A stretch of DNA of 64,000 nt. Origin: Xanthostigma xanthostigma. Taxonomy: Eukaryota > Arthropoda > Insecta > Raphidioptera > Raphidiidae. The notes beneath the pieces were generated by a model that did no database searches, was not told the DNA's origin, and was given only the letters and a program-made list of their open reading frames with translations. Location: contig OY754475.1 in assembly GCA_963575645.1 (NCBI GenBank), positions 9,486,001 through 9,550,000 on the forward strand, in the 5' to 3' direction. The translations under genes and the position numbers were made by a program. Within the stretch, counting starts at the first letter, position 1. Every line of letters starts with the position of its first letter. Shown piece after piece: positions 1 through 64,000 of this stretch.

Positions 1-416
1 CATTTACTTGTTTCCTATTTTTCATTTATTGTTGCCCACTCGGGCTGAGTCTGTTCTGCCGGCCCTGGGATCTGGTGCGCGCGCAGTGACAGTTCAAATA
101 TAAACACAGAGCAAAACGTGTGTGTTGTCTGAGCAGAATGACGCCGTGTTGGTTTGTGGGAGTATTGATCATGTCGCTCGCGTGACAAGATAATGCTTCC
201 TGATTGGTTCTTGGTCAGAGCAAGACCTTGTTTAAAAAAATAGCAAATTTTAAAACTCATCTTGTGAGCTAGCAGGCGACTCCGCAGTGACGTCATTTCC
301 AGCTTTTTAGCCAGCCTACCGGCCAGCAGGAATCCCAGCAGTGTTTCCAGCCTCGTATGCAGCGGCCTTTAGCAATGAAAATGGAAATTCATATTTTATT
401 ATCTAATTATATCTTA
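1..416. other. No recognisable feature
   Basis: Mixed-composition sequence. An open frame of 93 codons on the minus strand (15-296) has no recognisable domain and no repeat partner in the window, so I do not call it a gene. Confidence 0.5.
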
Positions 417-560
417 TCTATACTAATATTATAAAGAGAGAGAGAAAGTGCGAATTTTGTGAGTTTGTGTGTATGCGGAGGGTAATCTCCGGAACCACTG
501 CACCTATTTGAAAAATTCTTTCACCACTATTTAGAATTAGCCTTCAGGATGGACATCGGC
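417..560 (+). mobile_element. Helitron family 2, 5' end fragment
   Basis: Begins TCTATACTAATATTATAAAG after an A, followed by a GA-rich stretch, GTGCGAATTTTGTG and a GTATGCGG motif. The same 5' signature occurs on the minus strand at 51300-51326, where it is linked to a CTAG 3' end. No 3' terminus is visible downstream here, so this looks like a 5' fragment or an element whose end has diverged. Confidence 0.6.
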
Positions 561-1876
561 TCTATATTAACGCGTTAAAATAAAATTAGCGCTACGGTGC
601 CCATATGATAACTGTACAAAATAATGAAGAATTTCAAAAACTCAAAAATATTATTCTGGATCTATTTTTTTAATGAGAGTTACGTTATTTTGTGCAAAAA
701 TTTGGTGTTTAAGGAGGTTGATGCGTTACAGTCCCAATCAAAAGTAAGTCGAATCTAAATGGGAACTTTTCCATAATAATTTTTACAAAAGGTTATAAGT
801 CGATACCAATAAATTATTGTCATAAAGGCATAAATAAATATTTTTTTTTAATATTAATTAATTATTTCAGTATTTTACTTAGTGGACTAACTTTTGATTT
901 TTTTGTACAAAGTTAGGTTAGAAAAAATAAATTTATGTAAATATCTGTATTTTACATATTTTTTGCAGTAAATAATTAAAAAAAGAAATAAGTAACAGAA
1001 ATTAAAATTAAATCATTAAAAAGTTGAAAATTCAGTTAAAATTGTCATGAATAAAAGTCAATAATCGAAAAGTGCTAAGGTTTAATATTTTTTTTATTGA
1101 TTAAAAGTCTCCTAATTAAATTGGAAAAAATATTAAAATATGCGCAAGACATCGATGCTTTACATAGTTTTCGGAACTGCTGACATTATTTGGTTATTTG
1201 CAAAAAATTAATATGTAGGTACCGTTTGCATGCTAAGTTGACATATTTTCCATAAGACTATACATGTAATTTTTTTTTAATTTTTAACTTTATAAATCTC
1301 CTAATGATTTTGGAATTTTTACAGAAAATTTTGTCATAAAAAAATCTATTAAAAAAACTTTATTTCAGATTTTTTCATTATCTTCGTTTAACGCCTCAAC
1401 CTCCTTAATTGTTATTAAAAAATAATATTAAATTATTCTCAATTGTTACAACCGGTTGGGTCTTCGGTAGTTAAAAAAATCATCCGATTTATTTACGGTT
1501 CATCCATTAAAGACCAGCGATTTCAACAGATTAATCTTAATCTCCCCAACGGAACGATCTAAAGCTGAATTTCACACGTCTTTTATCTCCTTTCATCTTA
1601 AATATGAGTCAGCTTGCTGACAGATAAACAATCCGGCCGTTAGTAAGTTGTACTGTTTGTTATTTAGTCGGTTGGTCGAACGGTTACAATAGATGAAAGA
1701 GCTAGTGTGTTGTAACATTGTAACGTTGTGAAGTTACGATAGTGGAATTGTTGAGCATCGGATCTATGCGAACAGAAACATATTCACCGATATGAATTCA
1801 TGCGAGATGTTGTGCTGAAACTGGCAAAGCTGTTTGTCAGAACTATATACAGGATGATTATGCATAATTGATTATA
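561..1876. other. AT-rich intergenic sequence, no feature recognised
   Basis: Very AT-rich with many T and A runs. I see no open frame of note, no terminal inverted repeats and no second copy in the window. Confidence 0.5.
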
Positions 1877-2666
1877 TCATATATATTAATACGTTAAGGT
1901 TAAGATGTTTGCCTCCCTTTTCAGAAAAAACCACACAATTTCTCCACATAAATGTATATCATTTTACAGATAATTGCTTGCTTTACTGACATCGACAACT
2001 AAAAAATGTATTATTGCCTTTGTTTTTGTAAATTAATTAAAATACAGCAACGCTGAACAACGTCTGCCATCTGACAGCTTTAATTTTGAAACAACGTCAA
2101 CACTTCGATCTGTCATATGACCTTGATATTGTAAATACTGCATACTGACATCTGACGGGCAACGCTGAACACAGCAATGCTGCATGCTGCCATCTGACGG
2201 CTTAGCTCAACGCTTTTGCTACTTGCGCCTCTATATTTATTTATTTTATAATTATTTATTTGCAATTATTTTAGTTTTTAATTAAAATAATATATCTCAA
2301 TATTATTTTACATTATTTTAGTTTTTCAACTCAACATGAATTCAATTTTTTCTTATATGGTTATAATGAATTTGAAGAATTTTTATAAAATGCACAAAAT
2401 TCAAAATATTTAGTCAAAATTAATATATCAAAAAATCTCTTGTGGGTTAGCCCCATATTAATTTTGAAAGATGACAATTTTAGTAAAATATTTCTTCGAT
2501 CTGTCATCTGAGCTTCATATTGTAATACAACAAAAAGAAGAACGTTATAAGCAGTGTGCAAAATTAGAAACGAATTGAATACCTGCAATCATATTTAAAA
2601 AATAATTTTGTAAAGTGATAATTATTATACTTATTTAGTGCGAATAATTCGCACAGGTCACTCTAA
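1877..2666 (+). mobile_element. Helitron family 3, copy 1 (non-autonomous)
   Basis: Starts TCATATATATTAATACG after an A and ends with the hairpin GTGCGAATAATTCGCAC (2639-2655), about 7 nt and CTAA, followed by T. This is classic Helitron architecture: 5' TC, subterminal hairpin, CTRR and insertion between A and T. No Rep/helicase coding is present. Compared with the copies at 6270 and 58200, it carries an extra AT-rich segment at about 2235-2470. The boundaries are supported by the empty site inferred at the 58200 copy. Confidence 0.85.
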
Positions 2667-2795
2667 TTATCATTATAAAAACTTTCCAATGTATTAGGAA
2701 TCTGTTTATGGAATTTTCATTTGTTAAAAATTAATTTTTTTTCAAAAATGCACCGACTCTTTGAATTCTTTAAAGTCACAGCAGAAACTTTAGGC

Positions 2796-3318
2796 CAGTG
2801 ATTCCCAAAGTGGTCTATATCGACCCCCAGGGGTCGACGACAACTTGCAAGGGGTCTATGTCAGCGGGAAAAAAAATTGGGGGTCCATGAAATGAAAATA
2901 GGAGTCAACAATAGTGAATCTCCTAACAAAAAAAGAAACAAACTGGACATCGTTAACCGAAGAGATTTAAGATTAAATCTAACTAAATTGATGCCAAATG
3001 TTGAAAATTTATTATTAAAGCATCAGGTTCATCCCTCACACTAAAAGCATTTATTTTTTGCTTAGTTATTTTATGTAACAGAAATTAAATTTTAATTTGA
3101 TTCGTTTAATTTGAATCTAATTAATAAACTACACACTAAACATTTCACTACCGTTATAAATTTAAAAAGTCCAAAGTGAGTAGCACTATACCGGTTGTCA
3201 AAAATACATTTGGAATTAATGAATTTGCAAAAAATCAATATCAGATAAGCAGGGGGTCTACCCAAAACCGAAAAACATGGCAAGTGGTCTACGAGACAAA
3301 AAAGTTTTGGGACCTCTG
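2796..3318. mobile_element. Non-autonomous hAT element with perfect 8-bp target duplication
   Basis: The left end reads CAGTGATTCCCAAAG and the right end, reverse-complemented, reads CAGAGGTCCCAAAAC. These are imperfect hAT-type terminal inverted repeats. The 8-bp sequence CTTTAGGC lies immediately outside both ends (2788-2795 and 3319-3326), an exact duplication of the length hAT transposases make. The 523-bp interior has no transposase reading frame. Confidence 0.92.
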
Positions 3319-3326
3319 CTTTAGGC

Positions 3327-3764
3327 CTATCGATTTTCGTGTTAATTGGAACCGAGTCTTCGAGCGCTGGTTGGGTGATGGGAGCGCCAAGAGTTATTCC
3401 AGCAAGTAATTGATATCTTATTTCATATGCTATAAAGCAAACTTTAGTTAATTATTTACCAAAAATACACTTTCACTACTCGTGAATGCCATGTAGTCGG
3501 TTTTAGCGTTATCATCATATCGCGCCACGCCGTGAGGGCATCAAAATTCAAAATCATTATTTGCAGTGCTGCCGTCGGGCCGCGTCTGTTTGTCCGTCGG
3601 TCTTTATACGTCGTTTTGCTGAACGCTCTATACAACTTCCATTTTAACTTGGCGCTGCCACGAGCAATACTCTAATTGGTTATATAGTAAAAAATATTAA
3701 AATTAATGATTATTACATTGGGTGTAAGTTGATAATTTTTTGGGTGGTTTTTAACATATTCTTC
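3327..3764. other. No recognisable feature
   Basis: Moderate-GC patch near 3520-3620, otherwise AT-rich. No repeat partner, convincing frame or RNA gene seen. Confidence 0.45.
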
Positions 3765-3955
3765 GGTGAAATTTGACAAATTTTTTGGCTGAATTTTGAC
3801 ATTTTTTTCAGGTGAAATTTGACAAACTTTTTGGCTGAATTTTGACATTTTTTTAAGGTGAAATTTGACCAATTTTTTGGCTGAATTTTGACATTTTTTC
3901 CAGGTGAAAATTGACAAATTTTTTGGTGAATTTTGATATTATTTTTCGGGTGAAT
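3765..3955. repeat. 46-bp minisatellite, about 4 units
   Basis: The phrase GGCTGAATTTTGACATTTTT recurs at 3787, 3833 and 3879, giving a 46-bp period. Each unit alternates GGTGAAATTTGACAAA and GGCTGAATTTTGACA. A minus-strand open frame crosses it, but 46 is not a multiple of three, so the apparent peptide repeats are not coding repeats. Confidence 0.85.
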
Positions 3956-4430
3956 TTACCGTATTATTTGTTTGGTCAGGCCTGGTTTTAATGTCATTAA
4001 AAATAAACTTTAAACCACCATTTAAAAATTCCCGAAATGGGGCTCCTGCTCGCATTGCATAGATACATCATACGTAGAACAAAATCGCCTTCTTAAACTG
4101 GTCGATCTGTATTTTGGTTACGTAGTTACCGTGTTACATACATAGTTGTTACAACACGGCGAACTCGATGCTCGCTTTTCTCACACAACAAAAACTTTTC
4201 TCGTATAAGAAAGTTTTTCATTCTATTATCAGCCGCCTCACAGGAAAAGGCTAAGTATATGTGAGCTCTCGCTGCTTCGACATTAGGCAGGGGGGGCAGG
4301 GAGAGGAGTGTTCACAACCACATAATCATAACCACCCGTAACAATAACAATGCAACACTATCTTGCTGGTCATCCCAAACAGACAAGAAATTACTAAAGC
4401 TAGTTCGTCCATGAAACACTTTTCTTAGAA
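3956..4430. other. No recognisable feature
   Basis: Unique-looking sequence between the minisatellite and the long-TIR element. No open frame or repeat partner recognised. Confidence 0.45.
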
Positions 4431-4512
4431 AGGATCCCGCACAAACCTTGTGGGATTTGGTTCTCGGCTAAATTGATCGAAAATGGTTTGGTTTTATAGT
4501 TTAACTTGTTAA

Positions 4513-4863
4513 CCGGGGAATTCCCTTTTTAATTACGCAGCATATACCGGGCGCGAGCTCTTTCACTAGGACGTGTCAGTACGTCACGCCCGGAGAAAGT
4601 AATTTCATATTATTATGCTTAAAATCTCAATTATTCTTCTTCTTGAAAAACAAAAGTTCCAAACCCGGTTTTACAATTATTCCTTGTAAAATTAGGAGCC
4701 CTAAAAAATATTCATTTATATCCTTCCATTTTCGAATTCTCAAACGTGGTTTCAGTTCAGGATCATCCGTTCCAGGGCGCAACATATATTTCAAGGACGT
4801 TTTCATATGTCCTACCCGTACACACTATTGTTTACGTTTGACGTATTTATACGTCCCGCTCGG
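4513..4863. mobile_element. TTAA-flanked insert in family P, piggyBac-like MITE candidate
   Basis: TTAA stands on both sides (4509-4512 and 4864-4867). The ends are weakly inverted: CCGGGGAA on the left and CCGAGCGGG read from the right. It sits inside the left arm of a long-TIR element, which shows it is an insertion. Exact TTAA duplication is the piggyBac hallmark, but the terminal similarity is short, so the assignment is tentative. Confidence 0.5.
4631..4772. repeat. 142-bp interspersed repeat R, copy 1
   Basis: Shares nearly its whole length with 5530-5674, including CAAAAGTTCCAAA, AATTATTCCTTGTAAAATTA and TTCAGGATCA. Lies within the TTAA-flanked insert. Family unknown. Confidence 0.8.
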
Positions 4864-5529
4864 TTAACAGGGCGCATAGCCTAAAAGCCAATATATTTTT
4901 TTGCTACAGATATGTTTAGCGAGATTTTAGATATATACTTAGATATATCCATTGAATTAACAAACATGTTCCATGTTCAACTTTTTGCTTTTTTTTAGAA
5001 ATAAAAAAATAGTCGAAAACTAGGTAATGTTGGAAGGTACCACCCTGTATAAAATAATAATGTCATATTCGGATTCAGCACACTCGAAAACATATTTCTA
5101 GAGCTATGATTTTTTAAGATTGTGAATTCAATGGATATCCCTATATCTAAAATCTCGCTAAACATATCTGTAGCTAAAAATCTATTGGTTTTTAGGCTAT
5201 GCGCCCATGGACACTTTCTCTTAGTGACCTTTAACTTATAAAATAAAACCATTTTCGATCAATTTAACTGAGAACCTAATCCTGCAAGGTTTGTGCGGGG
5301 TCCTTTGTCCTCAAACAAGGCCATAGACAGAGGGGGTGTTTTGGCGGTCCCCCGCCCCCGAAATGCCTTAGTCAACCCACCATTTTATACACGCTCACTA
5401 AAATATGTTTGACTCTTTTTCGGATCTGTGATACGATAATTGGATTCCACGTTTCTCGGAACGAGTAAAATCGAAATGTAATGCATTGTTAAGAAATTAA
5501 TTAAATTTGTATTTATGTAAAATAATAAT

Positions 5530-5674
5530 TATTATACTTCTTCTTTGAAAACAAAAGTTCCAAAGCCGGTTTTCCAATTATTCCTTGTAAAATTAGGAGC
5601 CCTAAAAAAATCTTCATTTATATCCTTACATTTTCGAATTCTCGAACGTGTTTTTAGTTCAGGATCACCCGTTC
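5530..5674. repeat. 142-bp interspersed repeat R, copy 2
   Basis: Direct repeat of 4631-4772, about 900 bp away and in the same orientation, lying outside the family P element. Family unknown. Confidence 0.8.
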
Positions 5675-5680
5675 TTATTT

Positions 5681-6269
5681 TCAAATAAAGTTATTACTTA
5701 TTGTCTCTGGTCCAGAGCTCGACTCCCCCCGAAGTGAATTTCTGGATACGGCCTTATCCTCAAACTATTAATTATCATTATAATATTTTTGACATAAACA
5801 ACTTGATTAAAACCCGACTTTATTCATTAATCGTATGACATAAGAATATATGATATAGTGTTTTAATAACGAGCTGCAATATTAAAATTGTCTCGAAATA
5901 GTTAGAACTAACTAAACAGACAGGCAAATGGAAACTTATTTAATCGAAAAACTTGTCGCCTGTTAATAGTGACACGTTTTGCTATCAGTATAAGTTCGAT
6001 CACGATGCGACCTGGTTAACGAGATATTGTAATCGGATTCGATTTCGCGTATACATAATATGCAGTCGATATCTGAAGAACGTCGACCTATTGCATTTAG
6101 TATTGCCTAACTTAGTCGATTTTCAACTACAATATTAATTAGACTGATGCGAGTTTTTTATTTATCCATCTGTAATATATTGTGTGACAAATTGGTCAAA
6201 AAAATTTATTTATTTTAGTTACTAGAATTTCGCTTGAATTATCTGCCAGGCGTCCCACGATGGCTCACA
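5681..6269. other. No recognisable feature
   Basis: AT-rich sequence between repeat R and the Helitron. A 61-codon open frame (5953-6138) has no recognisable domain. Confidence 0.45.
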
Positions 6270-7058
6270 TCATATATATTAATACGCTAAGGTTAAAGAT
6301 GTTTGCCTCCCTTTTTTGAAAAAATCTCACAATTTCTCCACATAAATTATATATCATTTCACAGATAATTGCTTGCTCTACTGACATCGACAACTAAAAA
6401 ATTTATTATTGCTTTTGTTTTTGTAAATTAATTAAAATACAGCAACGATGAACAACGTCTGCCATCTGACGGCTTTAATTTTGAAACAACGTCAACACTT
6501 CGATCTGTCATCTGACCTTCATATTGTAATACAACAGACACAATACTGCATACTGCCATCTGACGGCTTTAATTTTGAAACAGCGAGCAACGCTGCACAA
6601 CGTCACAGCAATGCTGAATAATGCCATCTGACGGCTTAGCTCAACGCTTTTGCTACTTGCGCCTCTATATGACAATTTTAGTAAAATATTTCTTCGATCT
6701 GTCATCTGACCTTCATATTGTAATACAACAGACACAATACTGCATACTTCCATCTGACGGCTTTAATTTTGAAACAGCGAGCAACGCTGAACAACGTCAC
6801 AGCAATGCTGCATAATGCCATCTGACGGCTTAGCTCAACGCTTTTGCTACTTGCGCCTCTATATAACAATTTTAGTAAAATATTTCTTCGATCTGTCATC
6901 TGAACTTCATATTGTAATACAACAAAAAGAAGAACGTTATAAGCAGTGTGCAAAATTAGAAACGAATTGAATACCTGCAATCATATGTAAAAAATAATTT
7001 TGTAAAGTGATAATTATTATACTTATTTAGTGCGAATAATTCGCACAGGTCACACTAG
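6270..7058 (+). mobile_element. Helitron family 3, copy 2, with internal tandem triplication
   Basis: Begins TCATATATATTAATACG after A and ends with the hairpin GTGCGAATAATTCGCAC (7030-7046), then CACACTAG and T. Inside, a unit of about 195 bp beginning near TTCGATCTGTCATCTGA repeats about three times (near 6500, 6695 and 6890). The shorter copy at 58200 has fewer units. Open frames in the repeated segment are by-products of the repeats. Confidence 0.88.
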
Positions 7059-7353
7059 TCTTCCTTATTATTGTAAATATTGATATAGAAAAAGACGGCT
7101 ATTTATGTTGATATAGATGCACACGCGACATGCATCTTTTTGCGATAACCGTTTGATATAAAAGGTTAAAGAGCCGGCAAACGCAATAGAGCTGCAAGAA
7201 AAAAGACGATAACAAAGGAAGAGCCGCGAAAGAGAACGGACAGTAAGCGGCCAAAACTGATTTAAATGCAAGCGATTCTGGGATTCGACCTACTGAACGG
7301 TCACTGCAAGTGACAAATCTCAAACAAGACCCACAGACAGTCGAGCCGGCCAA

Positions 7354-7864
7354 TACAGACTGATTTTTAAGTTGACTCTTTTTTAACAGCGTGTAGAAAT
7401 CAAATAGACAAACGAATATTTCAAGTAACTTTTTTATCAAAACTCAAAAACGAGGAGGAGAAATAGCCGTTCAAAGTTTAATTAAATTTTATTCAATTAA
7501 TTCTAAATCCCGGTTAACACACGCGAAGAAATAATAGCACGAATCCCGAAATGCATCCCAAATAATTAGTGGAAGGCCCTTAAGCATGTACAGAAGCATG
7601 GCTACGACACGATGCACCTTTGCGTCCAAGAAAACGGGGGGACAACTTCGTACAATTTCTGCGAATACTTGATAATGACATAACATATTTCCATAGTGAC
7701 ATAACACGACCGACCTCAACTTTTGATAAAATTTAATAAAACTTTTGAATGCCCGTTTCTCTTTCAGTTTTGAGTTTTGATAAAAAAGTTACTTGAAATA
7801 TTTGTGCGTCTACTTGATGTCCAAACACTGTTAAAACAAAGAACCAACTTAAAAATCACTTGTA
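7354..7864. mobile_element. TA-insertion MITE family BB, copy 1
   Basis: Terminal inverted repeats of about 100 bp start TACAGACTGATTTTTAAGTTG on the left. The right end reads CAACTTAAAAATCACTTGTA. Inside both arms are AACAGCGTG/CACTGTTAA and a shared GTAACTTTTTTATCAAAACT motif. A closer copy with clear TA flanks lies at 47801-48324. The central 230 bp (open frame on the minus strand) is also in that copy, in the other orientation, so it belongs to the element. No full transposase. Confidence 0.8.
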
Positions 7865-7939
7865 TATAAAACGTTTAGAAATTTCTGAGTACCATATGCA
7901 GTACCTCACGAAATACCAGAAATTTTATTTTCTTTATTA

Positions 7940-8280
7940 TCCATACTAATGTATAAAGCTAAAGAGTTTGTTTGTTTGTTTGGTTGAACGCGCTAATATC
8001 AAAAACTATCGGTTCGAATTGAATTTTTTTTTGTTAAATTTATCGAGAAAGTCTGTAGGCTCTATAATATTACGCTACGACGAAGTAGAACATCAATGAA
8101 AAATGTTGCAAAATGTAACTCAAAATTTGTCCATCCGACAAAAACTTTTGAACGGTAACTCTAATCATCATGAAATTTGGACACAATATTCATCTCGGTA
8201 AACTAAAAGGAACGTGCATACTCATGTCCCTCCCCCCCATTCGTTCTTTGCACCCGGGTGAAACCGGGCGGGACCGCTAG
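7940..8280 (+). mobile_element. Helitron family 1 (Lep1-like), short form
   Basis: Begins TCCATACTAATGTATAAAGC and ends with a CCCGG-GTGAAA-CCGGG hairpin, GCGGGACCG and CTAG, followed by T. The 341-bp body contains the family phrases TTTGAACGGTAACTC and CATCATGAAATTTGGACACA. This form lacks the tRNA-like cargo of the 560-660-bp copies. Confidence 0.88.
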
Positions 8281-8760
8281 TACCTACTAAATATATAAAA
8301 TGTCAATATTTTTGAAGTTGGAATGGCCCCGTCGTCCGATTGGCTGGAATTTTTGTATAAATTCTCAACTCAGTGAATAAATTGTGATAGTTTTCGTTGC
8401 CGCAATGTCGTTTCGGTAAAGTCTTCGGTATTTGATTGCATAGTCCTGCAGGACTAGCAGGATGACGAGTGTCCTGCAGGAATCAGTGTGCTTTCCTTAA
8501 CAAGTTTTTTAACGAGATTTTAACAACCAATCGCAGACAAATATAAATTATCCCCCCAGGCGTTTTCGTTCTACCAGACTTTGACGTGATGCATTAGCAT
8601 CCAAGAATGCTTTGGAAAGCTCAAATAAAAGCATCAAAGCGACTTGCTATATCAAACGCGAATCGGCGGATTGTTGACTACGAAATTATTGTAGGGAAAA
8701 ATTAAATTATACCCTGTTTAATATTTAAACTGACATATTTATCATCATGGGTAAATAAAA
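8281..8760. other. No recognisable gene; short CCTGCAGG repeats
   Basis: Near 8445-8480 the motif TCCTGCAGGA occurs twice around a short spacer. Otherwise unremarkable AT-rich sequence. Confidence 0.4.
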
Positions 8761-8909
8761 AAAGTTGTGGTACCGATTTGTGTGTGTTAATTCGCACACA
8801 TTGTGATGAAATACACATCGTTATTGTCGTTTTAATGAGAAGAAGTGCATAATATATGTTACATCACGATGTGTACGAATTAATACAGGTAAAATCGATT
8901 CAGAAGTTT
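8761..8909 (+). repeat. Interspersed repeat T, copy 1
   Basis: Shares GTGGTACCGATTT, AATTCGCACACAT, GCATAATATATGTT and ATCACGATGTGTACGAATTA with 9640-9767 and with the minus-strand copy at 63830-63950. About 130-150 bp, no obvious terminal repeats, class unknown. Confidence 0.75.
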
Positions 8910-8952
8910 GTTATATATGTATTCGTATTGTAAAAGAGGATTATATATATTA

Positions 8953-9530
8953 CTAGCCGCTACCCGCGGCTACGCCCGCGATTGAGATGGAAATCGACTT
9001 TTGACATGCATATCAGGGGTTGAGGTATTGCACATATTTTGACAAACAATTTTCTTATTTTTCGTAAAAAATTTTTTTTTTTTTTGTAATAAAAAGTATC
9101 CTATGTTACTTCTAATACCTTCAAGAGTGTATGTGCAAAGTTTCATGATGATCGGTTAAGTAGTTTTTGCGTGAAAGCGTAACAAACAAACTTACATTCG
9201 CATTTATAATATTTCGTTTTCATAAAATTTGTAAGTCCGGTCCTGTCGGGCCGATTTTAATGAAATTTTAATAGCACATTTTAATCATTACTAAAGGGTT
9301 AAATTTCAATTTTGAAACGATTCGGAGAAATTTTTCGGTATTTTTGGGCCCAAAAAATGTTTTCAACCCTTTCTTATTTTTCGTAAAAAATTTTTATTTT
9401 TTTTTAATAAAAAGTATCCTATGTTACTTCTAATACCTTCAAGAGTGTATGTGCAAAGTTTCATGATGATCGGTTAAGTAGTTTTTGCGTGAAAGCGTAA
9501 CAAACAAACTTACATTCGCATTTATAATAT
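8953..9530 (-). mobile_element. Helitron-like element with internal duplication
   Basis: Read on the minus strand it ends ...CCGCGGGTAGCGGCTAG then T. It starts near ATATTATAAATGCGAATG with GTTTGTTTGTTACGCTTTCA. A segment of about 150 bp (AAAAAGTATCCTATGTTACT through TTCGCATTTATAATATT) occurs twice, at about 9065-9213 and 9395-9531. No coding sequence. Confidence 0.6.
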
Positions 9531-9639
9531 TATTAATATTAATATAATATAATATATATATATATATAGTGTCATGATGTAAATAGACTTGGTACTTGTC
9601 ACTATTTGTACCGAACTATCATTCGTACAGGAACGAGAA

Positions 9640-9767
9640 AAAGAGTGTGGTAACGATTTAAGTGTGTTAATACGCACACATATTCTTCGTTTTAACGAGG
9701 GGAAGTGCACAATATATGTTTCATTACGATGTGTACGAATTAACACAGGTAAAATCGATTCAGAAGA
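9640..9767 (+). repeat. Interspersed repeat T, copy 2
   Basis: Second copy of the repeat at 8761, ending with the shared phrase GGTAAAATCGATTCAGAAG. Confidence 0.75.
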
Positions 9768-10408
9768 TATCTATATAATGACAAAAGAACCTCAATAACG
9801 TTCACAGTTAAAAAATTAATGAATTACGGTCGAATTTCGACCACTAGTAATACTATAAAAATTTGCTTATATATAAATTTACTATATTATTTCAAACTTA
9901 TTTTTCATAAATTTGTTAAGAATATTGAAATACAAACACCTACTTATTTAAAACTTAGTATAGAATAGAATAGAAAAGAATAGAACATTTATTTTAATTC
10001 TGCTTTGTACAATATGTACATAGAAAGTTGTCAGCTGTTTATAATGAATTTATTGTTTTATGTCGTCGATCGTTGAGCTCGTTCCATTAATTTTATTCTG
10101 ACTACACTCTCAAAACTTGAAAATAATCCCGCTCACGAACTTCAAGCTGATATTGTAAATCTTTTATTTTTTGAGGATATCACTCATTTTTTTTGTTTGG
10201 TTGGTATAATAATATGTTATTTTTTAAATAATATTGCCAGTTTTTGTAAAATATAAAAAAAATTCATTTATTTAGTACTACAAAGAAAAAAGGGTAGGTA
10301 CAGTAACGCCATCTCTCGGTGGCAAAATGAAAAGCAAAAATTTCTATTCAGCCCCATCCTTTACTTTGTTTTTTTTTTTTTTTTAATTTTTTCCAATTTT
10401 GAAAAATA
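9768..10408. other. AT-rich sequence with a pentamer tail
   Basis: A (TAGAA)n run at 9960-9985 leads into CATTTATTTTAATTCTGC. This looks like the 3' end of a retroposon on the minus strand, but I see no matching body. A T run lies at 10368-10384. No gene recognised. Confidence 0.4.
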
Positions 10409-10519
10409 GTATATTACCTCACAAGGGCCGAAAGTTGAATTTTCGGCCCGGCGCTTTGCCTCGGGCTCATGACGCGCAGGGCCGAGATTTCAACTTTTAA
10501 GGCCCGTGTGGTGTATACG
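10409..10519. repeat. Palindromic module (GGGCCGAAAGTT type)
   Basis: TATATTACCTCACAAGGGCC on the left faces GGCCCGTGTGGTGTATA on the right. Inside them are paired GAAAGTTGAA/TTCAACTTTT and CGGCCCGGCGC/GCGCAGGGCCG. The same module recurs at about 36653-36776. Both copies begin at a TAGTATATTAC junction. No coding, class unknown. Confidence 0.8.
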
Positions 10520-10533
10520 ATTTTTCTTCGTAT

Positions 10534-10738
10534 CCGCTCGAAAGTACGTACTTTCGTCAGCAGGGACGAAAGATTGACATTTACTCCTAGTGAGAACGGC
10601 GGGAGGTAAAAATTTCTCATGCGTATTTACACTCGTAACTAGGGTTACCGCTGTCATTTAATATAATAAATAACAGGGAGTAAATGTCAAACTTTCGTCC
10701 CTGCTATAAGGGACGAAAGTACGTACTTTTGATCGAGG
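10534..10738. repeat. Inverted repeat (GACGAAAGTACGTAC type)
   Basis: The left arm (10534-10588) contains CTCGAAAGTACGTACTTTCG and GGGACGAAAG, then ACATTTACTCC. The right arm (10676-10738) contains GGAGTAAATGTCAAACTTTC, GGGACGAAAGTACGTACTTT and TCGAGG. The arms would fold into a hairpin with about an 88-nt loop. It directly follows the previous palindrome. Confidence 0.8.
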
Positions 10739-11356
10739 TATGAAAAAAAATATCTTTTATTGATAGTTTTATATATTTTTCCAATTCTTAGACAGCAGGT
10801 CATTTGGAACGTTTTTTTTTTGTTATTTTTCTGTCTTTATATGTAAAGTTAATAAATTTCATGTTCCGTTAATAAATAAAAACATTATCGTGAGTAATAG
10901 TTCCATCTACAAACACCTTGTAGAACTATAAAACTGGAACACTGCACCGGAATGAGATAATATAAAACTTTATTGTCAGGAAAAGCGTTTTCTTTACGAA
11001 GAAGCAACTTCGCAAAAACAAATGACACACTGCACAACATTCCAACCTGTAATGACAGAATATGTAACACCGTCAGTTGAACTCAAAGTACGAAAATATA
11101 ATGTGAATCATGCTGAAAAATATGAAATAAGCGCGTCTCTTTTCGGCTCGTTGAAGTATTTGATGACTTTTCTCCGGCGCCTAACTAAAAAAAAAACAGC
11201 TTACATAGGTACACACGTGCAACAAAGACAACAATACAAGTTGTCTGTCTCTGTCGGCAGTCAATTGCAGACGCGCTAACCCGCATTTAAACTTATTTAT
11301 GTATTCGTCGGTTATCGGAGACGCGTTGTTCTTCACGCACATGTGATCTTTGAGCC
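10739..11356. other. No recognisable feature
   Basis: Overlapping short open frames on both strands (10885-11384) show no domain. No repeat partner found. Confidence 0.4.
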
Positions 11357-11834
11357 GATCAATGGCCCGTTGCTTCCACCACATTCATCGACACAGTTCC
11401 TAACAATATTAACATGAAATGAACATTTTGTTCACGTGTTATTTTTGAAAGCATTATTTTATTTCTGCTGTTCCCAGACCGGTTATTTTTTATTTTTTAA
11501 CCAATTTTTTGCATAAAATAACCAAATTAAGTCATCTTACGTCGTGGCGATTAATGACCCGTTGCTTCCACCACATTCATCGACACAGTTCCTAACAATA
11601 TTAACATGAAATGAACATTTTGTCCACGTGTTATTTTTAAAAGCATCATTTCTACTGTTCCCAGACTGATTATTTTTTATTTTTTAACCAATTTTTGGCA
11701 TAAAATAACCATATTAAGTCCTCTTATGTCATAGCGATCAATGACCCGTTGCTTCCACCACATGAATCTACGAAGTCCCTAGCGATATTTAAATATGAAA
11801 TGAATATTTTTGACGCTATTTTTGAAAGCATTTT
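11357..11834. repeat. Tandem trimer, about 190-bp unit
   Basis: The phrase GACCCGTTGCTTCCACCACA (GGCCCG in the first copy) starts units at about 11357, 11549 and 11736, giving periods of 192 and 187. Each unit also contains ATGAAATGAACATTTTG and, in the first two, GCATAAAATAACC. Confidence 0.85.
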
Positions 11835-11912
11835 AAGAACACTAGATATTGTTATTGACTGTGAAAAATAACTCTAATAATTTAGAGTGATGATGATCCT
11901 GTTTAAATGTTG

Positions 11913-12107
11913 AAGGATTAAAAGATGAATCCTGGTGGCATAGGATCGATGAACTAAGAAAATACTAAAGGTTTATTTATTGCATTTTATTGTCTGACGT
12001 TTCGGCAACTTTATGTCATCTTCAGGGACAATAAAATGCAATAAATAAACCTTCAGTATTTGCTTAGTTCATCGATCCTATGCCACCAAGATTCATCCTT
12101 AAATCTT
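11913..12107. repeat. 82-bp-arm inverted repeat closing on a hammerhead-like loop
   Basis: Arms 11913-11994 and 12027-12107 are inverted with few mismatches. Shared phrases include GGTGGCATAGGATCGATGAA and GGTTTATTTATTGCATTTTA. The 32-nt loop, read on the minus strand, carries CTGAAGA and GAAACGTC. The whole can be read as a hammerhead-like core with an unusually long stem I, or as a foldback repeat. Confidence 0.85.
11995..12026 (-). ncRNA. Hammerhead-ribozyme-like core, degenerate stem II
   Basis: On the minus strand the loop reads CTGAAGA, TGAC, ATAAA, GTTGCC, GAAA, CGTC. CUGANGA and GAAA are the conserved hammerhead boxes, and ACGU next to the cleavage position resembles a minimal stem III. 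Stem II pairs poorly (TGAC against GTTG with two spare C), so activity is doubtful. The flanking 82-bp arms would form stem I. Confidence 0.5.
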
Positions 12108-12231
12108 ACAATTGTTCAAATCTTTGATAAACGTCTGGTTAGAACTCTTCAATAAATTAATTATTTTGAAAGTATTTTATATAAAGCGAATTAGAAATTA
12201 ATTATTAATTATTTTTTATATTTTTTAGATC

Positions 12232-12271
12232 CGTTCTGAAGAAGATCCAAATCCGGATCGAAACGTTAATG
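12232..12271 (+). ncRNA. Minimal hammerhead-ribozyme-like motif
   Basis: In order: CGTT, CTGAAGA, A, GATCC, AAATCC, GGATC, GAAA, CGT, T, AATG. CTGAAGA fits the CUGANGA box. Stem II is five perfect pairs (GATCC/GGATC). GAAA is followed by CGT, allowing the two-pair stem III of minimal type I hammerheads. Stem I is CGTT/AATG with one G-U pair. One unpaired A precedes stem II. Minimal type I hammerheads are known from Penelope-like elements and other retroposons. Activity is not shown. Confidence 0.6.
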
Positions 12272-12279
12272 TATTAATT

Positions 12280-12970
12280 ATATTTTTTGTTAATATATTG
12301 TCTGAAAAATTGGTCGATAATCTTACAATTGTTATTGACTGTGAAATAATTACCTAGCAATTTTTTGCCTTAACCGATAAATTTCTTTTCAATCGCGTTA
12401 AAGATTTATAATTTAAAGATTCTTCCAGACATTAAACCGCTTTGCGGAATCCTCAACGACGGCATCGAGTCAAGGTAGATAGGACTTGGCGAAGAAGCTT
12501 GAAGGATTTAATTTCCTTTATTTTTAATTTAAACGATTGTAGTTATTACTAGCAATGCAATCATTGCCAACTGAAAATACTATTAACGAGAAATTCTAGA
12601 GAAATCAGTTCTGCAGCGCTGCAACTTGGAAATTGAAAATAGCACTGGGCTAATACTTTAGTGCTTTCTGTTGTACAGTGCGCGTCAAAACTATCTTTCA
12701 TCAAAAAACAGTGTAAACTCCATTTAACCTCATTCGATATAACGACAAACTCCGTAATCGTCGAAAATTACTTAACTCCTAATTGGTTTACCTTGTTGCT
12801 CATACAATGATACACTCTAAATAACGACACACACACTCTAAATAACGACAACAATACGTCATCATAAAGCAATAAACAGCACTTGTTTGTTATTTTGTTG
12901 CTTTCTTGTCGGCAGCATGCGTACCGAAGATTCTAAGAAATTCGTTCTTTTGTTTGTTAGGATTATCTTT
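12280..12970. other. No recognisable gene
   Basis: Contains a short duplicated phrase ACACTCTAAATAACGACA near 12812-12850 and nothing else I can name. The 81-codon open frame starting at 12887 runs into the Penelope-like fragment and is not a gene. Confidence 0.45.
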
Positions 12971-13065
12971 CATATCCAAATCTTCTTGGTTTCCGGGCTT
13001 GTATGCCGTGATCCATTGGTATTTCTACCTGACGTTTCGTCTACAACTGCGGTAGACATTATCGA
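12971..13065 (-). mobile_element. Penelope-like element 3' end fragment
   Basis: On the minus strand it carries GTCTACC...GTAGACGAAACGTCAGG, then ATACCAATGG and GGAAACCAAGAAGATTTGGA. The same segment directly follows the coding tail of the Penelope-like copies at 53630-54518. Only this terminal segment is present. Treated as a fossil. Confidence 0.7.
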
Positions 13066-13075
13066 CGATATTTTT

Positions 13076-13703
13076 GCAGTTTTCACTTACGTGTTTTTTT
13101 TTTTATTGTGGTTAGAAAATTACGTAATATAAAACGGTTTCAATTCGAATATAATGCTACATAAAGCCTCACACAAAGTTGAGAGGTGACCAAGAAGGGT
13201 TGAATATAGCTAACAGTGAAGCTTGGCGACGGATTTCCATGACCTTTCAGAGAGTCCGTTCAGCAGAAATATGGAAGGACGCAGTAAAGATATCTTACGC
13301 GTCAAAAATCTTTCAAATGAATTGTCATAAAATTTTTGCGTTTGTAAAGGTATATTTTAGCTGTTCAATAGATAAAGACAAGAAGATTGTTTTGACGTGC
13401 GCTGTAATATGTTAGAAAGAGATACATGACTGTAAACGTAATTGAAAATATATTACGCCACCGCTAGACTGTGGTGAAGCAGGGAACTCTCATTTCATCA
13501 TGGATCGTTTTGTATGAAAACTGCTTTCTGATTTTTTTATTTCTTGCTCAAATTTATTTGTATTTTTCATCCTTGAAATAGTCAAAACATCCCACCAGGG
13601 ATGGATATGTCTCTCACAGTAATGTAAAACGTTTTATAATATGCAACAGTAGATTATGTATCAAGTACGTGAATTATTATTTTACAATACAGTGCCATAA
13701 TAT
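13076..13703. other. No recognisable feature
   Basis: A 78-codon open frame (13179-13415) has a slightly higher-GC start but no recognisable domain. No repeat partner seen. Confidence 0.4.
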
Positions 13704-14343
13704 TGTAACAAAACTGTTCTCGTTCGTGGTGGAAAATATTTATTTACAATAGTAAAACTTGAACAGAAAACATTTCTTTATAGTGTAACAGAAACAAAAC
13801 TACAGTTCTAACTAATAAGATAATAGAATAGTACAAAGTCGCTATATAACTATATACACAGGAACACACCAAAATTTATTAGCACACTTGTCTATTAACT
13901 ATATACAGTTCTATTTATTTCGTACACTATTATTTACACAGTTCATTTATTTATTTATTTATCTACAGGAGATTATTTATGTTAAACTATTTATTTCAGC
14001 AGTTACCTCAGCACTGTTAGCTGACTGTTAATTTATGTCGATTGTTCACTCGATGAGGGACACTGTATGACTGTCCCTATATGACAGCCCCTGTGTGACT
14101 ATCGTATCTTGACTGCCTGTTGATGACTGTCCCGATCGTGAGCTATCTCCTGGTTTATATAGGCGCTGGATCGTTCTTTCCTTTGTTGCTTTTATTGTTG
14201 TCTGGAATTTGGCAACAAAGCCCTTTTTACCTAAGCATATTGTTAGAGCAACAATCACGTCGATTGTTGTCCCCCATAACAATATGTGTCTCATTGTCAG
14301 AAAGAGAGCCGTTTGTTGTTAGAATGACCATGAACTTTGTAAC
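13704..14343 (-). mobile_element. Solo LTR fossil, related to those at 26933 and 52047
   Basis: Read on the minus strand it ends with TTTTGTTACA preceded by AATATTTTCCACCACG, and contains AGTTAGAACTGT, TTTGTTTCTGTTACACTATA and an ACAACAATATG region. All of these match the 52047 LTR. No internal retroelement coding is attached, so it is a solo LTR. The outer end is diverged and it is an old copy. Confidence 0.75.
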
Positions 14344-14368
14344 TTAAAGTCGCATTTGGCAAGATTAA

Positions 14369-14590
14369 AGAACCCGGTGCAAACCTTGTGGGATTTGGTT
14401 CTCGGTTAAATTGATCGAAAATGGTTTTATTTTATAGTTAAGAAGGTCGCTAAGAAAAATTGTCCATGGGCGCGTAGCCTAAAAACCAATACATTTTTAA
14501 GTACAGATATGTTTAGCGAGATTTTAGATATAGGGATATCCATTAACGATGGCATGTCCTATATCGTACCAGATCCACAGGATAAAACAA

Positions 14591-14629
<39 letters not shown>

Positions 14630-14973
14630 GAATTCACAATCTAAAAAAATCCTAAGCTCTAGAAATTTGTTTCGAGTGCGCTGAATCCGAATATGACATT
14701 ATTATTTTATACAACACAACTCCTTCCAACATTACTTAGTTTCCAACTATTTTTTTTCTATTTTCTACTTCTAAAACATGTTTGTGATTTCAATGGATAT
14801 CCCTATCCCTATATCTAAAATCTCGCTGAACATATCTGTAGCTAAAAATCTATTGGCTTTTAGGCTATGCACCCTTAGACATTTTTTCTTGGCGACTTTT
14901 AAACTATAAAATAAAACTATTTTCGATCAATTTAACCGAGAACCAAATCCCATAAGGTTTGTGCGGGGTCCTT
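14369..14973. mobile_element. Long-TIR element family P, copy 2
   Basis: The left end (GGTGCAAACCTTGTGGGATT) and right end (GGTTTGTGCGGGGTCCTT) are inverted. The arms run about 170 bp inward through GATCGAAAATGG, GTAGCCTAAAAACCAAT and GATATGTTTAGCGAGATTTT. It is interrupted at 14545-14629 by a short retroposon-like insert. No coding. Confidence 0.82.
14545..14629 (+). mobile_element. Short retroposed fragment with (TTA)n tail
   Basis: Copy 1 of family P reads CCATT directly joined to GAATTCACAAT. Here these are separated by about 85 bp that ends in (ATT)n. The body GGCATGTCCTATATCGTACC plus a trinucleotide tail looks like a severely 5'-truncated LINE or SINE end. Confidence 0.6.
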
Positions 14974-14983
14974 TATGTTTCAC

Positions 14984-15527
14984 ATCTGACAGGTGTCTCT
15001 CGACGGCTCCCAATTTTCGAACACCCTGTATCCGGGATGTCAACTGACTGCAGAAGACGACCACTAAAGAGAAATATATTATTTTCACCGTCGCTTTCCA
15101 TCATCCTTCACCCCATCATATCTTGGGCTATGCAAAAATTAGCATATTTTAAAAGAAGGGAATTATGCAAATAATTCTTCAAAACCTGATTATACTAATC
15201 TCCCAAATCTCTCGGCACACGGCGGTGACTAGAGAGACAATCTCTATCTCTCTCTCTGTCACACGGATACGATTTAAATACGTCCGTCTCACTTCAATAC
15301 GATCCCTCTGTTATTTTAAACATTAATTTCATTCGAATTATTCGCACATCAACTCCGGGATCCATTTTACAGCGCAGCGCGGCGGTGATTTTAAATTATA
15401 AAATGATATAAAAATAATAAAATTTTTATTTCGACAAAAAAACATCTTTAAATCTGCGCGTACAAGAATTAACAGCTTATGCTTGTTTTTTTTATTTCTT
15501 CAAATTGTGACATTAAAGTTTTTTTTA
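14984..15527. other. No recognisable gene; short CT-rich tract
   Basis: A CTCTCTCTCTC tract lies at 15245-15262. A 71-codon open frame (14959-15174) overlaps the family P end and has no domain. Nothing else recognised. Confidence 0.4.
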
Positions 15528-15740
15528 ACTTCCCGCTTTAAAAAAAATAAAAATTTTTTTTTTTTTTTTTCAAAAATCGGGAAGTTATTGGTTTCACCCC
15601 GATTTTCGAAAATCGAGTTTTCGCCAGATCTCGACGTTTTGAGGTCCTAGGAAGCTATTAAAACTATTTTGGCGATGATGTCCGTAGGGCTGTATGTATG
15701 TGTGTGTGTGTGTGTGTGTGGGGGGGTGTGTTTGTTTATA
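15528..15740. repeat. AACTTCCCG/CGGGAAGTT palindrome and (TG)n microsatellite
   Basis: AACTTCCCGC at 15528 faces CGGGAAGTT at 15582 across A and T runs. A (TG)n run follows at 15695-15720. The CGGGAAGTT motif and a TGTATGTATG context recur at 19170-20222, suggesting that 15528-20230 may be one large compound repeat. Confidence 0.6.
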
Positions 15741-16157
15741 GGTACTTCTTAGGACTTACAATGGAATACACACCGTACTGTGAGGACCTATTTTCAAAGT
15801 GAGGACTTAAAATACGGTCCTCACTTCGTTTTTTGCAGATTCGTAATCTCCTCTCCCCCCTGATCATTTTCGTATATATAACATCAAAAACACATGTGGC
15901 CTCATATTTCGCTCTCAGAACCTATGGCGTGTATGATTGTGTATCCCACCAGGGCGGCGCTTTAATCGGTTTTTACACACTTACACACGCCAAAAGAAAT
16001 CTACCGCACAAATTAGGACTTTCTCGCACTGCTAAGTCAAGGACAAACAAATCTCTATACCTATCTATCTTTATAATAATGCTTATCTTGTCTTACATCT
16101 GTAAACTATTTTAAATGCATATTATGAGTTTTATAAGTTTATTGCTAACTGCAATCA
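15741..16157. other. No recognisable gene
   Basis: Contains GAGGACTTA/TAGGACTTA phrases like those of the minisatellite at 18815. A 93-codon open frame (15833-16114) has no recognisable domain. Confidence 0.4.
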
Positions 16158-16165
16158 CTTCAACA

Positions 16166-16742
16166 CAGTGTTGCCGAAGTTACTCCATTCGGAGTAGATC
16201 TACTCCATTAGATAAAAATTTACTACTTTGCTCCAAATGATTCGAATTCTACTCCACAATAGAATTTTCGTTATTAAAATAGTTGTGCTAAAAAAAAATT
16301 AGTCACAAATAATAAGTGTACCTGTACAAAAAAAATACAGAAGACAAAGACATGGAAGTACCTAGTAGATATATAAAAGTTTTAGCAATTAAATTGGCGT
16401 CGACCTCAAAATGTTATTATTTTCCTCTTACTTTAGTGGCTTTTGTGAAGGAGGTTATACTTTTTTTACCTATGTGCAATGATTAATTTTAGAATATTGT
16501 TTTTGTTTTCTTGATTTATAAAAAACCTTTATTTCTACTTTTTATTTTTTTAATAGTCATATTTATTAAATCTTTCACTTTTTCTTTATTTGATTTGTTG
16601 GGAACGGGTTCCGAACAGTTCCGAACCCGAAGTCCGAACTCTTATTCTAACCTCTTCTTACCCATGGCAGCGGGCTACTCCGCTTTTATCTAAATTTACT
16701 TCATTTTTTGTAAAATGTCTCCTGACGCTAGTGGCAACACTG
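16166..16742. mobile_element. Non-autonomous hAT element with perfect 8-bp target duplication
   Basis: Left end CAGTGTTGCC and right end GGCAACACTG are a perfect 10-bp inverted pair. CTTCAACA flanks both ends exactly (16158-16165 and 16743-16750). Just inside the left end is a short palindromic region (CTCCATTCGGAGTAG). Two overlapping open frames of 60 and 93 codons near the right side show no transposase motif. The 577-bp element therefore looks non-autonomous and comparatively well preserved at its ends. Confidence 0.95.
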
Positions 16743-16776
16743 CTTCAACATCCCGGTAAGTTCCAATTATTTTTAG

Positions 16777-16905
16777 TGTATTTGCCATATGGCACATACA
16801 CTATTGACGTCGGTCTGATGGCGGGACCTAGGGGTCGGACCAAAATTTCTCGACGTTTCACATCTTTCTGAAACACTTGGCACCATTTTTAAAAATGTTT
16901 ATATA
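16777..16905 (+). repeat. Interspersed repeat V, copy 1
   Basis: Shares GTGTATTTGCC, CACTATTGACGTCGGTC, GGCGGGACCTA, GACGTTTCA and TTGGCACCATTTTT with the minus strand of 52995-53130. Class unknown. Confidence 0.75.
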
Positions 16906-16949
16906 TCATAATATCAATGCACAACAAGTCACAAAAATTTCATCGCAAT

Positions 16950-17140
16950 GTTGAGCGCTCGCCCGCGAAGGTTTCTGAATTATAATAAATGACCGGTCCG
17001 GCTTAGCCCGAGTGAAAAAAGTGTTCTCAGAAACTACTCATCCGATTACGATGAAACTTTGGCGAGTTGTTGTGCACACGCTCGCGAAGGTTTCTGAATT
17101 ATACAATTGTCCGGCCCGGCTTCGCCCGAGTGAAAAGGCG
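16950..17140. repeat. Direct duplication of about 125 bp
   Basis: CGCGAAGGTTTCTGAATTAT occurs at 16962 and 17081, each time followed by a CCGG...CGGCTT.GCCCGAGTG segment. Likely two tandem ends of one repeat family. Confidence 0.7.
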
Positions 17141-17984
17141 TTATGAAATGACGTTAGCCGTCATCTTTACGATTACTTTAAACTCAAATATCTCGTGAAC
17201 CCGTAAAAATGACCTTTTTTTAACCCCCCCCTCCCTTTTTCGATTGCTGCCATATTATAGAAGTTGCAGGAAGCGAGCTATTATCAAACTTAGTAATAAA
17301 ATTGTAGACATTTATGTACATCAGTTGTTGAGCAGCGTCTACATTATTTATAATTTGTGATAAAATACTTTAAAAATTTTGGGGTAGGTTTCCCAAAAAA
17401 TTTGGCGACTTTTTTTGAAGTAGCTTAATTTTTTTTGAACATCTTTTTTTCAAAATCAGTAAAAAAAAGGTAAAAAACAAGAGAAAAAATCATTCATAAA
17501 AAATGGTCGCCCCTAAAATTTGCCACCTTTGGCAACTGCTTATGTTGGTCCTCCCCTGTTCATTTTCCTAACAGTAAACAATAATGTATTAAAATTATTA
17601 CAAAATTCACGAATTTCTAAAAATAATCCATATAAACATCATTATGTTGCTACACATTTTGTTAGATATTGTATAATTTTCGTTTTCATAAAATTCATCC
17701 AGAATTAACATGAAAATTATTCAAAATACATGTTTATGACATAATTAACTGTTCTGCCGCAATATTTGATGCCAACCTATATAAATATCGTGTTAATTGA
17801 TTAGCAATTAACATAATTACAAGACTATAAAATTGCCTAACTTTTGTGTTCAAATTTCCCGCTTGTATAACATTATATTATGTTCTTATGGACGAATGCG
17901 TTGATACACGACGGTGACAAAGAATTCACCATCTAAGTACCGTCTATGATATTAATTCTAACCGATGTTGACATTAGAATGTGA
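17141..17984. other. No recognisable gene
   Basis: AT-rich, with a C run at 17225-17232. Short open frames only (17520-17708) and no repeat partner recognised. Confidence 0.4.
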
Positions 17985-18760
17985 AGTAATAAAAAAATTA
18001 ACCAAATGTTCTTTACGAGCTGTATTATCTTATTTTTAAGCCATTAAAAATGAAAAAATTCTATTTTCAGCTATTATTTTCTTATAATAGTAACAAAATA
18101 TGATGAGTAGGAGATTTGTTTTAAAAAAAACTGTTTACGCTATTTTAAGCAAATCGAAAGTTCAACAAAATTTATATAATTTTTTTTGGATTATGTTTGG
18201 GCTAATTAAACTCAATTGATGATTTTTTGGGTCGTTTTTTAATTTTGTAAACTCACAGTCTGATGTATTCAAAGGTTAAATGTAATATTTTGAACTACAT
18301 TAGACGGTGAGTTTTTAATAACAAAAAAATTGACCAACTGTCCTTATTGAGTTGTATTATCTCATTATTAAGCCATAAAAAATGATAAAATTCTATTTTC
18401 AGCTATTATTTTCTTATAATAGCAACAAAATATGATGCGTAGAAGATTTGTTTAAAAAAATTGTTTACGCTATTATAAGCAAATCGGAAGTTCAATAAAA
18501 TTTATATAATTTTTTTTGGATTATGTTTGGGCTAATTAAACTCAATTGATGATTTTTTGGGTCATTTTTTTAATTTTGTAAACTCACAGTCTGATGTATT
18601 TAAAGGTTAAATGTAATATTTTGAACTACATTAGACGGTGAGTTTTTAATAACAAAAAAATTGACCAACTGTCCTTATTGAGTTGTATTATCTCATTATT
18701 AAGCCATAAACAATGATAAAATTTTATTTTCAGCTTATTATTTCTTATATTAGCGAAAAC
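17985..18760. repeat. Tandem array, 331-bp unit, about 2.3 copies
   Basis: TTGACCAACTGTCCTTATTG recurs at 18330 and 18661, with a diverged first copy at 17998. AAGCCATAAAAAATGATAAA and GTTTGGGCTAATTAAACTCA also recur. The spacing is 331-332 bp. Copies two and three are closer to each other than to the first. Confidence 0.9.
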
Positions 18761-18814
18761 AGTTCGATGTATAAAAATAGATTTTATATGTAAAAAAAAT
18801 ACAAGACGTGTGTG

Positions 18815-18905
18815 AAAAACATGAGGACTGTGTATAAAAAAATGAGGACTGTGTATAAAAAATGAGGACTGTGTATAAAAAATGAGGACATATGTGTAAA
18901 AATTA
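18815..18905. repeat. About 20-bp minisatellite
   Basis: ATGAGGACTGTGTATAAAA repeats three to four times with variant flanking units (ATGAGGACATATGTG, ACAGGACTCGTGTG). Confidence 0.88.
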
Positions 18906-19421
18906 CAGGACTCGTGTGTATTAAATTTAGAGGACTTTTAAAAGTTCTCAGTTTTTTACACTTTTGAGAGTCCTTGTAATGCGGGTTTTGAACCGATAAC
19001 TTTTTGACTCTTCTGGTAAAAATTGGTTAATTCCGAGTAAACCTATGTGTCGACAGAGGACTCCTTATAGGTGGTACTTAGCTATTAATGTTCTAAATAG
19101 TCTAGAAAAGTGAGTCATCACATGTCGTATACCAAACATAGTCCCGACAAATACCTATTGCCAAACAGGGGTGTGTGTGTATGTATGTATGTAAACCTTT
19201 TATATCTTTTGAACGGAGTGTCCGACTGAAACGCGGTTTGCGGCATCTGACGTGATCTTGGTGAACTTAGACTTCCTGAAAATTTGAAACGATTCGGCCC
19301 AAAAAATTTTGAGAAATCTTAAAAAAACAAGTTTCAAAAATTTTTAAAAATTTGTTTTTGTAAAATATTTTCTAAACTACTAAGCCGAATAATTCCAAAA
19401 TCTAATCAGCTCTTCTCCTTA

Positions 19422-20145
19422 ACAAACTGCGTCGATTTCCGCAAACCGCATCAAAATCGGTTCATTTGTTCACGAGATACCGTGAACGAAAAAATCGTAA
19501 AAAAGTGTTTTTTTAAAATGATTCTTAAAATTGTTATCAGATCGATTTTTTTGTAATAAATTACTTTCTTAGGCTAAAAAAACTGCGTCGATCGCCGCAA
19601 ACCAGATCAAAATTGGTTCATTTGTTCATGAGATGACGTGAACGAAAAATTAGGAGAAAAGTAATTTTTTATAATTACTCGTAAAATTCTTATCAAATCG
19701 ATTTTTTTGTAATAATTTACTTTCTTAGGTTAAAAAAACTGCGTCGATCGCCGCAAACCAGATCAAAATTGGTTCATTTGTTCATGAGATAACGTGAACG
19801 AAAAATTAGGAAAAAAGTAATTTTTTATAATTACTCGTAAAATTCTTATCAAATCGATTTTTTTGTAATAATTTACTTTTTTAAGTTAAAAAAACTGCGT
19901 CGATCGCCGCAAACCAGATCAAAATTGGTTCATTTGTTCATGAGATATCGTGAACGAAAAATTTGTAAAAAAGAGTTTTTTTTAAATTGCTCGTAAAATT
20001 CCTATGAGATCGATTTTTCTGTAATAAATTACTTTTTAAGGATAAAAAATTGAGTCGACTGCCGCAAATCGCATCAAAATCGGTTCATTTGTTCATGAGA
20101 TATAGTGAACGAAAATTTCGTAACAAATTGTTTTTTTTTTGAGCT
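19422..20145. repeat. Tandem array, 156-157-bp unit, five copies
   Basis: AACTGCGTCGATCGCCGCAA (variants) starts at about 19424, 19581, 19737, 19893 and 20050. Each unit continues with CATTTGTTCATGAGAT, GTGAACGAAAAA and ATCGATTTTTTTGTAATAA. The three central units are most alike, as expected if the array grew from the middle. Confidence 0.92.
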
Positions 20146-20299
20146 CGAAGAGCTAAAAAATAAACTTCTTGCCATATTTTATATATTTTTGAGCGTTTTG
20201 AACTCGAAAATAGCGGGAAGTTACAGGAATGGCCTGCAGGGTCAAACTTCTTTTCAAATTTTTATTGCTACCAACTGTCAAAAAATAATACAATTATGA

Positions 20300-20453
20300 C
20301 GTAGAATATAAGAACGAAAATACTTAGATACATGATTTACTTATGGATGAGATGAACAACGCACCCTAACATTGTATTTTTTGACCTGTTTTTAACATTT
20401 TTTGTATAACTAAAACCAATAAAGCTATCTTATCTATCTAATAATACTGTTTA
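20300..20453 (+). mobile_element. Possible LINE 3' end with ATCT tail
   Basis: ACCAATAAAGCTATCTTATC followed by TATCTA resembles the ATCT-tailed ends of LINEs such as the one at 55190-55380. There is no coding remnant to confirm it. Confidence 0.35.
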
Positions 20454-21073
20454 TCTATACTAATATATAAAGCTAAAGAGTTTGTTTGTTTGTTTGTTTG
20501 AACGCGCTAATCTCAGAAACTACTGGTTCAAATTAAAAAGATTTTTTTTGTTGGATAGCCCATTTATCAAGAAAGGCTCTAGGCTATATAATATCACGCT
20601 ACGACCATTAGAAGCGGAGCATTAATGAAAAATGTTGCAAAATGTATCTCAAAAATAAGCATCTATTCAGGTGAAATGCACTAACTAAATAGATATATTC
20701 ATATTAGCGTTGTGAGGACACAACGTCGGATGGCTCAATCGGTAGAGCATGCGACTGTCAATATCAGGGTCGTGGGTTCGAGCCCCACGTTGGGCGAATA
20801 TATTTTTATTTTTTTTTTTATTTTCTACATTGCTTTCTTCTAAGTTACATTTAAATTTCTTTTAATTTTATTTAATTTATTAAAAAAAATTATTACTTTA
20901 AAAAAGTATAAATACTGATTTTTATTGACAAAAGCTTTTGAATGGTAACTCCGATCATCATGAAATTTGGACACAACATTCATCTCGGTAAACTAAGGTG
21001 AATGTGTGTACTCATGTTCCTTCCTTCCCCATTCGTTCTTTTACACCCGGGTGAAACCGGACGGGACCACTAG
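20454..21073 (+). mobile_element. Helitron family 1 carrying tRNA-like cargo, copy B
   Basis: Begins TCTATACTAATATATAAAGC after A and ends with the CCCGG/CCGG hairpin, GGGACCAC and CTAG before T. At 620 bp it is about 280 bp longer than the short form, the excess lying between CTCAAAA and GACAAAAGCTTTTGAA. That excess contains a tRNA-like sequence and a T-rich trailer. Confidence 0.9.
20724..20796 (+). pseudogene. tRNA-Lys-like sequence inside Helitron copy B
   Basis: Contains GGCTCAATCGGTAGAGCATG (D arm, A box) and GGGTTCGAGCCCCACGTTGG (T arm, B box), ending GGGCG as eukaryotic tRNA-Lys does. The anticodon loop reads CTGTCAA, so the anticodon position is GTC rather than CTT. The anticodon stem and the 5' acceptor strand do not pair well, so this is a pseudogene. 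A T run follows within 15 nt. Confidence 0.8.
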
Positions 21074-21329
21074 TTAATAATATGTGGAACGACTCTATTA
21101 AGTTTAAACAATCAGCCTTTTCTCGAAAAACAGATTATTTTTGTATAAAATTCATGGCAAATTTATAAATATTTACGGTCAATTCAACTCACAATTATAA
21201 TTCACAAAAAACATAAAATTTTCAAATATATTTGTTAAGCTGAGCGTCATTTATTGCAACAAAAAACTTGCGTATATTTTTTTTGCACTATTCTCTATAA
21301 AATAGCTGTTTTAATGCGTGTATACATTA
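21074..21329. other. AT-rich spacer between Helitron ends
   Basis: No gene or repeat partner recognised. Confidence 0.4.
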
Positions 21330-21567
21330 CGAAAGTGCGGTAAAGTAAAACCAAACTGACTCCTATTAGCTACTAGTTCAAAAGCAAACAAAAAAATCTG
21401 TTTTAGTATCAAGTAGCGACATCTGTCAGAAATCGTTCAAAGCTATTTGTTCAGAAGCAAAGGTCGAATTTGCTAAAAGCTATTAGTTCAGATGCCGGGC
21501 CGCAAACGAAATACATTTCGCAGAATTTTTTCTATTGCGCCCGGATGAAATTGGGCCCGGTCGCTAG
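21330..21567 (+). mobile_element. Helitron-like 3' end, separate family
   Basis: Ends GCCCGGATGAAATTGGGCCC, GGTCG and CTAG followed by T, so it has a GC hairpin and CTRR terminus. The body has ATTAGCTACTAGTTC and CTATTAGTTCAGATG repeats. No 5' TC end could be fixed. Confidence 0.5.
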
Positions 21568-21585
21568 TGCCTTTATTTGAGTATA

Positions 21586-22245
21586 TCTATACTAATATAT
21601 AAAGCTGAAAAGTTTGTTTGTTTGTTTGGTAGAACGCGCTAATCTCAGAAACTACTGGTTCGAATTGAAAAATTTTTTTTTGTTGGATAGCGCATTTATC
21701 GAGGAAGGCTATAGGCTATATAATATCACGCTACGACCAATTGGACCGGAGCATCAATGAAAAATGTTGCATGATGTATCTTAAAATTTGTCCGTCATAC
21801 AAATATTATCAGGTGAAATGCCATAACTAAATATTGCAATATTAGCGCCTCACATTCACAAGCCCGGCTAGCTCAGTCGGTAGAGCATGAGACTCTTAAT
21901 GCCAGGGTTGTGAGTTCAAGCCCCACGTCGGCGAATATATTTTTATTTTTTTTATTTTCTACATTGCTTTCTTCTAAGGCTTGCATTTCAATTTTTTAAA
22001 ATTTTATTGCGACTAATTAAAATTAAATAAATCTAATTAATAGCTCATTTGAAAACTGTTACAACTGTATAGGTACCTATATAAAAATAATTTTCCTACG
22101 GTGTTTTCAAATATATATTTATTATATTTTATTTGAACGGTAACTCCGATCATTATGAAATGAACTAAGATGAATGTGCGTACTCATGTCCCCCCCTTCT
22201 CCATTCGTTCTTTTGCACCCGGGTGAAACCGGACGGGACCGCTAG
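21586..22245 (+). mobile_element. Helitron family 1 carrying tRNA-Lys cargo, copy C
   Basis: Begins TCTATACTAATATATAAAGC and ends with the CCCGG/CCGG hairpin, GGGACCG and CTAG before T. At 660 bp it is the longest copy in the window. The cargo lies after CTTAAAATTTGTCCG and is followed by TTTTTATTTTTTTTATTTTC. Confidence 0.9.
21862..21933 (+). pseudogene. tRNA-Lys(CTT) pseudogene inside Helitron copy C
   Basis: The sequence GCCCGGCTAGCTCAGTCGGT, then AGAGCATGAGACTCTTAA, matches eukaryotic tRNA-Lys(CUU), with anticodon CTT in the loop CTCTTAA. The T arm is GAGTTCAAGCCCCAC. The 3' acceptor strand is one base short (GTCGGCG) and the anticodon stem has mismatches. It is the best-preserved of the five tRNA-like cargoes. 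Confidence 0.88.
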
Positions 22246-22498
22246 TATATTATATGCCAACCGGAATATCATATTATTTTACCGAAAAGCTGGCATAACC
22301 CAATTAGCCGTGTGACCGCAGATATAAGCCCGTCACCTGGCGGACTTTTTAGAGTTCAAACGAGAGAAGATTACCGTTCGTCTGCATGAATTATAAGGTT
22401 TTATATCGCATTATGAAAAAGTTGGGCTGGGTTTTTCACGTAAACAAACTCTGATAACTTCTGCAAGCATCACACAGCCAACGTCCAATACTCTTGGT

Positions 22499-23077
22499 TA
22501 GAGCTGTAACAAACCGTATGTATTCGTTACTGAGTAACGGGTACATCGTCTGACTCGAAGTAACGAATCGTTACTTACAAATTCATTTAGTTACACGCAT
22601 TTGAAGGGTACACGGGAAGAAGGCGATTTGTCAGTAAAAATTCGAAATTAATTTTTTATGCCATCTTGTAGCCAAAAGTCGTACCTTTCTGTTGGTGTAT
22701 TCATTTTAGACAAGAATACGCTAGATCAAAAGTTATGAGCGTTGAAAGAAATGCATCAGCAAGTAAATGGCACGAACTTAAAACCTTCAAAATGCTCTCC
22801 TGCACAATTTACATTTTTTTGACAAATCGCCTTTTTCCCGTGTACCTTTCATTTGTCGTATCCATGTCAGTTCGACTCGTTTGATGCAGTTATACGTTAT
22901 ACGAACAAAGTCATACCGTATCACGTATGCGACGCGCCTCGATGCGATGGTACATGCCTGATGCTGTTAGTACACGATTGTATGTCGTATGAAAAGTAAC
23001 GAGTAACGTAACGATACGAAAGTAACGGGTACTGGTTCTTTAAATAACGAATACATACGGGTACTTTTACAGCTCTA
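22499..23077. mobile_element. Non-autonomous hAT element with a nested MITE
   Basis: The ends are inverted: TAGAGCTGTAACAAACCGTA on the left, TACGGGTACTTTTACAGCTC plus TA on the right. Both are followed inward by TGTATTCGTTA. Flanks CTCTTGGT (22491-22498) and CTCTTGAT (23078-23085) are an 8-bp duplication with one difference. The interior is rich in AGTAACG/CGTTACT. The segment 22603-22850 is a separate insertion. Confidence 0.9.
22603..22850. mobile_element. 248-bp MITE nested in the hAT element
   Basis: Inverted ends GGTACACGGGAAGAAGGCGA (left) and TCGCCTTTTTCCCGTGTACC (right) differ at one position. The pairing extends inward through TTTGTCA and outward through GAA. ATTT flanks both sides, possibly a 4-bp target duplication, although ends and superfamily are not certain. 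Confidence 0.8.
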
Positions 23078-23376
23078 CTCTTGATGTTATTAATAAAGTC
23101 AGACAAATGCATTTCAAACCTCCTATGTACAGAGCTAATTACCTCCTAGGTAAGACGAAGCTGTGAGATTCACTTGCGTTGCAACATTTAAATTGTATTA
23201 TTCTATATATTAATTAATTTTTAATCCTCGCTTTAAGATTTCGTAATTAAAAAATGCTAATTAATATACTTAATCCTTACTTTCTGAGACGAAGGCAACG
23301 CAGACTATTATTAAGAATTAATTCCTAAATACAAATAATCCGCTATTATAAATGTCTTTATGTAATAAGTTTGAGA

Positions 23377-23775
23377 CCGAGCGGGGTAGCGTAGAGCACT
23401 AGACTCGCATTCGGGAGGTACCGGGTTCGAATCTCGGCGGGGGCAGATGTTGCTGCGACTTTTTTCTGATGCCTCTCTCCGAGAAACGGTACGGTACCGG
23501 CCATCTTGTTGAGTTTCCCTCAATAATTCCAGATAAATATCGAGATGGTTCCTTATTCAAGACCATGGTCAATTACCGGTCAAACTCCTATGCTCAAAAT
23601 TTGTCTACCTTATTCTAATGTCCTAAAATTCCTTCATTTACTATTAATTCAGTTGAAGGTCAAAAATTGTAGAAAATAACGGGAAGTGTGGTAGAAAAAA
23701 AAACATAGTAATGGTGCGAATGGCGTCTGTTATGACATAAAGTCCAGAAACGGAAGTTAAACGCATTATTATTAT
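23377..23775 (+). mobile_element. tRNA-derived SINE with perfect 14-bp target duplication
   Basis: The head has a pol III A-box region (GGTAGCGTAGAGC) and a B box (GGTTCGAATC). The body contains TCTCCGAGAAACGG, CGAGATGGTTCCTTATTCAA and TAATGGTGCGAATGGCGTCT, and the tail is (ATT)n. TAATAAGTTTGAGA flanks both ends exactly (23363-23376 and 23776-23789). At 399 bp it is a complete copy and the best reference for this SINE family here. Confidence 0.95.
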
Positions 23776-23837
23776 TAATAAGTTTGAGAATTTCAACTTT
23801 TCTTAAAATAAATAACTTCAGTACCTAATTTTAATTA

Positions 23838-24000
23838 TACAGGATATGTTTGCTAAACATATGCCAAAAATTCAACTCTTATTCCGTGGATTATTTAAAA
23901 AGGATTTTGTCCTTTGCTGATTTTCGAAATGACGCTTTGTTTCGAAGTTACAGGACGATAAAAGTTTTTCAACACTAACAATATTATGTTACCTAAATAT
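23838..24000. mobile_element. TA-insertion MITE family AA, single-end copy
   Basis: Matches the left arm of 24017-24536 (TATACAGG..., CATATGCCAAAAA, TTTTGTCCTTTGCTGATTTT, TTTGTTTCGAAG, ACAGGACGATAAAAGTTTTT) and lies just upstream in the same orientation. No right end is present. Confidence 0.75.
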
Positions 24001-24016
24001 CGAATGCTTTTAATTA

Positions 24017-24536
24017 TACAGGGTCTTTGCTAAGCATACGCCAAAAAGTCAACGGATTATTCCCTGGATTATTTTAAAAACATTTTGTCTTTTGCTGATT
24101 TTTGGAACGTCACTTTGTTTCGAAGATACAGGACGATAAAAGTTTTTGACCAATAAAAATTTCAGGAAACAGTATCTTGTCACGTGAGCGACATTGTCAA
24201 ATGCCCACAAACAAACATAGCATTGTGTTCTGTTCAGAGACAATAAACGTTCACTTTTGTTAACATTTGAACTGTCCTCTGCAGCGCACCGAACCCAGCT
24301 TCGATATTAGCATCGTGTGAAGTGAGCACATAAAAGACATCACGAATTCTAGCGCCACAGCACCCTTGAAACCTAGCGACAATTCTAGCCAAGGCTCAGC
24401 GACCTTAATATTTATTTAATAAAATATCTTCGAAACAAAGTGGCTTTTCGAAAATCATCAAATGACAAAATATTCTTCAAATAACCTAAAGAATGAGCCT
24501 GGAAATTTTCGTCGTCTGTTTAGAAAACACCCTGTA
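24017..24536. mobile_element. TA-insertion MITE family AA, complete copy
   Basis: TACAGGGTCTTTGCTAA on the left faces AGAAAACACCCTGTA on the right, with TA on each side. The arms share GATTATTTTAAA/TTTGAAGAAT, ATTTTGTC, GCTGATTTT and CACTTTGTTTCGAAG over about 130 bp. The central part (AGCGCCACAGCACCCTTGAA) recurs at 28318-28380, and the CATTGTGTTCTGTTCAGAGA segment recurs near 62680. The TA target points to a Tc1/mariner-type source. No transposase. Confidence 0.82.
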
Positions 24537-25480
24537 TAGTGAATGATGAGAGGACGATTTTTTTATATACAAAAAGCCTTTGTTTAAATAAATAGTACAG
24601 AGCTGTGAAAAATGTGTCATTAAAACAATTTTAAAATACTAGTTAAAATGGAATTCATTTATGAGTTAAGCCTTTAATTTAAATTTATTTAACAGCAAGT
24701 TTTTTAGGTAGTACGGAAGTTTGTTAAATATATTCGTTATGGTAGAATTGAGTTTGCTTTACTATGACCTGAATCAAAACTTGTTAGAGCTGTTATTTAA
24801 GTAAACATTTTTTTTATATTCAAGTTTCCGTTCAGCGCCTTATTTGGATTCCATTTAACTGGCAAACAGCTGGCAGGCTCAAAGTTACGGAACATATTTA
24901 ATACTGCTGACATGAAATTAATAGTTTCATTTACAATATTTACATTAGTTCTAAGTTGTTTAACAAAAAATACAGTTACTTTATTGCCCGGGCAAATTTT
25001 GGTTTGGCAACTAAATGGTCAAGAAAACAACACATTAATTCTCATTTTACTGTGTCTCTTATTGTTTTGGACGTATTAATTTGGCTCAAAAAATTGGGAC
25101 CGAAATATTCGACTTTCTTTACACCTTCGCCCCTTGCTTCAATTTTTAAAAAATAACTTTCAAGTGTTACTGAAAAATTGTCCATATCAATTGACATGTA
25201 CTCCGTATGACATCACTACTATCCAACAGACCGTGGTAACATCGGTAATTTACCGACCTTGAAACTGCTTTTGCTTGTACGTAGACTGCAGACAATTGAA
25301 GTCACGCCTTGTTCGGTAAGTGATTCATTTTTAATTAAGTACTTAGCCAAAACTTGCTTGGTGCTTTTAAAAACGAAAAACATTTTTCCCCATTTACCTT
25401 TTTCAATAATCAGTGAAAAATAGGACAACTTCCAATAACAAAAAACAGCAGAATTTCCTTTCGTATTTCAATTGGTTTAT
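24537..25480. other. No recognisable gene or repeat
   Basis: AT-rich sequence with short open frames only (24956-25156 on plus, 25219-25428 on minus), none with a recognisable domain. Confidence 0.45.
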
Positions 25481-25580
25481 TACAAAATTTTATCGAGCGG
25501 GGTGGCGTAGTGGTGAGAGAACTAGCCTCGCATTCGAATCCCGGCGGGGACAGATAGAATAGAATAGAATAGAAAAATTC

Positions 25581-25668
25581 TTTTTTTGCTCGACGGGTAG
25601 AAAGCGTCCACTTTCGTCCCGCTGCGCTAAACGAAGTTGCCTCTTCCTGCCTACGTCGAGCAAAAAAA
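25581..25668. repeat. Palindromic module (GCTCGACG type)
   Basis: TTTTTTTGCTCGACGGGTAG faces CTACGTCGAGCAAAAAAA, with AGAAAGCG and TTCCTGC inside. The matching module at about 36591-36652 also has GCTCGACGTAGGCAGGAAG facing CTTTCTGCCCGTCGAGC. Confidence 0.82.
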
Positions 25669-25804
25669 TAGTATACACACCACGGGAAGTAAAGTAAGAA
25701 AGCCTAAGATCACATCTTTGTTGACCTCGGCTTCACCTCGGCCAACAATTATATGTGATCTCAGACATTTCTTACTTTACTTCCCTAGATGTGTAATATA
25801 CTAT
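25668..25804. repeat. Palindromic module (GGAAGTAAAGTAAG type)
   Basis: TAGTATACACACCACGGGAAGTAAAGTAAG... faces ...CTTACTTTACTTCCCTAG then GTGTAATATACTA. The inner stem has AGATCACAT/ATGTGATCT and the centre has GACCTCGGCTTCACCTCGGC. The related module lies at 36480-36590. Confidence 0.82.
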
Positions 25805-26291
25805 ATTTTGACGAAGTCCAGCCAATGGCTGTTCTGCTTAACCATCTTCAATTTTTACATAATATACATAAATAATATTTTACATATAAATGTACAATTA
25901 TTATGTCTTTTGTTCTTGGAAAAAATACATACACTAATAAACCGATATGAAAAATATATAGATGTGGCTGGGACTTTTTCCCCTGCTGCCTCTCACCGAG
26001 AAACGGTAATTCCTGTACTGGCCATCTTGTTCGGGTTTTTTTCATGGTTTCCCTCAATAATTCTAGATAAATATCGAGATGGTTCCTTATTCAATACTTC
26101 CTATGCACAAAATTTGCCTACCTTATCCTAACGTCCTAAAAGTCCTTCATTCTCCCATTGCCATTAATTAAGTGGAAGTTGAAAAATGTAGAAAATAACG
26201 GGAAATGTTGATAAATGGAAAATAGTAATGGTGCGAATGGCGTCGAGAAACGGACGTTAAACACATCATTATTATTAATACATAATTTTAT

Positions 26292-26756
26292 AACTGTCTA
26301 CATTAATAAAGGGTAGTTTGACAAGCACTGCTCTATATTATTTAACATACATCGGGAAACTTACAAATACATAGTCACATGTAATGACTAACTAAGAAAT
26401 TACTCTGTGATAGAACCAAAGTTTAAATCCAATCTTGAAATTAACTTCCGAAACAGATACATCTCTGCTCGCTCCTCTAATCTCAGTGTGGCAGCACTAT
26501 GTTCCACCCCGCCCCCTTTTCTTCCACTGCCGCCGCGGCGGCGGCCCACCCGACCGACATCATCACATATACACGCTTTAGCTTTCATATCGTCTGAGGC
26601 GGTACAACTCTACTATATTATCGTGTTATATTAATTCAGTTCTATTTAAAAATACACAACTATGTTACTTGCAAACTGTTAGAACGAGCTGGGATTCCCA
26701 AAACTACTTATAGAGTAGTCTTAACGTTATTCGATGAAGATAATCTGAAGATAGTA
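26292..26756. other. Sequence with a small GC-rich island
   Basis: Around 26498-26560 there is a GC-rich patch including CCGCCCCC and a GCCGCCGCGGCGGC near-palindrome, inside a 75-codon plus-strand open frame (26407-26634). It stands out from its AT-rich setting but shows no splice-flanked coding signal or domain that I can identify. Confidence 0.4.
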
Positions 26757-26895
26757 ATGCGTTTAACGTCCGTTCCTCGACTTTATGTCATAACAGACGC
26801 CATTCGCACCATTACTATTTTCCATCTATCCCGTTATTTTTCTACATTTTTTCAATTTCAACTAATTAATAGCAATGGGCGAATGAAGGATTTTT
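26757..26895 (-). mobile_element. 5'-truncated SINE, 3' half
   Basis: On the minus strand: AAGGATTTT-side start, GCCCATTGCTATTAATTAG, AGAAAAATAACGGG, TAATGGTGCGAATGGCGTCT, then GGAACGGACGTTAAACGCAT. This matches the 3' part of the SINE at 23377. Confidence 0.85.
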
Positions 26896-26932
26896 TTTTT
26901 TAAATTTTGGACGTCTAGTTTTTTAATATAAT

Positions 26933-27547
26933 TGTTGCGTGCCCCTTGTTGGGACGAGTATGGATTCTGTAGGAATCTTCTAGTAACGACGACAATAACA
27001 ATCGAAAGCAGGTAAAGACCAGACCTTTTCAAAGAATCGCTTGGAGAAACCAATACATGTAAATGAAAGGATATCGAGATGCTTCTAGAACCTTCGATAG
27101 GTGGGGGAAGAAGCTATAAAATGCGAGCGGATCGCTGGCGGAGTCTGTTGTTACTTCTTCGTGAGTTGTGTTGATACAAGCCTGGCGTTGCAGCATAAAT
27201 CAGTTATACTTTGGTGTGTGTAAACCATTGAGTACAATTAAATAAATCTGGTTCTACATAAATAGCTTCTGTAGTGTAAATGCAAGTGTGAATAAGTTAC
27301 TGTACTAGATAAACTTTGTTGTGTTTGTGTGTTGTAAATATTTTGTGTACATAATTTAGTGAATACATTCTCTGTTACTTAAGTTTTTTATTTTATTATT
27401 TGGAACTGCCGTTATTTTATTTCTGTTAACGTTATTATTGCTGTTAAGTTAAAGAAGTGCGCTTTCGTTTGTGTGTTTCACTGTTTTGTTAAACATTTAT
27501 TTTTGTAAATAAATAATTTCCACCACGGACTACAACAGTTTTGTTAA
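26933..27547 (+). mobile_element. Solo LTR fossil with likely 5-bp duplication
   Basis: Begins TGTTGCGTGCCCCTTGTTGG. It has a promoter-like CTATAAAATGCGAGCGG at 27115-27131 and ends after TTTCCACCACGG and ACAGTTTTGTTAA. ATAAT flanks both sides (26928-26932 and 27548-27552). The last 150 bp are shared with the LTRs at 13704 and 52047, so the three belong to one lineage. No coding interior is attached. It looks the best-preserved of the three at its ends. Confidence 0.78.
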
Positions 27548-27552
27548 ATAAT

Positions 27553-28317
27553 TATTTATAAATGAGAGCGTTGTTGGAAATACACAAAAATTTTGCAGAC
27601 AAAATGCTTTCAAATCTCATAATTCCAAAGTTATTAATAAAATACAAATCTGAAAACCATGTTTATTAGTCATTTTAATAAACAAAACGTCAACGATATT
27701 TTTAATCTCGACAAAAAAAGTGAAACAAATGCAGGCGAGCAGAGTTGTTTTGTTTTATTTCACAGGACGCTTGGATCAAGTGACAACGTTGCACAAACGG
27801 GACATTATACAAAGTATGAATATAATAACTATAAAGCTTTTGATGTTTAAATTATGTTCAGGAAGCACAATTAATTTACAGAAAAATATTGTTTCTTTTG
27901 TAGTGACATTTGCGACGACCAACGAAGTCACGCACGTTCACGTTGATCACGCACGCGCATCCAGGGCTGTACACAATCAAATAATTAACTGTAGATGTCG
28001 GTGCGGTTCTGTCTAAGGAAATATTTAACTATTGATTGACAGCAATTAATTCCAAAAAATTATTCTGTTTTATTGTACCTGTTTCCTACACAATAAAAAA
28101 ACATTTTTTTGCTTGGTGTTCTTTTGTTTTTCCATTTTCAAGTCTAAAGTTCGACGAAAACCTTTTTCAAAGCTTAAAGTCTAAAAGGTTTTGTTTAAAA
28201 AAAAATATAGTGTCAGGCCTACCTGCATCTCCCCCCCTCTTGCTACGCTAATGGTCACTGCGTGTGCACCAAATCCATCCTCAAAACTAGCTTAAAAGGA
28301 AAAAAAACAACATAAGA
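27553..28317. other. No recognisable gene
   Basis: Open frames of 63, 98 and 71 codons (27659-28251, plus) show no domain. A higher-GC stretch lies at 27910-27970. No repeat partner seen. Confidence 0.4.
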
Positions 28318-28380
28318 GCCATCACGAAACCCAGCGCCACAGCATGCTTGAAACCTAGCAGCCAAATCTAGCAAGGAATC
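28318..28380. repeat. Fragment of MITE family AA interior
   Basis: CCATCACGAAACCCAGCGCC through TTGAAACCTAGC and TCTAGCAAGG parallels 24339-24395 in the complete AA element. Confidence 0.6.
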
Positions 28381-28445
28381 ATAAGACAAAATAAGCCTCG
28401 TGTGCAGTGGTGTTAAAACACTCTCTCAACAGTGAACATTTAAAA

Positions 28446-28789
28446 TCTATACTAATATATAAAGCTGAAGAGTTTGTTTGTTTGGTTGGTTGAACGCGCT
28501 AATCTCAGGAACTAGTGGTTCAAATTGAAATTTTTTTTTGTTGAATAGCCCATTTATCGAGGAAAGCTATAGGCTATATAATATCACGCTACGACCAATA
28601 GGAGCGGAGCATCAATGAAAAATGTTGCAAAATGTAGCTCAAAATTTGTCCGTCCGACAAAAACTTTTGAACGGTAACTCCGATCATCCTGAAATTTGGA
28701 CATAACATTCATCTCACTAAACGAAGATGAATGTGAGTACTCGTGTATTCGTTCTTTTGCACTCGGGTGAAACCGGGCGGGACCACCAG
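28446..28789 (+). mobile_element. Helitron family 1, short form, copy D
   Basis: Begins TCTATACTAATATATAAAGC after A and ends with the CTCGG/CCGGG hairpin, GCGGGACCAC and CAGT. The terminal CTAG has changed to CCAG. Body as in the 7940 copy, no tRNA cargo. Confidence 0.88.
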
Positions 28790-29443
28790 TTAATTATAAA
28801 TAAACCAAACATAAACGAAATAGGAGACACTACAAATACTAAATTTTAATTGATAACGTAATTAAATAGAATAAATACAGCACTGGACGTTAATTAGAGA
28901 ATCGTTGACAAAGAACACATGTATAACGGTCGAAACACGCGTGATTACATAAGTCATCGATTTAAGAGATCGCACTCGTAGCTCGTTAAAAAGAGAAAGA
29001 GGAGTAATAAGAGAGAACGACATCGTGAAACGGGCGCTTCGACGCGGTGGTGTGAGAGAAACGGATGGAGAAATAAGAAATAAGCGGTCTAGAGAAGTAT
29101 AATGATCAAGGTTCTACCCTCGAAGCGATACGACTGGATGGCTTTTGTTTCAGTTCTCTTGCCGTACTAACAGGTAGCGTGAGGGTAGTGACCGTTGTGA
29201 CGTCACTCGTGTCAATGCAACGTTCAACAGTGAAACATTATATATAATCATTATCAACACGAACGAGGTGGGGAGTTCGACGCGTGTATAACCGAGCGTA
29301 ACGAGTTTATTATCAAAAAAAAACGAAATGTATCGAGTAAAAATAAACTTTCGATGCCTAAAGCATTGGCGTGCAAACGTATTGAGTTTTTGAATGTTCG
29401 CGTTGTTGTAAAAACAAATGTACTATTTTCGCTGACGGAACAA
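28790..29443. other. No recognisable gene
   Basis: Moderate-GC sequence near 28970-29200 with GAGA-rich strings. Open frames on the minus strand continue into the TIR element at 29444 and have no recognisable domain. Confidence 0.4.
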
Positions 29444-30344
29444 ATAGTTGGGAGGACGGCGACAGAAATGGTTAAAGAACACTGGGTGGCAGAAACGTTC
29501 TCTTTCGGGTAGTTTGAGCCCCCTCTCGTGGAGTAGGGGTCTAGCGCGCTGTGATACGCCGCCGAGGCGCATATAAAAACGGCTAAATTCAAAAGTCCTC
29601 TACGAAATGGCAGAAAATGAGTGAACAGCTTCTGGGGGACCTCATAATTGCAGGAAAAATATTTTCTGCCAGTAGGTATAATAAATAAATACAAAATAAA
29701 TAAATTTGAAACAACAAAGCTAGGTGAGTGAAACCGAGCTCAAACGGTTCGTCTTCCTGTAGAGAATCCCGAGGTACAGTTTTCTGCCAAAATCGACCTT
29801 GCAAAAACGCGGAAAGTTTAACATGGTATTCAGGTAAAGCATTAATGACAAGTACATTAACTTGGTTGTGATCTGGCAGTGACAAAATTGGCAGATAATA
29901 TTTTTTACAAACTTTTTGGGTATACTAACAGAAAGCCTGGTAAGAGTTTCTGCCAACGCGCGAGGTTTGCAAATTTCTAACTGTGCAAATTTTGAAGAAT
30001 CATAGAAAGGAAGTGAGGTCACTTGGAGTCATAAAAAATTTTTTCTTGCATTCCGGGCCACTAAATCAACCATTCCGTCAAGTTTTAACTTCAACTTCAA
30101 TTTTTTTTCTTGTTTGAATGTTTGAAAGTATTTTGAAAGTTTCTGCAGGAGGTAAATTGGCAGAAAATCTTTTTTCTGCAACTAGGAGGTCTCCTAGATG
30201 ATGTGTTCAGTCATTTTCTGCCATTTCGTAGACGACTTTTGAATTTTTTTTAAGCTTTGTAGGGGGGGGAATCAGACTACACGTAAGATAACGTTTCTGC
30301 TACAAATGTTCCTTGACCATTTCTGTCGCCATCTTGCTAACTAT
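29444..30344. mobile_element. 901-bp inverted-repeat element with recurrent GGCAGAAA motifs
   Basis: Outer arms: ATAGTTGGGAGGACGGCGAC on the left faces GTCGCCATCTTGCTAACTAT on the right. They continue inward through ACAGAAATGG, GCAGAAACGTT, AATTCAAAAGTC and CTACGAAATGGCAGAAAATG. Arms extend about 220 bp with gaps. GGCAGA or its complement recurs about nine times through the body. A TATAAAA sits at 29570. Overlapping minus-strand frames (29254-30022) have no domain. No clear target duplication, superfamily unknown. Confidence 0.8.
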
Positions 30345-30905
30345 AAGGCCGATTGTATTGATAATCGAATCAACAGACTGTTTATTAACAATAGAATAGA
30401 AAAAATGATATAAACGCAATTTGAGAAATTAAAGGTTACAAAACAGTTCGACTTTAGAGTTAAAGGAAAGGCACGCCACTGCATAAGCAAGTGGAAAGAT
30501 GCGTTGGACTGGTTGTAGGGAATAGTGATGGAACAATGCCGGAAGGACGAAAAAAACAGGAATTGGGAAGGAGTTTTGACGCCAGTTATTTTCACTGACA
30601 TTCATACGAAACAGTGATTTTGTGGGCATTGGTTACATCGCACAAAGCAACAAACGTTCCGCTCGGACAGTTTCGTAGCTTCTTCTTTATATATCCGATT
30701 AGACAAAGTCTTTTAGACGCAGAAATAGTTCATGAAAAACAGTGCCAACAAAAAATCAGTATAGAATATTATGTATGTCGTGTTCCAAAATCACTTAAAA
30801 AAAAAATTCAATGGTATCAAAGAGAGTCGTGATAACTCAAAGATCAGTAACTCAAAATACTCGACATAAGTTAACCGTCGAACCCACTGCCACTGTTATT
30901 CATTA
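30345..30905. other. No recognisable gene
   Basis: Short open frames on both strands without domains, no repeat partner found. Confidence 0.4.
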
Positions 30906-31228
30906 CTAGCGGTTCCGCCCGGTTTCACCCGGGTGCAAAAAAAAATGTGTATGTGAGTACACACATTCATCTTAGTTTACCGAGATGAATGTTGTGTCCA
31001 AATTTCATGATGATTGGAGTTACAAATTTTCAGTTACACTTTGTAAAATTTTTCATCGATGCTCCGCTCCTATTGGTCGTAGCGTAATATTATTTAGCCT
31101 ATAGCTTTCCACGATAAATGGGCTATCCAACAAAAAAAAAAATTTTTAATGTGAGCCGGTAGTTCCTGAGATTAGCGCGTTCAACCAAACAAACAAACAA
31201 TCTCTTCAGCTTTGTATATTAGTATAGA
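30906..31228 (-). mobile_element. Helitron family 1, short form, copy E
   Basis: On the minus strand it begins TCTATACTAATATACAAAGC and ends CCCGG/CCGGG hairpin, GCGGAACCG, CTAG. Carries the family body without tRNA cargo, 323 bp. Confidence 0.88.
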
Positions 31229-31924
31229 TGTCAAATGGGACAACTAGTAAAAAGTTTATTACGATTAAAAAGTGAAATGAAATATGAAAAAAAAGAAAGT
31301 AAACGTTTAAAAAAACTGTGATCAAAAAGTTCAATAATATTAGCTAGCATCACTATTTTTTATGTATTATTACAATTAATAATCCAGCATTTACGAATTG
31401 TCATTTTTTACCTTTGATTTTATGATGTGCCGTAAAAATGCCAGCTTTCGCCGCTAAGCGCGCACGATCGTTCAGCGTCTCCCTTCCAATCAGCTGCACA
31501 GAGCGAATAGGAGTATTGAGTATATGGACACCGCAGCTCAGTTTTTTCGTGCAGCGTTCCCGACACAATCGCGATTCTGCTCTTTTAAAAAGCATTTACG
31601 TAACCAATAGAGGGTTAAATGAAACGAATTCAATGTTAATACGATAAACTCCGCGTACAATTCTCCGGCTTGTGTATGAATCCGTTTGGCTAAAATAGAC
31701 GCTTAATGCTTATACAAACGTTGGCAAGTAGAGTTTATAAACAAATTCAATGAGCACACACCAAATTGTGTATTCAAGAAATTCACTTAAAACAAAGTCT
31801 GTAACACATACACACAGTACAAAATTACTACCAGCACAATAGCGCAGACGAATTTGGGGTCGCATGGCGAAGTGACTTGTTTAAAAAAAATTTTTAAGTG
31901 AAACTTCTTTTATCGCGGTACGGC
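31229..31924. other. No recognisable gene
   Basis: A GC-richer patch at 31440-31600 gives 64-69-codon open frames on both strands with no domain. Nothing else recognised. Confidence 0.4.
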
Positions 31925-33195
31925 AAATTGGCCAGAGCTGAAACGCTTCCCTTCTCCAATTTCAACCGACAGTTGAGAAGAAAGAGTAGGGTAATCGTTT
32001 CGCTAAGGAGGTAATTGGCCTGGATTGGACGAAATATGACACGCTGCTCCTTCTTTGATTTCAACCGGCAGTTGAGAGGAAATAATGGGAGAATCGATTC
32101 GTTGGTAAGTAATTGGCCTGGAACGGACGAAAAGTGAAGCGCTTCTCTTTCTTCGATTTCAACCAGTAGTTGAGAGGAAAGAGTGGGATAATCGTTTCGC
32201 TAGGAAGGTAATTGGCCTGGATCGGACGAAATATGACACGCTTCCCTTTATTTGACTTCAATTGGCAGTGGAGAGGAAAGAGTGGGAGAATCGTTTTGCT
32301 AGGGAGGTAAGTGGCCTGGATCGGACGAAAAGTGGAACGCTACTCCTTCTTTGATTTCAACCGGCAGTTAAGAGGAAACAATGGGAGAATCATTTCACCA
32401 GGGAGGTAATTGGCCGGGATCAGACGAAATGTGACACGCTGCTCCTTCTTTGATTTCAACCGGCAGTTGAGAGGAAAGAGTGGGAGAATCGTTTCGCTCG
32501 GGAAGTAAGTGGCCTGGATCGGACAAAAAGTGGAACGCTTCTCCTTCTTTGATTTCAACCGGCAGTTGAGAGGAAACAGTGGCAGAAACGCTTTTGCTAC
32601 GGTGGTATAATTGGTCTGGATCGGAAGAAAAGTGGAAAGCTTCTCCTTCTTCGATTTCAACCGGCAGTTGAGAGGAAAGTGTAACATAATTACAATTATT
32701 TACTTTAAATATTAAACAAGTTGAATTAGTTCAACTATATTCCTTTATTAAAAATTTATTGTAGTCACATAATTTGTAAGTTGCTTAATAATTTAGCATA
32801 TTCAAAAAATCTATAAATTCCAATTCAAAATTTAAAAAATTCAATTCTCCACTGTATTTAAAACGATTAAAAAACGAATATTATAATTGACCGAAATCTA
32901 GTTATTTTCTAAAAATTTATAAGAAATAACTATTGGATTTTCGCGTAAAAATAGTTTTATTGTATATCGTATATTTGTTTATTGTATATTTCGAATCACT
33001 GTCTAAATACAACATTTTATCAAATTCAACCTGCGATTTTAATACACGTTCCGAACCTCCAAAGTCGTTATAAAAGAGTGGGAGAATCGTTTCGCTAGGG
33101 AGGTAATTGGCCTGGAAAGGACGAAATGTGACACGCTTTCCCTTATTTGACTTCAACCGGCAGTTGAAAAAAAAGAGTCCCAGAAATACTTTGCT
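31925..33195. repeat. About 100-bp satellite array, interrupted
   Basis: The phrase TTTCAACCGGCAGTTGAGAG recurs roughly every 98-102 bp from 31950 to 32670 (about eight units) and again at 33150. Each unit also has GTGGGAGAATCGTTTCGCTA and GGTAATTGGCCTGGATCGGA. Where a unit is 102 bp the minus strand stays open, giving repeated FPLNCRLKSKKEK peptides, but the phase is lost between other units. The array is interrupted at 32680-33072. Confidence 0.93.
32680..33072. mobile_element. 393-bp insertion inside the satellite, 4-bp duplication
   Basis: Intact satellite units read GAGAGGAAAGAGTGGGAG. Here AAAG occurs on both sides of the insert (32676-32679 and 33073-33076), so removing the insert and one AAAG restores the unit exactly. 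The ends are TGTAAC and GTTATA, a short imperfect inverted pair. The size, TG start and 4-bp duplication fit a solo LTR fossil, but no relative is visible in the window. Confidence 0.8.
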
Positions 33196-33950
33196 AGGAA
33201 GGTCAGATGAAAAATTAAGCGGTTCTCCTTTTCCGTTTTGGGAGTTGATTTCAGGGGGTAAATTGGCAAATGAGATATGTTTGATTTAAACCACATCTCG
33301 GAATCCCTCACCGCACGAAGCTTCCTTAAAATGTTCTCAATTGGACTATTAAGGGTAGTTTTTTTTGGTTTTAAAATGTTTTTGCTCCAAAAATACCGAA
33401 AGTAAAATTTGAATTAATAAAATAAAATGGACCCAACCGAAATTACCGATTTAGTTACTATTTAATTTAGTGCAGATACTGGATTGATAATAATATTGCA
33501 ATAAAAAAGTTAGTATTTTAAGGAAGGTATTAAAGAGTTTAATTTTGTCCAAAAACAAAGTTAACTTCACATAATAAAGCCGTACTGTCTGTAATAGCAA
33601 ATACACTATATTGTCGGCGGGATTTTGGCACTGCGACCCCAGTTTTTTTTTTGTTAATGCGACATAACCAATTTCGCCTTGCGGCTGCAGACATACACCA
33701 CTATGCATGATGAAATTATTAAGATACAATAATTAAATCATAATTAAGTGAGTTACAGTGAGTTTCTGTGAACGCTAAACCGAGAGCTAAATTTCAGTAA
33801 AACAAGACGCAAACAGATGAATGAATAAATCGCGACAAGAACACTGAAGAAAACCTTAGATCACATCGCTATATAGACAGGTTGTTTTTTATGAAGTCAA
33901 CATTTTCAACTGTTTTTTTTTCTTCACAACAATTTTGACTTCTTTTTATT
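33196..33950. other. No recognisable gene
   Basis: AT-rich. A 92-codon minus-strand frame (33451-33729) has no domain. Confidence 0.4.
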
Positions 33951-34236
33951 AACCGACTTCAAAAAAGGAGGAGGTTCTATGTTCGACTGTATATATTTTT
34001 TTTTTTATATAGTATTTTTTATGTATGTTCACCGATTTCTCCGTCAATTATGGACCGATTTTCAAATTTTTTTTTTATTCGAAAGAGTGCACTTCCGAGG
34101 TGGTCCCATCGGAACCAAGTCAGGATCTGTTGGTGGAATCCGGGGAAATCGAGGGAAACTCTCAAATTTCAAAGGCACGCATACTTGGCCTACCCATTGC
34201 AATACTTTATCTAGCATACTAAAAAGAGAAAAATAA
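33951..34236 (+). repeat. ACCGACTTC-type lepidopteran repeat
   Basis: Starts AACCGACTTCAAAAAAGGAG, then GAGGTTCTATGTTCGACTGT, TATGTATGTTCACCG and CCGATTTTCAAATT. This head is one I know as very common in moth and butterfly genomes. A related fragment lies at about 39835-39885 on the minus strand. Short open frames here are by-products. Confidence 0.6.
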
Positions 34237-34490
34237 AATATTTTTAACAAAAAAATTGAACCGACTTCAAAAAATATGCACTAAAAAGTAAAAAATAATA
34301 TCTATTGTTATTTTTGGAGTCGATGTCAGCCAAAATGAAATCTATTCCGAGAACTAGAGACATGTAAGATTTAAATTGCTACTTTCGAATTCCGATGTAA
34401 CACCGACTCCAAAAATAACAATAATTATTATTTTTTACTTTTTAGTGCATTGTTTTTGAAGTCTGTTCAATTTTTTTGTTAAAAATATTT
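34237..34490. repeat. Inverted repeat, 85-bp arms
   Basis: AATATTTTTAACAAAAAAAT, TGAACCGACTTCAAAAA, TGCACTAAAAAGTAAAAAAT and TTATTTTTGGAGTCG on the left face their complements on the right (CGACTCCAAAAATAA to GTTAAAAATATT). The spacer is about 85 bp. Possibly two ACCGACTTC-type ends in opposite orientation. Confidence 0.85.
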
Positions 34491-34835
34491 TTTAAGTTGA
34501 CGCTTCCAATTATATTATATAGTCTTTAAAATCATGACTTTGTTTTGGCTAGTATTTAATGCTGCGACAATTAAATCTGAACTAGGAATAAAAAAAAATA
34601 TAGTGGGTAGCAAAAATAGTAGGTTGGCAGCTACTGAGGAAGATAGTATTATGTAAAAAATAGCAGCTTAATAATCAGTTGTAAGCTTTGTTTTAATTTA
34701 AACTGGCATCGTGTTTTTGTTTTGGTAACTGAATTTATTGTTAAGCGGATGAAAAATAGAAAATGGGCATTCCTAAATGCTGACATATCTTTAAAGTTAT
34801 AATTAAATAATAAACAAAGAAACAGCATTAAAAAA
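34491..34835. other. No recognisable feature
   Basis: AT-rich, no repeat partner or domain. Confidence 0.4.
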
Positions 34836-35122
34836 CGCCATCGCATCGACACAAACCCGTAATTTTTTTTAAAGAACTCCCCCCAAACGCTCTCCCCTAT
34901 TCACTGTGCAAAAGAAAAAGCCATCGTATCGACACGACCCCGTAATTGTTTTTTAAAAAACTTCCTCCAAACGCCCTTCTCTTCTCACTGCGCAAAAAAC
35001 GCCATCGCATCGACACGACCCCGTAATTGTTTTTAAGAACTCTCCCCAATTTCTCTCCCCAATTTCTCTCCCCTTTTCACTACGCAAAAAAAAAAACGCC
35101 ATCGTATCGATACGACCCCGTA
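34836..35122. repeat. Tandem repeat, about 80-98-bp unit, four copies
   Basis: GCCATCGCATCGACACGACC (with GTATCG variants) starts at about 34838, 34921, 35000 and 35098. Each is followed by CCGTAATTGTTTTT and a C-rich CTCCCC stretch. Confidence 0.88.
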
Positions 35123-35426
35123 GAATGTGCAGTCTTTGTTCATAATAACATCAATATATTTGACGACTACAATCACAAATATACCACCCGTAAAAAAGAA
35201 AAGCTAAAACCAGAGGCCTCTTCACTTACAGTTGTGCAAAAGGGGCTTAGAAATGCCATGATTCGGATATACAATAAAACACCCCACGAAAAAAACTACC
35301 CAAAATAAAAACAAGTTTAAAAAGATTCTTAATCCAGCATGCAAATTACTTAGTTTAAAAATTATTTTTAAAATGACGCTATTTATACATGTTAATGTCC
35401 AAAAAAATAAAGACTTATTATTATTG
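35123..35426 (+). pseudogene. LINE 3' end fragment
   Basis: Translation gives NINIFDDYNHKYTTRKKEKL followed by LRNAMIRIYNKTPHE, then in another frame FKKILNPACKLLSLK. This pattern of a NTR/YTTR stretch, a YNKLP-like motif and a basic FKK tail is typical of the C-terminus of insect non-LTR reverse transcriptase proteins. At least one frameshift separates the blocks. It ends in AATAAAGACTTATTATTATT. The 5' side is truncated at the tandem repeat. Confidence 0.65.
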
Positions 35427-36479
35427 TTTTTTCAAGAACTCCCTCGAAATCATCCTACTGTTAATATTAGTCGCCATGCCATGATTTATGATTTCAATTG
35501 ACTTGTTTAATATGTTCGCTACCTTAAAGTAGCAGCCATTATTTAGTTGTTATAACCTTTGAAGCTCATCTAAAGCTCATCTAATATAATTATTTCCAAA
35601 ATATTTAATCGCTGCCAAGTTATTTGTATTATCAGTAAATAGTTTTTTTGAAAATATTTTACACGTGTTTTTACATTTTTTTCGAGATTTTTGACCGTGT
35701 CCACACTTTTTTGACAACCTGTATGAATGGTGCGCGTATTCATGGCTTTATCTCAAACCGTACTATAATGATGTCTAACTCTTTAAATTTATAGCGTACA
35801 GAACAGGTTCGCGAAGCGGTAAAGATTGAGAACTGCTGCTTAAAAAGTCGATCTTAAACGTACGTAAATGAAGGACATTCCATTCACGCTACTTTTACGG
35901 ACTGTCAATGACAGATGAAAGAAAAAGAGAACAACAGCATTCTCAGCGGAAAAAGATCGCATTGTCATTATCGCTCGACATTCTTTTATTGTACAAAACA
36001 ACAAAAATTGGTAGCGCGAATTTTAAAGTGTCCAAATAACAAGACTGCAAAAATGTGCAAGTCGGTGCATTTGTCTGTTGACGGTGGGAGCAACGGGTCG
36101 AGAAGCTGTTTGACGGTGGAAGCAACGGGTATACTTATTCGAGCGGCGTTAACGCGCGCTGAATGCAATTGTATGCATTGACTATAACGTCGTTACTTGA
36201 CAGTCGTTTCCTTCGAACAGACTGACAACTCAAGACGAAGACAATATCGCCGTTCCACTTTCGGCAGTTCCTGTTTACACCCCACCACCAACTGACGTGA
36301 AAAGTGTGTTTTGGACGTTTTAACAAAAAAACTACAAAAACACGCAATGTGAACCACAAACTGAAAAATAATTTTTAAATATAAAGATTTTGTTCAACAG
36401 CAATAGGTAGGCCGCTAGCACGATGCAATTTCAATCTTTTTGAATAAGCTTAAAAATGAGAATAAAAATAGTAAATATA
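35427..36479. other. No recognisable gene
   Basis: Several overlapping 60-88-codon frames (35915-36359) on both strands, none with a recognisable domain. A short direct repeat GACGGTGG.AGCAACGGGT occurs at 36080 and 36113. Confidence 0.4.
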
Positions 36480-36776
36480 TTACACACCTAAGGAAGTAAA
36501 CTAAGTTGGCCGAGGCGAAGCCGAGGTCAGCAAATATGTGATCTTAGGCGTTCTTACTTCACTTCTCGTAGTGTGTATACTATTTTTTTGCTCGACGTAG
36601 GCAGGAAGAGGCGGGACGAAAGTGGACGCTTTCTGCCCGTCGAGCAAAAATAGTATATTACGTCACAAGGGCCGAAAGTTTGATATTCTGCGCGCCATGA
36701 TACCCGAGGCGAGCCGGGGGCATCATGACGCGCAGTGTAAGGATATCAAACTTTCGGCCAGCGTGGTGTATACAAT
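36480..36776. repeat. Three palindromic modules joined in series
   Basis: 36480-36590: ACACACCTAAGGAAGTAA facing TTACTTCACTTCTCGTAGTG, centre GGCCGAGGCGAAGCCGAGG. 36591-36652: TTTTTGCTCGACGTAGGCAG facing CTGCCCGTCGAGCAAAAA. 36653-36776: TATATTACGTCACAAGGGCC and GAAAGTTTGATAT facing ATATCAAACTTTCGGCC and GTGGTGTATA, with GCGCGCCATGAT/ATCATGACGCGC inside. Neighbouring modules meet at TATACTATTTTT or AAAAATAGTATA junctions. No coding. Confidence 0.85.
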
Positions 36777-37394
36777 TTTTTTATTCATAACTCGGTCGTA
36801 AGTACGGTTATTAAATACATTAAATTATTAATTACATAAAAACACAGATAAATTCCAAGCTAGCAGTTTTTCGGTTATACGTAAAAACACGAACGACAGC
36901 TGTTCGCGACTATTAGCTAAAATGTAATATAGGGTTGCTATGGAAACGACATCTAAACAACAGTTGATCGGTGATTTCTCTTTACTGCCGCCCGAACGTA
37001 CGTACTTCTCGCATCAGTGTGTGTAATCCCACCAATGCGTAAATGTTAGACTTTCTGCCTTACAATTTTAATGCCGAAAGTATGTACTTATGAAGAAAAT
37101 TACTTTTTTTAAATTTTAATTTTAGAACATAAAAATATACCAAAGGATAATTGTCACTTTTATTTTTTTCAAAATAAGTAATAAGTATGTCGCGATTTTT
37201 GACTAGTGTAAACAGTGACTCAGCAAGTAAAAGGAGGTATCGAATGATTGCTCTAAAGCACGGTTCACAGCGTGAGTCTGACTCTAAACGAACCGATAGG
37301 ATGCTTCACGTACCGTTGATATCTCTAACTGAGGGACCTGTCGGGGACACGCGCATGCTAATCAGGCGGCCTATTTTAAAAAAATTAACAATAG
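36777..37394. other. No recognisable gene; diverged palindrome-module remnants
   Basis: Phrases such as CGTAAGTACGG, ACGTACGTACTTCTC and GTAAATGTTAGACTTTCTGC recall the inverted repeat at 10534-10738. A 90-codon frame (37187-37459) runs into the next repeat and has no domain. Confidence 0.45.
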
Positions 37395-37595
37395 CTGTAA
37401 CCCGCGACTTCGTCCGAGTGGAATTTATTTTCTTGCGCAGAACTCTAATTTTTTTCTAAAATAAAAGTAGCCTACGTTACTCCTTACAACATCAGCTATC
37501 TGCCAGTGAAAGTCCCGTCAAAATAGGTCCAGTCGTTTCGAAGAATAGCCGGAACAAACAAACAGACATTTTATTTATATGCATAATAGATGGGT
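37395..37595 (-). mobile_element. Interspersed repeat with GTTTGTTTG start (Helitron- or RTE-like)
   Basis: On the minus strand: ATGTCTGTTTGTTTGTTCCG, CGAAACGACTGGACC, GTAACGTAGGCTACTTTTAT and CCACTCGGACGAAGTCGCGG. Architecture and wording resemble the element at 8953-9530. The class cannot be settled by eye. Confidence 0.5.
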
Positions 37596-38622
37596 ACAAA
37601 AACATAAACAGAAAAAAGTGATGAAAACTGAAAATTCGCTCTAGGAATTTTTAAAACTGTTCAATTACAGACCAAGTTACGATTTTATTTATTTGTATTA
37701 ATTGGGCTAACGTCTGTATAATTCATTAAAGGAACAACCCTCGGAGTATGTGGATTCTTTGTTACTGCGCAAGACTACCATGCCATTTTTAAGTCAGCGC
37801 GCAAGACAGTCTTGCTCGGTGACAAGAATGTGTACGGTTCTGTTACAGTTCGCGACTGCTTGGAACAAACCTATTAAATGATTCCATTTCCAGGCTGACT
37901 AAATATTCTCAGATGGGACGCGAGACTTAAATTTTTTAAACGGATTTCTCGATACATCGCTTCGTTTAACATTAAATCAATTCGAAATCAGTTTAAGACT
38001 CGCTGACTGATCCAATAAATTCTATTCTAAATAAAGATTAACTACAAAACACAATTTTAGAATTTAGTTTTCTGCAGGTGGCTGTCTTTCTGTCTGTCTT
38101 CACCCCTGCACCCCGCGGCTTAACTTTATTAACGAGTTTTCTTACACGCTACTAAAAATAGAATTAAAAGTAAATAAATTATTTTAAACAGATTCTTTGT
38201 ATGTTTTGAAGCAAGAAAATAAAACAACTTGATACGGTAGTAAAAATAACATCAGAATATAACATCATCGGTCGCACTAAAAATACACTATTGCTTTGAT
38301 AGTTTCGCACTACGACCAGTGTCAAAAATATATTTTATAGTATGAAGTGCGATCACCGATAGTGGTAACAGTGACTAATTCGGGTATCCTACCAGTTACA
38401 AAAAAGTTCGAATGGTTTTTTATTCAACTCGAAATTTATTATCAGAAAATGATGCGGCATTTTTATTTTGTGCTTAAAACAGGCATTTATGTTTTCAAAT
38501 GGCACTTTTTTACATTTTAGAAATTCCCATTTTTTTTTCTATACATTCAGATAAAATATTGTCATAAGGTTACATTAGAAAATATTCGAGAAAAATGCAA
38601 TCAATTTATTAATTAGATACTA
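37596..38622. other. No recognisable gene or repeat
   Basis: Mostly AT-rich unique-looking sequence with no notable open frame. Confidence 0.45.
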
Positions 38623-38810
38623 GTGATGTGTCGCTCCTGAGCGTATCGTTCATAGTGAACGACTCCTTTCTCGGAGCGGAGCGAGTCGCTCTATGACTCA
38701 CTCCGAGCGCCATTTCTCTGTGCTGAGCTGTTCTGTTGCATTCGCACATTGACAGGGCGCACACAGCACAGGCCACAAAGGCACTAGTGAATTTTGCACG
38801 TACGGAGTTA
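38623..38810. repeat. Palindrome-rich GAGTCG/CGACTC region
   Basis: CGTTCATAGTGAACG, CTCGGAGCGGAGCGAGTCG and ACTCACTCCGAGCG form overlapping short palindromes, between TACTAGTGATG and GGCACTAGTGA. It could be a hAT-type MITE end, but no target duplication is evident. Confidence 0.4.
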
Positions 38811-38865
38811 AATTTTTTTATATGACGCAATTTACATTCTTTGGAATTTTATAAATAAAGGTTGT

Positions 38866-38867
<2 letters not shown>

Positions 38868-38896
<29 letters not shown>

Positions 38897-38905
38897 TTAT
38901 AATTA
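38868..38905. repeat. (ATT)n microsatellite
   Basis: Run of ATT trinucleotides with minor interruptions, followed by TATAATTATC. May be an old retroposon tail. Confidence 0.85.
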
Positions 38906-39285
38906 TCTTTGCTGTCATTCAATGGTGAATGACACACTGTATATGCAATAATACTAAGCTTACAGTGACTTAAACCATTCACATTGACGTCGTTGACAAA
39001 GATATAATATTGTAACAATAAACATTATTATTGTTAAGCTTTTATTATACTTGATAGTTTATCCGAAATGCGAATCGAAGAATCTCGCTAGAGATTCTTT
39101 TCTGTGCTAAATGCCAACGAATCTCTAGCGTATTCTTATACATTGATTTTGCCTTTGTCCCATATAACGCCGTGTATATGAAGCCAGTTTCCAAGTTTTA
39201 TAGTTCTGTGACCACGTGACTTTCATAGGACCGATTTTTCGTATCACCCATATATACTTCTGTACCACAATAACAGCTTATACTG

Positions 39286-39372
39286 CGAGGGTGCCCGTGG
39301 ACAAGCGGTTACGACGTTAGGCTAGTAATAACTAATAACAGAGTCTTGAGTTCGATTCCCGCCAGCATCATT
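39286..39372 (+). repeat. tRNA-like SINE head or tRNA pseudogene
   Basis: GTGGACAAGCGGTTACGACG (A-box-like) and GAGTTCGATTCCCGC (B box) are 55 bp apart, and a T-rich tract follows at 39390. The acceptor strands do not pair well, so it is not an intact tRNA. Confidence 0.6.
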
Positions 39373-40082
39373 GGAAAAATTATTTTTCAATTTTTAATTT
39401 TTTTTTATGTTTTTAATTGTTTTTTTATTTTTAAATTATTTTCTCAATTTTTTTCTCATTATATTTTTATTTCTTTTTTAATTTTTATTATTTTCTTGTT
39501 TTTTGAAAAATTCACTTTCGTCAAATCTTTTATTAAAAAATAACAAAATATATGATTGAAGTTAGATTTAAATAAATTAATTTATTAAAAAACATATTTA
39601 TCATAAAAAGTGCAACAAAAATTAAAAAGTGAAAAGATTACGAAGTGAAACTTCTTTTTTTAATGCAAAATAAGTATTTTACAAATGATATGAAAAAAAA
39701 TTTGTATTTTTAATGGTGGGCCTTGTTCATTGATTTTTTTTCATGCCTTCAAAATGTGCCTTCATGGAATCTTCAAGAATATCCATATTGAATGAATATA
39801 AATAAAAAAAAAAAAACTAAAAAAAAAAATATACGCGTCGACTTGAGAACCTCCTCCGTTTTTGTTTTTAATCGGTTAATAAAAAAGAATCATGTACATA
39901 TCACAGAGCATAGACTTGTTATAGCTCATTTTTATTTTTAATAGACTTCACATGGATTGTTTACAAATTGAATGTCATGGTATTCACATGGAGGTGTGAT
40001 GAGCCGATTGCACCACTAGGTGTTGCACCGCGGCAGCACTGGACTACGCGGCAAAATATAAATGCACTTTTGTAGTACTGTT
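39373..40082. other. AT-rich sequence with an ACCGACTTC-type remnant
   Basis: Long T-rich stretch to 39540. At about 39835-39885 the minus strand reads AAAACGGAGGAGGTTCTCAA with TTAACCGATTAAAAAC, a degraded ACCGACTTC-type repeat. No gene. Confidence 0.5.
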
Positions 40083-40165
40083 TGTTAAATGAGAAGTAAA
40101 AATCAAAAGTCGATTATTGCAATTTCTATAACCGACTTTTGATTGTTACTTCTTATTTAACAAAA
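40083..40165. repeat. Short inverted repeat (AAAAGTCG/CGACTTTT)
   Basis: TTTGTTAAATGAGAAGTAAA and AATCAAAAGTCG face CGACTTTTGATTGTTACTTC and TTATTTAACAAA across a 20-nt spacer. Confidence 0.85.
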
Positions 40166-40379
40166 TACATGAGAGACGCTCTCGAAACCACAGTTGCATG
40201 GAGTAAGGATCGTGTGTTGTTTTTTACAGTACATATTCTAATTTCGGAGATTCATTGCATTTAAATACAACATTATGAACACTTTTATTGCATTTTAAAT
40301 ACAACAATATAAAAAATGCACATATGTTTATTTTGGAGGAAAAATAAAAATAATGTCTCACACTTTGGAAAAAGACACG

Positions 40380-40945
40380 AAATCTTAAAAAAAAAAAACT
40401 TCGGAGAAGTAAAAACTTCGTTCTGTGCTAAATTCAAAAACTTGAGGCGACTGAATCTTAAGATTATAACTTAAAAAAAAAAAGAATTTCAAGGCAGACA
40501 AGAAATTGAAATCAAGCTCGAAATTCTGTGCGTAAGACGTCGAAAAAAAATGTATTTCGAGGCAGACAAGGAATTGAAATCCAACCTTGAAATTCTGTGT
40601 TTATAAAAGCTACAAGAGCAACAGCAAAAAAAAGTGCACAGACGGCGTTTTTTTAGTGGTAACTAAAGGAGTTATGCGAACACCGTCTTTGCATTTTTTT
40701 TTGCTGTTGCTCTTGTAGCTTTTATAAACACAGAATTTCAAGGTTGGATTTCAATTCCTTGTCTGCCTCGAAATACATTTTTTTTCGACGTCTTACGCAC
40801 AGAATTTCGAGCTTGATTTCAATTTCTTGTCTGCCTTGAAATTCTTTTTTTTTTAAGTTATAATCTTAAGATTCAGTCGCCTCAAGTTTTTGAATTTAGC
40901 ACTGAACGAAGTTTTTACTTCTCCGAAGTTTTTTTTTTAAGATTT
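40380..40945. repeat. Near-perfect long inverted repeat, arms about 270 bp, 29-nt loop
   Basis: Arms 40380-40649 and 40679-40945 are inverted with about four substitutions besides A/T-run length changes. Matching phrases include GAGGCGACTGAATCTTAAGA, AAATTGAAATCAAGCTCGAA and TAAAAGCTACAAGAGCAACA. Each arm contains an internal direct duplication (GGCAGACAAG.AATTGAAATC, twice). No flanking target duplication was recognised. A transcript would fold into a hairpin of about 270 bp. Confidence 0.93.
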
Positions 40946-41029
40946 TAATAATATAAGATGAGAATCATATGAAAATGAGCTCAGAGCTAAGTGTGTGTAT
41001 TGTGCTATGCAATGCTACGTGACGTCAGA
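40946..41029. other. Short spacer
   Basis: Contains a palindromic GACGTC and no recognised feature. Confidence 0.4.
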
Positions 41030-41428
41030 TAAACGCGATAAACTCAAAAACTACCAAACGGATTTTCACCAATGGACGGAGTGATTCAAGAGAAAAGTTT
41101 GTGTATGATTCATTAATGTTTTTTATAAATTAGTTGAAATTTGACTTCGATTGTTGAAGATGTAGGAAAAAATCAAGCCGACTGGGAGCTTTCGTCGAAA
41201 ACGCTGCCTAATCCCTTTCAGATATAAGAAAACAATGTATGGTGGAATTGTTCCTCTCTTATAGGTCTACAGAAAAGTCCGCGATGGCATATGTCTATCT
41301 TTTAAGGATAGCTTACTATATCCATTTTAATATTAAGCGCTTTTCGTGGACAATAATTTTGCAACGTAAGTCGACGTAAAAACGGTGGCAATCTACAAAT
41401 TCGAGCGAAGCCAAACCCGACCGCTAGT
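41030..41428 (+). mobile_element. Helitron family 2, 3' portion
   Basis: Ends GGCAATCTACAAATTCGAGC, GAAGCC, CCGACCG and CTAG followed by T. Upstream carries AAAACTACCAAACGGATTTT and TAAGCGCTTTTCGTGGA. The last 120 bp recur at 42723-42838, and the 3' signature recurs on the minus strand at 51101 and 54984. Confidence 0.7.
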
Positions 41429-41895
41429 GGGTACATAAAGAGCTATATACAATAGTTCTAAATTGGCACCGACTTTAACCCTTAACCGGTGACGTGGTAT
41501 TTGTGCCACACAACTGGTGACCTTGGGTCTGTCAGACCCAGTAAAAAAAAACAGTTTTTTAAGTGCTTTTTCAACACACAACCAAATGCAACTGGCTATA
41601 TTATCATTGTTTAAGGTATTTTTCAATAGTTAAAATAGAGGTATATGGCATTAATTAGAAAATAGGTAATTATACATGAAAAAATATAAAATGAGAGAGA
41701 AAATCCTAGTAGTTTGTATGTAGCATTTATTATAATTTTTTTATCATTAACCAATCTTTTGTAACACATTATGGTTTTGGAAACTGAAACTTTAATGATT
41801 AAAGTACAAAATAAAATCAACGGAAAAACAAGAAAAATATATATTATGAAAAACTGCAATGCCTGAAGTCAATGAAAAATCGTAATTCCAAAATA

Positions 41896-42150
41896 TCACT
41901 CTCTAGCACAATGAATGCATATTTTTTCTACGCATGGTAAACTGACTGGTTTTTTGCATCTAACGCAGCGCAGATTCGTTTTTCTGTCATTTTTGTAGCT
42001 GCATATAAGACACCTTTTTCTTTTATAAGGTTCAACTTCTTCAGTTTCAGGAGAAGGTACAGGTTTATCTAAAAATTTAGATATACCTGTACGAAGTTCT
42101 CTTGGAAGTCTATTGTTAGCTAGTCTCGCATTAAAATGTTGTATAGTCAC
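41896..42150 (-). pseudogene. piggyBac transposase C-terminal cysteine-rich domain, remnant
   Basis: The 84-residue translation ends with the spacing RCLICSYKND, LRCVRCKKPVSLPC, VEKICIHC. These are paired CxxC motifs typical of the C-terminal cysteine-rich domain that binds the ends in piggyBac transposases. The preceding residues (RLANNRLPRELRTGISK) resemble the linker before that domain. The catalytic DDD core is absent. In the full-length family the protein is about 550-600 residues, so this is roughly the last seventh. The frame is open to its natural stop. Confidence 0.85.
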
Positions 42151-42261
42151 TCTCTAATTCATCATTCCACTGTAGCACTACTTTTTCATAATCTGGATCC
42201 GTAGATCGTACTGTTTTACTTCCAGAAACCATTGTACAAATGTTACGTATACGGTGACAAT

Positions 42262-42276
42262 GGGTCTCACAGACCC
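42262..42276. promoter_or_regulatory. Internal copy of the piggyBac subterminal palindrome
   Basis: GGGTCTCACAGACCC, preceded by CGGTGAC as at the element ends. It repeats the terminal design at 41525-41539 and 42433-42447 and is probably a transposase-binding site or an internal end duplicated during deletion. Confidence 0.55.
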
Positions 42277-42559
42277 TGTAGAGTTTTTAACTATTCGCTA
42301 TAAATCTATGGTTACAAATAATAACACATGCTTTACGGCATCTAACTAACAACTGAATAGTAGGAGGGTATCTGACTAGGCGGACCGACACGAGCAACAG
42401 TTTAAGAGTTAGAAGGTTTTGATTATATCAATGGGTCTCATAGACCCAGGGTCACCAGTTAAGGGTTAAAACTTTATTATTTTACGCTCTTTAGTGACCG
42501 TTTTCAAAGAAGGTTCAATTCAAAAACAAAACTTATAAATTATATTTGTAACAATTATT

Positions 42560-42722
42560 ATTATTTTATTCAACATATTTATTAACGTAAGTTTGTAACA
42601 TGAATATTATTTAATTCAACATATTTATTAACGTAAGTTTGTAACCTGAATATTATTTAATTCAACATATTTATTAACGTAAGTATGTAACCTGAATATT
42701 ATTTAATTCAACATATTTATTA
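42560..42722. repeat. 46-bp minisatellite, about 3.5 units
   Basis: CAACATATTTATTAACGTAA begins at 42571, 42617 and 42663, with a partial unit at 42709. The linker is GTAACCTGAATATTATTTAA. The units are almost identical. Confidence 0.92.
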
Positions 42723-42838
42723 ATTACTATAGCCATTTTAATGTTAAGCGCTTTTCGTGGATATCAATATTGCAACGTAAGTTAACTTAAAAAACGGCGG
42801 CAATCTACAAATTTGAGCAAAGCCGGACCGGGCCGCTA
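42723..42838 (+). mobile_element. Helitron family 2, 3' terminus
   Basis: TTAAGCGCTTTTCGTGGATA through GGCGGCAATCTACAAATTTG to CCGGGCCG and CTAG, followed by T. Parallel to 41310-41428. Confidence 0.75.
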
Positions 42839-43176
42839 GTATACTGTAAAGGAACGTCGCCTAACGAAATTAATAATGTAACACGTGGAAGGCCCTTAAA
42901 AAATTATAAGGTTATCGAAATTCTAAAATGGCACTGAGAAATAACGGTTACGGCTGACATAAATTTAAATTCTTATTTACAAGACGATGCTAAAGGCAAA
43001 TTGGCTTCTCTAGCCCACCCACAACATACGCGGCCGGAATAATACAGTGTGTCCAATAAAAAGTTGTATGTCAACAATGCAAGAAATACGGGAGTGTAAA
43101 AAGCATCAGGTCTACTGTCCTGAAAAAATATTCAACTTAAAAACATTCATTGAAAGAATACAATAGAAAAGATAAA
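42839..43176. other. No recognisable feature
   Basis: No repeat partner, open frame or RNA signal recognised. Confidence 0.4.
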
Positions 43177-43738
43177 TCTATACTAATATATAAAGCTGAA
43201 GAGTTTGTTTGTTTGTTTCAACGCGCTAATCTCAAGAACTAGTGGTTCAAATTGAAAAAAAATTTTTGTTGGATAGCCCATTTATCGAGGAAGGCTATAG
43301 GCTATATAATATTACGCTACGACCATTACGAGCGGAGCTTTAATGAAAAATGTTGCAAAATGTATCTCAAAAATAAGCTTCTTTTCATGTGAAATGCACT
43401 AACTGTCAAAAATGCGACTGTCAAAATCAGGGTCGTGGACTCGAGCCCCACGTTGGGCGAATATATTTTTATTTTTTTTTTATTTTCTACATTGCTTTCT
43501 TCTAAGGCTTACATTTAAATTTATTTTAATTTTATTTAATAATTTTTAAAAAAATATTAATTAAAAAAAGTTTAAATACTGCTTTTTATCGACAAAAACT
43601 TTTGAACGGTAACTCCGATCATCATGAAATTTGGACACAACATTCATCTCGGTAAACTAAGATGGAATGTGTGTACGCATGTTTCTCCCTTCCCCATTCG
43701 TTCTTTTACACCCGAGTGAAACCGGACGGGACCGCTAG
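43177..43738 (+). mobile_element. Helitron family 1 with partial tRNA-like cargo, copy F
   Basis: Begins TCTATACTAATATATAAAGC after A and ends with the CCCG/CGG hairpin, GGGACCG and CTAG before T. 562 bp. Most of the D arm of the cargo is missing. Confidence 0.9.
43411..43459 (+). pseudogene. Partial tRNA-Lys-like cargo in copy F
   Basis: Retains GCGACTGTC, AATCAGGGTCGTGGACTCGA, GCCCCACGTTGGGCG. The 5' half through the D arm is deleted and the B box is altered (GGACTCGA). Confidence 0.8.
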
Positions 43739-43785
43739 TAAGACATAAGTAGATACATTGTGTTTATAAAACATTTCATTTAGCT

Positions 43786-43870
43786 CAGGGGTCCTCAAAC
43801 TTTTTGAAGGCAGGGGCCGAGAATACTTTGATTTTAATTCGGCGGGCCGCAACACAAGGGAAACATACCT
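43786..43870 (+). mobile_element. hAT-type left end only
   Basis: CAGGGGTCCTCAAACTTTTT, GGGCCGAGAA and CGGCGGGCCGC have the look of hAT ends. No matching right end or 8-bp duplication was found downstream. Confidence 0.5.
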
Positions 43871-44515
43871 TCGTAATAATATTGCATTAATAACTTATTG
43901 TTAGTTTACCCGCGGTTATCAAAATGTTTAACTTGTAGCGAAAAATGTTCTAGCTTACCTTAAACGTTCTCGAATCGGCAGGCCGTCGTAATAAATCTGT
44001 AACAAAAAAACATCCAACAATTAGGTTTTTTGAATGAAATATTTTTTTTACATAAATTGAAAGATCACATACATGTTTTATGGCAAAACTGCTTATATTA
44101 TTTTTTTTTGTAGTAGTTTTTTCCGATCGCATTGTATGTCACGAAACTGTGCATATTGTATAAAGTCGTACGTGTTTACATTAAATATTTCGGAGGTGTT
44201 GTGTTCCACCTGACGCTGAACAGAGCTGAATTTCTCTCCCCCTTTTTCTTTCTCTAACTTATACCTTCACTTATACACTTTAAATATGATTATACTTTTC
44301 ATTCTTCCTTTCTTCACGAGGGAAACAGATTATCAATTTAGAAAAGTGATTGTTTAGTCTCCACAACATCATCAGGAAAGTCAATTGTTATAATTTGCTA
44401 ACTAATGAGGTGGCATTCCAACATTCGTAATTCATCATCTCTTACAAATTTAAAAAAAAAAATGTAAAATATTCTTGCTTCAATAAATGTATGACGAACA
44501 TGTTATCTATACTAA
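43871..44515. other. No recognisable gene
   Basis: AT-rich with a 60-codon minus-strand frame (43950-44132), no domain. Confidence 0.4.
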
Positions 44516-45126
44516 TATATACAGCTGAAGAGTTTGTTTGTTTGTTTCTTTAAACGCGCTAATCTCAGGAACTACTGTTTCAAATTGAAAAAAAAAATTT
44601 TGTTGCATAGCGGATATCCCATTTATCGAGGAAGGCTATAGGCTATATAATATCACGCTACGACCATTAGGCGCGGAGCATTAATGAAAAATGTTGCAAA
44701 ATGTATCTCAAAAATAAGCTTTTATTCAGGTGAAATGCACTAACTAAATATACTCATATTAGCGTTGTGAGTACACAACGTCGTATGGCTCAATCGGTAG
44801 AGCATGCGACTGTCAATATCAGGGTCGCCCTTTTGTTGGGCGAAAATATTTTTATTTTTTTTTATTTTCTACATTGCTTTCTTCTAAGGCTTACATTTAA
44901 ATTTCTTTTAATTTTATTTAATTAATTAAAAAAAATTATTAGTTAAAAACAGTATAAATACTGCTTTTCATCGACAAAAGCTTTTGAACGGTAACTCCGA
45001 ACATCATGAAATTTGGACACAACATTCATCTCGGTAAACTAAGATGAATGTGTGTAGTGTGTACTAATGTTCCTCCCTTCCCCATTCGTTCTTTTACACT
45101 CGGGTAAAACCGGACGGGACCGCTAG
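44516..45126 (+). mobile_element. Helitron family 1 with tRNA-like cargo, copy G
   Basis: Begins TCTATACTAATATATACAGC after A and ends with the hairpin, CGGGACCG and CTAG before T. 611 bp. An extra short duplication (GTGTGTAGTGTGTACT) lies near the 3' end. Confidence 0.9.
44779..44842 (+). pseudogene. tRNA-Lys-like cargo in copy G
   Basis: TATGGCTCAATCGGTAGAGC and GCGACTGTCAATATCAGGGT are as in copy B. The T arm is replaced by CGCCCTTTTGTTGGGCG, so the B box is gone. Confidence 0.82.
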
Positions 45127-45312
45127 TATAGTGTCATAAGTATGTTACACTCTATTTTCCTATATCTGTTCTATTGTATATATTATTTAAATCATTTTTA
45201 TTACTGCTCTATTATTTATTTTAGATTCTAAATTTTAATTTTTGTAACTATTTGTCATTTATTATTGTATGGCTTTGCGGCTTTTACCTAAATTTAATAA
45301 TAATAATAATAA
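45127..45312 (+). mobile_element. Possible LINE 3' end with (TAA)n tail
   Basis: ATGGCTTTGCGGCTTTTACC followed by TAAATTTAATAATAATAATA is a typical non-LTR 3' end with a trinucleotide tail. No coding remnant is attached and it begins exactly where the Helitron ends. Confidence 0.45.
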
Positions 45313-45522
45313 TGTAACGAATATTCGCTTTTGAATTCGCGAATATTTCAATTACTGTATCATTAGTCCAGTCCGCCGTAATTTTTTTATCATTGAAAGT
45401 TACAGTTTAACCAACAAAAATGACAACTTAAATACATTTTAAATTCGCACGAGGCGACGAGTTTACTGACTGTGCACGTACTCGCCGCTCGGTTCCTTTG
45501 ACTCGTGGTAGAAAAACCGACT

Positions 45523-45777
45523 TCCCTACAGTGTTTTCAAATAAATATTTATTATATTTTATTAATTACATTAATTATTGATTTAAAAGAAATTTATTAC
45601 TTAAAAAAAGTATAAATACTGCTTTTTATCGACAAAAACTTTTGAACGGTAACTCCGATCATCATGAAATTTGGAGACAACATTCATCTCGGTAAAGTAA
45701 GATGAATGTGCGTACTCATGTTCCTCGCTTCCCCATTCGTTCTTTTGCACCCGTGTGAAACCAGACGGAACCGCTAG
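45523..45777 (+). mobile_element. Helitron family 1, 3' half only
   Basis: Carries the trailer that follows the tRNA cargo in the long copies (AAAGTATAAATACTGCTTTT), then TTTTGAACGGTAACTCCGAT, the hairpin region and CTAG at 45774-45777. It therefore derives from a cargo-bearing copy. The 5' part is missing. Confidence 0.8.
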
Positions 45778-46642
45778 TATACTATATGCTTGCCGATAAC
45801 GAATAGATATCTGGTCATCGGGAAACCGGTCAACGTGGTGCGTCTACACAAAACTCCCAAACAAACTTGCGTAATATATTATAATATACCTTGCACATAT
45901 CGTGAATATGGAAAGAGGGGCGGCTACATCTGAGGTGGGAGCTTTCACTTGGAAAATTAATTAAGTTTTATAGCAAGCACAGAACGAGAGAGAGAAATAG
46001 AGAGTGACTAGGAAGAGAGAGAGAGAGAGAGAGAGACATATATGTATGGTTGAATTCTGAGCTCGCACAGAGATTGTTCTGTATCGCTTTAATGAATAAT
46101 TAAATCAGATTCTGCTATACGAAATGGCGTCACGTTAATTAAATTTTAGAATGTGCATATAAACCAACACGGAGCGGTTCTCTCTGTGCCCGGCGTCGCC
46201 TCGCCTCGCGTCAAGCAGTGCGTTTCTCCATTTAGACGATGCGTACGATCGATCGCGACACTTCAATGTACAGACAAGACAGTGACGCACACCTTAAACG
46301 GTGAACCGGAGTACGTGACGCAGTCGACGGATCTCAAAATCGGACAGCTTGTTTATTTTTGTGGACGAAAGACAAAATCACTTAAGTCAAATCTTTTGTA
46401 TTTTTAACTTCCAAAGCTGTTTCACACAAATTTTGATGCCAAGGAATCCGAATCTGTCATAAAATATAAGAGTTCCTACTTTACCCTCTTCTCCCCAGGT
46501 GCTGGAGTGGGAATGCCAAATTTGGATTCAAAAGCTTTTCACAAATTATTAGACAGGTATTTTTTTCTTTTCCTCTTTATCGATGAACTTTCATAGGTTT
46601 TAGGGTGATACTGGTGGTCTGAGACATCGTGTACATATATTA
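45778..46642. other. GA microsatellite and a GC-rich open frame
   Basis: A GA run lies at 46015-46036. An 84-codon plus-strand frame (46153-46407) opens in a GC-rich patch (GCCCGGCGTCGCCTCGCCTC) unlike its surroundings. It has no recognisable domain and no clear splice context. A single-exon or UTR remnant cannot be excluded. Confidence 0.4.
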
Positions 46643-46993
46643 TTAGCGGTCCCGCCCGGTTTCACCCGGGTGCAAAAAAGATGGGGAGGGATTTGAGTAC
46701 GCACATTCATCTTAGTTTACCGAGATGAATGTTGTGTCCAAATTTCATGATGATCGGAGTTACCGTTCAAAAGTTTTTCTCAAACGGACAAATTTTGAGT
46801 TACACTTTGCAACATTTTTCATTGATGCTCCGCTCCTATTGATCGTAGCGTGATATTATATAGCCTATAGCCTTCCTCGATAAATAGGCTATCCAACAAA
46901 TAATTTTTTTCAATTCGATCCAGTAGTTCCTGAGATTAGCGCGTTCAACCAAACAAACAAACGAACTCTTCAGCTTTTGTATATTAGTATAGA
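46643..46993 (-). mobile_element. Helitron family 1, short form, copy I
   Basis: On the minus strand it begins TCTATACTAATATACAAAAG and ends CCCGG/CCGGG hairpin, GCGGGACCG, CTAA then T. 351 bp, no tRNA cargo. Confidence 0.9.
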
Positions 46994-47800
46994 TAAAAAA
47001 TTAGGATAAATTGAATATAAGCGATTTTGCCATTTATCCGCAGATAGATTTGCCATTTTAACTGATATTTTCTTTATTTGCTTTGAACACGATACTATTA
47101 TTGGTCTTCTAGTTGATTACAATATATGATAGTATAACAAGTAAAAACAAAACCGCTCACTGTATTTGCACAAACTTATTTACAACTAACTAATTGAAAA
47201 TTAAGAAATAATTCCACTGCTTTCCAGTGGCGCCTCGTGAACTTTTTAAATGGGTTATCCGCAGGGTCAAGCGAAGGTGTCTTATAACACGGGCTGAAAA
47301 TGAGGGTGGGGGGGTAATTAAATTATGAATCACATCCATGTTTATGATGTTTGAATTATTAACTATTTTCAAACACTGCTAACAACAATCTACACTGTAA
47401 CACCAGTCACTTCTGCGTCCTAAGCCGTATGTACCGTCGAGTCATAACCGTCGAAGGTGTTGACTGAATGAGATAGATTCAGTAAACACTTCTAGCATGT
47501 GACAGTGATAGATGCTTATTTGTACTAATGTGCTGATGTTAAATGCAGCTCAAAGTCAATCTAAGTAGCACGTTATAAGTTGTGGGTCAGGAGTTGCACG
47601 GTGTATACCGGGGGTATTTAATGATGTGCTGCTTGGGAGCGCAGAACAGCACCTGACTGCAAGAAACGAGTTTTGTGGTCTGCCAGTTACTGTTATACTT
47701 TAGCGTTGATTTTGTAACTATTGCACTATTTTCTAACATATTGGTTGTTCTGCAGCTCTGCAGCGCTTACAGAGGAAACGCCACTGAACTTTTCAGTCTA
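46994..47800. other. No recognisable gene
   Basis: Unique-looking sequence. CAGTGGCG at 47225 and CGCCACTG at 47779-47786 resemble a hAT end pair but lack a target duplication. Confidence 0.4.
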
Positions 47801-48324
47801 TACAGAATGATTTTTAAGTTGATGTTTTTTTGCCAGCGTGTAAATATCAAATATACAAACAAATATTTCCAGTAACTTTTTTATCAAAACTTAAAAATGA
47901 AAAATAAACGGGCTTTCAAAGTTTTATTACATTTTATCAAATTTTGAGGTTGGTCGTGGCGTTATGTTATGTCACTATGGAAATATGTTATGTCAATATC
48001 AAGTATTCACAGAAATAGTTCGAAGTTGTCCCCGTTTTGTTGGACACAAAGATGCGTGCGTCGTAGCCATGCTTATAGTAGCGATAAGGGTCTTCTGCGA
48101 ATTATTTGGGATGCATTTCCGATTCATGATATCATTTCTTCGCGTGTGTTAACCGGGCTTTTGATTTAATTAAATAAAATTTAAAAAAATTAATTAAACT
48201 TTAAAAAGCAATTTCTCTCTTATTTTTGAGTTTTGATAAAAAAGTTGCTTATAAAGTATTTGTTCATCTATTTGATTTTTACACGCTGTTAAAAAAGAAG
48301 AACCAACTTAAAAATCACTCTGTA
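47801..48324. mobile_element. TA-insertion MITE family BB, copy 2
   Basis: TACAGAATGATTTTTAAGTT on the left faces AACTTAAAAATCACTCTGTA on the right, with TA directly outside each end. The arms of about 110 bp share GCGTGTAAATATCAAAT/ATTTGATTTTTACACGC and AACTTTTTTATCAAAACTT. The central segment is in reverse orientation relative to the 7354 copy. Confidence 0.88.
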
Positions 48325-48664
48325 TATAAAAAGTCGCAATTTTTTTAAATTTTTTTGTTATACTCGTAGGTTGGTTTGATTCAGCACGAGCCAACGATAG
48401 TTTAGTATCGGAAAAAGCGCTCGTTACATACTAGGATAATGTCAAGCATATTAGGGCTGATAATTCATTTAAAGCTGTCTTCAAGTTTTACGGCCTGGAA
48501 TATTACAATTACGGTGCGCACGTATATTTATGGCCGTTAATAATTATCTACCTGTATATAGGGCTTACGACTGCAGTTAAAAAATAACGACAGTGCTTTA
48601 AATTAACTCAGCTCTATTAAGTCTTACAATAGGCTATTTCACTCTCATCTTTAAATTGTCTTAA
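48325..48664. other. No recognisable feature
   Basis: No repeat partner or frame recognised. Confidence 0.4.
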
Positions 48665-49309
48665 TCTATATACTAATATATAAAGCTGAAGAGTTTGCTT
48701 GTTTGTTTGTTTGAACGCGCTAATCTCAGAAACTACTGGTTCGAATTGAAAGAATTTTTTTTGTTGGATAGCCCATTTATCGAGGAAGGCTATAGGCTAC
48801 ATAATATTACGCTATGACCAATTGGAGTGGAACATCAATGAAAAATGTTGCAAGATGTATCTTAAAATTAGTCCGTCTGACAAATATCATCAGGTGAAAT
48901 CCCTTAACCTATTGCAATATTAGCGCACGACGGTTACAGATTGGATAGCTCAGTCGGTAGAGTGTAAGATTCTTAATGGGGTTCAAGCCCCACGTCGGCG
49001 AATATACAGTTTTTTTTTTTTTTAATTTCTACATTGCTTTCTTCTAAGGCTTACATTTAAATTTTTTAAAATTTTATTACGACTAATTAAAATTAAATAT
49101 TTATTATATGTATTGAAAGAAATTTTATTACTTAAAAAAAGTATATAAATACTGCTTTTTAACGACAAAAACTTGGAACGGTAACGCCGATCATTATGAA
49201 GTTTGGACACAACATTCATCTCGGTAAACTAAGATGAATGTGCGTACTCATGTCCCTTTCTTCCCCATTCGTTCTTTTGCACCCGGGTGAAACCGAGCGG
49301 GACCGCTAG
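48665..49309 (+). mobile_element. Helitron family 1 with tRNA-Lys cargo, copy J
   Basis: Begins TCTATATACTAATATATAAA after A and ends with the CCCGG-GTGAAA-CCG hairpin, GCGGGACCG and CTAG before T. 645 bp, trailer as in the other long copies. Confidence 0.9.
48940..49000 (+). pseudogene. tRNA-Lys(CTT)-like cargo in copy J
   Basis: GGATAGCTCAGTCGGTAGAG and GATTCTTAATG keep the D arm and a CTT anticodon loop. GGGGTTCAAGCCCCACGTCG keeps the B box. The variable region is shortened. Closest to the cargo of copy C. Confidence 0.82.
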
Positions 49310-49470
49310 TATGTTCATATATCGCAGTATTAGTCCACAGGGTTTTTTATTTCGCTTAAATGCAATCGTTTCATAGGATAATATCCTACTTAAATTTTTA
49401 AAACACGAACCGCAATGTTTACCTATTGTGACGTCACAATTGTAGTATAATAACAAGCTATCGTTTACAT

Positions 49471-49740
49471 CAGTGATGTCAAAGATGCGGCCCGCGACCA
49501 GAATCTGTCCAGTGAGGATTTTAAACGGCATTCGATGCCACTACGTATTTTTAAAATTGCTGGATCCTCAAGCTCAAGATAATTTACCATTTTTATTACC
49601 TCTATATGAAAATTTATTTAAACTAAATAACAAACGTTTTTAATTTAGTACGTGTTTTAGTTTTTAATTTAGAGTCAGGCTCGCTAACACACTCTTAGTC
49701 TTAAAAACGGCTCTTCAGAAAAATCAGTCTGACACCCCTG
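49471..49740. mobile_element. 270-bp non-autonomous hAT element
   Basis: Left end CAGTGATGTCAAAG, right end reverse-complemented CAGGGGTGTCAGAC. The flanks GTTTACAT (49463-49470) and GTTTACAC (49741-49748) are an 8-bp duplication with one difference. Inner GCGGCCCGCGACCAG resembles other hAT MITEs. Confidence 0.9.
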
Positions 49741-49754
49741 GTTTACACGAGGCT

Positions 49755-50337
49755 CGTTTAGCTTCTATATCGCTAGTTCCCGTAAATGGAAGCGTGACCC
49801 ATGAAGTGAGACAGCAAATTACTGTTTTCTAACGAGTAGAGGGGACAGATTGACGGCGCTGCGCCCTCGCGCAATGCACTGAATTTGTTTTTGGGGTGCA
49901 GTTCATGTTGACTAGAATTTCTCAAACAGGAAATGAAGCAGCAGGTGACGATTTTTAATTGATCCAACCGATTACCCATAATCTGTAATAAGAAAACATC
50001 GACGAAAAAATTTAATAACTTCTATATTGCTAGTGGCCGTAAGTGGAAGCGTGGCCCATGAAGTGAGACAGCAAGTGATTGTTTTCTTATCTCTTTCTTT
50101 TTACTCGACCCGTTGTGTGCAAGTGTCGCGTCTGTAGTGGGGCAATTAGTAAGTGGAATAGAGCAAGCCACCTCCTTTTCTCAGTTTAGATCTATGTGCA
50201 AACTGACGCTGCAACTGACGCGCATCCATTCACGGACATGCGCATAAGACTCAGAGTATATAATAGGTGAAACAGACGTATAAATGCCTGCACCATAGTG
50301 TTTAAGTCTTTCTCCCGATCTTTGCTAGCAATATAGA
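49755..50337. repeat. Direct duplication with an inverted end
   Basis: CTTCTATATCGCTAGT, GTAAATGGAAGCGTG and CCCATGAAGTGAGACAGCAA occur at about 49760 and 50019. The complement CTAGCAATATAGAGG ends the block at 50325-50339. It may be a TIR element with one end duplicated. Confidence 0.65.
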
Positions 50338-50339
50338 GG

Positions 50340-51100
50340 GTATTAAATATATGGTGTCAACTACATGTCTTCATACACTTCATGCAATGTTAGCGTGCAG
50401 CGTTTTTTACATTGTTTTACGAATTCGTAAGTTATTTTGTGAAGATGTCAATTTGTCAGCGAAACGAACATCAATTAAAAATCGACTGTTTTTTTATTTG
50501 TTTGAAATATTTTCAATATTGCACTCATTAAAAAGAAAAAATGTTTTCGTTTAAAACAAACCACTGAAATCGTCTGTTATAGTATAACAACACAAACAAA
50601 CAAAAAAAAAATGTAAATATTGTTTCGTTTGTTTTTTTTATCGCGCCTACCTTTAGCGTCCGATATTAATTATTCCATTTTCCCCAGACCAATCTGCATA
50701 TATACATATCAATCATTACGTAACAGTCGTTTCAATTTAATGGGGCATTGTACAAAATAAGCCACTGTCGCATTAAATTGAACGGAACACATTCGTAATT
50801 CTGATCAGAATATAGAAACAAGGTCAGTTCTTTAGCAAACTTTGTTATTTTACGCTTTTTTTACCCGTTTTGAAGGAGATTGAATTTTTTAAAAAGTTTT
50901 TTTTTATAATAATATTTATTTTTGTATAATTAAGATAGATACTTAAAAAAACTAGACTCTGTGCAAGTAACGAAAAATGTAAAGAATACTAATAAAAGTT
51001 TAAAATCAATAACTTTAAATTCTGCTTAATTATCTGTAAATAAACGCATAAAAACTAATATAATTTTGTACACAAACTTTTATCCACTTTATTCAATAAC
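50340..51100. other. No recognisable gene
   Basis: A 67-codon frame (50351-50554) has no domain. A hairpin-like GAATTGTTTCGTTTG/CAAACAAAC region lies near 50590-50635. Otherwise AT-rich. Confidence 0.4.
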
Positions 51101-51326
51101 TAGGGGCCCGGTTTGCTTCGGCCGAATTTTCTAGATTGCCACCGTTTTTTCGTCGACTTCGTTGCAAAATTGATCTCGACGAACATAACACGATAATATA
51201 TAGCCTATGTCCATACTGAAAATTCATTCTAAAAAATAGTAATGAAATAATTTTTCTAATAGGTGCAGCTTTGTTCCGCATACACACAAACACAAAATTC
51301 GCACTCTCTCTTTATAAATCTTTAGA
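51101..51326 (-). mobile_element. Helitron family 2, short complete copy
   Basis: On the minus strand it begins TCTAAAGATTTATAAAGAGA, GTGCGAATTTTGTG and GTGTATGCGGAACAAAG, and ends GGCAATCTAGAAAATTCGGC, AAACCGGGCCC and CTAG followed by T. It links the 5' signature seen at 417 with the 3' signature seen at 41428, showing they are one family. Confidence 0.78.
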
Positions 51327-51332
51327 TATAAT

Positions 51333-51576
51333 ATTTCGGTGCCCGTGTGTTCATAATTCTTCTCCTCCTACACGGCTTGACCGATTTTGATGACATCTTT
51401 CTTGTCTTATGAAGTCACCTGGATTGTTCTGAGCCTGTAGGTGGCTCTGTCGTCGAGATCCAGAATTTTTTTTTAATTTTCTGACCACATTAATTTTTTT
51501 TTTATTTCTCACATAAAAAGTATAATCATAAATTTAGGTGTGTGGCAGGACAAAGTCTGGCTACCAGGTTCACTAG
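51333..51576 (+). mobile_element. Helitron-like fragment ending CACTAG
   Basis: GGTGCCCGTGTGTTCATAAT, CTACACGGCTTGACCGATTT and ATGAAGTCACCTGGATTG, ending AAAGTCTGGCTACCAGGTTC, ACTAG then T. The end structure is Helitron-like but the 5' end is not defined. Confidence 0.45.
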
Positions 51577-52046
51577 TATGTATTAATATAGATTAATATA
51601 TTTAGATTATAGATAATGACAATCAAGCCTACCGGTATAGATCGCCGAGTTCGTATTGCTAGAAGCTATCTGTTTGACTTGTTGCGTCATAAACAGACTA
51701 GTGGATGATCTACGCAATCACTGAAGGGTTAAAAAAAGAAGCTTATAATATAAAGAGGCAGCCACCAACTGCAATGAATGCACAGATTTAATGTCTGAAC
51801 TTAATCGACAGAAGCTCAACTCACTCAACTGTCTGTTCACATGATGATGCTCGATTGTCTATTGCACATAGATGCTCGTTTGTCTATGCGGACGCCATTA
51901 GGGAACAATAATACTGAAGCAAATTTAACAACCTGAGAAATAATGCATGTTTGCATGGCAGACAGGCGCATTACGAACTATGCTAAGTCTCAAAACAATG
52001 ATGACGTGTCGAATACCGGGGTAATTTTTATCATCATGGTGGATAT
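51577..52046. other. No recognisable gene
   Basis: No domain or repeat partner recognised. Confidence 0.4.
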
Positions 52047-52704
52047 TGTTACAATCTCCCCGTTGGGCCAACAAAGAGTTTCGTGAGACGACAATCAGTT
52101 TGTCATTCAAACAATGACACATATTGTTGTGGGAGACAACAGTCGGCTTGATTGATGTTCAAACAATATGCGTAGGTAAAAAGGGCTTTGTTGCCAAATT
52201 CCAGACAACAATGAATGCAAGAAACAAAAGAACGATTCAACTACTATACAAACGACGGGATAGCTCAGTCTCACGGACAAACAGTCATCATACGACAGTC
52301 CACGGAGGCAGTCAACATACAGAATCGTACGGGGGGCAGTCATGATACGACAGTGATACATTGTGCTTCATCGACAAACAGTTGTGACAAATAAATTAAC
52401 AGTCAGTGAACAATACTGAGGTAACTACGAATATAAATAAATGAAATACTAAGTGTGTTAAATAAATTTTGGTGTGTTCCTGTCTTGTAAATAATCTTGT
52501 TTATATAGCTGTATGTGTTTTTGTATACATAAAAGTGACTTTGTGTTCTTCATTACTTATTCTATTATTTTATTAGTTAGAACTGTCGTTTTGTTTCTGT
52601 TACGCTATAAAGAAGTGCTTTTTGTTTGTTTATCTGTTTTGTTAACGTTTTATTATTACTGTAAATAAATATTTTCCACCACTACTTAGAACAGTTTTGT
52701 TACA
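52047..52704 (+). mobile_element. Solo LTR fossil
   Basis: Begins TGTTACAATCTCCCCGTTGG, ends AATATTTTCCACCACTACTT, then CAGTTTTGTTACA. TGTTACA at both termini and the CTGTAAATAAATA region fit an LTR of BEL/Pao or Gypsy type. It shares most of its length with the minus-strand copy at 13704-14343 and its 3' part with 26933-27547. No coding interior is attached. Short open frames within it are incidental. Confidence 0.78.
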
Positions 52705-52706
52705 GT

Positions 52707-53140
52707 ATTAAATATTACCAATCCAACCCACTAGTGGGGAATGGTACTAGTTTAGGTCAAAATTCACTTTTCCAAAATTTTACAATATTTTTTCGTTTTG
52801 AGGTCAATTGAATCCAAAAAACATATTTTTGGAAAAATTCAGTGCGTCTGTCTGTTGGTCTGTTAGTCTGTGAACACGTAACAGGTCAAACGGATGAGTG
52901 GATTGAAACCCATTTTAAATAAGCTTCTTGCGATGTCAAATTCCAACATGTGGGCCAAATCTCGTTTAAATCGATGAAGTCCACACACATAATATATAAA
53001 TAGACTTTTCCAAAAATGGTGCCAAATTTCTTAGGAGGCTATGAAACGTCGGGTTATTTTGGTCCGATCTCTAGGTCCCGCCATCCGACCGACGCCAATA
53101 GTGTAAGTGCCTTACGGCAAATACACAAAAAAAACAGAAG
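52707..53140 (-). repeat. Interspersed repeat V/W, long copy
   Basis: On the minus strand: GTGTATTTGCC, GGCGGGACCTAG, TTGGCACCATTTTTGG (as at 16777), then TCATCCGTTTGACCTGTTAC, AGACTAACAGACCAACAGAC and AAAATATGTTTTTTGGATTC (as at 59990-60580). It ends ACCATTCCCCACTAGTGGGT. It shows the 16777 and 59990 repeats are parts of one element. Confidence 0.75.
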
Positions 53141-53614
53141 CCGCTAAGTGTATTAAATTCTAAGTTGGAAATGTGTTTTCTGCCGTGATCCGTTTATCGT
53201 CGGCAACAGACTGCCTGAGATATTAGCATTAAGGGCAATAACAATGCAGACGCATGCAAGTGTCTAATAGAACGGGCGTTAACCGTAGCCGTATCTACCG
53301 TTTGTGCATCCTCAATCACTCGAGGCAGACACTTTGCTTCAACGACCACGGCCCGAGGGCTCCCGGTCCTTTCCAACCGTTCCACAACAGCGGCGGTTCG
53401 TATAATTGCTCAACAGTAACATAAGACTTGGGGTCAGCGAGTAACGCGAATTTTCCTTCCTGTGAATCAACACGGTTCGAGTAATATCGAGAGAATTCTC
53501 ATAAAAGGTGTTTTTTAACATATTTTTCATATTTTTGCAATTGGTCTTCTCCACACATTCAATAAGTTATTCTAAAACTCCTCACCGTATCTTTCAAAGG
53601 CGAGTATGCAAAAA
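53141..53614. other. No recognisable gene
   Basis: A GC-richer patch at 53330-53400 gives short minus-strand frames without domains. Confidence 0.4.
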
Positions 53615-53711
53615 ATACTTTAGTATCGAGGTATGTAAGCTTTCAGGACCGGCGTTGATCCAAATCTTCTTGGTTTCTGGGCTTGTACGTCGTGGTCCAT
53701 TGGTATTACTA

Positions 53712-53750
53712 CCTGACGTTTCGTCTACAACTACGGTAGACATTATCGAA
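53712..53750 (-). ncRNA. Hammerhead-like motif of the Penelope-like left arm
   Basis: On the minus strand: GATAAT, GTCTAC, CGTAGTT, GTAGAC, GAAACGTCAGG. A six-pair stem II and GAAACGTC are present. The CUGANGA box is not recognisable, so this is a relic of the motif at best. Confidence 0.5.
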
Positions 53751-54429
53751 GGCGATGTGGTAGCGGGCGAAGTTTCCTTCTAGGCTGCTCACAGGTAAGT
53801 GTGTCGACAAGTGTGGTACTTCCATCTTTTATAGTCAACGTGCTCGTGTTCTCTACTCGGTCGTAGTATGCTCTTCTGTGATTGGTCGTTCCATTCAGTG
53901 GGTTGGTATTGCACAGTGCTGGTGTCCAGGTTTTACTTAGATTCAAAGCTTCACCTTTCCGGTTGAAATTATTTGTGTTAATGTGTATTTATATGGCCTC
54001 TCTGTATATGCGTGGGTAGTAACTCGATGTTCTGTCTATAACTTTGGTTTCTTCAAAAACGATCTTATGGTTGTCTAGAGTCAACGTATGCTTGGCTATT
54101 GCCTCTAGACAACCATAAGATACTTTTTGAAGAAACCAGTTATAGACAGAACATCTCACTACCCACGCATATACAGAGAGGCCATAGAAATACACAAATA
54201 TGCAAATAATTTCAACCGGAAAGATGAAAGTTTGACTCTAAGTAAAACCTGGACACCAGCACTGTGCAATACCAACCCACTGAATGGAACGACCAATCAC
54301 AGAAGAGCATACTACGACCGAGTAGAGAACACGAGCACGTTGACTATAAAAGATGGAAGTACCACACTTGTCGACACACTTACCTGTGAGCAGCCTAGAA
54401 GGAAACTTCGCCCGCTACCACATCACCTT

Positions 54430-54468
54430 TAATAATGTCTACCGTAGTTGTAGACGAAACGTCAGGTA
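54430..54468 (+). ncRNA. Hammerhead-like motif of the Penelope-like right arm
   Basis: AATAAT, GTCTAC, CGTAGTT, GTAGAC, GAAACGTCAGG, the counterpart of the left-arm motif and of the one at 13029-13065 (minus). Same reservation about the first conserved box. Confidence 0.5.
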
Positions 54469-54533
54469 GTAATACCAATGGACCACGGCATACAATCCCG
54501 GAAACCAAGAAGGTTTGGATACTTTAGTATCGA

Positions 54534-54983
54534 TTAGAAAATATGCAAGCATTCAAAGTGACACGCGATATATGACCGAGCCTTGGCACAAAGCGGCATC
54601 ATCATGAATAGAAAGACAAATATAATGCAGCGCAAGAAGCCCGCGCGTCTTGCGCAGCAATATAAACGTCAGAATAGAACAGAGCAGAGTGCACACGCGA
54701 CATTACATCCGAACGATTGACCACCAATGGACAATTGTTGTGCCGTGCAGTTTTGTATGCTCATTGTCAATTGTTACACCGCATTCATATACGGTGCATG
54801 TGCAGAACGTATTGCGATCCAACGTCGCGGAATACAATATTCTTGAAATGCACCTTCCGACAAGGACGACTCGTGAACAGGACGCGGTCGATTAGATTTT
54901 TAAAGCTGCACAAGATTCGACTCGAGTTGAAGTTGAAGGACTTTGTGGCGTATAGCGACGGTTGGAATACCATTTAGTAGCAG
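54534..54983. other. No recognisable gene
   Basis: Overlapping frames of 81 and 86 codons (54650-54977, plus) without recognisable domains. GC a little higher than the neighbours. Confidence 0.4.
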
Positions 54984-55025
54984 CTAGCGATCCGGTTCGA
55001 CTTCGCCCGGATTTGTAGATTGTAA
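54984..55025 (-). mobile_element. Helitron family 2, 3' terminus
   Basis: On the minus strand: CAATCTACAAATCCGGGCGA, AGTCGAACCGGATCG, CTAG. The rest of the element is absent. Confidence 0.6.
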
Positions 55026-55039
55026 TTATTCTATTAAAT

Positions 55040-55165
55040 CAGTGATTCCCAAATTGGCCGCTATCGCCCCCTGGTAGATACTGCGGGGATCCAGGGAGCG
55101 GTGACAGCCACAGGTGCAGTTGGGGGCGGTGATGGCCACAGGTGTAGTTGGGGACGGTGAATTCT
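55040..55165 (+). mobile_element. hAT-type left end only
   Basis: CAGTGATTCCCAAATTGGCC is close to the left end of the hAT element at 2796. It is followed by a duplicated GGCGGTGATGGCCACAGGTG-like segment. No right end found. Confidence 0.5.
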
Positions 55166-55189
55166 GGGTTCAATAGTTTCTAATTTAAC

Positions 55190-55380
55190 ACCTTTCTTTA
55201 CTACATTTGAAAAACAATACCTTTTCACTTTTTAAGATAAATATTAAACATTTTTTAATAGAACGGGCTTTTTATAGTGTTAATGAATTTTTATATGGCT
55301 GATAGCTTTATAATTTTATCTTGTATTTCGTTGACGTGTATGTCTCAAATGACCAAATAAATATCTATCTATCTATATAC
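55190..55380 (+). pseudogene. LINE 3' end with (ATCT)n tail
   Basis: Translation gives LFKINIKHFLIERAFYSVNE and FLYG then stop, closely matching the end of the minus-strand LINE at 55531 (LKSFLIENAFYTVNE). A short UTR and AAATAAATATCTATCTATCT tail follow. 5' truncated. Confidence 0.7.
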
Positions 55381-55506
55381 ATATTTTGCCTATTAATTAA
55401 AAATTATATTTTAAACATTTCGTCTTTGTCGATATGTGCTACAGAGTGAGGTTATATTGTGTCGTTAAATCAGGATGTCTAATCAAATATGGTGATAGAT
55501 TATCGA

Positions 55507-56482
55507 ATAATAATAATAATAATAAATTTATTATCCTTTTTTGATCATGCATACAGCAGGAGGATTTTTTTCATTTACAGTATAAAAGGCGTTTTCAATA
55601 AGAAATGACTTTAATTGTTTTTTCAATCTAGAAATATTGTTTTCCTTTTTCAGATTTAAAGGCAACTTATTATACAAGCGAATACAGTTGCAATACATAT
55701 TTTTGCTATACCGAGATAATATGTGAGATGGTAGTCTCAACTGCATTTTTGATCTGGTGTTACAATTATGAACATCGCTGTTCATTATGAAAAGTTCCTT
55801 GTGTTGTGCCACAAATACAATGCATTCATAAAGGAACAAACTTGGCACAGTTAAAATCTTAAGCTGATTGAACAGAGGTTTACAAGAAGTTCTCATAGCA
55901 GATTTTGATATTGTTCGGATCGCTCTTTTCTGAATAATAAATACCCTTTGAGAGAATGACGAATCACCCCAAAAAATAATACCATAAGGCAAATGGACTG
56001 AAAGTACGCGTAGTATATATTAATTAAAATGTCATTATTAACGATAGATTGGCATTTTTTAGTAAGTAGCAAATACTATTCAATTTATTTCGGACATATG
56101 GTATTGATATGAACATCCCAACTCAAGGTATCTGAAATATTTAAGCCTAAGAGCTTTGTATTGGAAACTGTTTTTATAGATTTGCCATTTAAAGGTATGA
56201 AAAAGGACGAATCAGGTACATTCTGGGTCGTATGAAAATTTAATAGAACAGTTTTAATAGTATTCAAAACAAGTCCATTTTGTCTACACCACTCATTAAT
56301 TTCATTAACACCAATACTAATCGATTTAGAAATATCACATGTATGTTCAGCTGTAAAAAGTTGACTGGTATCGTCAGCATAAAGCGTAATGTCGGAATTC
56401 GAAACATTTTGTGGTAGGTCATTATTAAATATTAAAAAAAATAACGGACCCAAGATCGATCCTTGAGGAACTCCACAACCAT
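55507..56482 (-). pseudogene. 5'-truncated jockey-like non-LTR retrotransposon (LINE)
   Basis: From the 5' end on the minus strand: GCGVPQGS and GPLFFLIFNNDLP, then the reverse transcriptase catalytic motif LYADDTSQLF, NEWCRQNGLVLNTIKT (thumb side) and KLLGLNISDTLSWDVHI, all in 56085-56480. A frameshift between about 56085 and 56000 leads to the second block (55531-55992): YGIIFWGDSSFSQRVFIIQK, CKPLFNQLKILTVPSLF, NTRSK, RLYNKLPLNL and FLIENAFYTVNE. This motif order is that of jockey-clade ORF2 C-terminal halves. The endonuclease and N-terminal half are missing, as expected of 5' truncation. The 3' end is a (TTA)n tail. Confidence 0.88.
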
Positions 56483-57510
56483 TATTATATTATACAATAT
56501 TATTGTATCATTATTATATATTATATATGGCAGGAAGAAGTTTTACTTCAGTCGTGTGGTTTAAAGCACACTCTTTTTTTTCAATCTATCACATGGGGTG
56601 TCTCCCTTAAGAATGCCATCCCCCGATATAACGCGTCGTCTATGGTCAACAGGATATGTCGGTGTGTGCATATATTTGTTCAAACAAAAATGTACAGTTT
56701 AACATGTTATTTATGCATGAACGATCTTGTTTAGCCATAAATGCAGCTGCACAGCTCGTCTTTTATGACGTTTAGCGCGCACAGGTTGAGTCATAAATTA
56801 AAGTTTGCCACCCGCTACAAGCTCTGCAAAGTTAGCAAACTCGCCTCGGTATGATTGTATACATGTGTCGTGGCGTGACGCTTATAAACTTTGTTGTCGA
56901 GCGTCTAGGTGTGTTTTTTTTTTGTTCAAGAACTTTCAGCGATTTCCACTTAGCTGATTTTGATGTACATTGTTTTTATACCATCGTAAAACTCTGTATA
57001 AGCTGTTAGCTATACTTTGTTTTGCTAATATTCATCGATAGATATTGTACCTAGCTGGATGCAGTGCTGGACTAGACATTTGGAGAGCCCCCAAAACGTG
57101 GATTTGGAACCTTTTTTTAACAAATCTTGTGTGGTTTATTGATCGATAAAATATAAATAAAAACTTAAAAATAATTGCCACTATAAAGTGAAAAACAATA
57201 CAGTTTTGAGGTCGACGCTAATTTAAGGTAGTACGAGCACCAAGGCAATTTTAAATAAAAGGCTTGATTTTTTTTATATGAAGTTGGACTAAGTCTAAAC
57301 CAATTCTGAAAATTTTAGGGGGGGTTGCCCGATTATTTAAATAAATAAATGACTTCAAAAGTAGACATATTTAACATTGGCTTTATGGTAAAACGGTAGA
57401 TGGATGATATGTTTTCATTGATTTCTCCAAAACTAGTCGGTGGAAATAAAAAAAACTATTTAAATTAAAGTTAAAACCTTAATAAATTATTGAAAACAAA
57501 AGAAAAAACT
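56483..57510. other. No recognisable gene
   Basis: AT-rich near 56490-56530, otherwise unique-looking. A TTAAGGTAGTACGAGCACC at 57229 resembles an end of the element at 61138, without a partner. Confidence 0.4.
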
Positions 57511-57580
57511 TTGTGCCCGACTAATTAAAAAGATATTTAATTAAAAAGATTAAATATCTTTTCAATTAGTCGGGCACAAC
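57511..57580. repeat. Inverted repeat, 30-bp arms
   Basis: TTGTGCCCGACTAATT and AAAAAGATATTTAATT face TTAAATATCTTTTCAATTAG and TCGGGCACAA with one mismatch, about a 10-nt loop. Confidence 0.88.
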
Positions 57581-57971
57581 GGTTTTTTTCTATACTCCCA
57601 TATAAGATGGTTCTCCTTACCTCTACTCTCCATAGTACCTTCATGCTAATACACATCCGAGTACAGTATGTTTAGAAACATCCGATAGAGGCGCTGTGAT
57701 ACATACAAAGGATTATTTATAGGTTAAATTAGTCGGGTTATGTCTGCATATGCACGCTGTTTAACTGTTATAACCGCTGCTAGCGAATGTGACGTTCGTT
57801 TGTTATTTTGCGGTCGGTTAAACTTCGCGTAACGACGGCCATTTTAGTGCCCCCCGCGCATACATCACATTTTACAATATTTTTATTTTCCGGCACATGC
57901 CTTAACTGATATTTGGCTACATTGATTGATCCACAAGTTCTATTAAACTTCGTTTAATATCGGTTACATTA
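57581..57971. other. No recognisable gene; one repeated phrase
   Basis: CGGCACATGCCTTAACTGAT, then ATTTGGCTACA at 57893-57925, recurs with small changes at 59163-59195. Otherwise unremarkable. Confidence 0.45.
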
Positions 57972-58823
57972 CCAAGGTGGCGTAGTGGTGAGAGCACTCG
58001 ATTCGCATTCGGGAGGTACTGGATTCGAATCCCGGCAGGGAATTTTTCCTGCTGTCTCTCGCCGAGAAACGGTAATTCCTGTATTGGCCATCTTGTTGAG
58101 GTTTTCAATGATTTCTCTCAATATAATTCCAGATAAATTTCGAGATGGTTCCTTATTCAAGGATATGGCCGATTACCTATCAAACTCCTGTGCTCAAAAT
58201 CATATATATTAATACGCTAAGGTTAAAGATGTTTGCCTCCCTTTTTAGAAATAACCTCACAATTTCTCCACATAAATTATATATCATTTTACAGATAATT
58301 GCTTTCTATTAAAATACAGCAACGCTGAACGTCTGCCATCTGAGAAGGTGACGGCTTTAATTTTGAAACAGCGAGCAACGCTGAAAAACGTCACAGCAAT
58401 GCTGCATGATGCCATCTGACGGCTTAGCTCAACGCTTTTGCTACTTGCGCCTCTATATGACAATTTTAGTAATATATTTTTTCGATCTGTCATCTGAGCT
58501 TCATATTGTAATACAACAAAAAGAAGAACGTTATAGCAGTGTGCAAAATTAGAAACGAATTGAATACCTGCATTCATATTTAAAAAATAATTTTGTAAAG
58601 TGATAATTATTATACTTATTTAGTGCGAATAATTCGCACAGGTCACACTAGTTTGTCTATGTTATCCTAACGTCCTAAAATTCCTTCATTCGCCCATTGC
58701 TATTAATTAAGTGGAAGCTGAAAAATGTAGAAAATAACGAAGAGTGTGATAAATGGAAAATAGTAATGGTGCGAATGGCCTCTGTTATGACAAAATCGAG
58801 AAACGGATGTTAAACATTATTAT
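57972..58823 (+). mobile_element. tRNA-derived SINE split by a Helitron
   Basis: Head GGTGGCGTAGTGGTGAGAGC and GGATTCGAATCCCGG, body GCCGAGAAACGGTAATTCC and CGAGATGGTTCCTTATTCAA, 3' part TAATGGTGCGAATGGCCTCT, tail (ATT)n. Flanks TAATATCGGTTACATTAC and TAATATCGGTCATTC are an imperfect target duplication. The Helitron at 58200-58651 sits inside. Confidence 0.9.
58200..58651 (+). mobile_element. Helitron family 3, copy 3, inserted in a SINE
   Basis: Begins TCATATATATTAATACG and ends GTGCGAATAATTCGCAC, AGGTCACA, CTAG. Removing it leaves GCTCAAAATTTGTCTA, which is exactly the wording of the intact SINE at 23377. This proves the boundaries and the A/T insertion site with no target duplication. At 452 bp it is shorter than the other two copies. 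Confidence 0.95.
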
Positions 58824-58979
58824 TAATATCGGTCATTCTAAAGTCCTTTACTAGCACCATATTTTAATCGAAATAAAAATTTATGTGAGAAGTTCGCACG
58901 ACTTAAATTTTCGCATAGTTTACAGTCCGGAGACCCGGATTATTATAAAGTGTGACACGGCGCCTACACCACAGTTTTA

Positions 58980-59142
58980 TTTTTAAACCCGGTACCTACG
59001 CCATATTTCAATTTTAAAATTCGGCACACACGCCATATTTTAATTTTAAAACTCGGCACCTACGCCATATTTTAATTTTAAAATTCGGCACCCACGCCAT
59101 ATTTTAATTTTAAAACCCGGCACCTACGCCATATTTTAATCA
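58980..59142. repeat. 32-bp minisatellite, five units
   Basis: CCTACGCCATATTTTAATTT recurs with CGCCAT at 58999, 59031, 59063, 59095 and 59127. The linker is TAAAACCCGGCA or TAAAATTCGGCA. Confidence 0.93.
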
Positions 59143-59200
59143 CAATCGAAATAAAAAATTTCTGGCACATGCCGTAATTGATATCTGGCTACAATTAGAG

Positions 59201-59989
59201 AACCTAGAGAGTTAGATAAATAAACGCGCAATATTGTGACACGGGATTTCCCCGTCCTAATTACCCCCATAGGAATTGTAACACAGATGTTTATCGTGGA
59301 CACATTTAAAGGTGGATGTAGACTTGAGCGCATATGTGTGATGGAAGCGAACACATGTGCGTGCTTACTTAACAAGTGTGTCATCACTTTATCTGATTAG
59401 TCACTTTATTTAATGAATCTAAGGTGCTAATTAATATAACACAAATATGTCAAAAAAATTATGTTATTATTTTGACCTCTTAATAAGTCAAAATCTATTC
59501 AACAGAAACACATGAAATTTGGTTTATTTATTAAAATTCTTTAGGTTAACAAGAAACTCAAATTTCATAATAACAGCTCAAACGATTATTGGGATATTAA
59601 CGTCTCAAAATCAAAATTTTTATCACTGATTATCCGTAAAATACAACATCCCAAAAATCTTCGCATACTACCCAAAAATCTCCGCGGTAATGACTAGTAT
59701 TCAATATGATATTTGCTATTCATTGCCATGGTTACCTATACATAATATAAATGTTCCACGTCATGTAAAAATTATTTAAAGCATGCCGAACTAGTTTATT
59801 TCTGACAGTTCCATAAAACAAAAGAGCGGCTGATTTTTTTTTTATTTTCAAAATATTTTCGAAACTATAAAGTTTAGAAAAAAAATTTTTAACAAAAATT
59901 TCTTGAAAAAATAAATAGAATAAGAAGCCGTTATGAAAAGTCTACCATTATTATATAAAAAACACCGTTTTAGCATATATCTCTTCTGC
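59201..59989. other. No recognisable gene
   Basis: An 83-codon minus-strand frame (59136-59387) overlaps the minisatellite edge and has no domain. Otherwise AT-rich. Confidence 0.4.
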
Positions 59990-60580
59990 GCATGAGCCGA
60001 TTTTCCCCAAATCAATAGGGCTCTTCATATTTGCATACCAAATATCCTCCCAAAATTTGGTTTCAATCTGCTTATCCGTTTGACCTGTATCGTGTTCATA
60101 GACTAACAAACAAACAGACTAACAGACGCACAGAGTTTTTCCAAAAATATGTTTTTTGGATTTGGGGAACCTTAATACGGAAAGATATTGTAAATATTAA
60201 AATTTTACAAAGTAAGGATATATTTTTATAAATTTTTAAAATTGATTTTAAAGTTTTTATTATTTTTATAAAGTTTAGTTTAAAAAAAAAAAATTTAAAT
60301 GATGGACAATATTGTTTTTAAATTAATTTATGTTTTTAATTTGTGACTTTTAAAGACATTTTTAAGGTCCTGAAGAAGGCAATAATTGCTTGCCGAAACG
60401 TTGACTATTAAATGAAGTTCTATTAAATAAAAATTGTTTTAAAATTTAGCCTTGTATCCCGTTAATTTCATTATACCATAATACCAAGGTGTCTTATTTT
60501 ATTTGATATTGTAAAATTTTTGAAAAGTGATTTTTGACCTAAACTAGTACCATTCCCCACCTGTGGGTTGGAATGGTAAA
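59990..60580 (+). repeat. Interspersed repeat W, with hammerhead-like motif
   Basis: TATCCGTTTGACCTGTATCG, ACAAACAGACTAACAGACGC and AAAATATGTTTTTTGGATTT, then after about 270 bp TTTTTGACCTAAACTAGTAC, CATTCCCCACCTGTGGGTTG, GAATGG. Both outer parts match the minus strand of 52707-52990, which lacks the middle part holding the motif at 60366. Confidence 0.72.
60366..60406 (+). ncRNA. Minimal hammerhead-ribozyme-like motif
   Basis: In order: GGTC, C, TGAAGA, A, GGCAA, TAATTGC, TTGCC, GAAA, CGT, T, GACT. CTGAAGA fits CUGANGA, stem II is GGCAA/TTGCC (five perfect pairs), and GAAACGT allows a two-pair stem III. Stem I is GGTC/GACT (one G-U pair). The design is the same as the motif at 12232, with different stem sequence, so the pairing is kept while bases changed. 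Confidence 0.65.
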
Positions 60581-60920
60581 ATCTGTGTACCAATTCATTT
60601 AAAAAACGATATTTTCGGAATGATTTAAGGCCGTTAAAAGCAAACAATAACAATATAACGAGTTATGACTTACAGGCGTCCTATTAATGTATACAGTGGT
60701 CCTATTGGTCCCGCGGGGTATAAAAACAGGCGCATTGCTAAAATAATCCCAACAGCGAGTCAAGATATATCTGCAAGAGGGTGTTTAAGAGAGTTTTAAA
60801 AAATCGTATTAAGCAAATCTCAAGTGCCATTATTACATTACGATAAACTGGTCCCCGGTGTGCTGGGGTCTATGCGCTGCATTTTATATGTACAAGTACG
60901 AAAGAGTACTAAACTGGGGA
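60581..60920. other. TATA-containing sequence, no gene
   Basis: GGGGTATAAAAACAGGCGC at 60716-60734 looks like a core promoter, possibly of an old retroelement, but no reading frame or second copy supports it. Confidence 0.4.
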
Positions 60921-61140
60921 ACGTAGTTTGATTGGAGCGACGCACAGTGGGCCGGAGGTCGAAAAAAAATTAACATTAACATAGCGATTTTTGACATTTA
61001 ATAGTGTAAATACCTGTAAGTACTGTCATTAAATTAAATTAAATACTGACCAAGGAAACGTAGTTTGATTAGAGCGGTGCACAGTGGGCCGAAAATTGAA
61101 AAACATTAACATTAACATAGCGACTTTTGGCATTTAATAG
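60921..61140. repeat. Tandem duplication, about 137-bp unit
   Basis: GAACGTAGTTTGATTGGAGC, GCACAGTGGGCCG and AACATTAACATAGCGA occur at about 60919 and 61056. The second unit resumes at 61698 (TACCTGTAAATACTATCAT) after the insertion at 61138-61693. Confidence 0.82.
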
Positions 61141-61693
61141 TAGTTTGGTAGCCAAATGATTTAAACTTGACCCTACATTTTTTTATATTTATTCAAAAGA
61201 TTATAATTAAAGACACCTACTGAAAAATAATCAGATTTTTTTTACCACACCGTTTAAAAGATATAACTAATTAAAGTTATGCAAAAATACACGAGTCATT
61301 ATGAGTATCCATGTTCAATAACTCCGGAAATTGAGGGTTTGCAAAAAATTGACAAACTTGACACCACAAAAAAAACTTTTTAATGGATAGAACGATGTCT
61401 GAAATACAAACTGCAAAAATTTCAGAATAATTTACCATGTACTTTTGATTTTATTAATTTTTTAATACTGACTCTGTTGTTGTAGTGACAGTGGCTAGTG
61501 ACAGCTGAGTACTAATCAAATAATATTTTATTAATTACATTACTATAATTATTTAATTATAATTCGCATTAAATTAAATCAAATAAATTTTTATGTGAAT
61601 TTGTATTAATTATTACCTATAGCATGATTTGGATAATTATTTGAGGAAAAAAAAGTCATTTATTTGACTTGGGATTGGGGCTCCCAAACTACC
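61138..61693. mobile_element. TTAA-flanked 556-bp insertion, piggyBac-like MITE candidate
   Basis: GTAGTTTGGTAGCC near the left end and GGCTCCCAAACTAC near the right end are inverted. TTAA lies at 61134-61137 and 61694-61697. It interrupts the second unit of the tandem duplication, which independently marks it as an insertion. No coding. Confidence 0.65.
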
Positions 61694-61697
61694 TTAA

Positions 61698-62322
61698 ATA
61701 CCTGTAAATACTATCATATTTTATTAAATTAAATACTGACCTAGGAAACGTAGACACAATACCCAAACGGTAACGTTTTTCAATATGTGGTTCACTGAGC
61801 TACGCAACTATTTTATATATGGATAAATATATTATATTATAGACGTTCTACAGCTGGAGTCGTCACCGGTACGAGCTCGGGTTCCTAAAAGCGCTATTTA
61901 AAAACGTTGGATGCAAACTACATTCAAATGTTTCCCCTGAGGGGTCCATAGATGGAATTCTTTATTATTGTTTTGGTCCCATTACGACGCTGTAAATTTG
62001 ATCATATTTTTTCTACACTTGGCCCACCGTGCTGAGCAACGATTCCAAGCGGTAATTTCGTTCCGACTACAGCACCGTCACGATAACAGAAATCTTCTGT
62101 TTATATACAGGTCGACTAAGTCAAGATTTCGCAAGACGAGCAAAGACAATACATATATATAGATATAGCTCCAGAGCTAGTATTTCAATTCCAACTTCGC
62201 CCAGATCTCTTGATTGTTAGTGCTGCTCAAACCGCTTAAATATTTTAAAAGTCTTAGGGTGGAACTTATGTACGCTAAGAGTGCGCTTTCAACCGACCAT
62301 AAATAATATATTATCTGCCGTA
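61698..62322. other. No recognisable gene
   Basis: A 64-codon frame (61968-62162) without domain. At 62178-62218 CTAGTATTTCAATTCC and AACTTCGCCCAGATCT resemble a degraded Helitron family 2 end on the minus strand. Confidence 0.4.
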
Positions 62323-62406
62323 TACAGAATGATTTTTAAGTTGATTCTTCTTTTTTAATAACGTGTAGAAATCAAATAGACGAACAAATATTTTAACTTT
62401 TTTATC
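62323..62406 (+). mobile_element. TA-insertion MITE family BB, left end only
   Basis: TA then TACAGAATGATTTTTAAGTT, AACGTGTAGAAATCAAATAG and ACTTTTTTATCA, matching the left arms at 7354 and 47801. The right half is missing. Confidence 0.8.
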
Positions 62407-62589
62407 ACCCGTCCATATATTATATTGAATGCATCATAAAGAAGGGAAAAGAGTAAAGGCCGATGCACACGAGGCTGGTTTTTCCGCTGGAATCGTTGCT
62501 AATTGTGAAGATTGAACTCGAGTGCGTGGTCAAAAGACGGATTTCAAAATTAAAATCAGGGCTATTTTTTCGTATTTGTTTCTCTCCTT

Positions 62590-62745
62590 GTTTTGACCAA
62601 GAACCAATCAAAAAAAAAAAAAAACAGTACCTTGTCACGTGGGCGACATGCGGACTAGCTCCCGCAAAAACTCGGCGTTATAGTGTGTGTTCTGTTAAGA
62701 GACAAATAAAGGTTCATTTCTGTTTACTTTCGAACTGTAGCTCGT
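62590..62745. repeat. Fragment related to MITE family AA interior
   Basis: CAGTACCTTGTCACGTG, GGCGACATGCG, GTGTGTTCTGTTAAGAGACA and TTTCGAACTG parallel 24170-24275 in the complete AA copy. Confidence 0.6.
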
Positions 62746-62834
62746 AAATTAAAGACTATTAATAAAAGGTCATAAGCAGAGAAATAATTAATTTTATATT
62801 TTTTTTATAATACAAAGTCTCTTTTTTTATTATT

Positions 62835-62967
62835 AAATGAAGTGATATTCCAATTCTTCTAGAACTTTGGTGCATAAGAAAATCTTCGAATTCCCACTCT
62901 TGTTTTAATATCAAATGAAGCGATATTCTAATGCTCCTAGAATTTTGTTGCATAAGAAAATCTCATT
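62835..62967. repeat. Tandem duplication, 78-bp period
   Basis: AAATGAAGTGATATTCCAAT to TGCATAAGAAAATCTTC is repeated as AAATGAAGCGATATTCTAAT to TGCATAAGAAAATCTCA. The period is a multiple of three, so a minus-strand open frame (62759-62953) contains an imperfect 26-residue repeat. No domain recognised. Confidence 0.8.
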
Positions 62968-63829
62968 TTTGCATTATGTACAACGTTTGGGCGTAAATTA
63001 AACGTCGTCGTTTGCCGAACACTCTCTATATGTATGAATGTGTGTACGTGATTGTCTCTTTCCGTCCTTGTTTGCAAGTTTCTATCTCGCGATAGTCAGC
63101 TGGCGGATCTCATATTATCACTTAATGGGTTTAAGCGAAGTGTGTACTAGGTATTATTTATAAAAGTTGTATCTAAAGTGAAAGAAAAGTGTTGCCAACA
63201 TCACGAACAAAAATAATTCTAAATCTGAACTGGGACAGTCGTTTAACATTGCAGTTAAACATAAAAACGGACAAGACAGAACAAATAGTGAAAATTATAA
63301 CGATGCTACTTAAAAAAATACTCGCTCAAACGCTCCCTCCCTCTCTCTTTCTCTCTTTTGTATGTGTGTGTGTGTGTGTTATATAGTAGATTATATTTAG
63401 GGGTGTGAGAGTAGAGCATTTTTCTTTTAGAGTAGATCAAATAAATATATCCGGTTTTTATTTTATTTTTATGAATCCTGATTTGTTACTTAATATTAGG
63501 TACTACTGCGGTCGCTCTGTGATCGAAATTCGACCGTAATTTATTCCGTATTTACTCTGCAAATTTTTTACAGTATATGAACGTAAACAATGAATGTATT
63601 TTTTAGTTAATTTAATGTTATTTGTAACACCTATTATACCTACATAAGTTTTATCTTTCTCCACTCCTTCTTCATATAAACTTTAACTATGCCAAATATC
63701 ACACTCCTCCATGCGCGCAATGTACTTCAAAACGGACAAAAAGTTTTGTCTTTGACTAAAACTGCTATATAATCTCCCTTTACAATATGAATACATATTA
63801 TAACAAACGTATATGCCCATTATATGAAT
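62968..63829. other. No recognisable gene; (TG)n microsatellite
   Basis: CT-rich stretch and a TGTGTGTGTG run at 63340-63379. A 65-codon frame (63189-63386) has no domain. Confidence 0.45.
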
Positions 63830-63950
63830 TTTACCTGTGTTAATTCGTACACATCGTGATGAAACATATATTATGCACTTCCCCTCATCAAAAAATTAAT
63901 AAATGTGTGCGAATTAATAAAATCAAATCGGTACCACACTATTTTTCCTT
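63830..63950 (-). repeat. Interspersed repeat T, copy 3
   Basis: On the minus strand: GTGTGGTACCGATTTGATTT, AATTCGCACACAT, GGGGAAGTGCATAATATATG, TCATCACGATGTGTACGAAT, then TAACACAGGTAAAATTC. Matches 8761 and 9640. Confidence 0.8.
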
Positions 63951-63967
63951 CTCGTATTTATACCAGA

Positions 63968-64000
63968 CTAGCAAATCGTCCCGGTTTCACCCGGGTGCAA
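63968..64000 (-). mobile_element. Helitron family 1, 3' end running off the window
   Basis: On the minus strand it ends CCCGGGTGAAACCGGGACGA, TTTG, CTAG followed by T. The rest lies beyond position 64000. Confidence 0.8.

What the first reader, a model, noticed from the sequence alone, without database searches (positions are those of the whole stretch)
20454..49309. A Helitron lineage that carries and spreads a tRNA-Lys-derived cargo
Eleven family 1 Helitron copies or fragments are visible. Four (7940, 28446, 30906, 46643) are 320-350 bp with no cargo. Five (20454, 21586, 43177, 44516, 48665) are 560-660 bp and hold, at the same internal point between CTCAAAA and GACAAAAACTTTTGAA, a tRNA-like sequence followed by a T-rich trailer. 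The 3' fragment at 45523 has the same trailer. Copy C (21862-21933) is nearly a tRNA-Lys(CTT). The shared position implies one ancestral capture followed by transposition of the loaded form. Two cargo types exist: CTT loops (C, J) and CTGTCAA loops (B, F, G), so it has diversified. A pol III gene inside a rolling-circle element could give each copy its own promoter.
Basis: partly seen in the sequence, partly recalled or inferred. Interest (0 to 1): 0.75.

Follow-up and report, generated by a model that had tools for sequence, protein, structure and literature searches.

The report
Mobile DNA carrying a transfer-RNA gene
A family of copy-and-paste DNA elements in this genome appears to have picked up a lysine transfer-RNA gene once and then spread it, in slowly decaying form, to thousands of places, which is an unusual kind of gene pick-up but probably a passive one.

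Summary
In the window's own 623 Mb genome the loaded right junction occurs 7,580 times and the empty junction 6,457 times at up to 3 mismatches, controls 0. All 28 distinct loci picked only for likeness to tRNA-Lys(CTT) lie beside at least one Helitron arm. The oldest-looking loaded type (D) has a tRNA consensus 72 of 73 identical to the tRNA-Lys(CTT) that I recalled; the abundant types B and C are more decayed. The insert includes about 65-70 bp before the tRNA and 130-270 bp after it. No target duplication was found. I read this as one capture of a tRNA-Lys gene with its flanks, then spread of the loaded element. The tRNA part is not better conserved than the rest, so I see no sign of function. 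Not settled: whether empty copies came first, the donor gene, a single SINE insertion as source, and any pol III transcription. A Helitron-captured tRNA gene has been suggested before only for a doubtful plant case in the papers I saw.

The parts
7940..8281 (+). empty Helitron copy A
20454..21074 (+). loaded Helitron copy B (B-type cargo)
   Evidence: listed as L001 375-995
20654..20725 (+). leader of the cargo in copy B
   Evidence: shared with other loaded copies
20726..20797 (+). tRNA-Lys-derived stretch of copy B, anticodon loop CTGTCAA (probe limits, within a base or two)
   Evidence: Rfam tRNA 30.4 bits at 20731-20788
20798..20924 (+). AT-rich trailer of copy B
21586..22246 (+). loaded Helitron copy C (C-type cargo; right arm partly rearranged)
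21862..21933 (+). tRNA-Lys(CTT)-like stretch of copy C
   Evidence: Rfam tRNA 33.4 bits
28446..28790 (+). empty Helitron copy D (window copy, not cargo type D)
   Evidence: exact empty junction at 28641-28681
30905..31228 (-). empty Helitron copy E
43177..43739 (+). loaded Helitron copy F (B-type; 5' part of tRNA stretch lost)
   Evidence: exact loaded junction at 43575-43616
44506..45127 (+). loaded Helitron copy G (B-type; part of tRNA stretch lost)
   Evidence: loaded junction at 44957-44998 with 2 mismatches
45522..45778 (+). 3' fragment H: end of the trailer plus right arm
   Evidence: exact loaded junction at 45615-45656
46642..46993 (-). empty Helitron copy I
48667..49310 (+). loaded Helitron copy J (C-type; tRNA stretch decayed)

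Best explanation
A short non-autonomous Helitron (A|TC...CTAG|T) acquired, once, a piece of DNA that held a tRNA-Lys(CTT) gene with its 5' and 3' flanks, at an internal place between GTCCGTC and CGACAAAA. The loaded element was then copied thousands of times by Helitron machinery acting in trans. The tRNA decayed along the successive source copies (near-intact type D, then the more numerous types C and B) and travels as a passenger. Shown: Helitron ends, shared joints, thousands of loaded copies, tRNA-Lys likeness, leader and trailer. Inferred: one capture event by break repair or template switching, mobilisation in trans, lack of function, that D came before B and C.
For: Ends: A before the element in 45 of 57 extracted elements, final T in 55 of 57. 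Loaded right junction 7,580 and empty junction 6,457 hits genome-wide at up to 3 mismatches, controls 0. tRNA cores within 3 mismatches: B-type 3,335, C-type 1,368, controls 0. Of 28 distinct loci picked by tRNA likeness alone, 28 have at least one Helitron arm on the same strand within about 1.5 kb: 25 the left, 22 the right, 19 both arms plus leader and trailer. Type D tRNA consensus 72 of 73 to the recalled tRNA-Lys(CTT); 20 of 20 loci given to Rfam pass its cut-off, 36.6-56.4 bits (these were picked for tRNA likeness). Seven D-type copies (L031, L037, L051, L062, L063, L071, L073) have a longer left joint, GTCCGTC|ATATGC or near (exact in L051 only), where empty copies read GTCCGTC|CGACAAAA; the usual right joint is TTTTTAT|CGACAAAA. 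Longest exact word shared by the two sides of the tRNA: 9 bases in the D consensus, 8 in C; for C, 343 of 500 shuffles give 8 or more. Arm distance from own consensus: D 0.049 (14 copies), C 0.036 (27), B 0.035 (4), junction-picked 0.031 (12), empty 0.052 (12).
Against: No single copy shows both the long left joint and the usual right joint: the seven D-type copies with the long left joint have an altered right part, so the clean insertion is put together from different copies. C-type copies have CCGACAAA left and ACGACAAA right of the cargo, which could be read as a short duplication. The arm tree (68 rows) does not part loaded from empty: the best split leaves 6 of 12 empty copies with the loaded ones. 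No donor tRNA-Lys(CTT) gene was found: a 20-base canonical anticodon arm has 0 exact hits in the genome searched. The 3' hairpin is no more stable than shuffles (z 0.40). One tRNA-Lys(CTT)-like stretch (L097) lies outside the family, without leader or trailer.
Confidence: 0.7

Rival explanations
1. The cargo is a tRNA-Lys-headed SINE that inserted once into a Helitron source copy; the composite then spread as a Helitron. The leader would be old Helitron sequence and the trailer the SINE body.
For: A close precedent: in Heliconius a tRNA-derived SINE subfamily (Metulj 4) lies with a Helitron-like element in a 21,461-copy repeat, data not shown (PMC4016481, passages). The trailer could be a SINE body. 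The short repeat CGACAAA on both sides of the cargo in C-type copies.
Against: No duplication around the tRNA/trailer unit above chance. None of 28 tRNA-selected loci is a unit without arms. The trailer starts with a T-rich stretch. Type D is 72 of 73 to a real tRNA.
Confidence: 0.18
2. Polarity reversed: the loaded form is the older one in this lineage and the empty copies are a deletion derivative that then spread as well.
For: Empty and D-type copies have similar arm distances, 0.052 (12 copies) and 0.049 (14); the arm tree does not put empty copies outside the loaded ones; C-type copies have CGACAAA on both sides of the cargo, and a deletion between these repeats would give the empty joint.
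Against: The cargo holds a tRNA gene, so at some earlier time arms without it must have existed. Empty copies have their own, fairly diagnostic base 11 columns before the joint (A in 10 of 12; T in 48 of 55 loaded).
Confidence: 0.25
3. Repeated, independent insertions of a tRNA-derived SINE into Helitron copies.
For: Loaded copies differ in cargo type.
Against: 7,580 copies share one right joint at up to 3 mismatches; leader, tRNA and trailer are homologous in types B, C and D.
Confidence: 0.01

Closest known systems
Lepidopteran Helitrons with captured gene fragments (silkworm, 3,724 fragments from 268 genes; PMC3789558, passages)
   Same: TC and CTRR ends, high copy number, host DNA carried inside
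   Different: That survey looked for captures with BLASTX, so an RNA gene could not be seen; here the cargo is a tRNA gene with flanks, in thousands of copies
Metulj subfamily 4 with a Helitron-like element in Heliconius melpomene (PMC4016481, passages)
   Same: tRNA-derived sequence in one repeat unit with a Helitron-like element, many thousands of copies
   Different: There a known SINE with solo copies, its carrier unidentified, data not shown; here no copy without arms among 28 tRNA-selected loci, defined Helitron ends and an upstream leader
tRNA-Cys cluster overlapping Helitron annotations in Arabidopsis (PMC10701932, passages)
   Same: tRNA gene thought to lie in a Helitron
   Different: There a tandem cluster in which Helitron finders gave no reliable prediction; here dispersed copies with Helitron ends
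Helraiser read-through capture (PMC4778049, passages)
   Same: Helitron taking host DNA along
   Different: Helraiser captures DNA downstream of its 3' end; here the cargo is internal, with both arms kept

Membership tests
Helitron (non-autonomous) | 5' TC and 3' CTRR ends | tested here: met
   All four consensus sequences start TCTATACTAAT and end CGCTAG followed by T
Helitron (non-autonomous) | insertion between A and T without target duplication | tested here: met
   A before the element in 45 of 57, T after CTAG in 55 of 57 extracted elements; empty target sites in other genomes not available
Helitron (non-autonomous) | hairpin near the 3' end | tested here: inconclusive
   A 5-pair stem about 13 bases before the end, but z 0.40 against shuffles
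Helitron (non-autonomous) | an autonomous RepHel partner with the same ends | not tested
   89 Helitron_like_N matches exist in the genome; their ends were not compared with this family
tRNA-derived SINE | tRNA head at the very 5' end of the repeat | tested here: not met
   A shared leader of about 65-70 bases lies before the tRNA in types B, C and D; holds for the cargo as a whole
tRNA-derived SINE | target-site duplication | tested here: not met
   Longest shared word 8-9 bases, at chance level for C; the seven long left joints and the usual right joints show no duplication; CGACAAA on both sides in C-type is the only candidate
tRNA-derived SINE | copies dispersed on their own | tested here: not met
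   0 of 28 tRNA-selected loci lack an arm; cargo lacking tRNA likeness was not sought
tRNA-derived SINE | LINE-like 3' tail | not tested
   No LINE partner was sought for the trailer
functional tRNA-Lys(CTT) gene | intact cloverleaf | tested here: not met
   D consensus has one change (72 of 73) that breaks an anticodon-stem pair; B and C stems are more damaged. ARAGORN calls a tRNA in 24 of 28 distinct tRNA-selected loci, 3 of 30 loci L001-L030, 0 of 15 junction-picked loci
functional tRNA-Lys(CTT) gene | transcription by pol III | not testable with these tools
   A- and B-box-like stretches and T runs are in the consensus (motif names recalled); no expression data

The most novel reading that the evidence does not exclude
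Helitron-borne tRNA-Lys units are, or were, transcribed by pol III in numbers that matter to the host or to the element: some D-type copies supply tRNA-Lys(CTT) or its fragments, or transcription opens the DNA and favours rolling-circle copying of loaded elements. That no exact canonical tRNA-Lys(CTT) anticodon arm was found in the searched genome leaves this open, although withheld letters, an assembly gap or a diverged host gene explain it more simply.
Probability: 0.05. Interest if true: 0.85.

Novelty: new variant of a known kind. Interest (0 to 1): 0.5.

Why it matters
Helitrons are known to carry fragments of protein genes. A tRNA gene spread with its flanks to thousands of sites would be a clear case of a non-coding RNA gene captured by a Helitron. 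It also warns that tRNA-like counts in such genomes can be inflated by Helitrons and not only by SINEs: the tRNA family search had 57,534 first-look candidates here, of which 63 were scored. The near-intact and more decayed cargo types give a series in which the decay of a captured RNA gene inside a mobile element could be dated.

Tried and rejected
Repeated SINE insertions: rejected, because leader, trailer and right joint are shared. Conservation of the tRNA part as a sign of function: tested, result against. A loaded clade in an arm tree: not resolved. Cargo or arms in other collections: 0 hits in genome contigs for a 32-base trailer piece and 0 in viral contigs for two arm patterns; these collections are of bacteria, archaea and viruses, so this says little. 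Donor gene: canonical tRNA-Lys(CTT) patterns gave no match with 0 or 1 mismatch over 73 bases (21 matches with 2 or 3), no exact 44-base match (41 with 1 or 2 mismatches) and no exact 20-base arm. Of three further places fetched, one is a tRNA-Lys(TTT), one a tRNA-Arg(TCG), one a tRNA-Lys(CTT)-like stretch without leader or trailer. A literature search for the terminal sequence listed two unrelated papers. Ten random 5-kb pieces held no arm, leader or tRNA match and one weak trailer match; about 1 copy was expected from the genome-wide density. Selection: L001-L030 were picked by likeness to copy C; L031-L051 and L062-L073 by tRNA likeness (33 loci, 5 repeats of a place dropped, 28 left); L082-L096 from exact-junction hits on the + strand of contig C1 (15 of the 100 places listed, of 7,580); two of these 15 were left out of the conservation count as not B-type; 4 of 72 elements were dropped from the arm tree for gaps.
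Full report
What is there. Probes cut from the window find ten copies or fragments of one element in the 64 kb. Four are empty (324-352 bp), five are loaded (563-661 bp) and one is a 3' fragment that begins in the trailer. In the aligned copies the loaded ones have, at one internal place, a leader, a tRNA-like stretch and an AT-rich trailer. Rfam scores two of the five tRNA-like stretches just over its cut-off; ARAGORN calls none in the window.

The carrier is a Helitron by its ends. In 57 extracted elements the base before the element is A in 45, and the base after CTAG is T in 55. All four consensus sequences run from TCTATACTAAT to CGCTAG|T. A five-pair hairpin lies about 13 bases before the end but is not more stable than shuffled sequence. 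There is no open frame of 170 codons in the window, stop to stop. The genome holds RepHel genes: 89 Helitron_like_N matches, many of them in long open frames. I did not link their ends to this family.

How common. The genome searched has 623 Mb and the window is C12:9486001-9550000. At up to 3 mismatches the loaded right junction occurs 7,580 times and the empty junction 6,457 times, with no hit of the reversed-pattern controls. These are undercounts: in the window the same patterns catch 3 of 6 loaded right ends and 3 of 4 empty copies. By these patterns the window holds 6 where about 1.4 would be expected, so it is a local cluster. Ten random 5-kb pieces held no copy, where about 1 was expected.

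One cargo, at least three types. Its tRNA consensus is 72 of 73 identical to the canonical sequence that I recalled; the one difference breaks a pair of the anticodon stem. All 20 loci of this group given to Rfam pass the tRNA cut-off, the best at 56.4 bits, but they were picked for tRNA likeness. Of 15 loci picked only by an exact loaded junction (on one strand of contig C1), 13 are closest to type B, all 15 align over at least part of the tRNA stretch, and 2 pass the Rfam cut-off. B-type cores number 3,335 and C-type cores 1,368 at up to 3 mismatches. By distance of the arms from their own consensus, D (0.049, 14 copies) and the empty form (0.052, 12) look older than C (0.036, 27) and B (0.035, 4; junction-picked set 0.031, 12). 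The numbers are small and the sampling differs between groups: C-type copies were picked by likeness and the junction set by an exact match. The simplest reading is that a real tRNA-Lys gene was taken up and then decayed in successive source copies.

Capture or SINE. I took 28 distinct loci whose only selection was likeness to tRNA-Lys(CTT); 5 repeats of the same place were dropped from 33. Every one has at least one Helitron arm on the same strand within about 1.5 kb: 25 the left arm, 22 the right, 19 both arms plus leader and trailer. So the cargo was not seen without arms. The tRNA is preceded by a shared leader of about 65-70 bases, which a SINE transcript starting at the tRNA would not carry. 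Seven D-type copies have a longer left joint than the rest: L051 reads TTTGTCCGTC|ATATGC, and L031, L037, L062, L063, L071 and L073 are close to it. Empty copies read TTTGTCCGTC|CGACAAAA, and the usual right joint of loaded copies is TTTTTAT|CGACAAAA. Put together this is a clean insertion without duplication. But no copy shows both of these joints: the seven have an altered right part. B-type and other D-type left joints are shorter, and C-type has CCGACAAA there, perhaps by exchange with empty copies. The longest exact word shared by the two sides of the tRNA is 9 bases in the D consensus and 8 in C; in C, 343 of 500 shuffles reach 8 or more (no shuffles were made for D). A single SINE insertion remains possible, and Heliconius offers a precedent for a SINE/Helitron-like composite (PMC4016481, passages).

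What is not shown. The arm tree (68 rows, 4 of 72 dropped for gaps) does not separate loaded from empty copies, so I cannot say from it that the empty form came first. The donor gene was not found: no exact match to a 20-base canonical anticodon arm exists in the sequence searched, although 22 strong tRNA matches of 66 bits or more do, and of two of these that I read one is a tRNA-Lys(TTT) and one a tRNA-Arg. The host gene may be diverged, missing from the assembly or in letters that are withheld. Function of the cargo is not supported: in 13 B-type copies the tRNA part has 5.4% substitutions against 3.5% for the rest, more than any 72-base stretch elsewhere in the element. Of those 50 substitutions, 23 are in the seven bases of the 5' acceptor arm; without them the tRNA part is about as variable as the rest.

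Mechanism. I think a non-autonomous element took in the tRNA locus during repair or replication with template switching. The cargo is internal and flanked by both arms, so it does not look like the read-through past the 3' end shown for Helraiser (PMC4778049, passages). The loaded element was then multiplied in trans by a RepHel. These steps are inferred. A non-autonomous Helitron moves as DNA (established knowledge), so a pol III transcript is not needed for its spread.

Novelty. Capture of gene fragments by Helitrons is well known, also in the silkworm (PMC3789558, passages). For tRNA genes, a 2023 paper on Arabidopsis says that its own doubtful case would be the first captured non-coding RNA (PMC10701932, passages). 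My searches of the held open papers for Helitron with SINE, tRNA, tRNA gene, tRNA-Lys, polymerase III, non-coding RNA gene, gene capture and snRNA terms listed titles and abstract starts only; among them I saw no described Helitron family with a captured tRNA gene. Subscription papers and repeat libraries were not searched. That the genome is lepidopteran is my recollection of similar repeats and was not tested. I call it a new variant of a known kind.

Noticed in passing
window 1-64000: The window is about four times richer in this Helitron family than the genome average, counted with the same two junction patterns (6 against about 1.4 expected).
   Followed up: partly
L097 157-232 (G000:C2:4642760-4643260): A tRNA-Lys(CTT)-like stretch with intact anticodon stem, followed by CCA as in a mature tRNA, lies without leader, trailer or arms in 501 bases, between pieces of other repeats. 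Perhaps a retroposed tRNA.
   Followed up: partly
window 42545-42723; L097 232-348; L056 4751-4966: A 46-base tandem repeat of the window also lies next to the tRNA-like stretch of L097, and the same region of L097 matches a random genome piece, so it seems to belong to a dispersed repeat.
   Followed up: no
whole genome G000: No exact copy of the canonical tRNA-Lys(CTT) anticodon arm (20 bases) was found in the searched sequence; host gene diverged, missing or withheld.
   Followed up: partly
L031, L036, L037, L044, L051, L071, L073: Several D-type copies lack the first 36 bases of the usual right arm and have extra bases between trailer and right arm: a further sub-type.
   Followed up: no
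L026 1297-2637: A B-type copy ends directly at the 5' end of a C-type copy, as if it had inserted at TCTA|TA within the first bases of the C-type element; a nested insertion would make that B copy the younger.
   Followed up: partly
window 6498-6924, 17987-18754, 19424-20137, 31939-32679: Long-period tandem repeats (194, 331, 156 and 99 bases), 81-97% matches.
   Followed up: no
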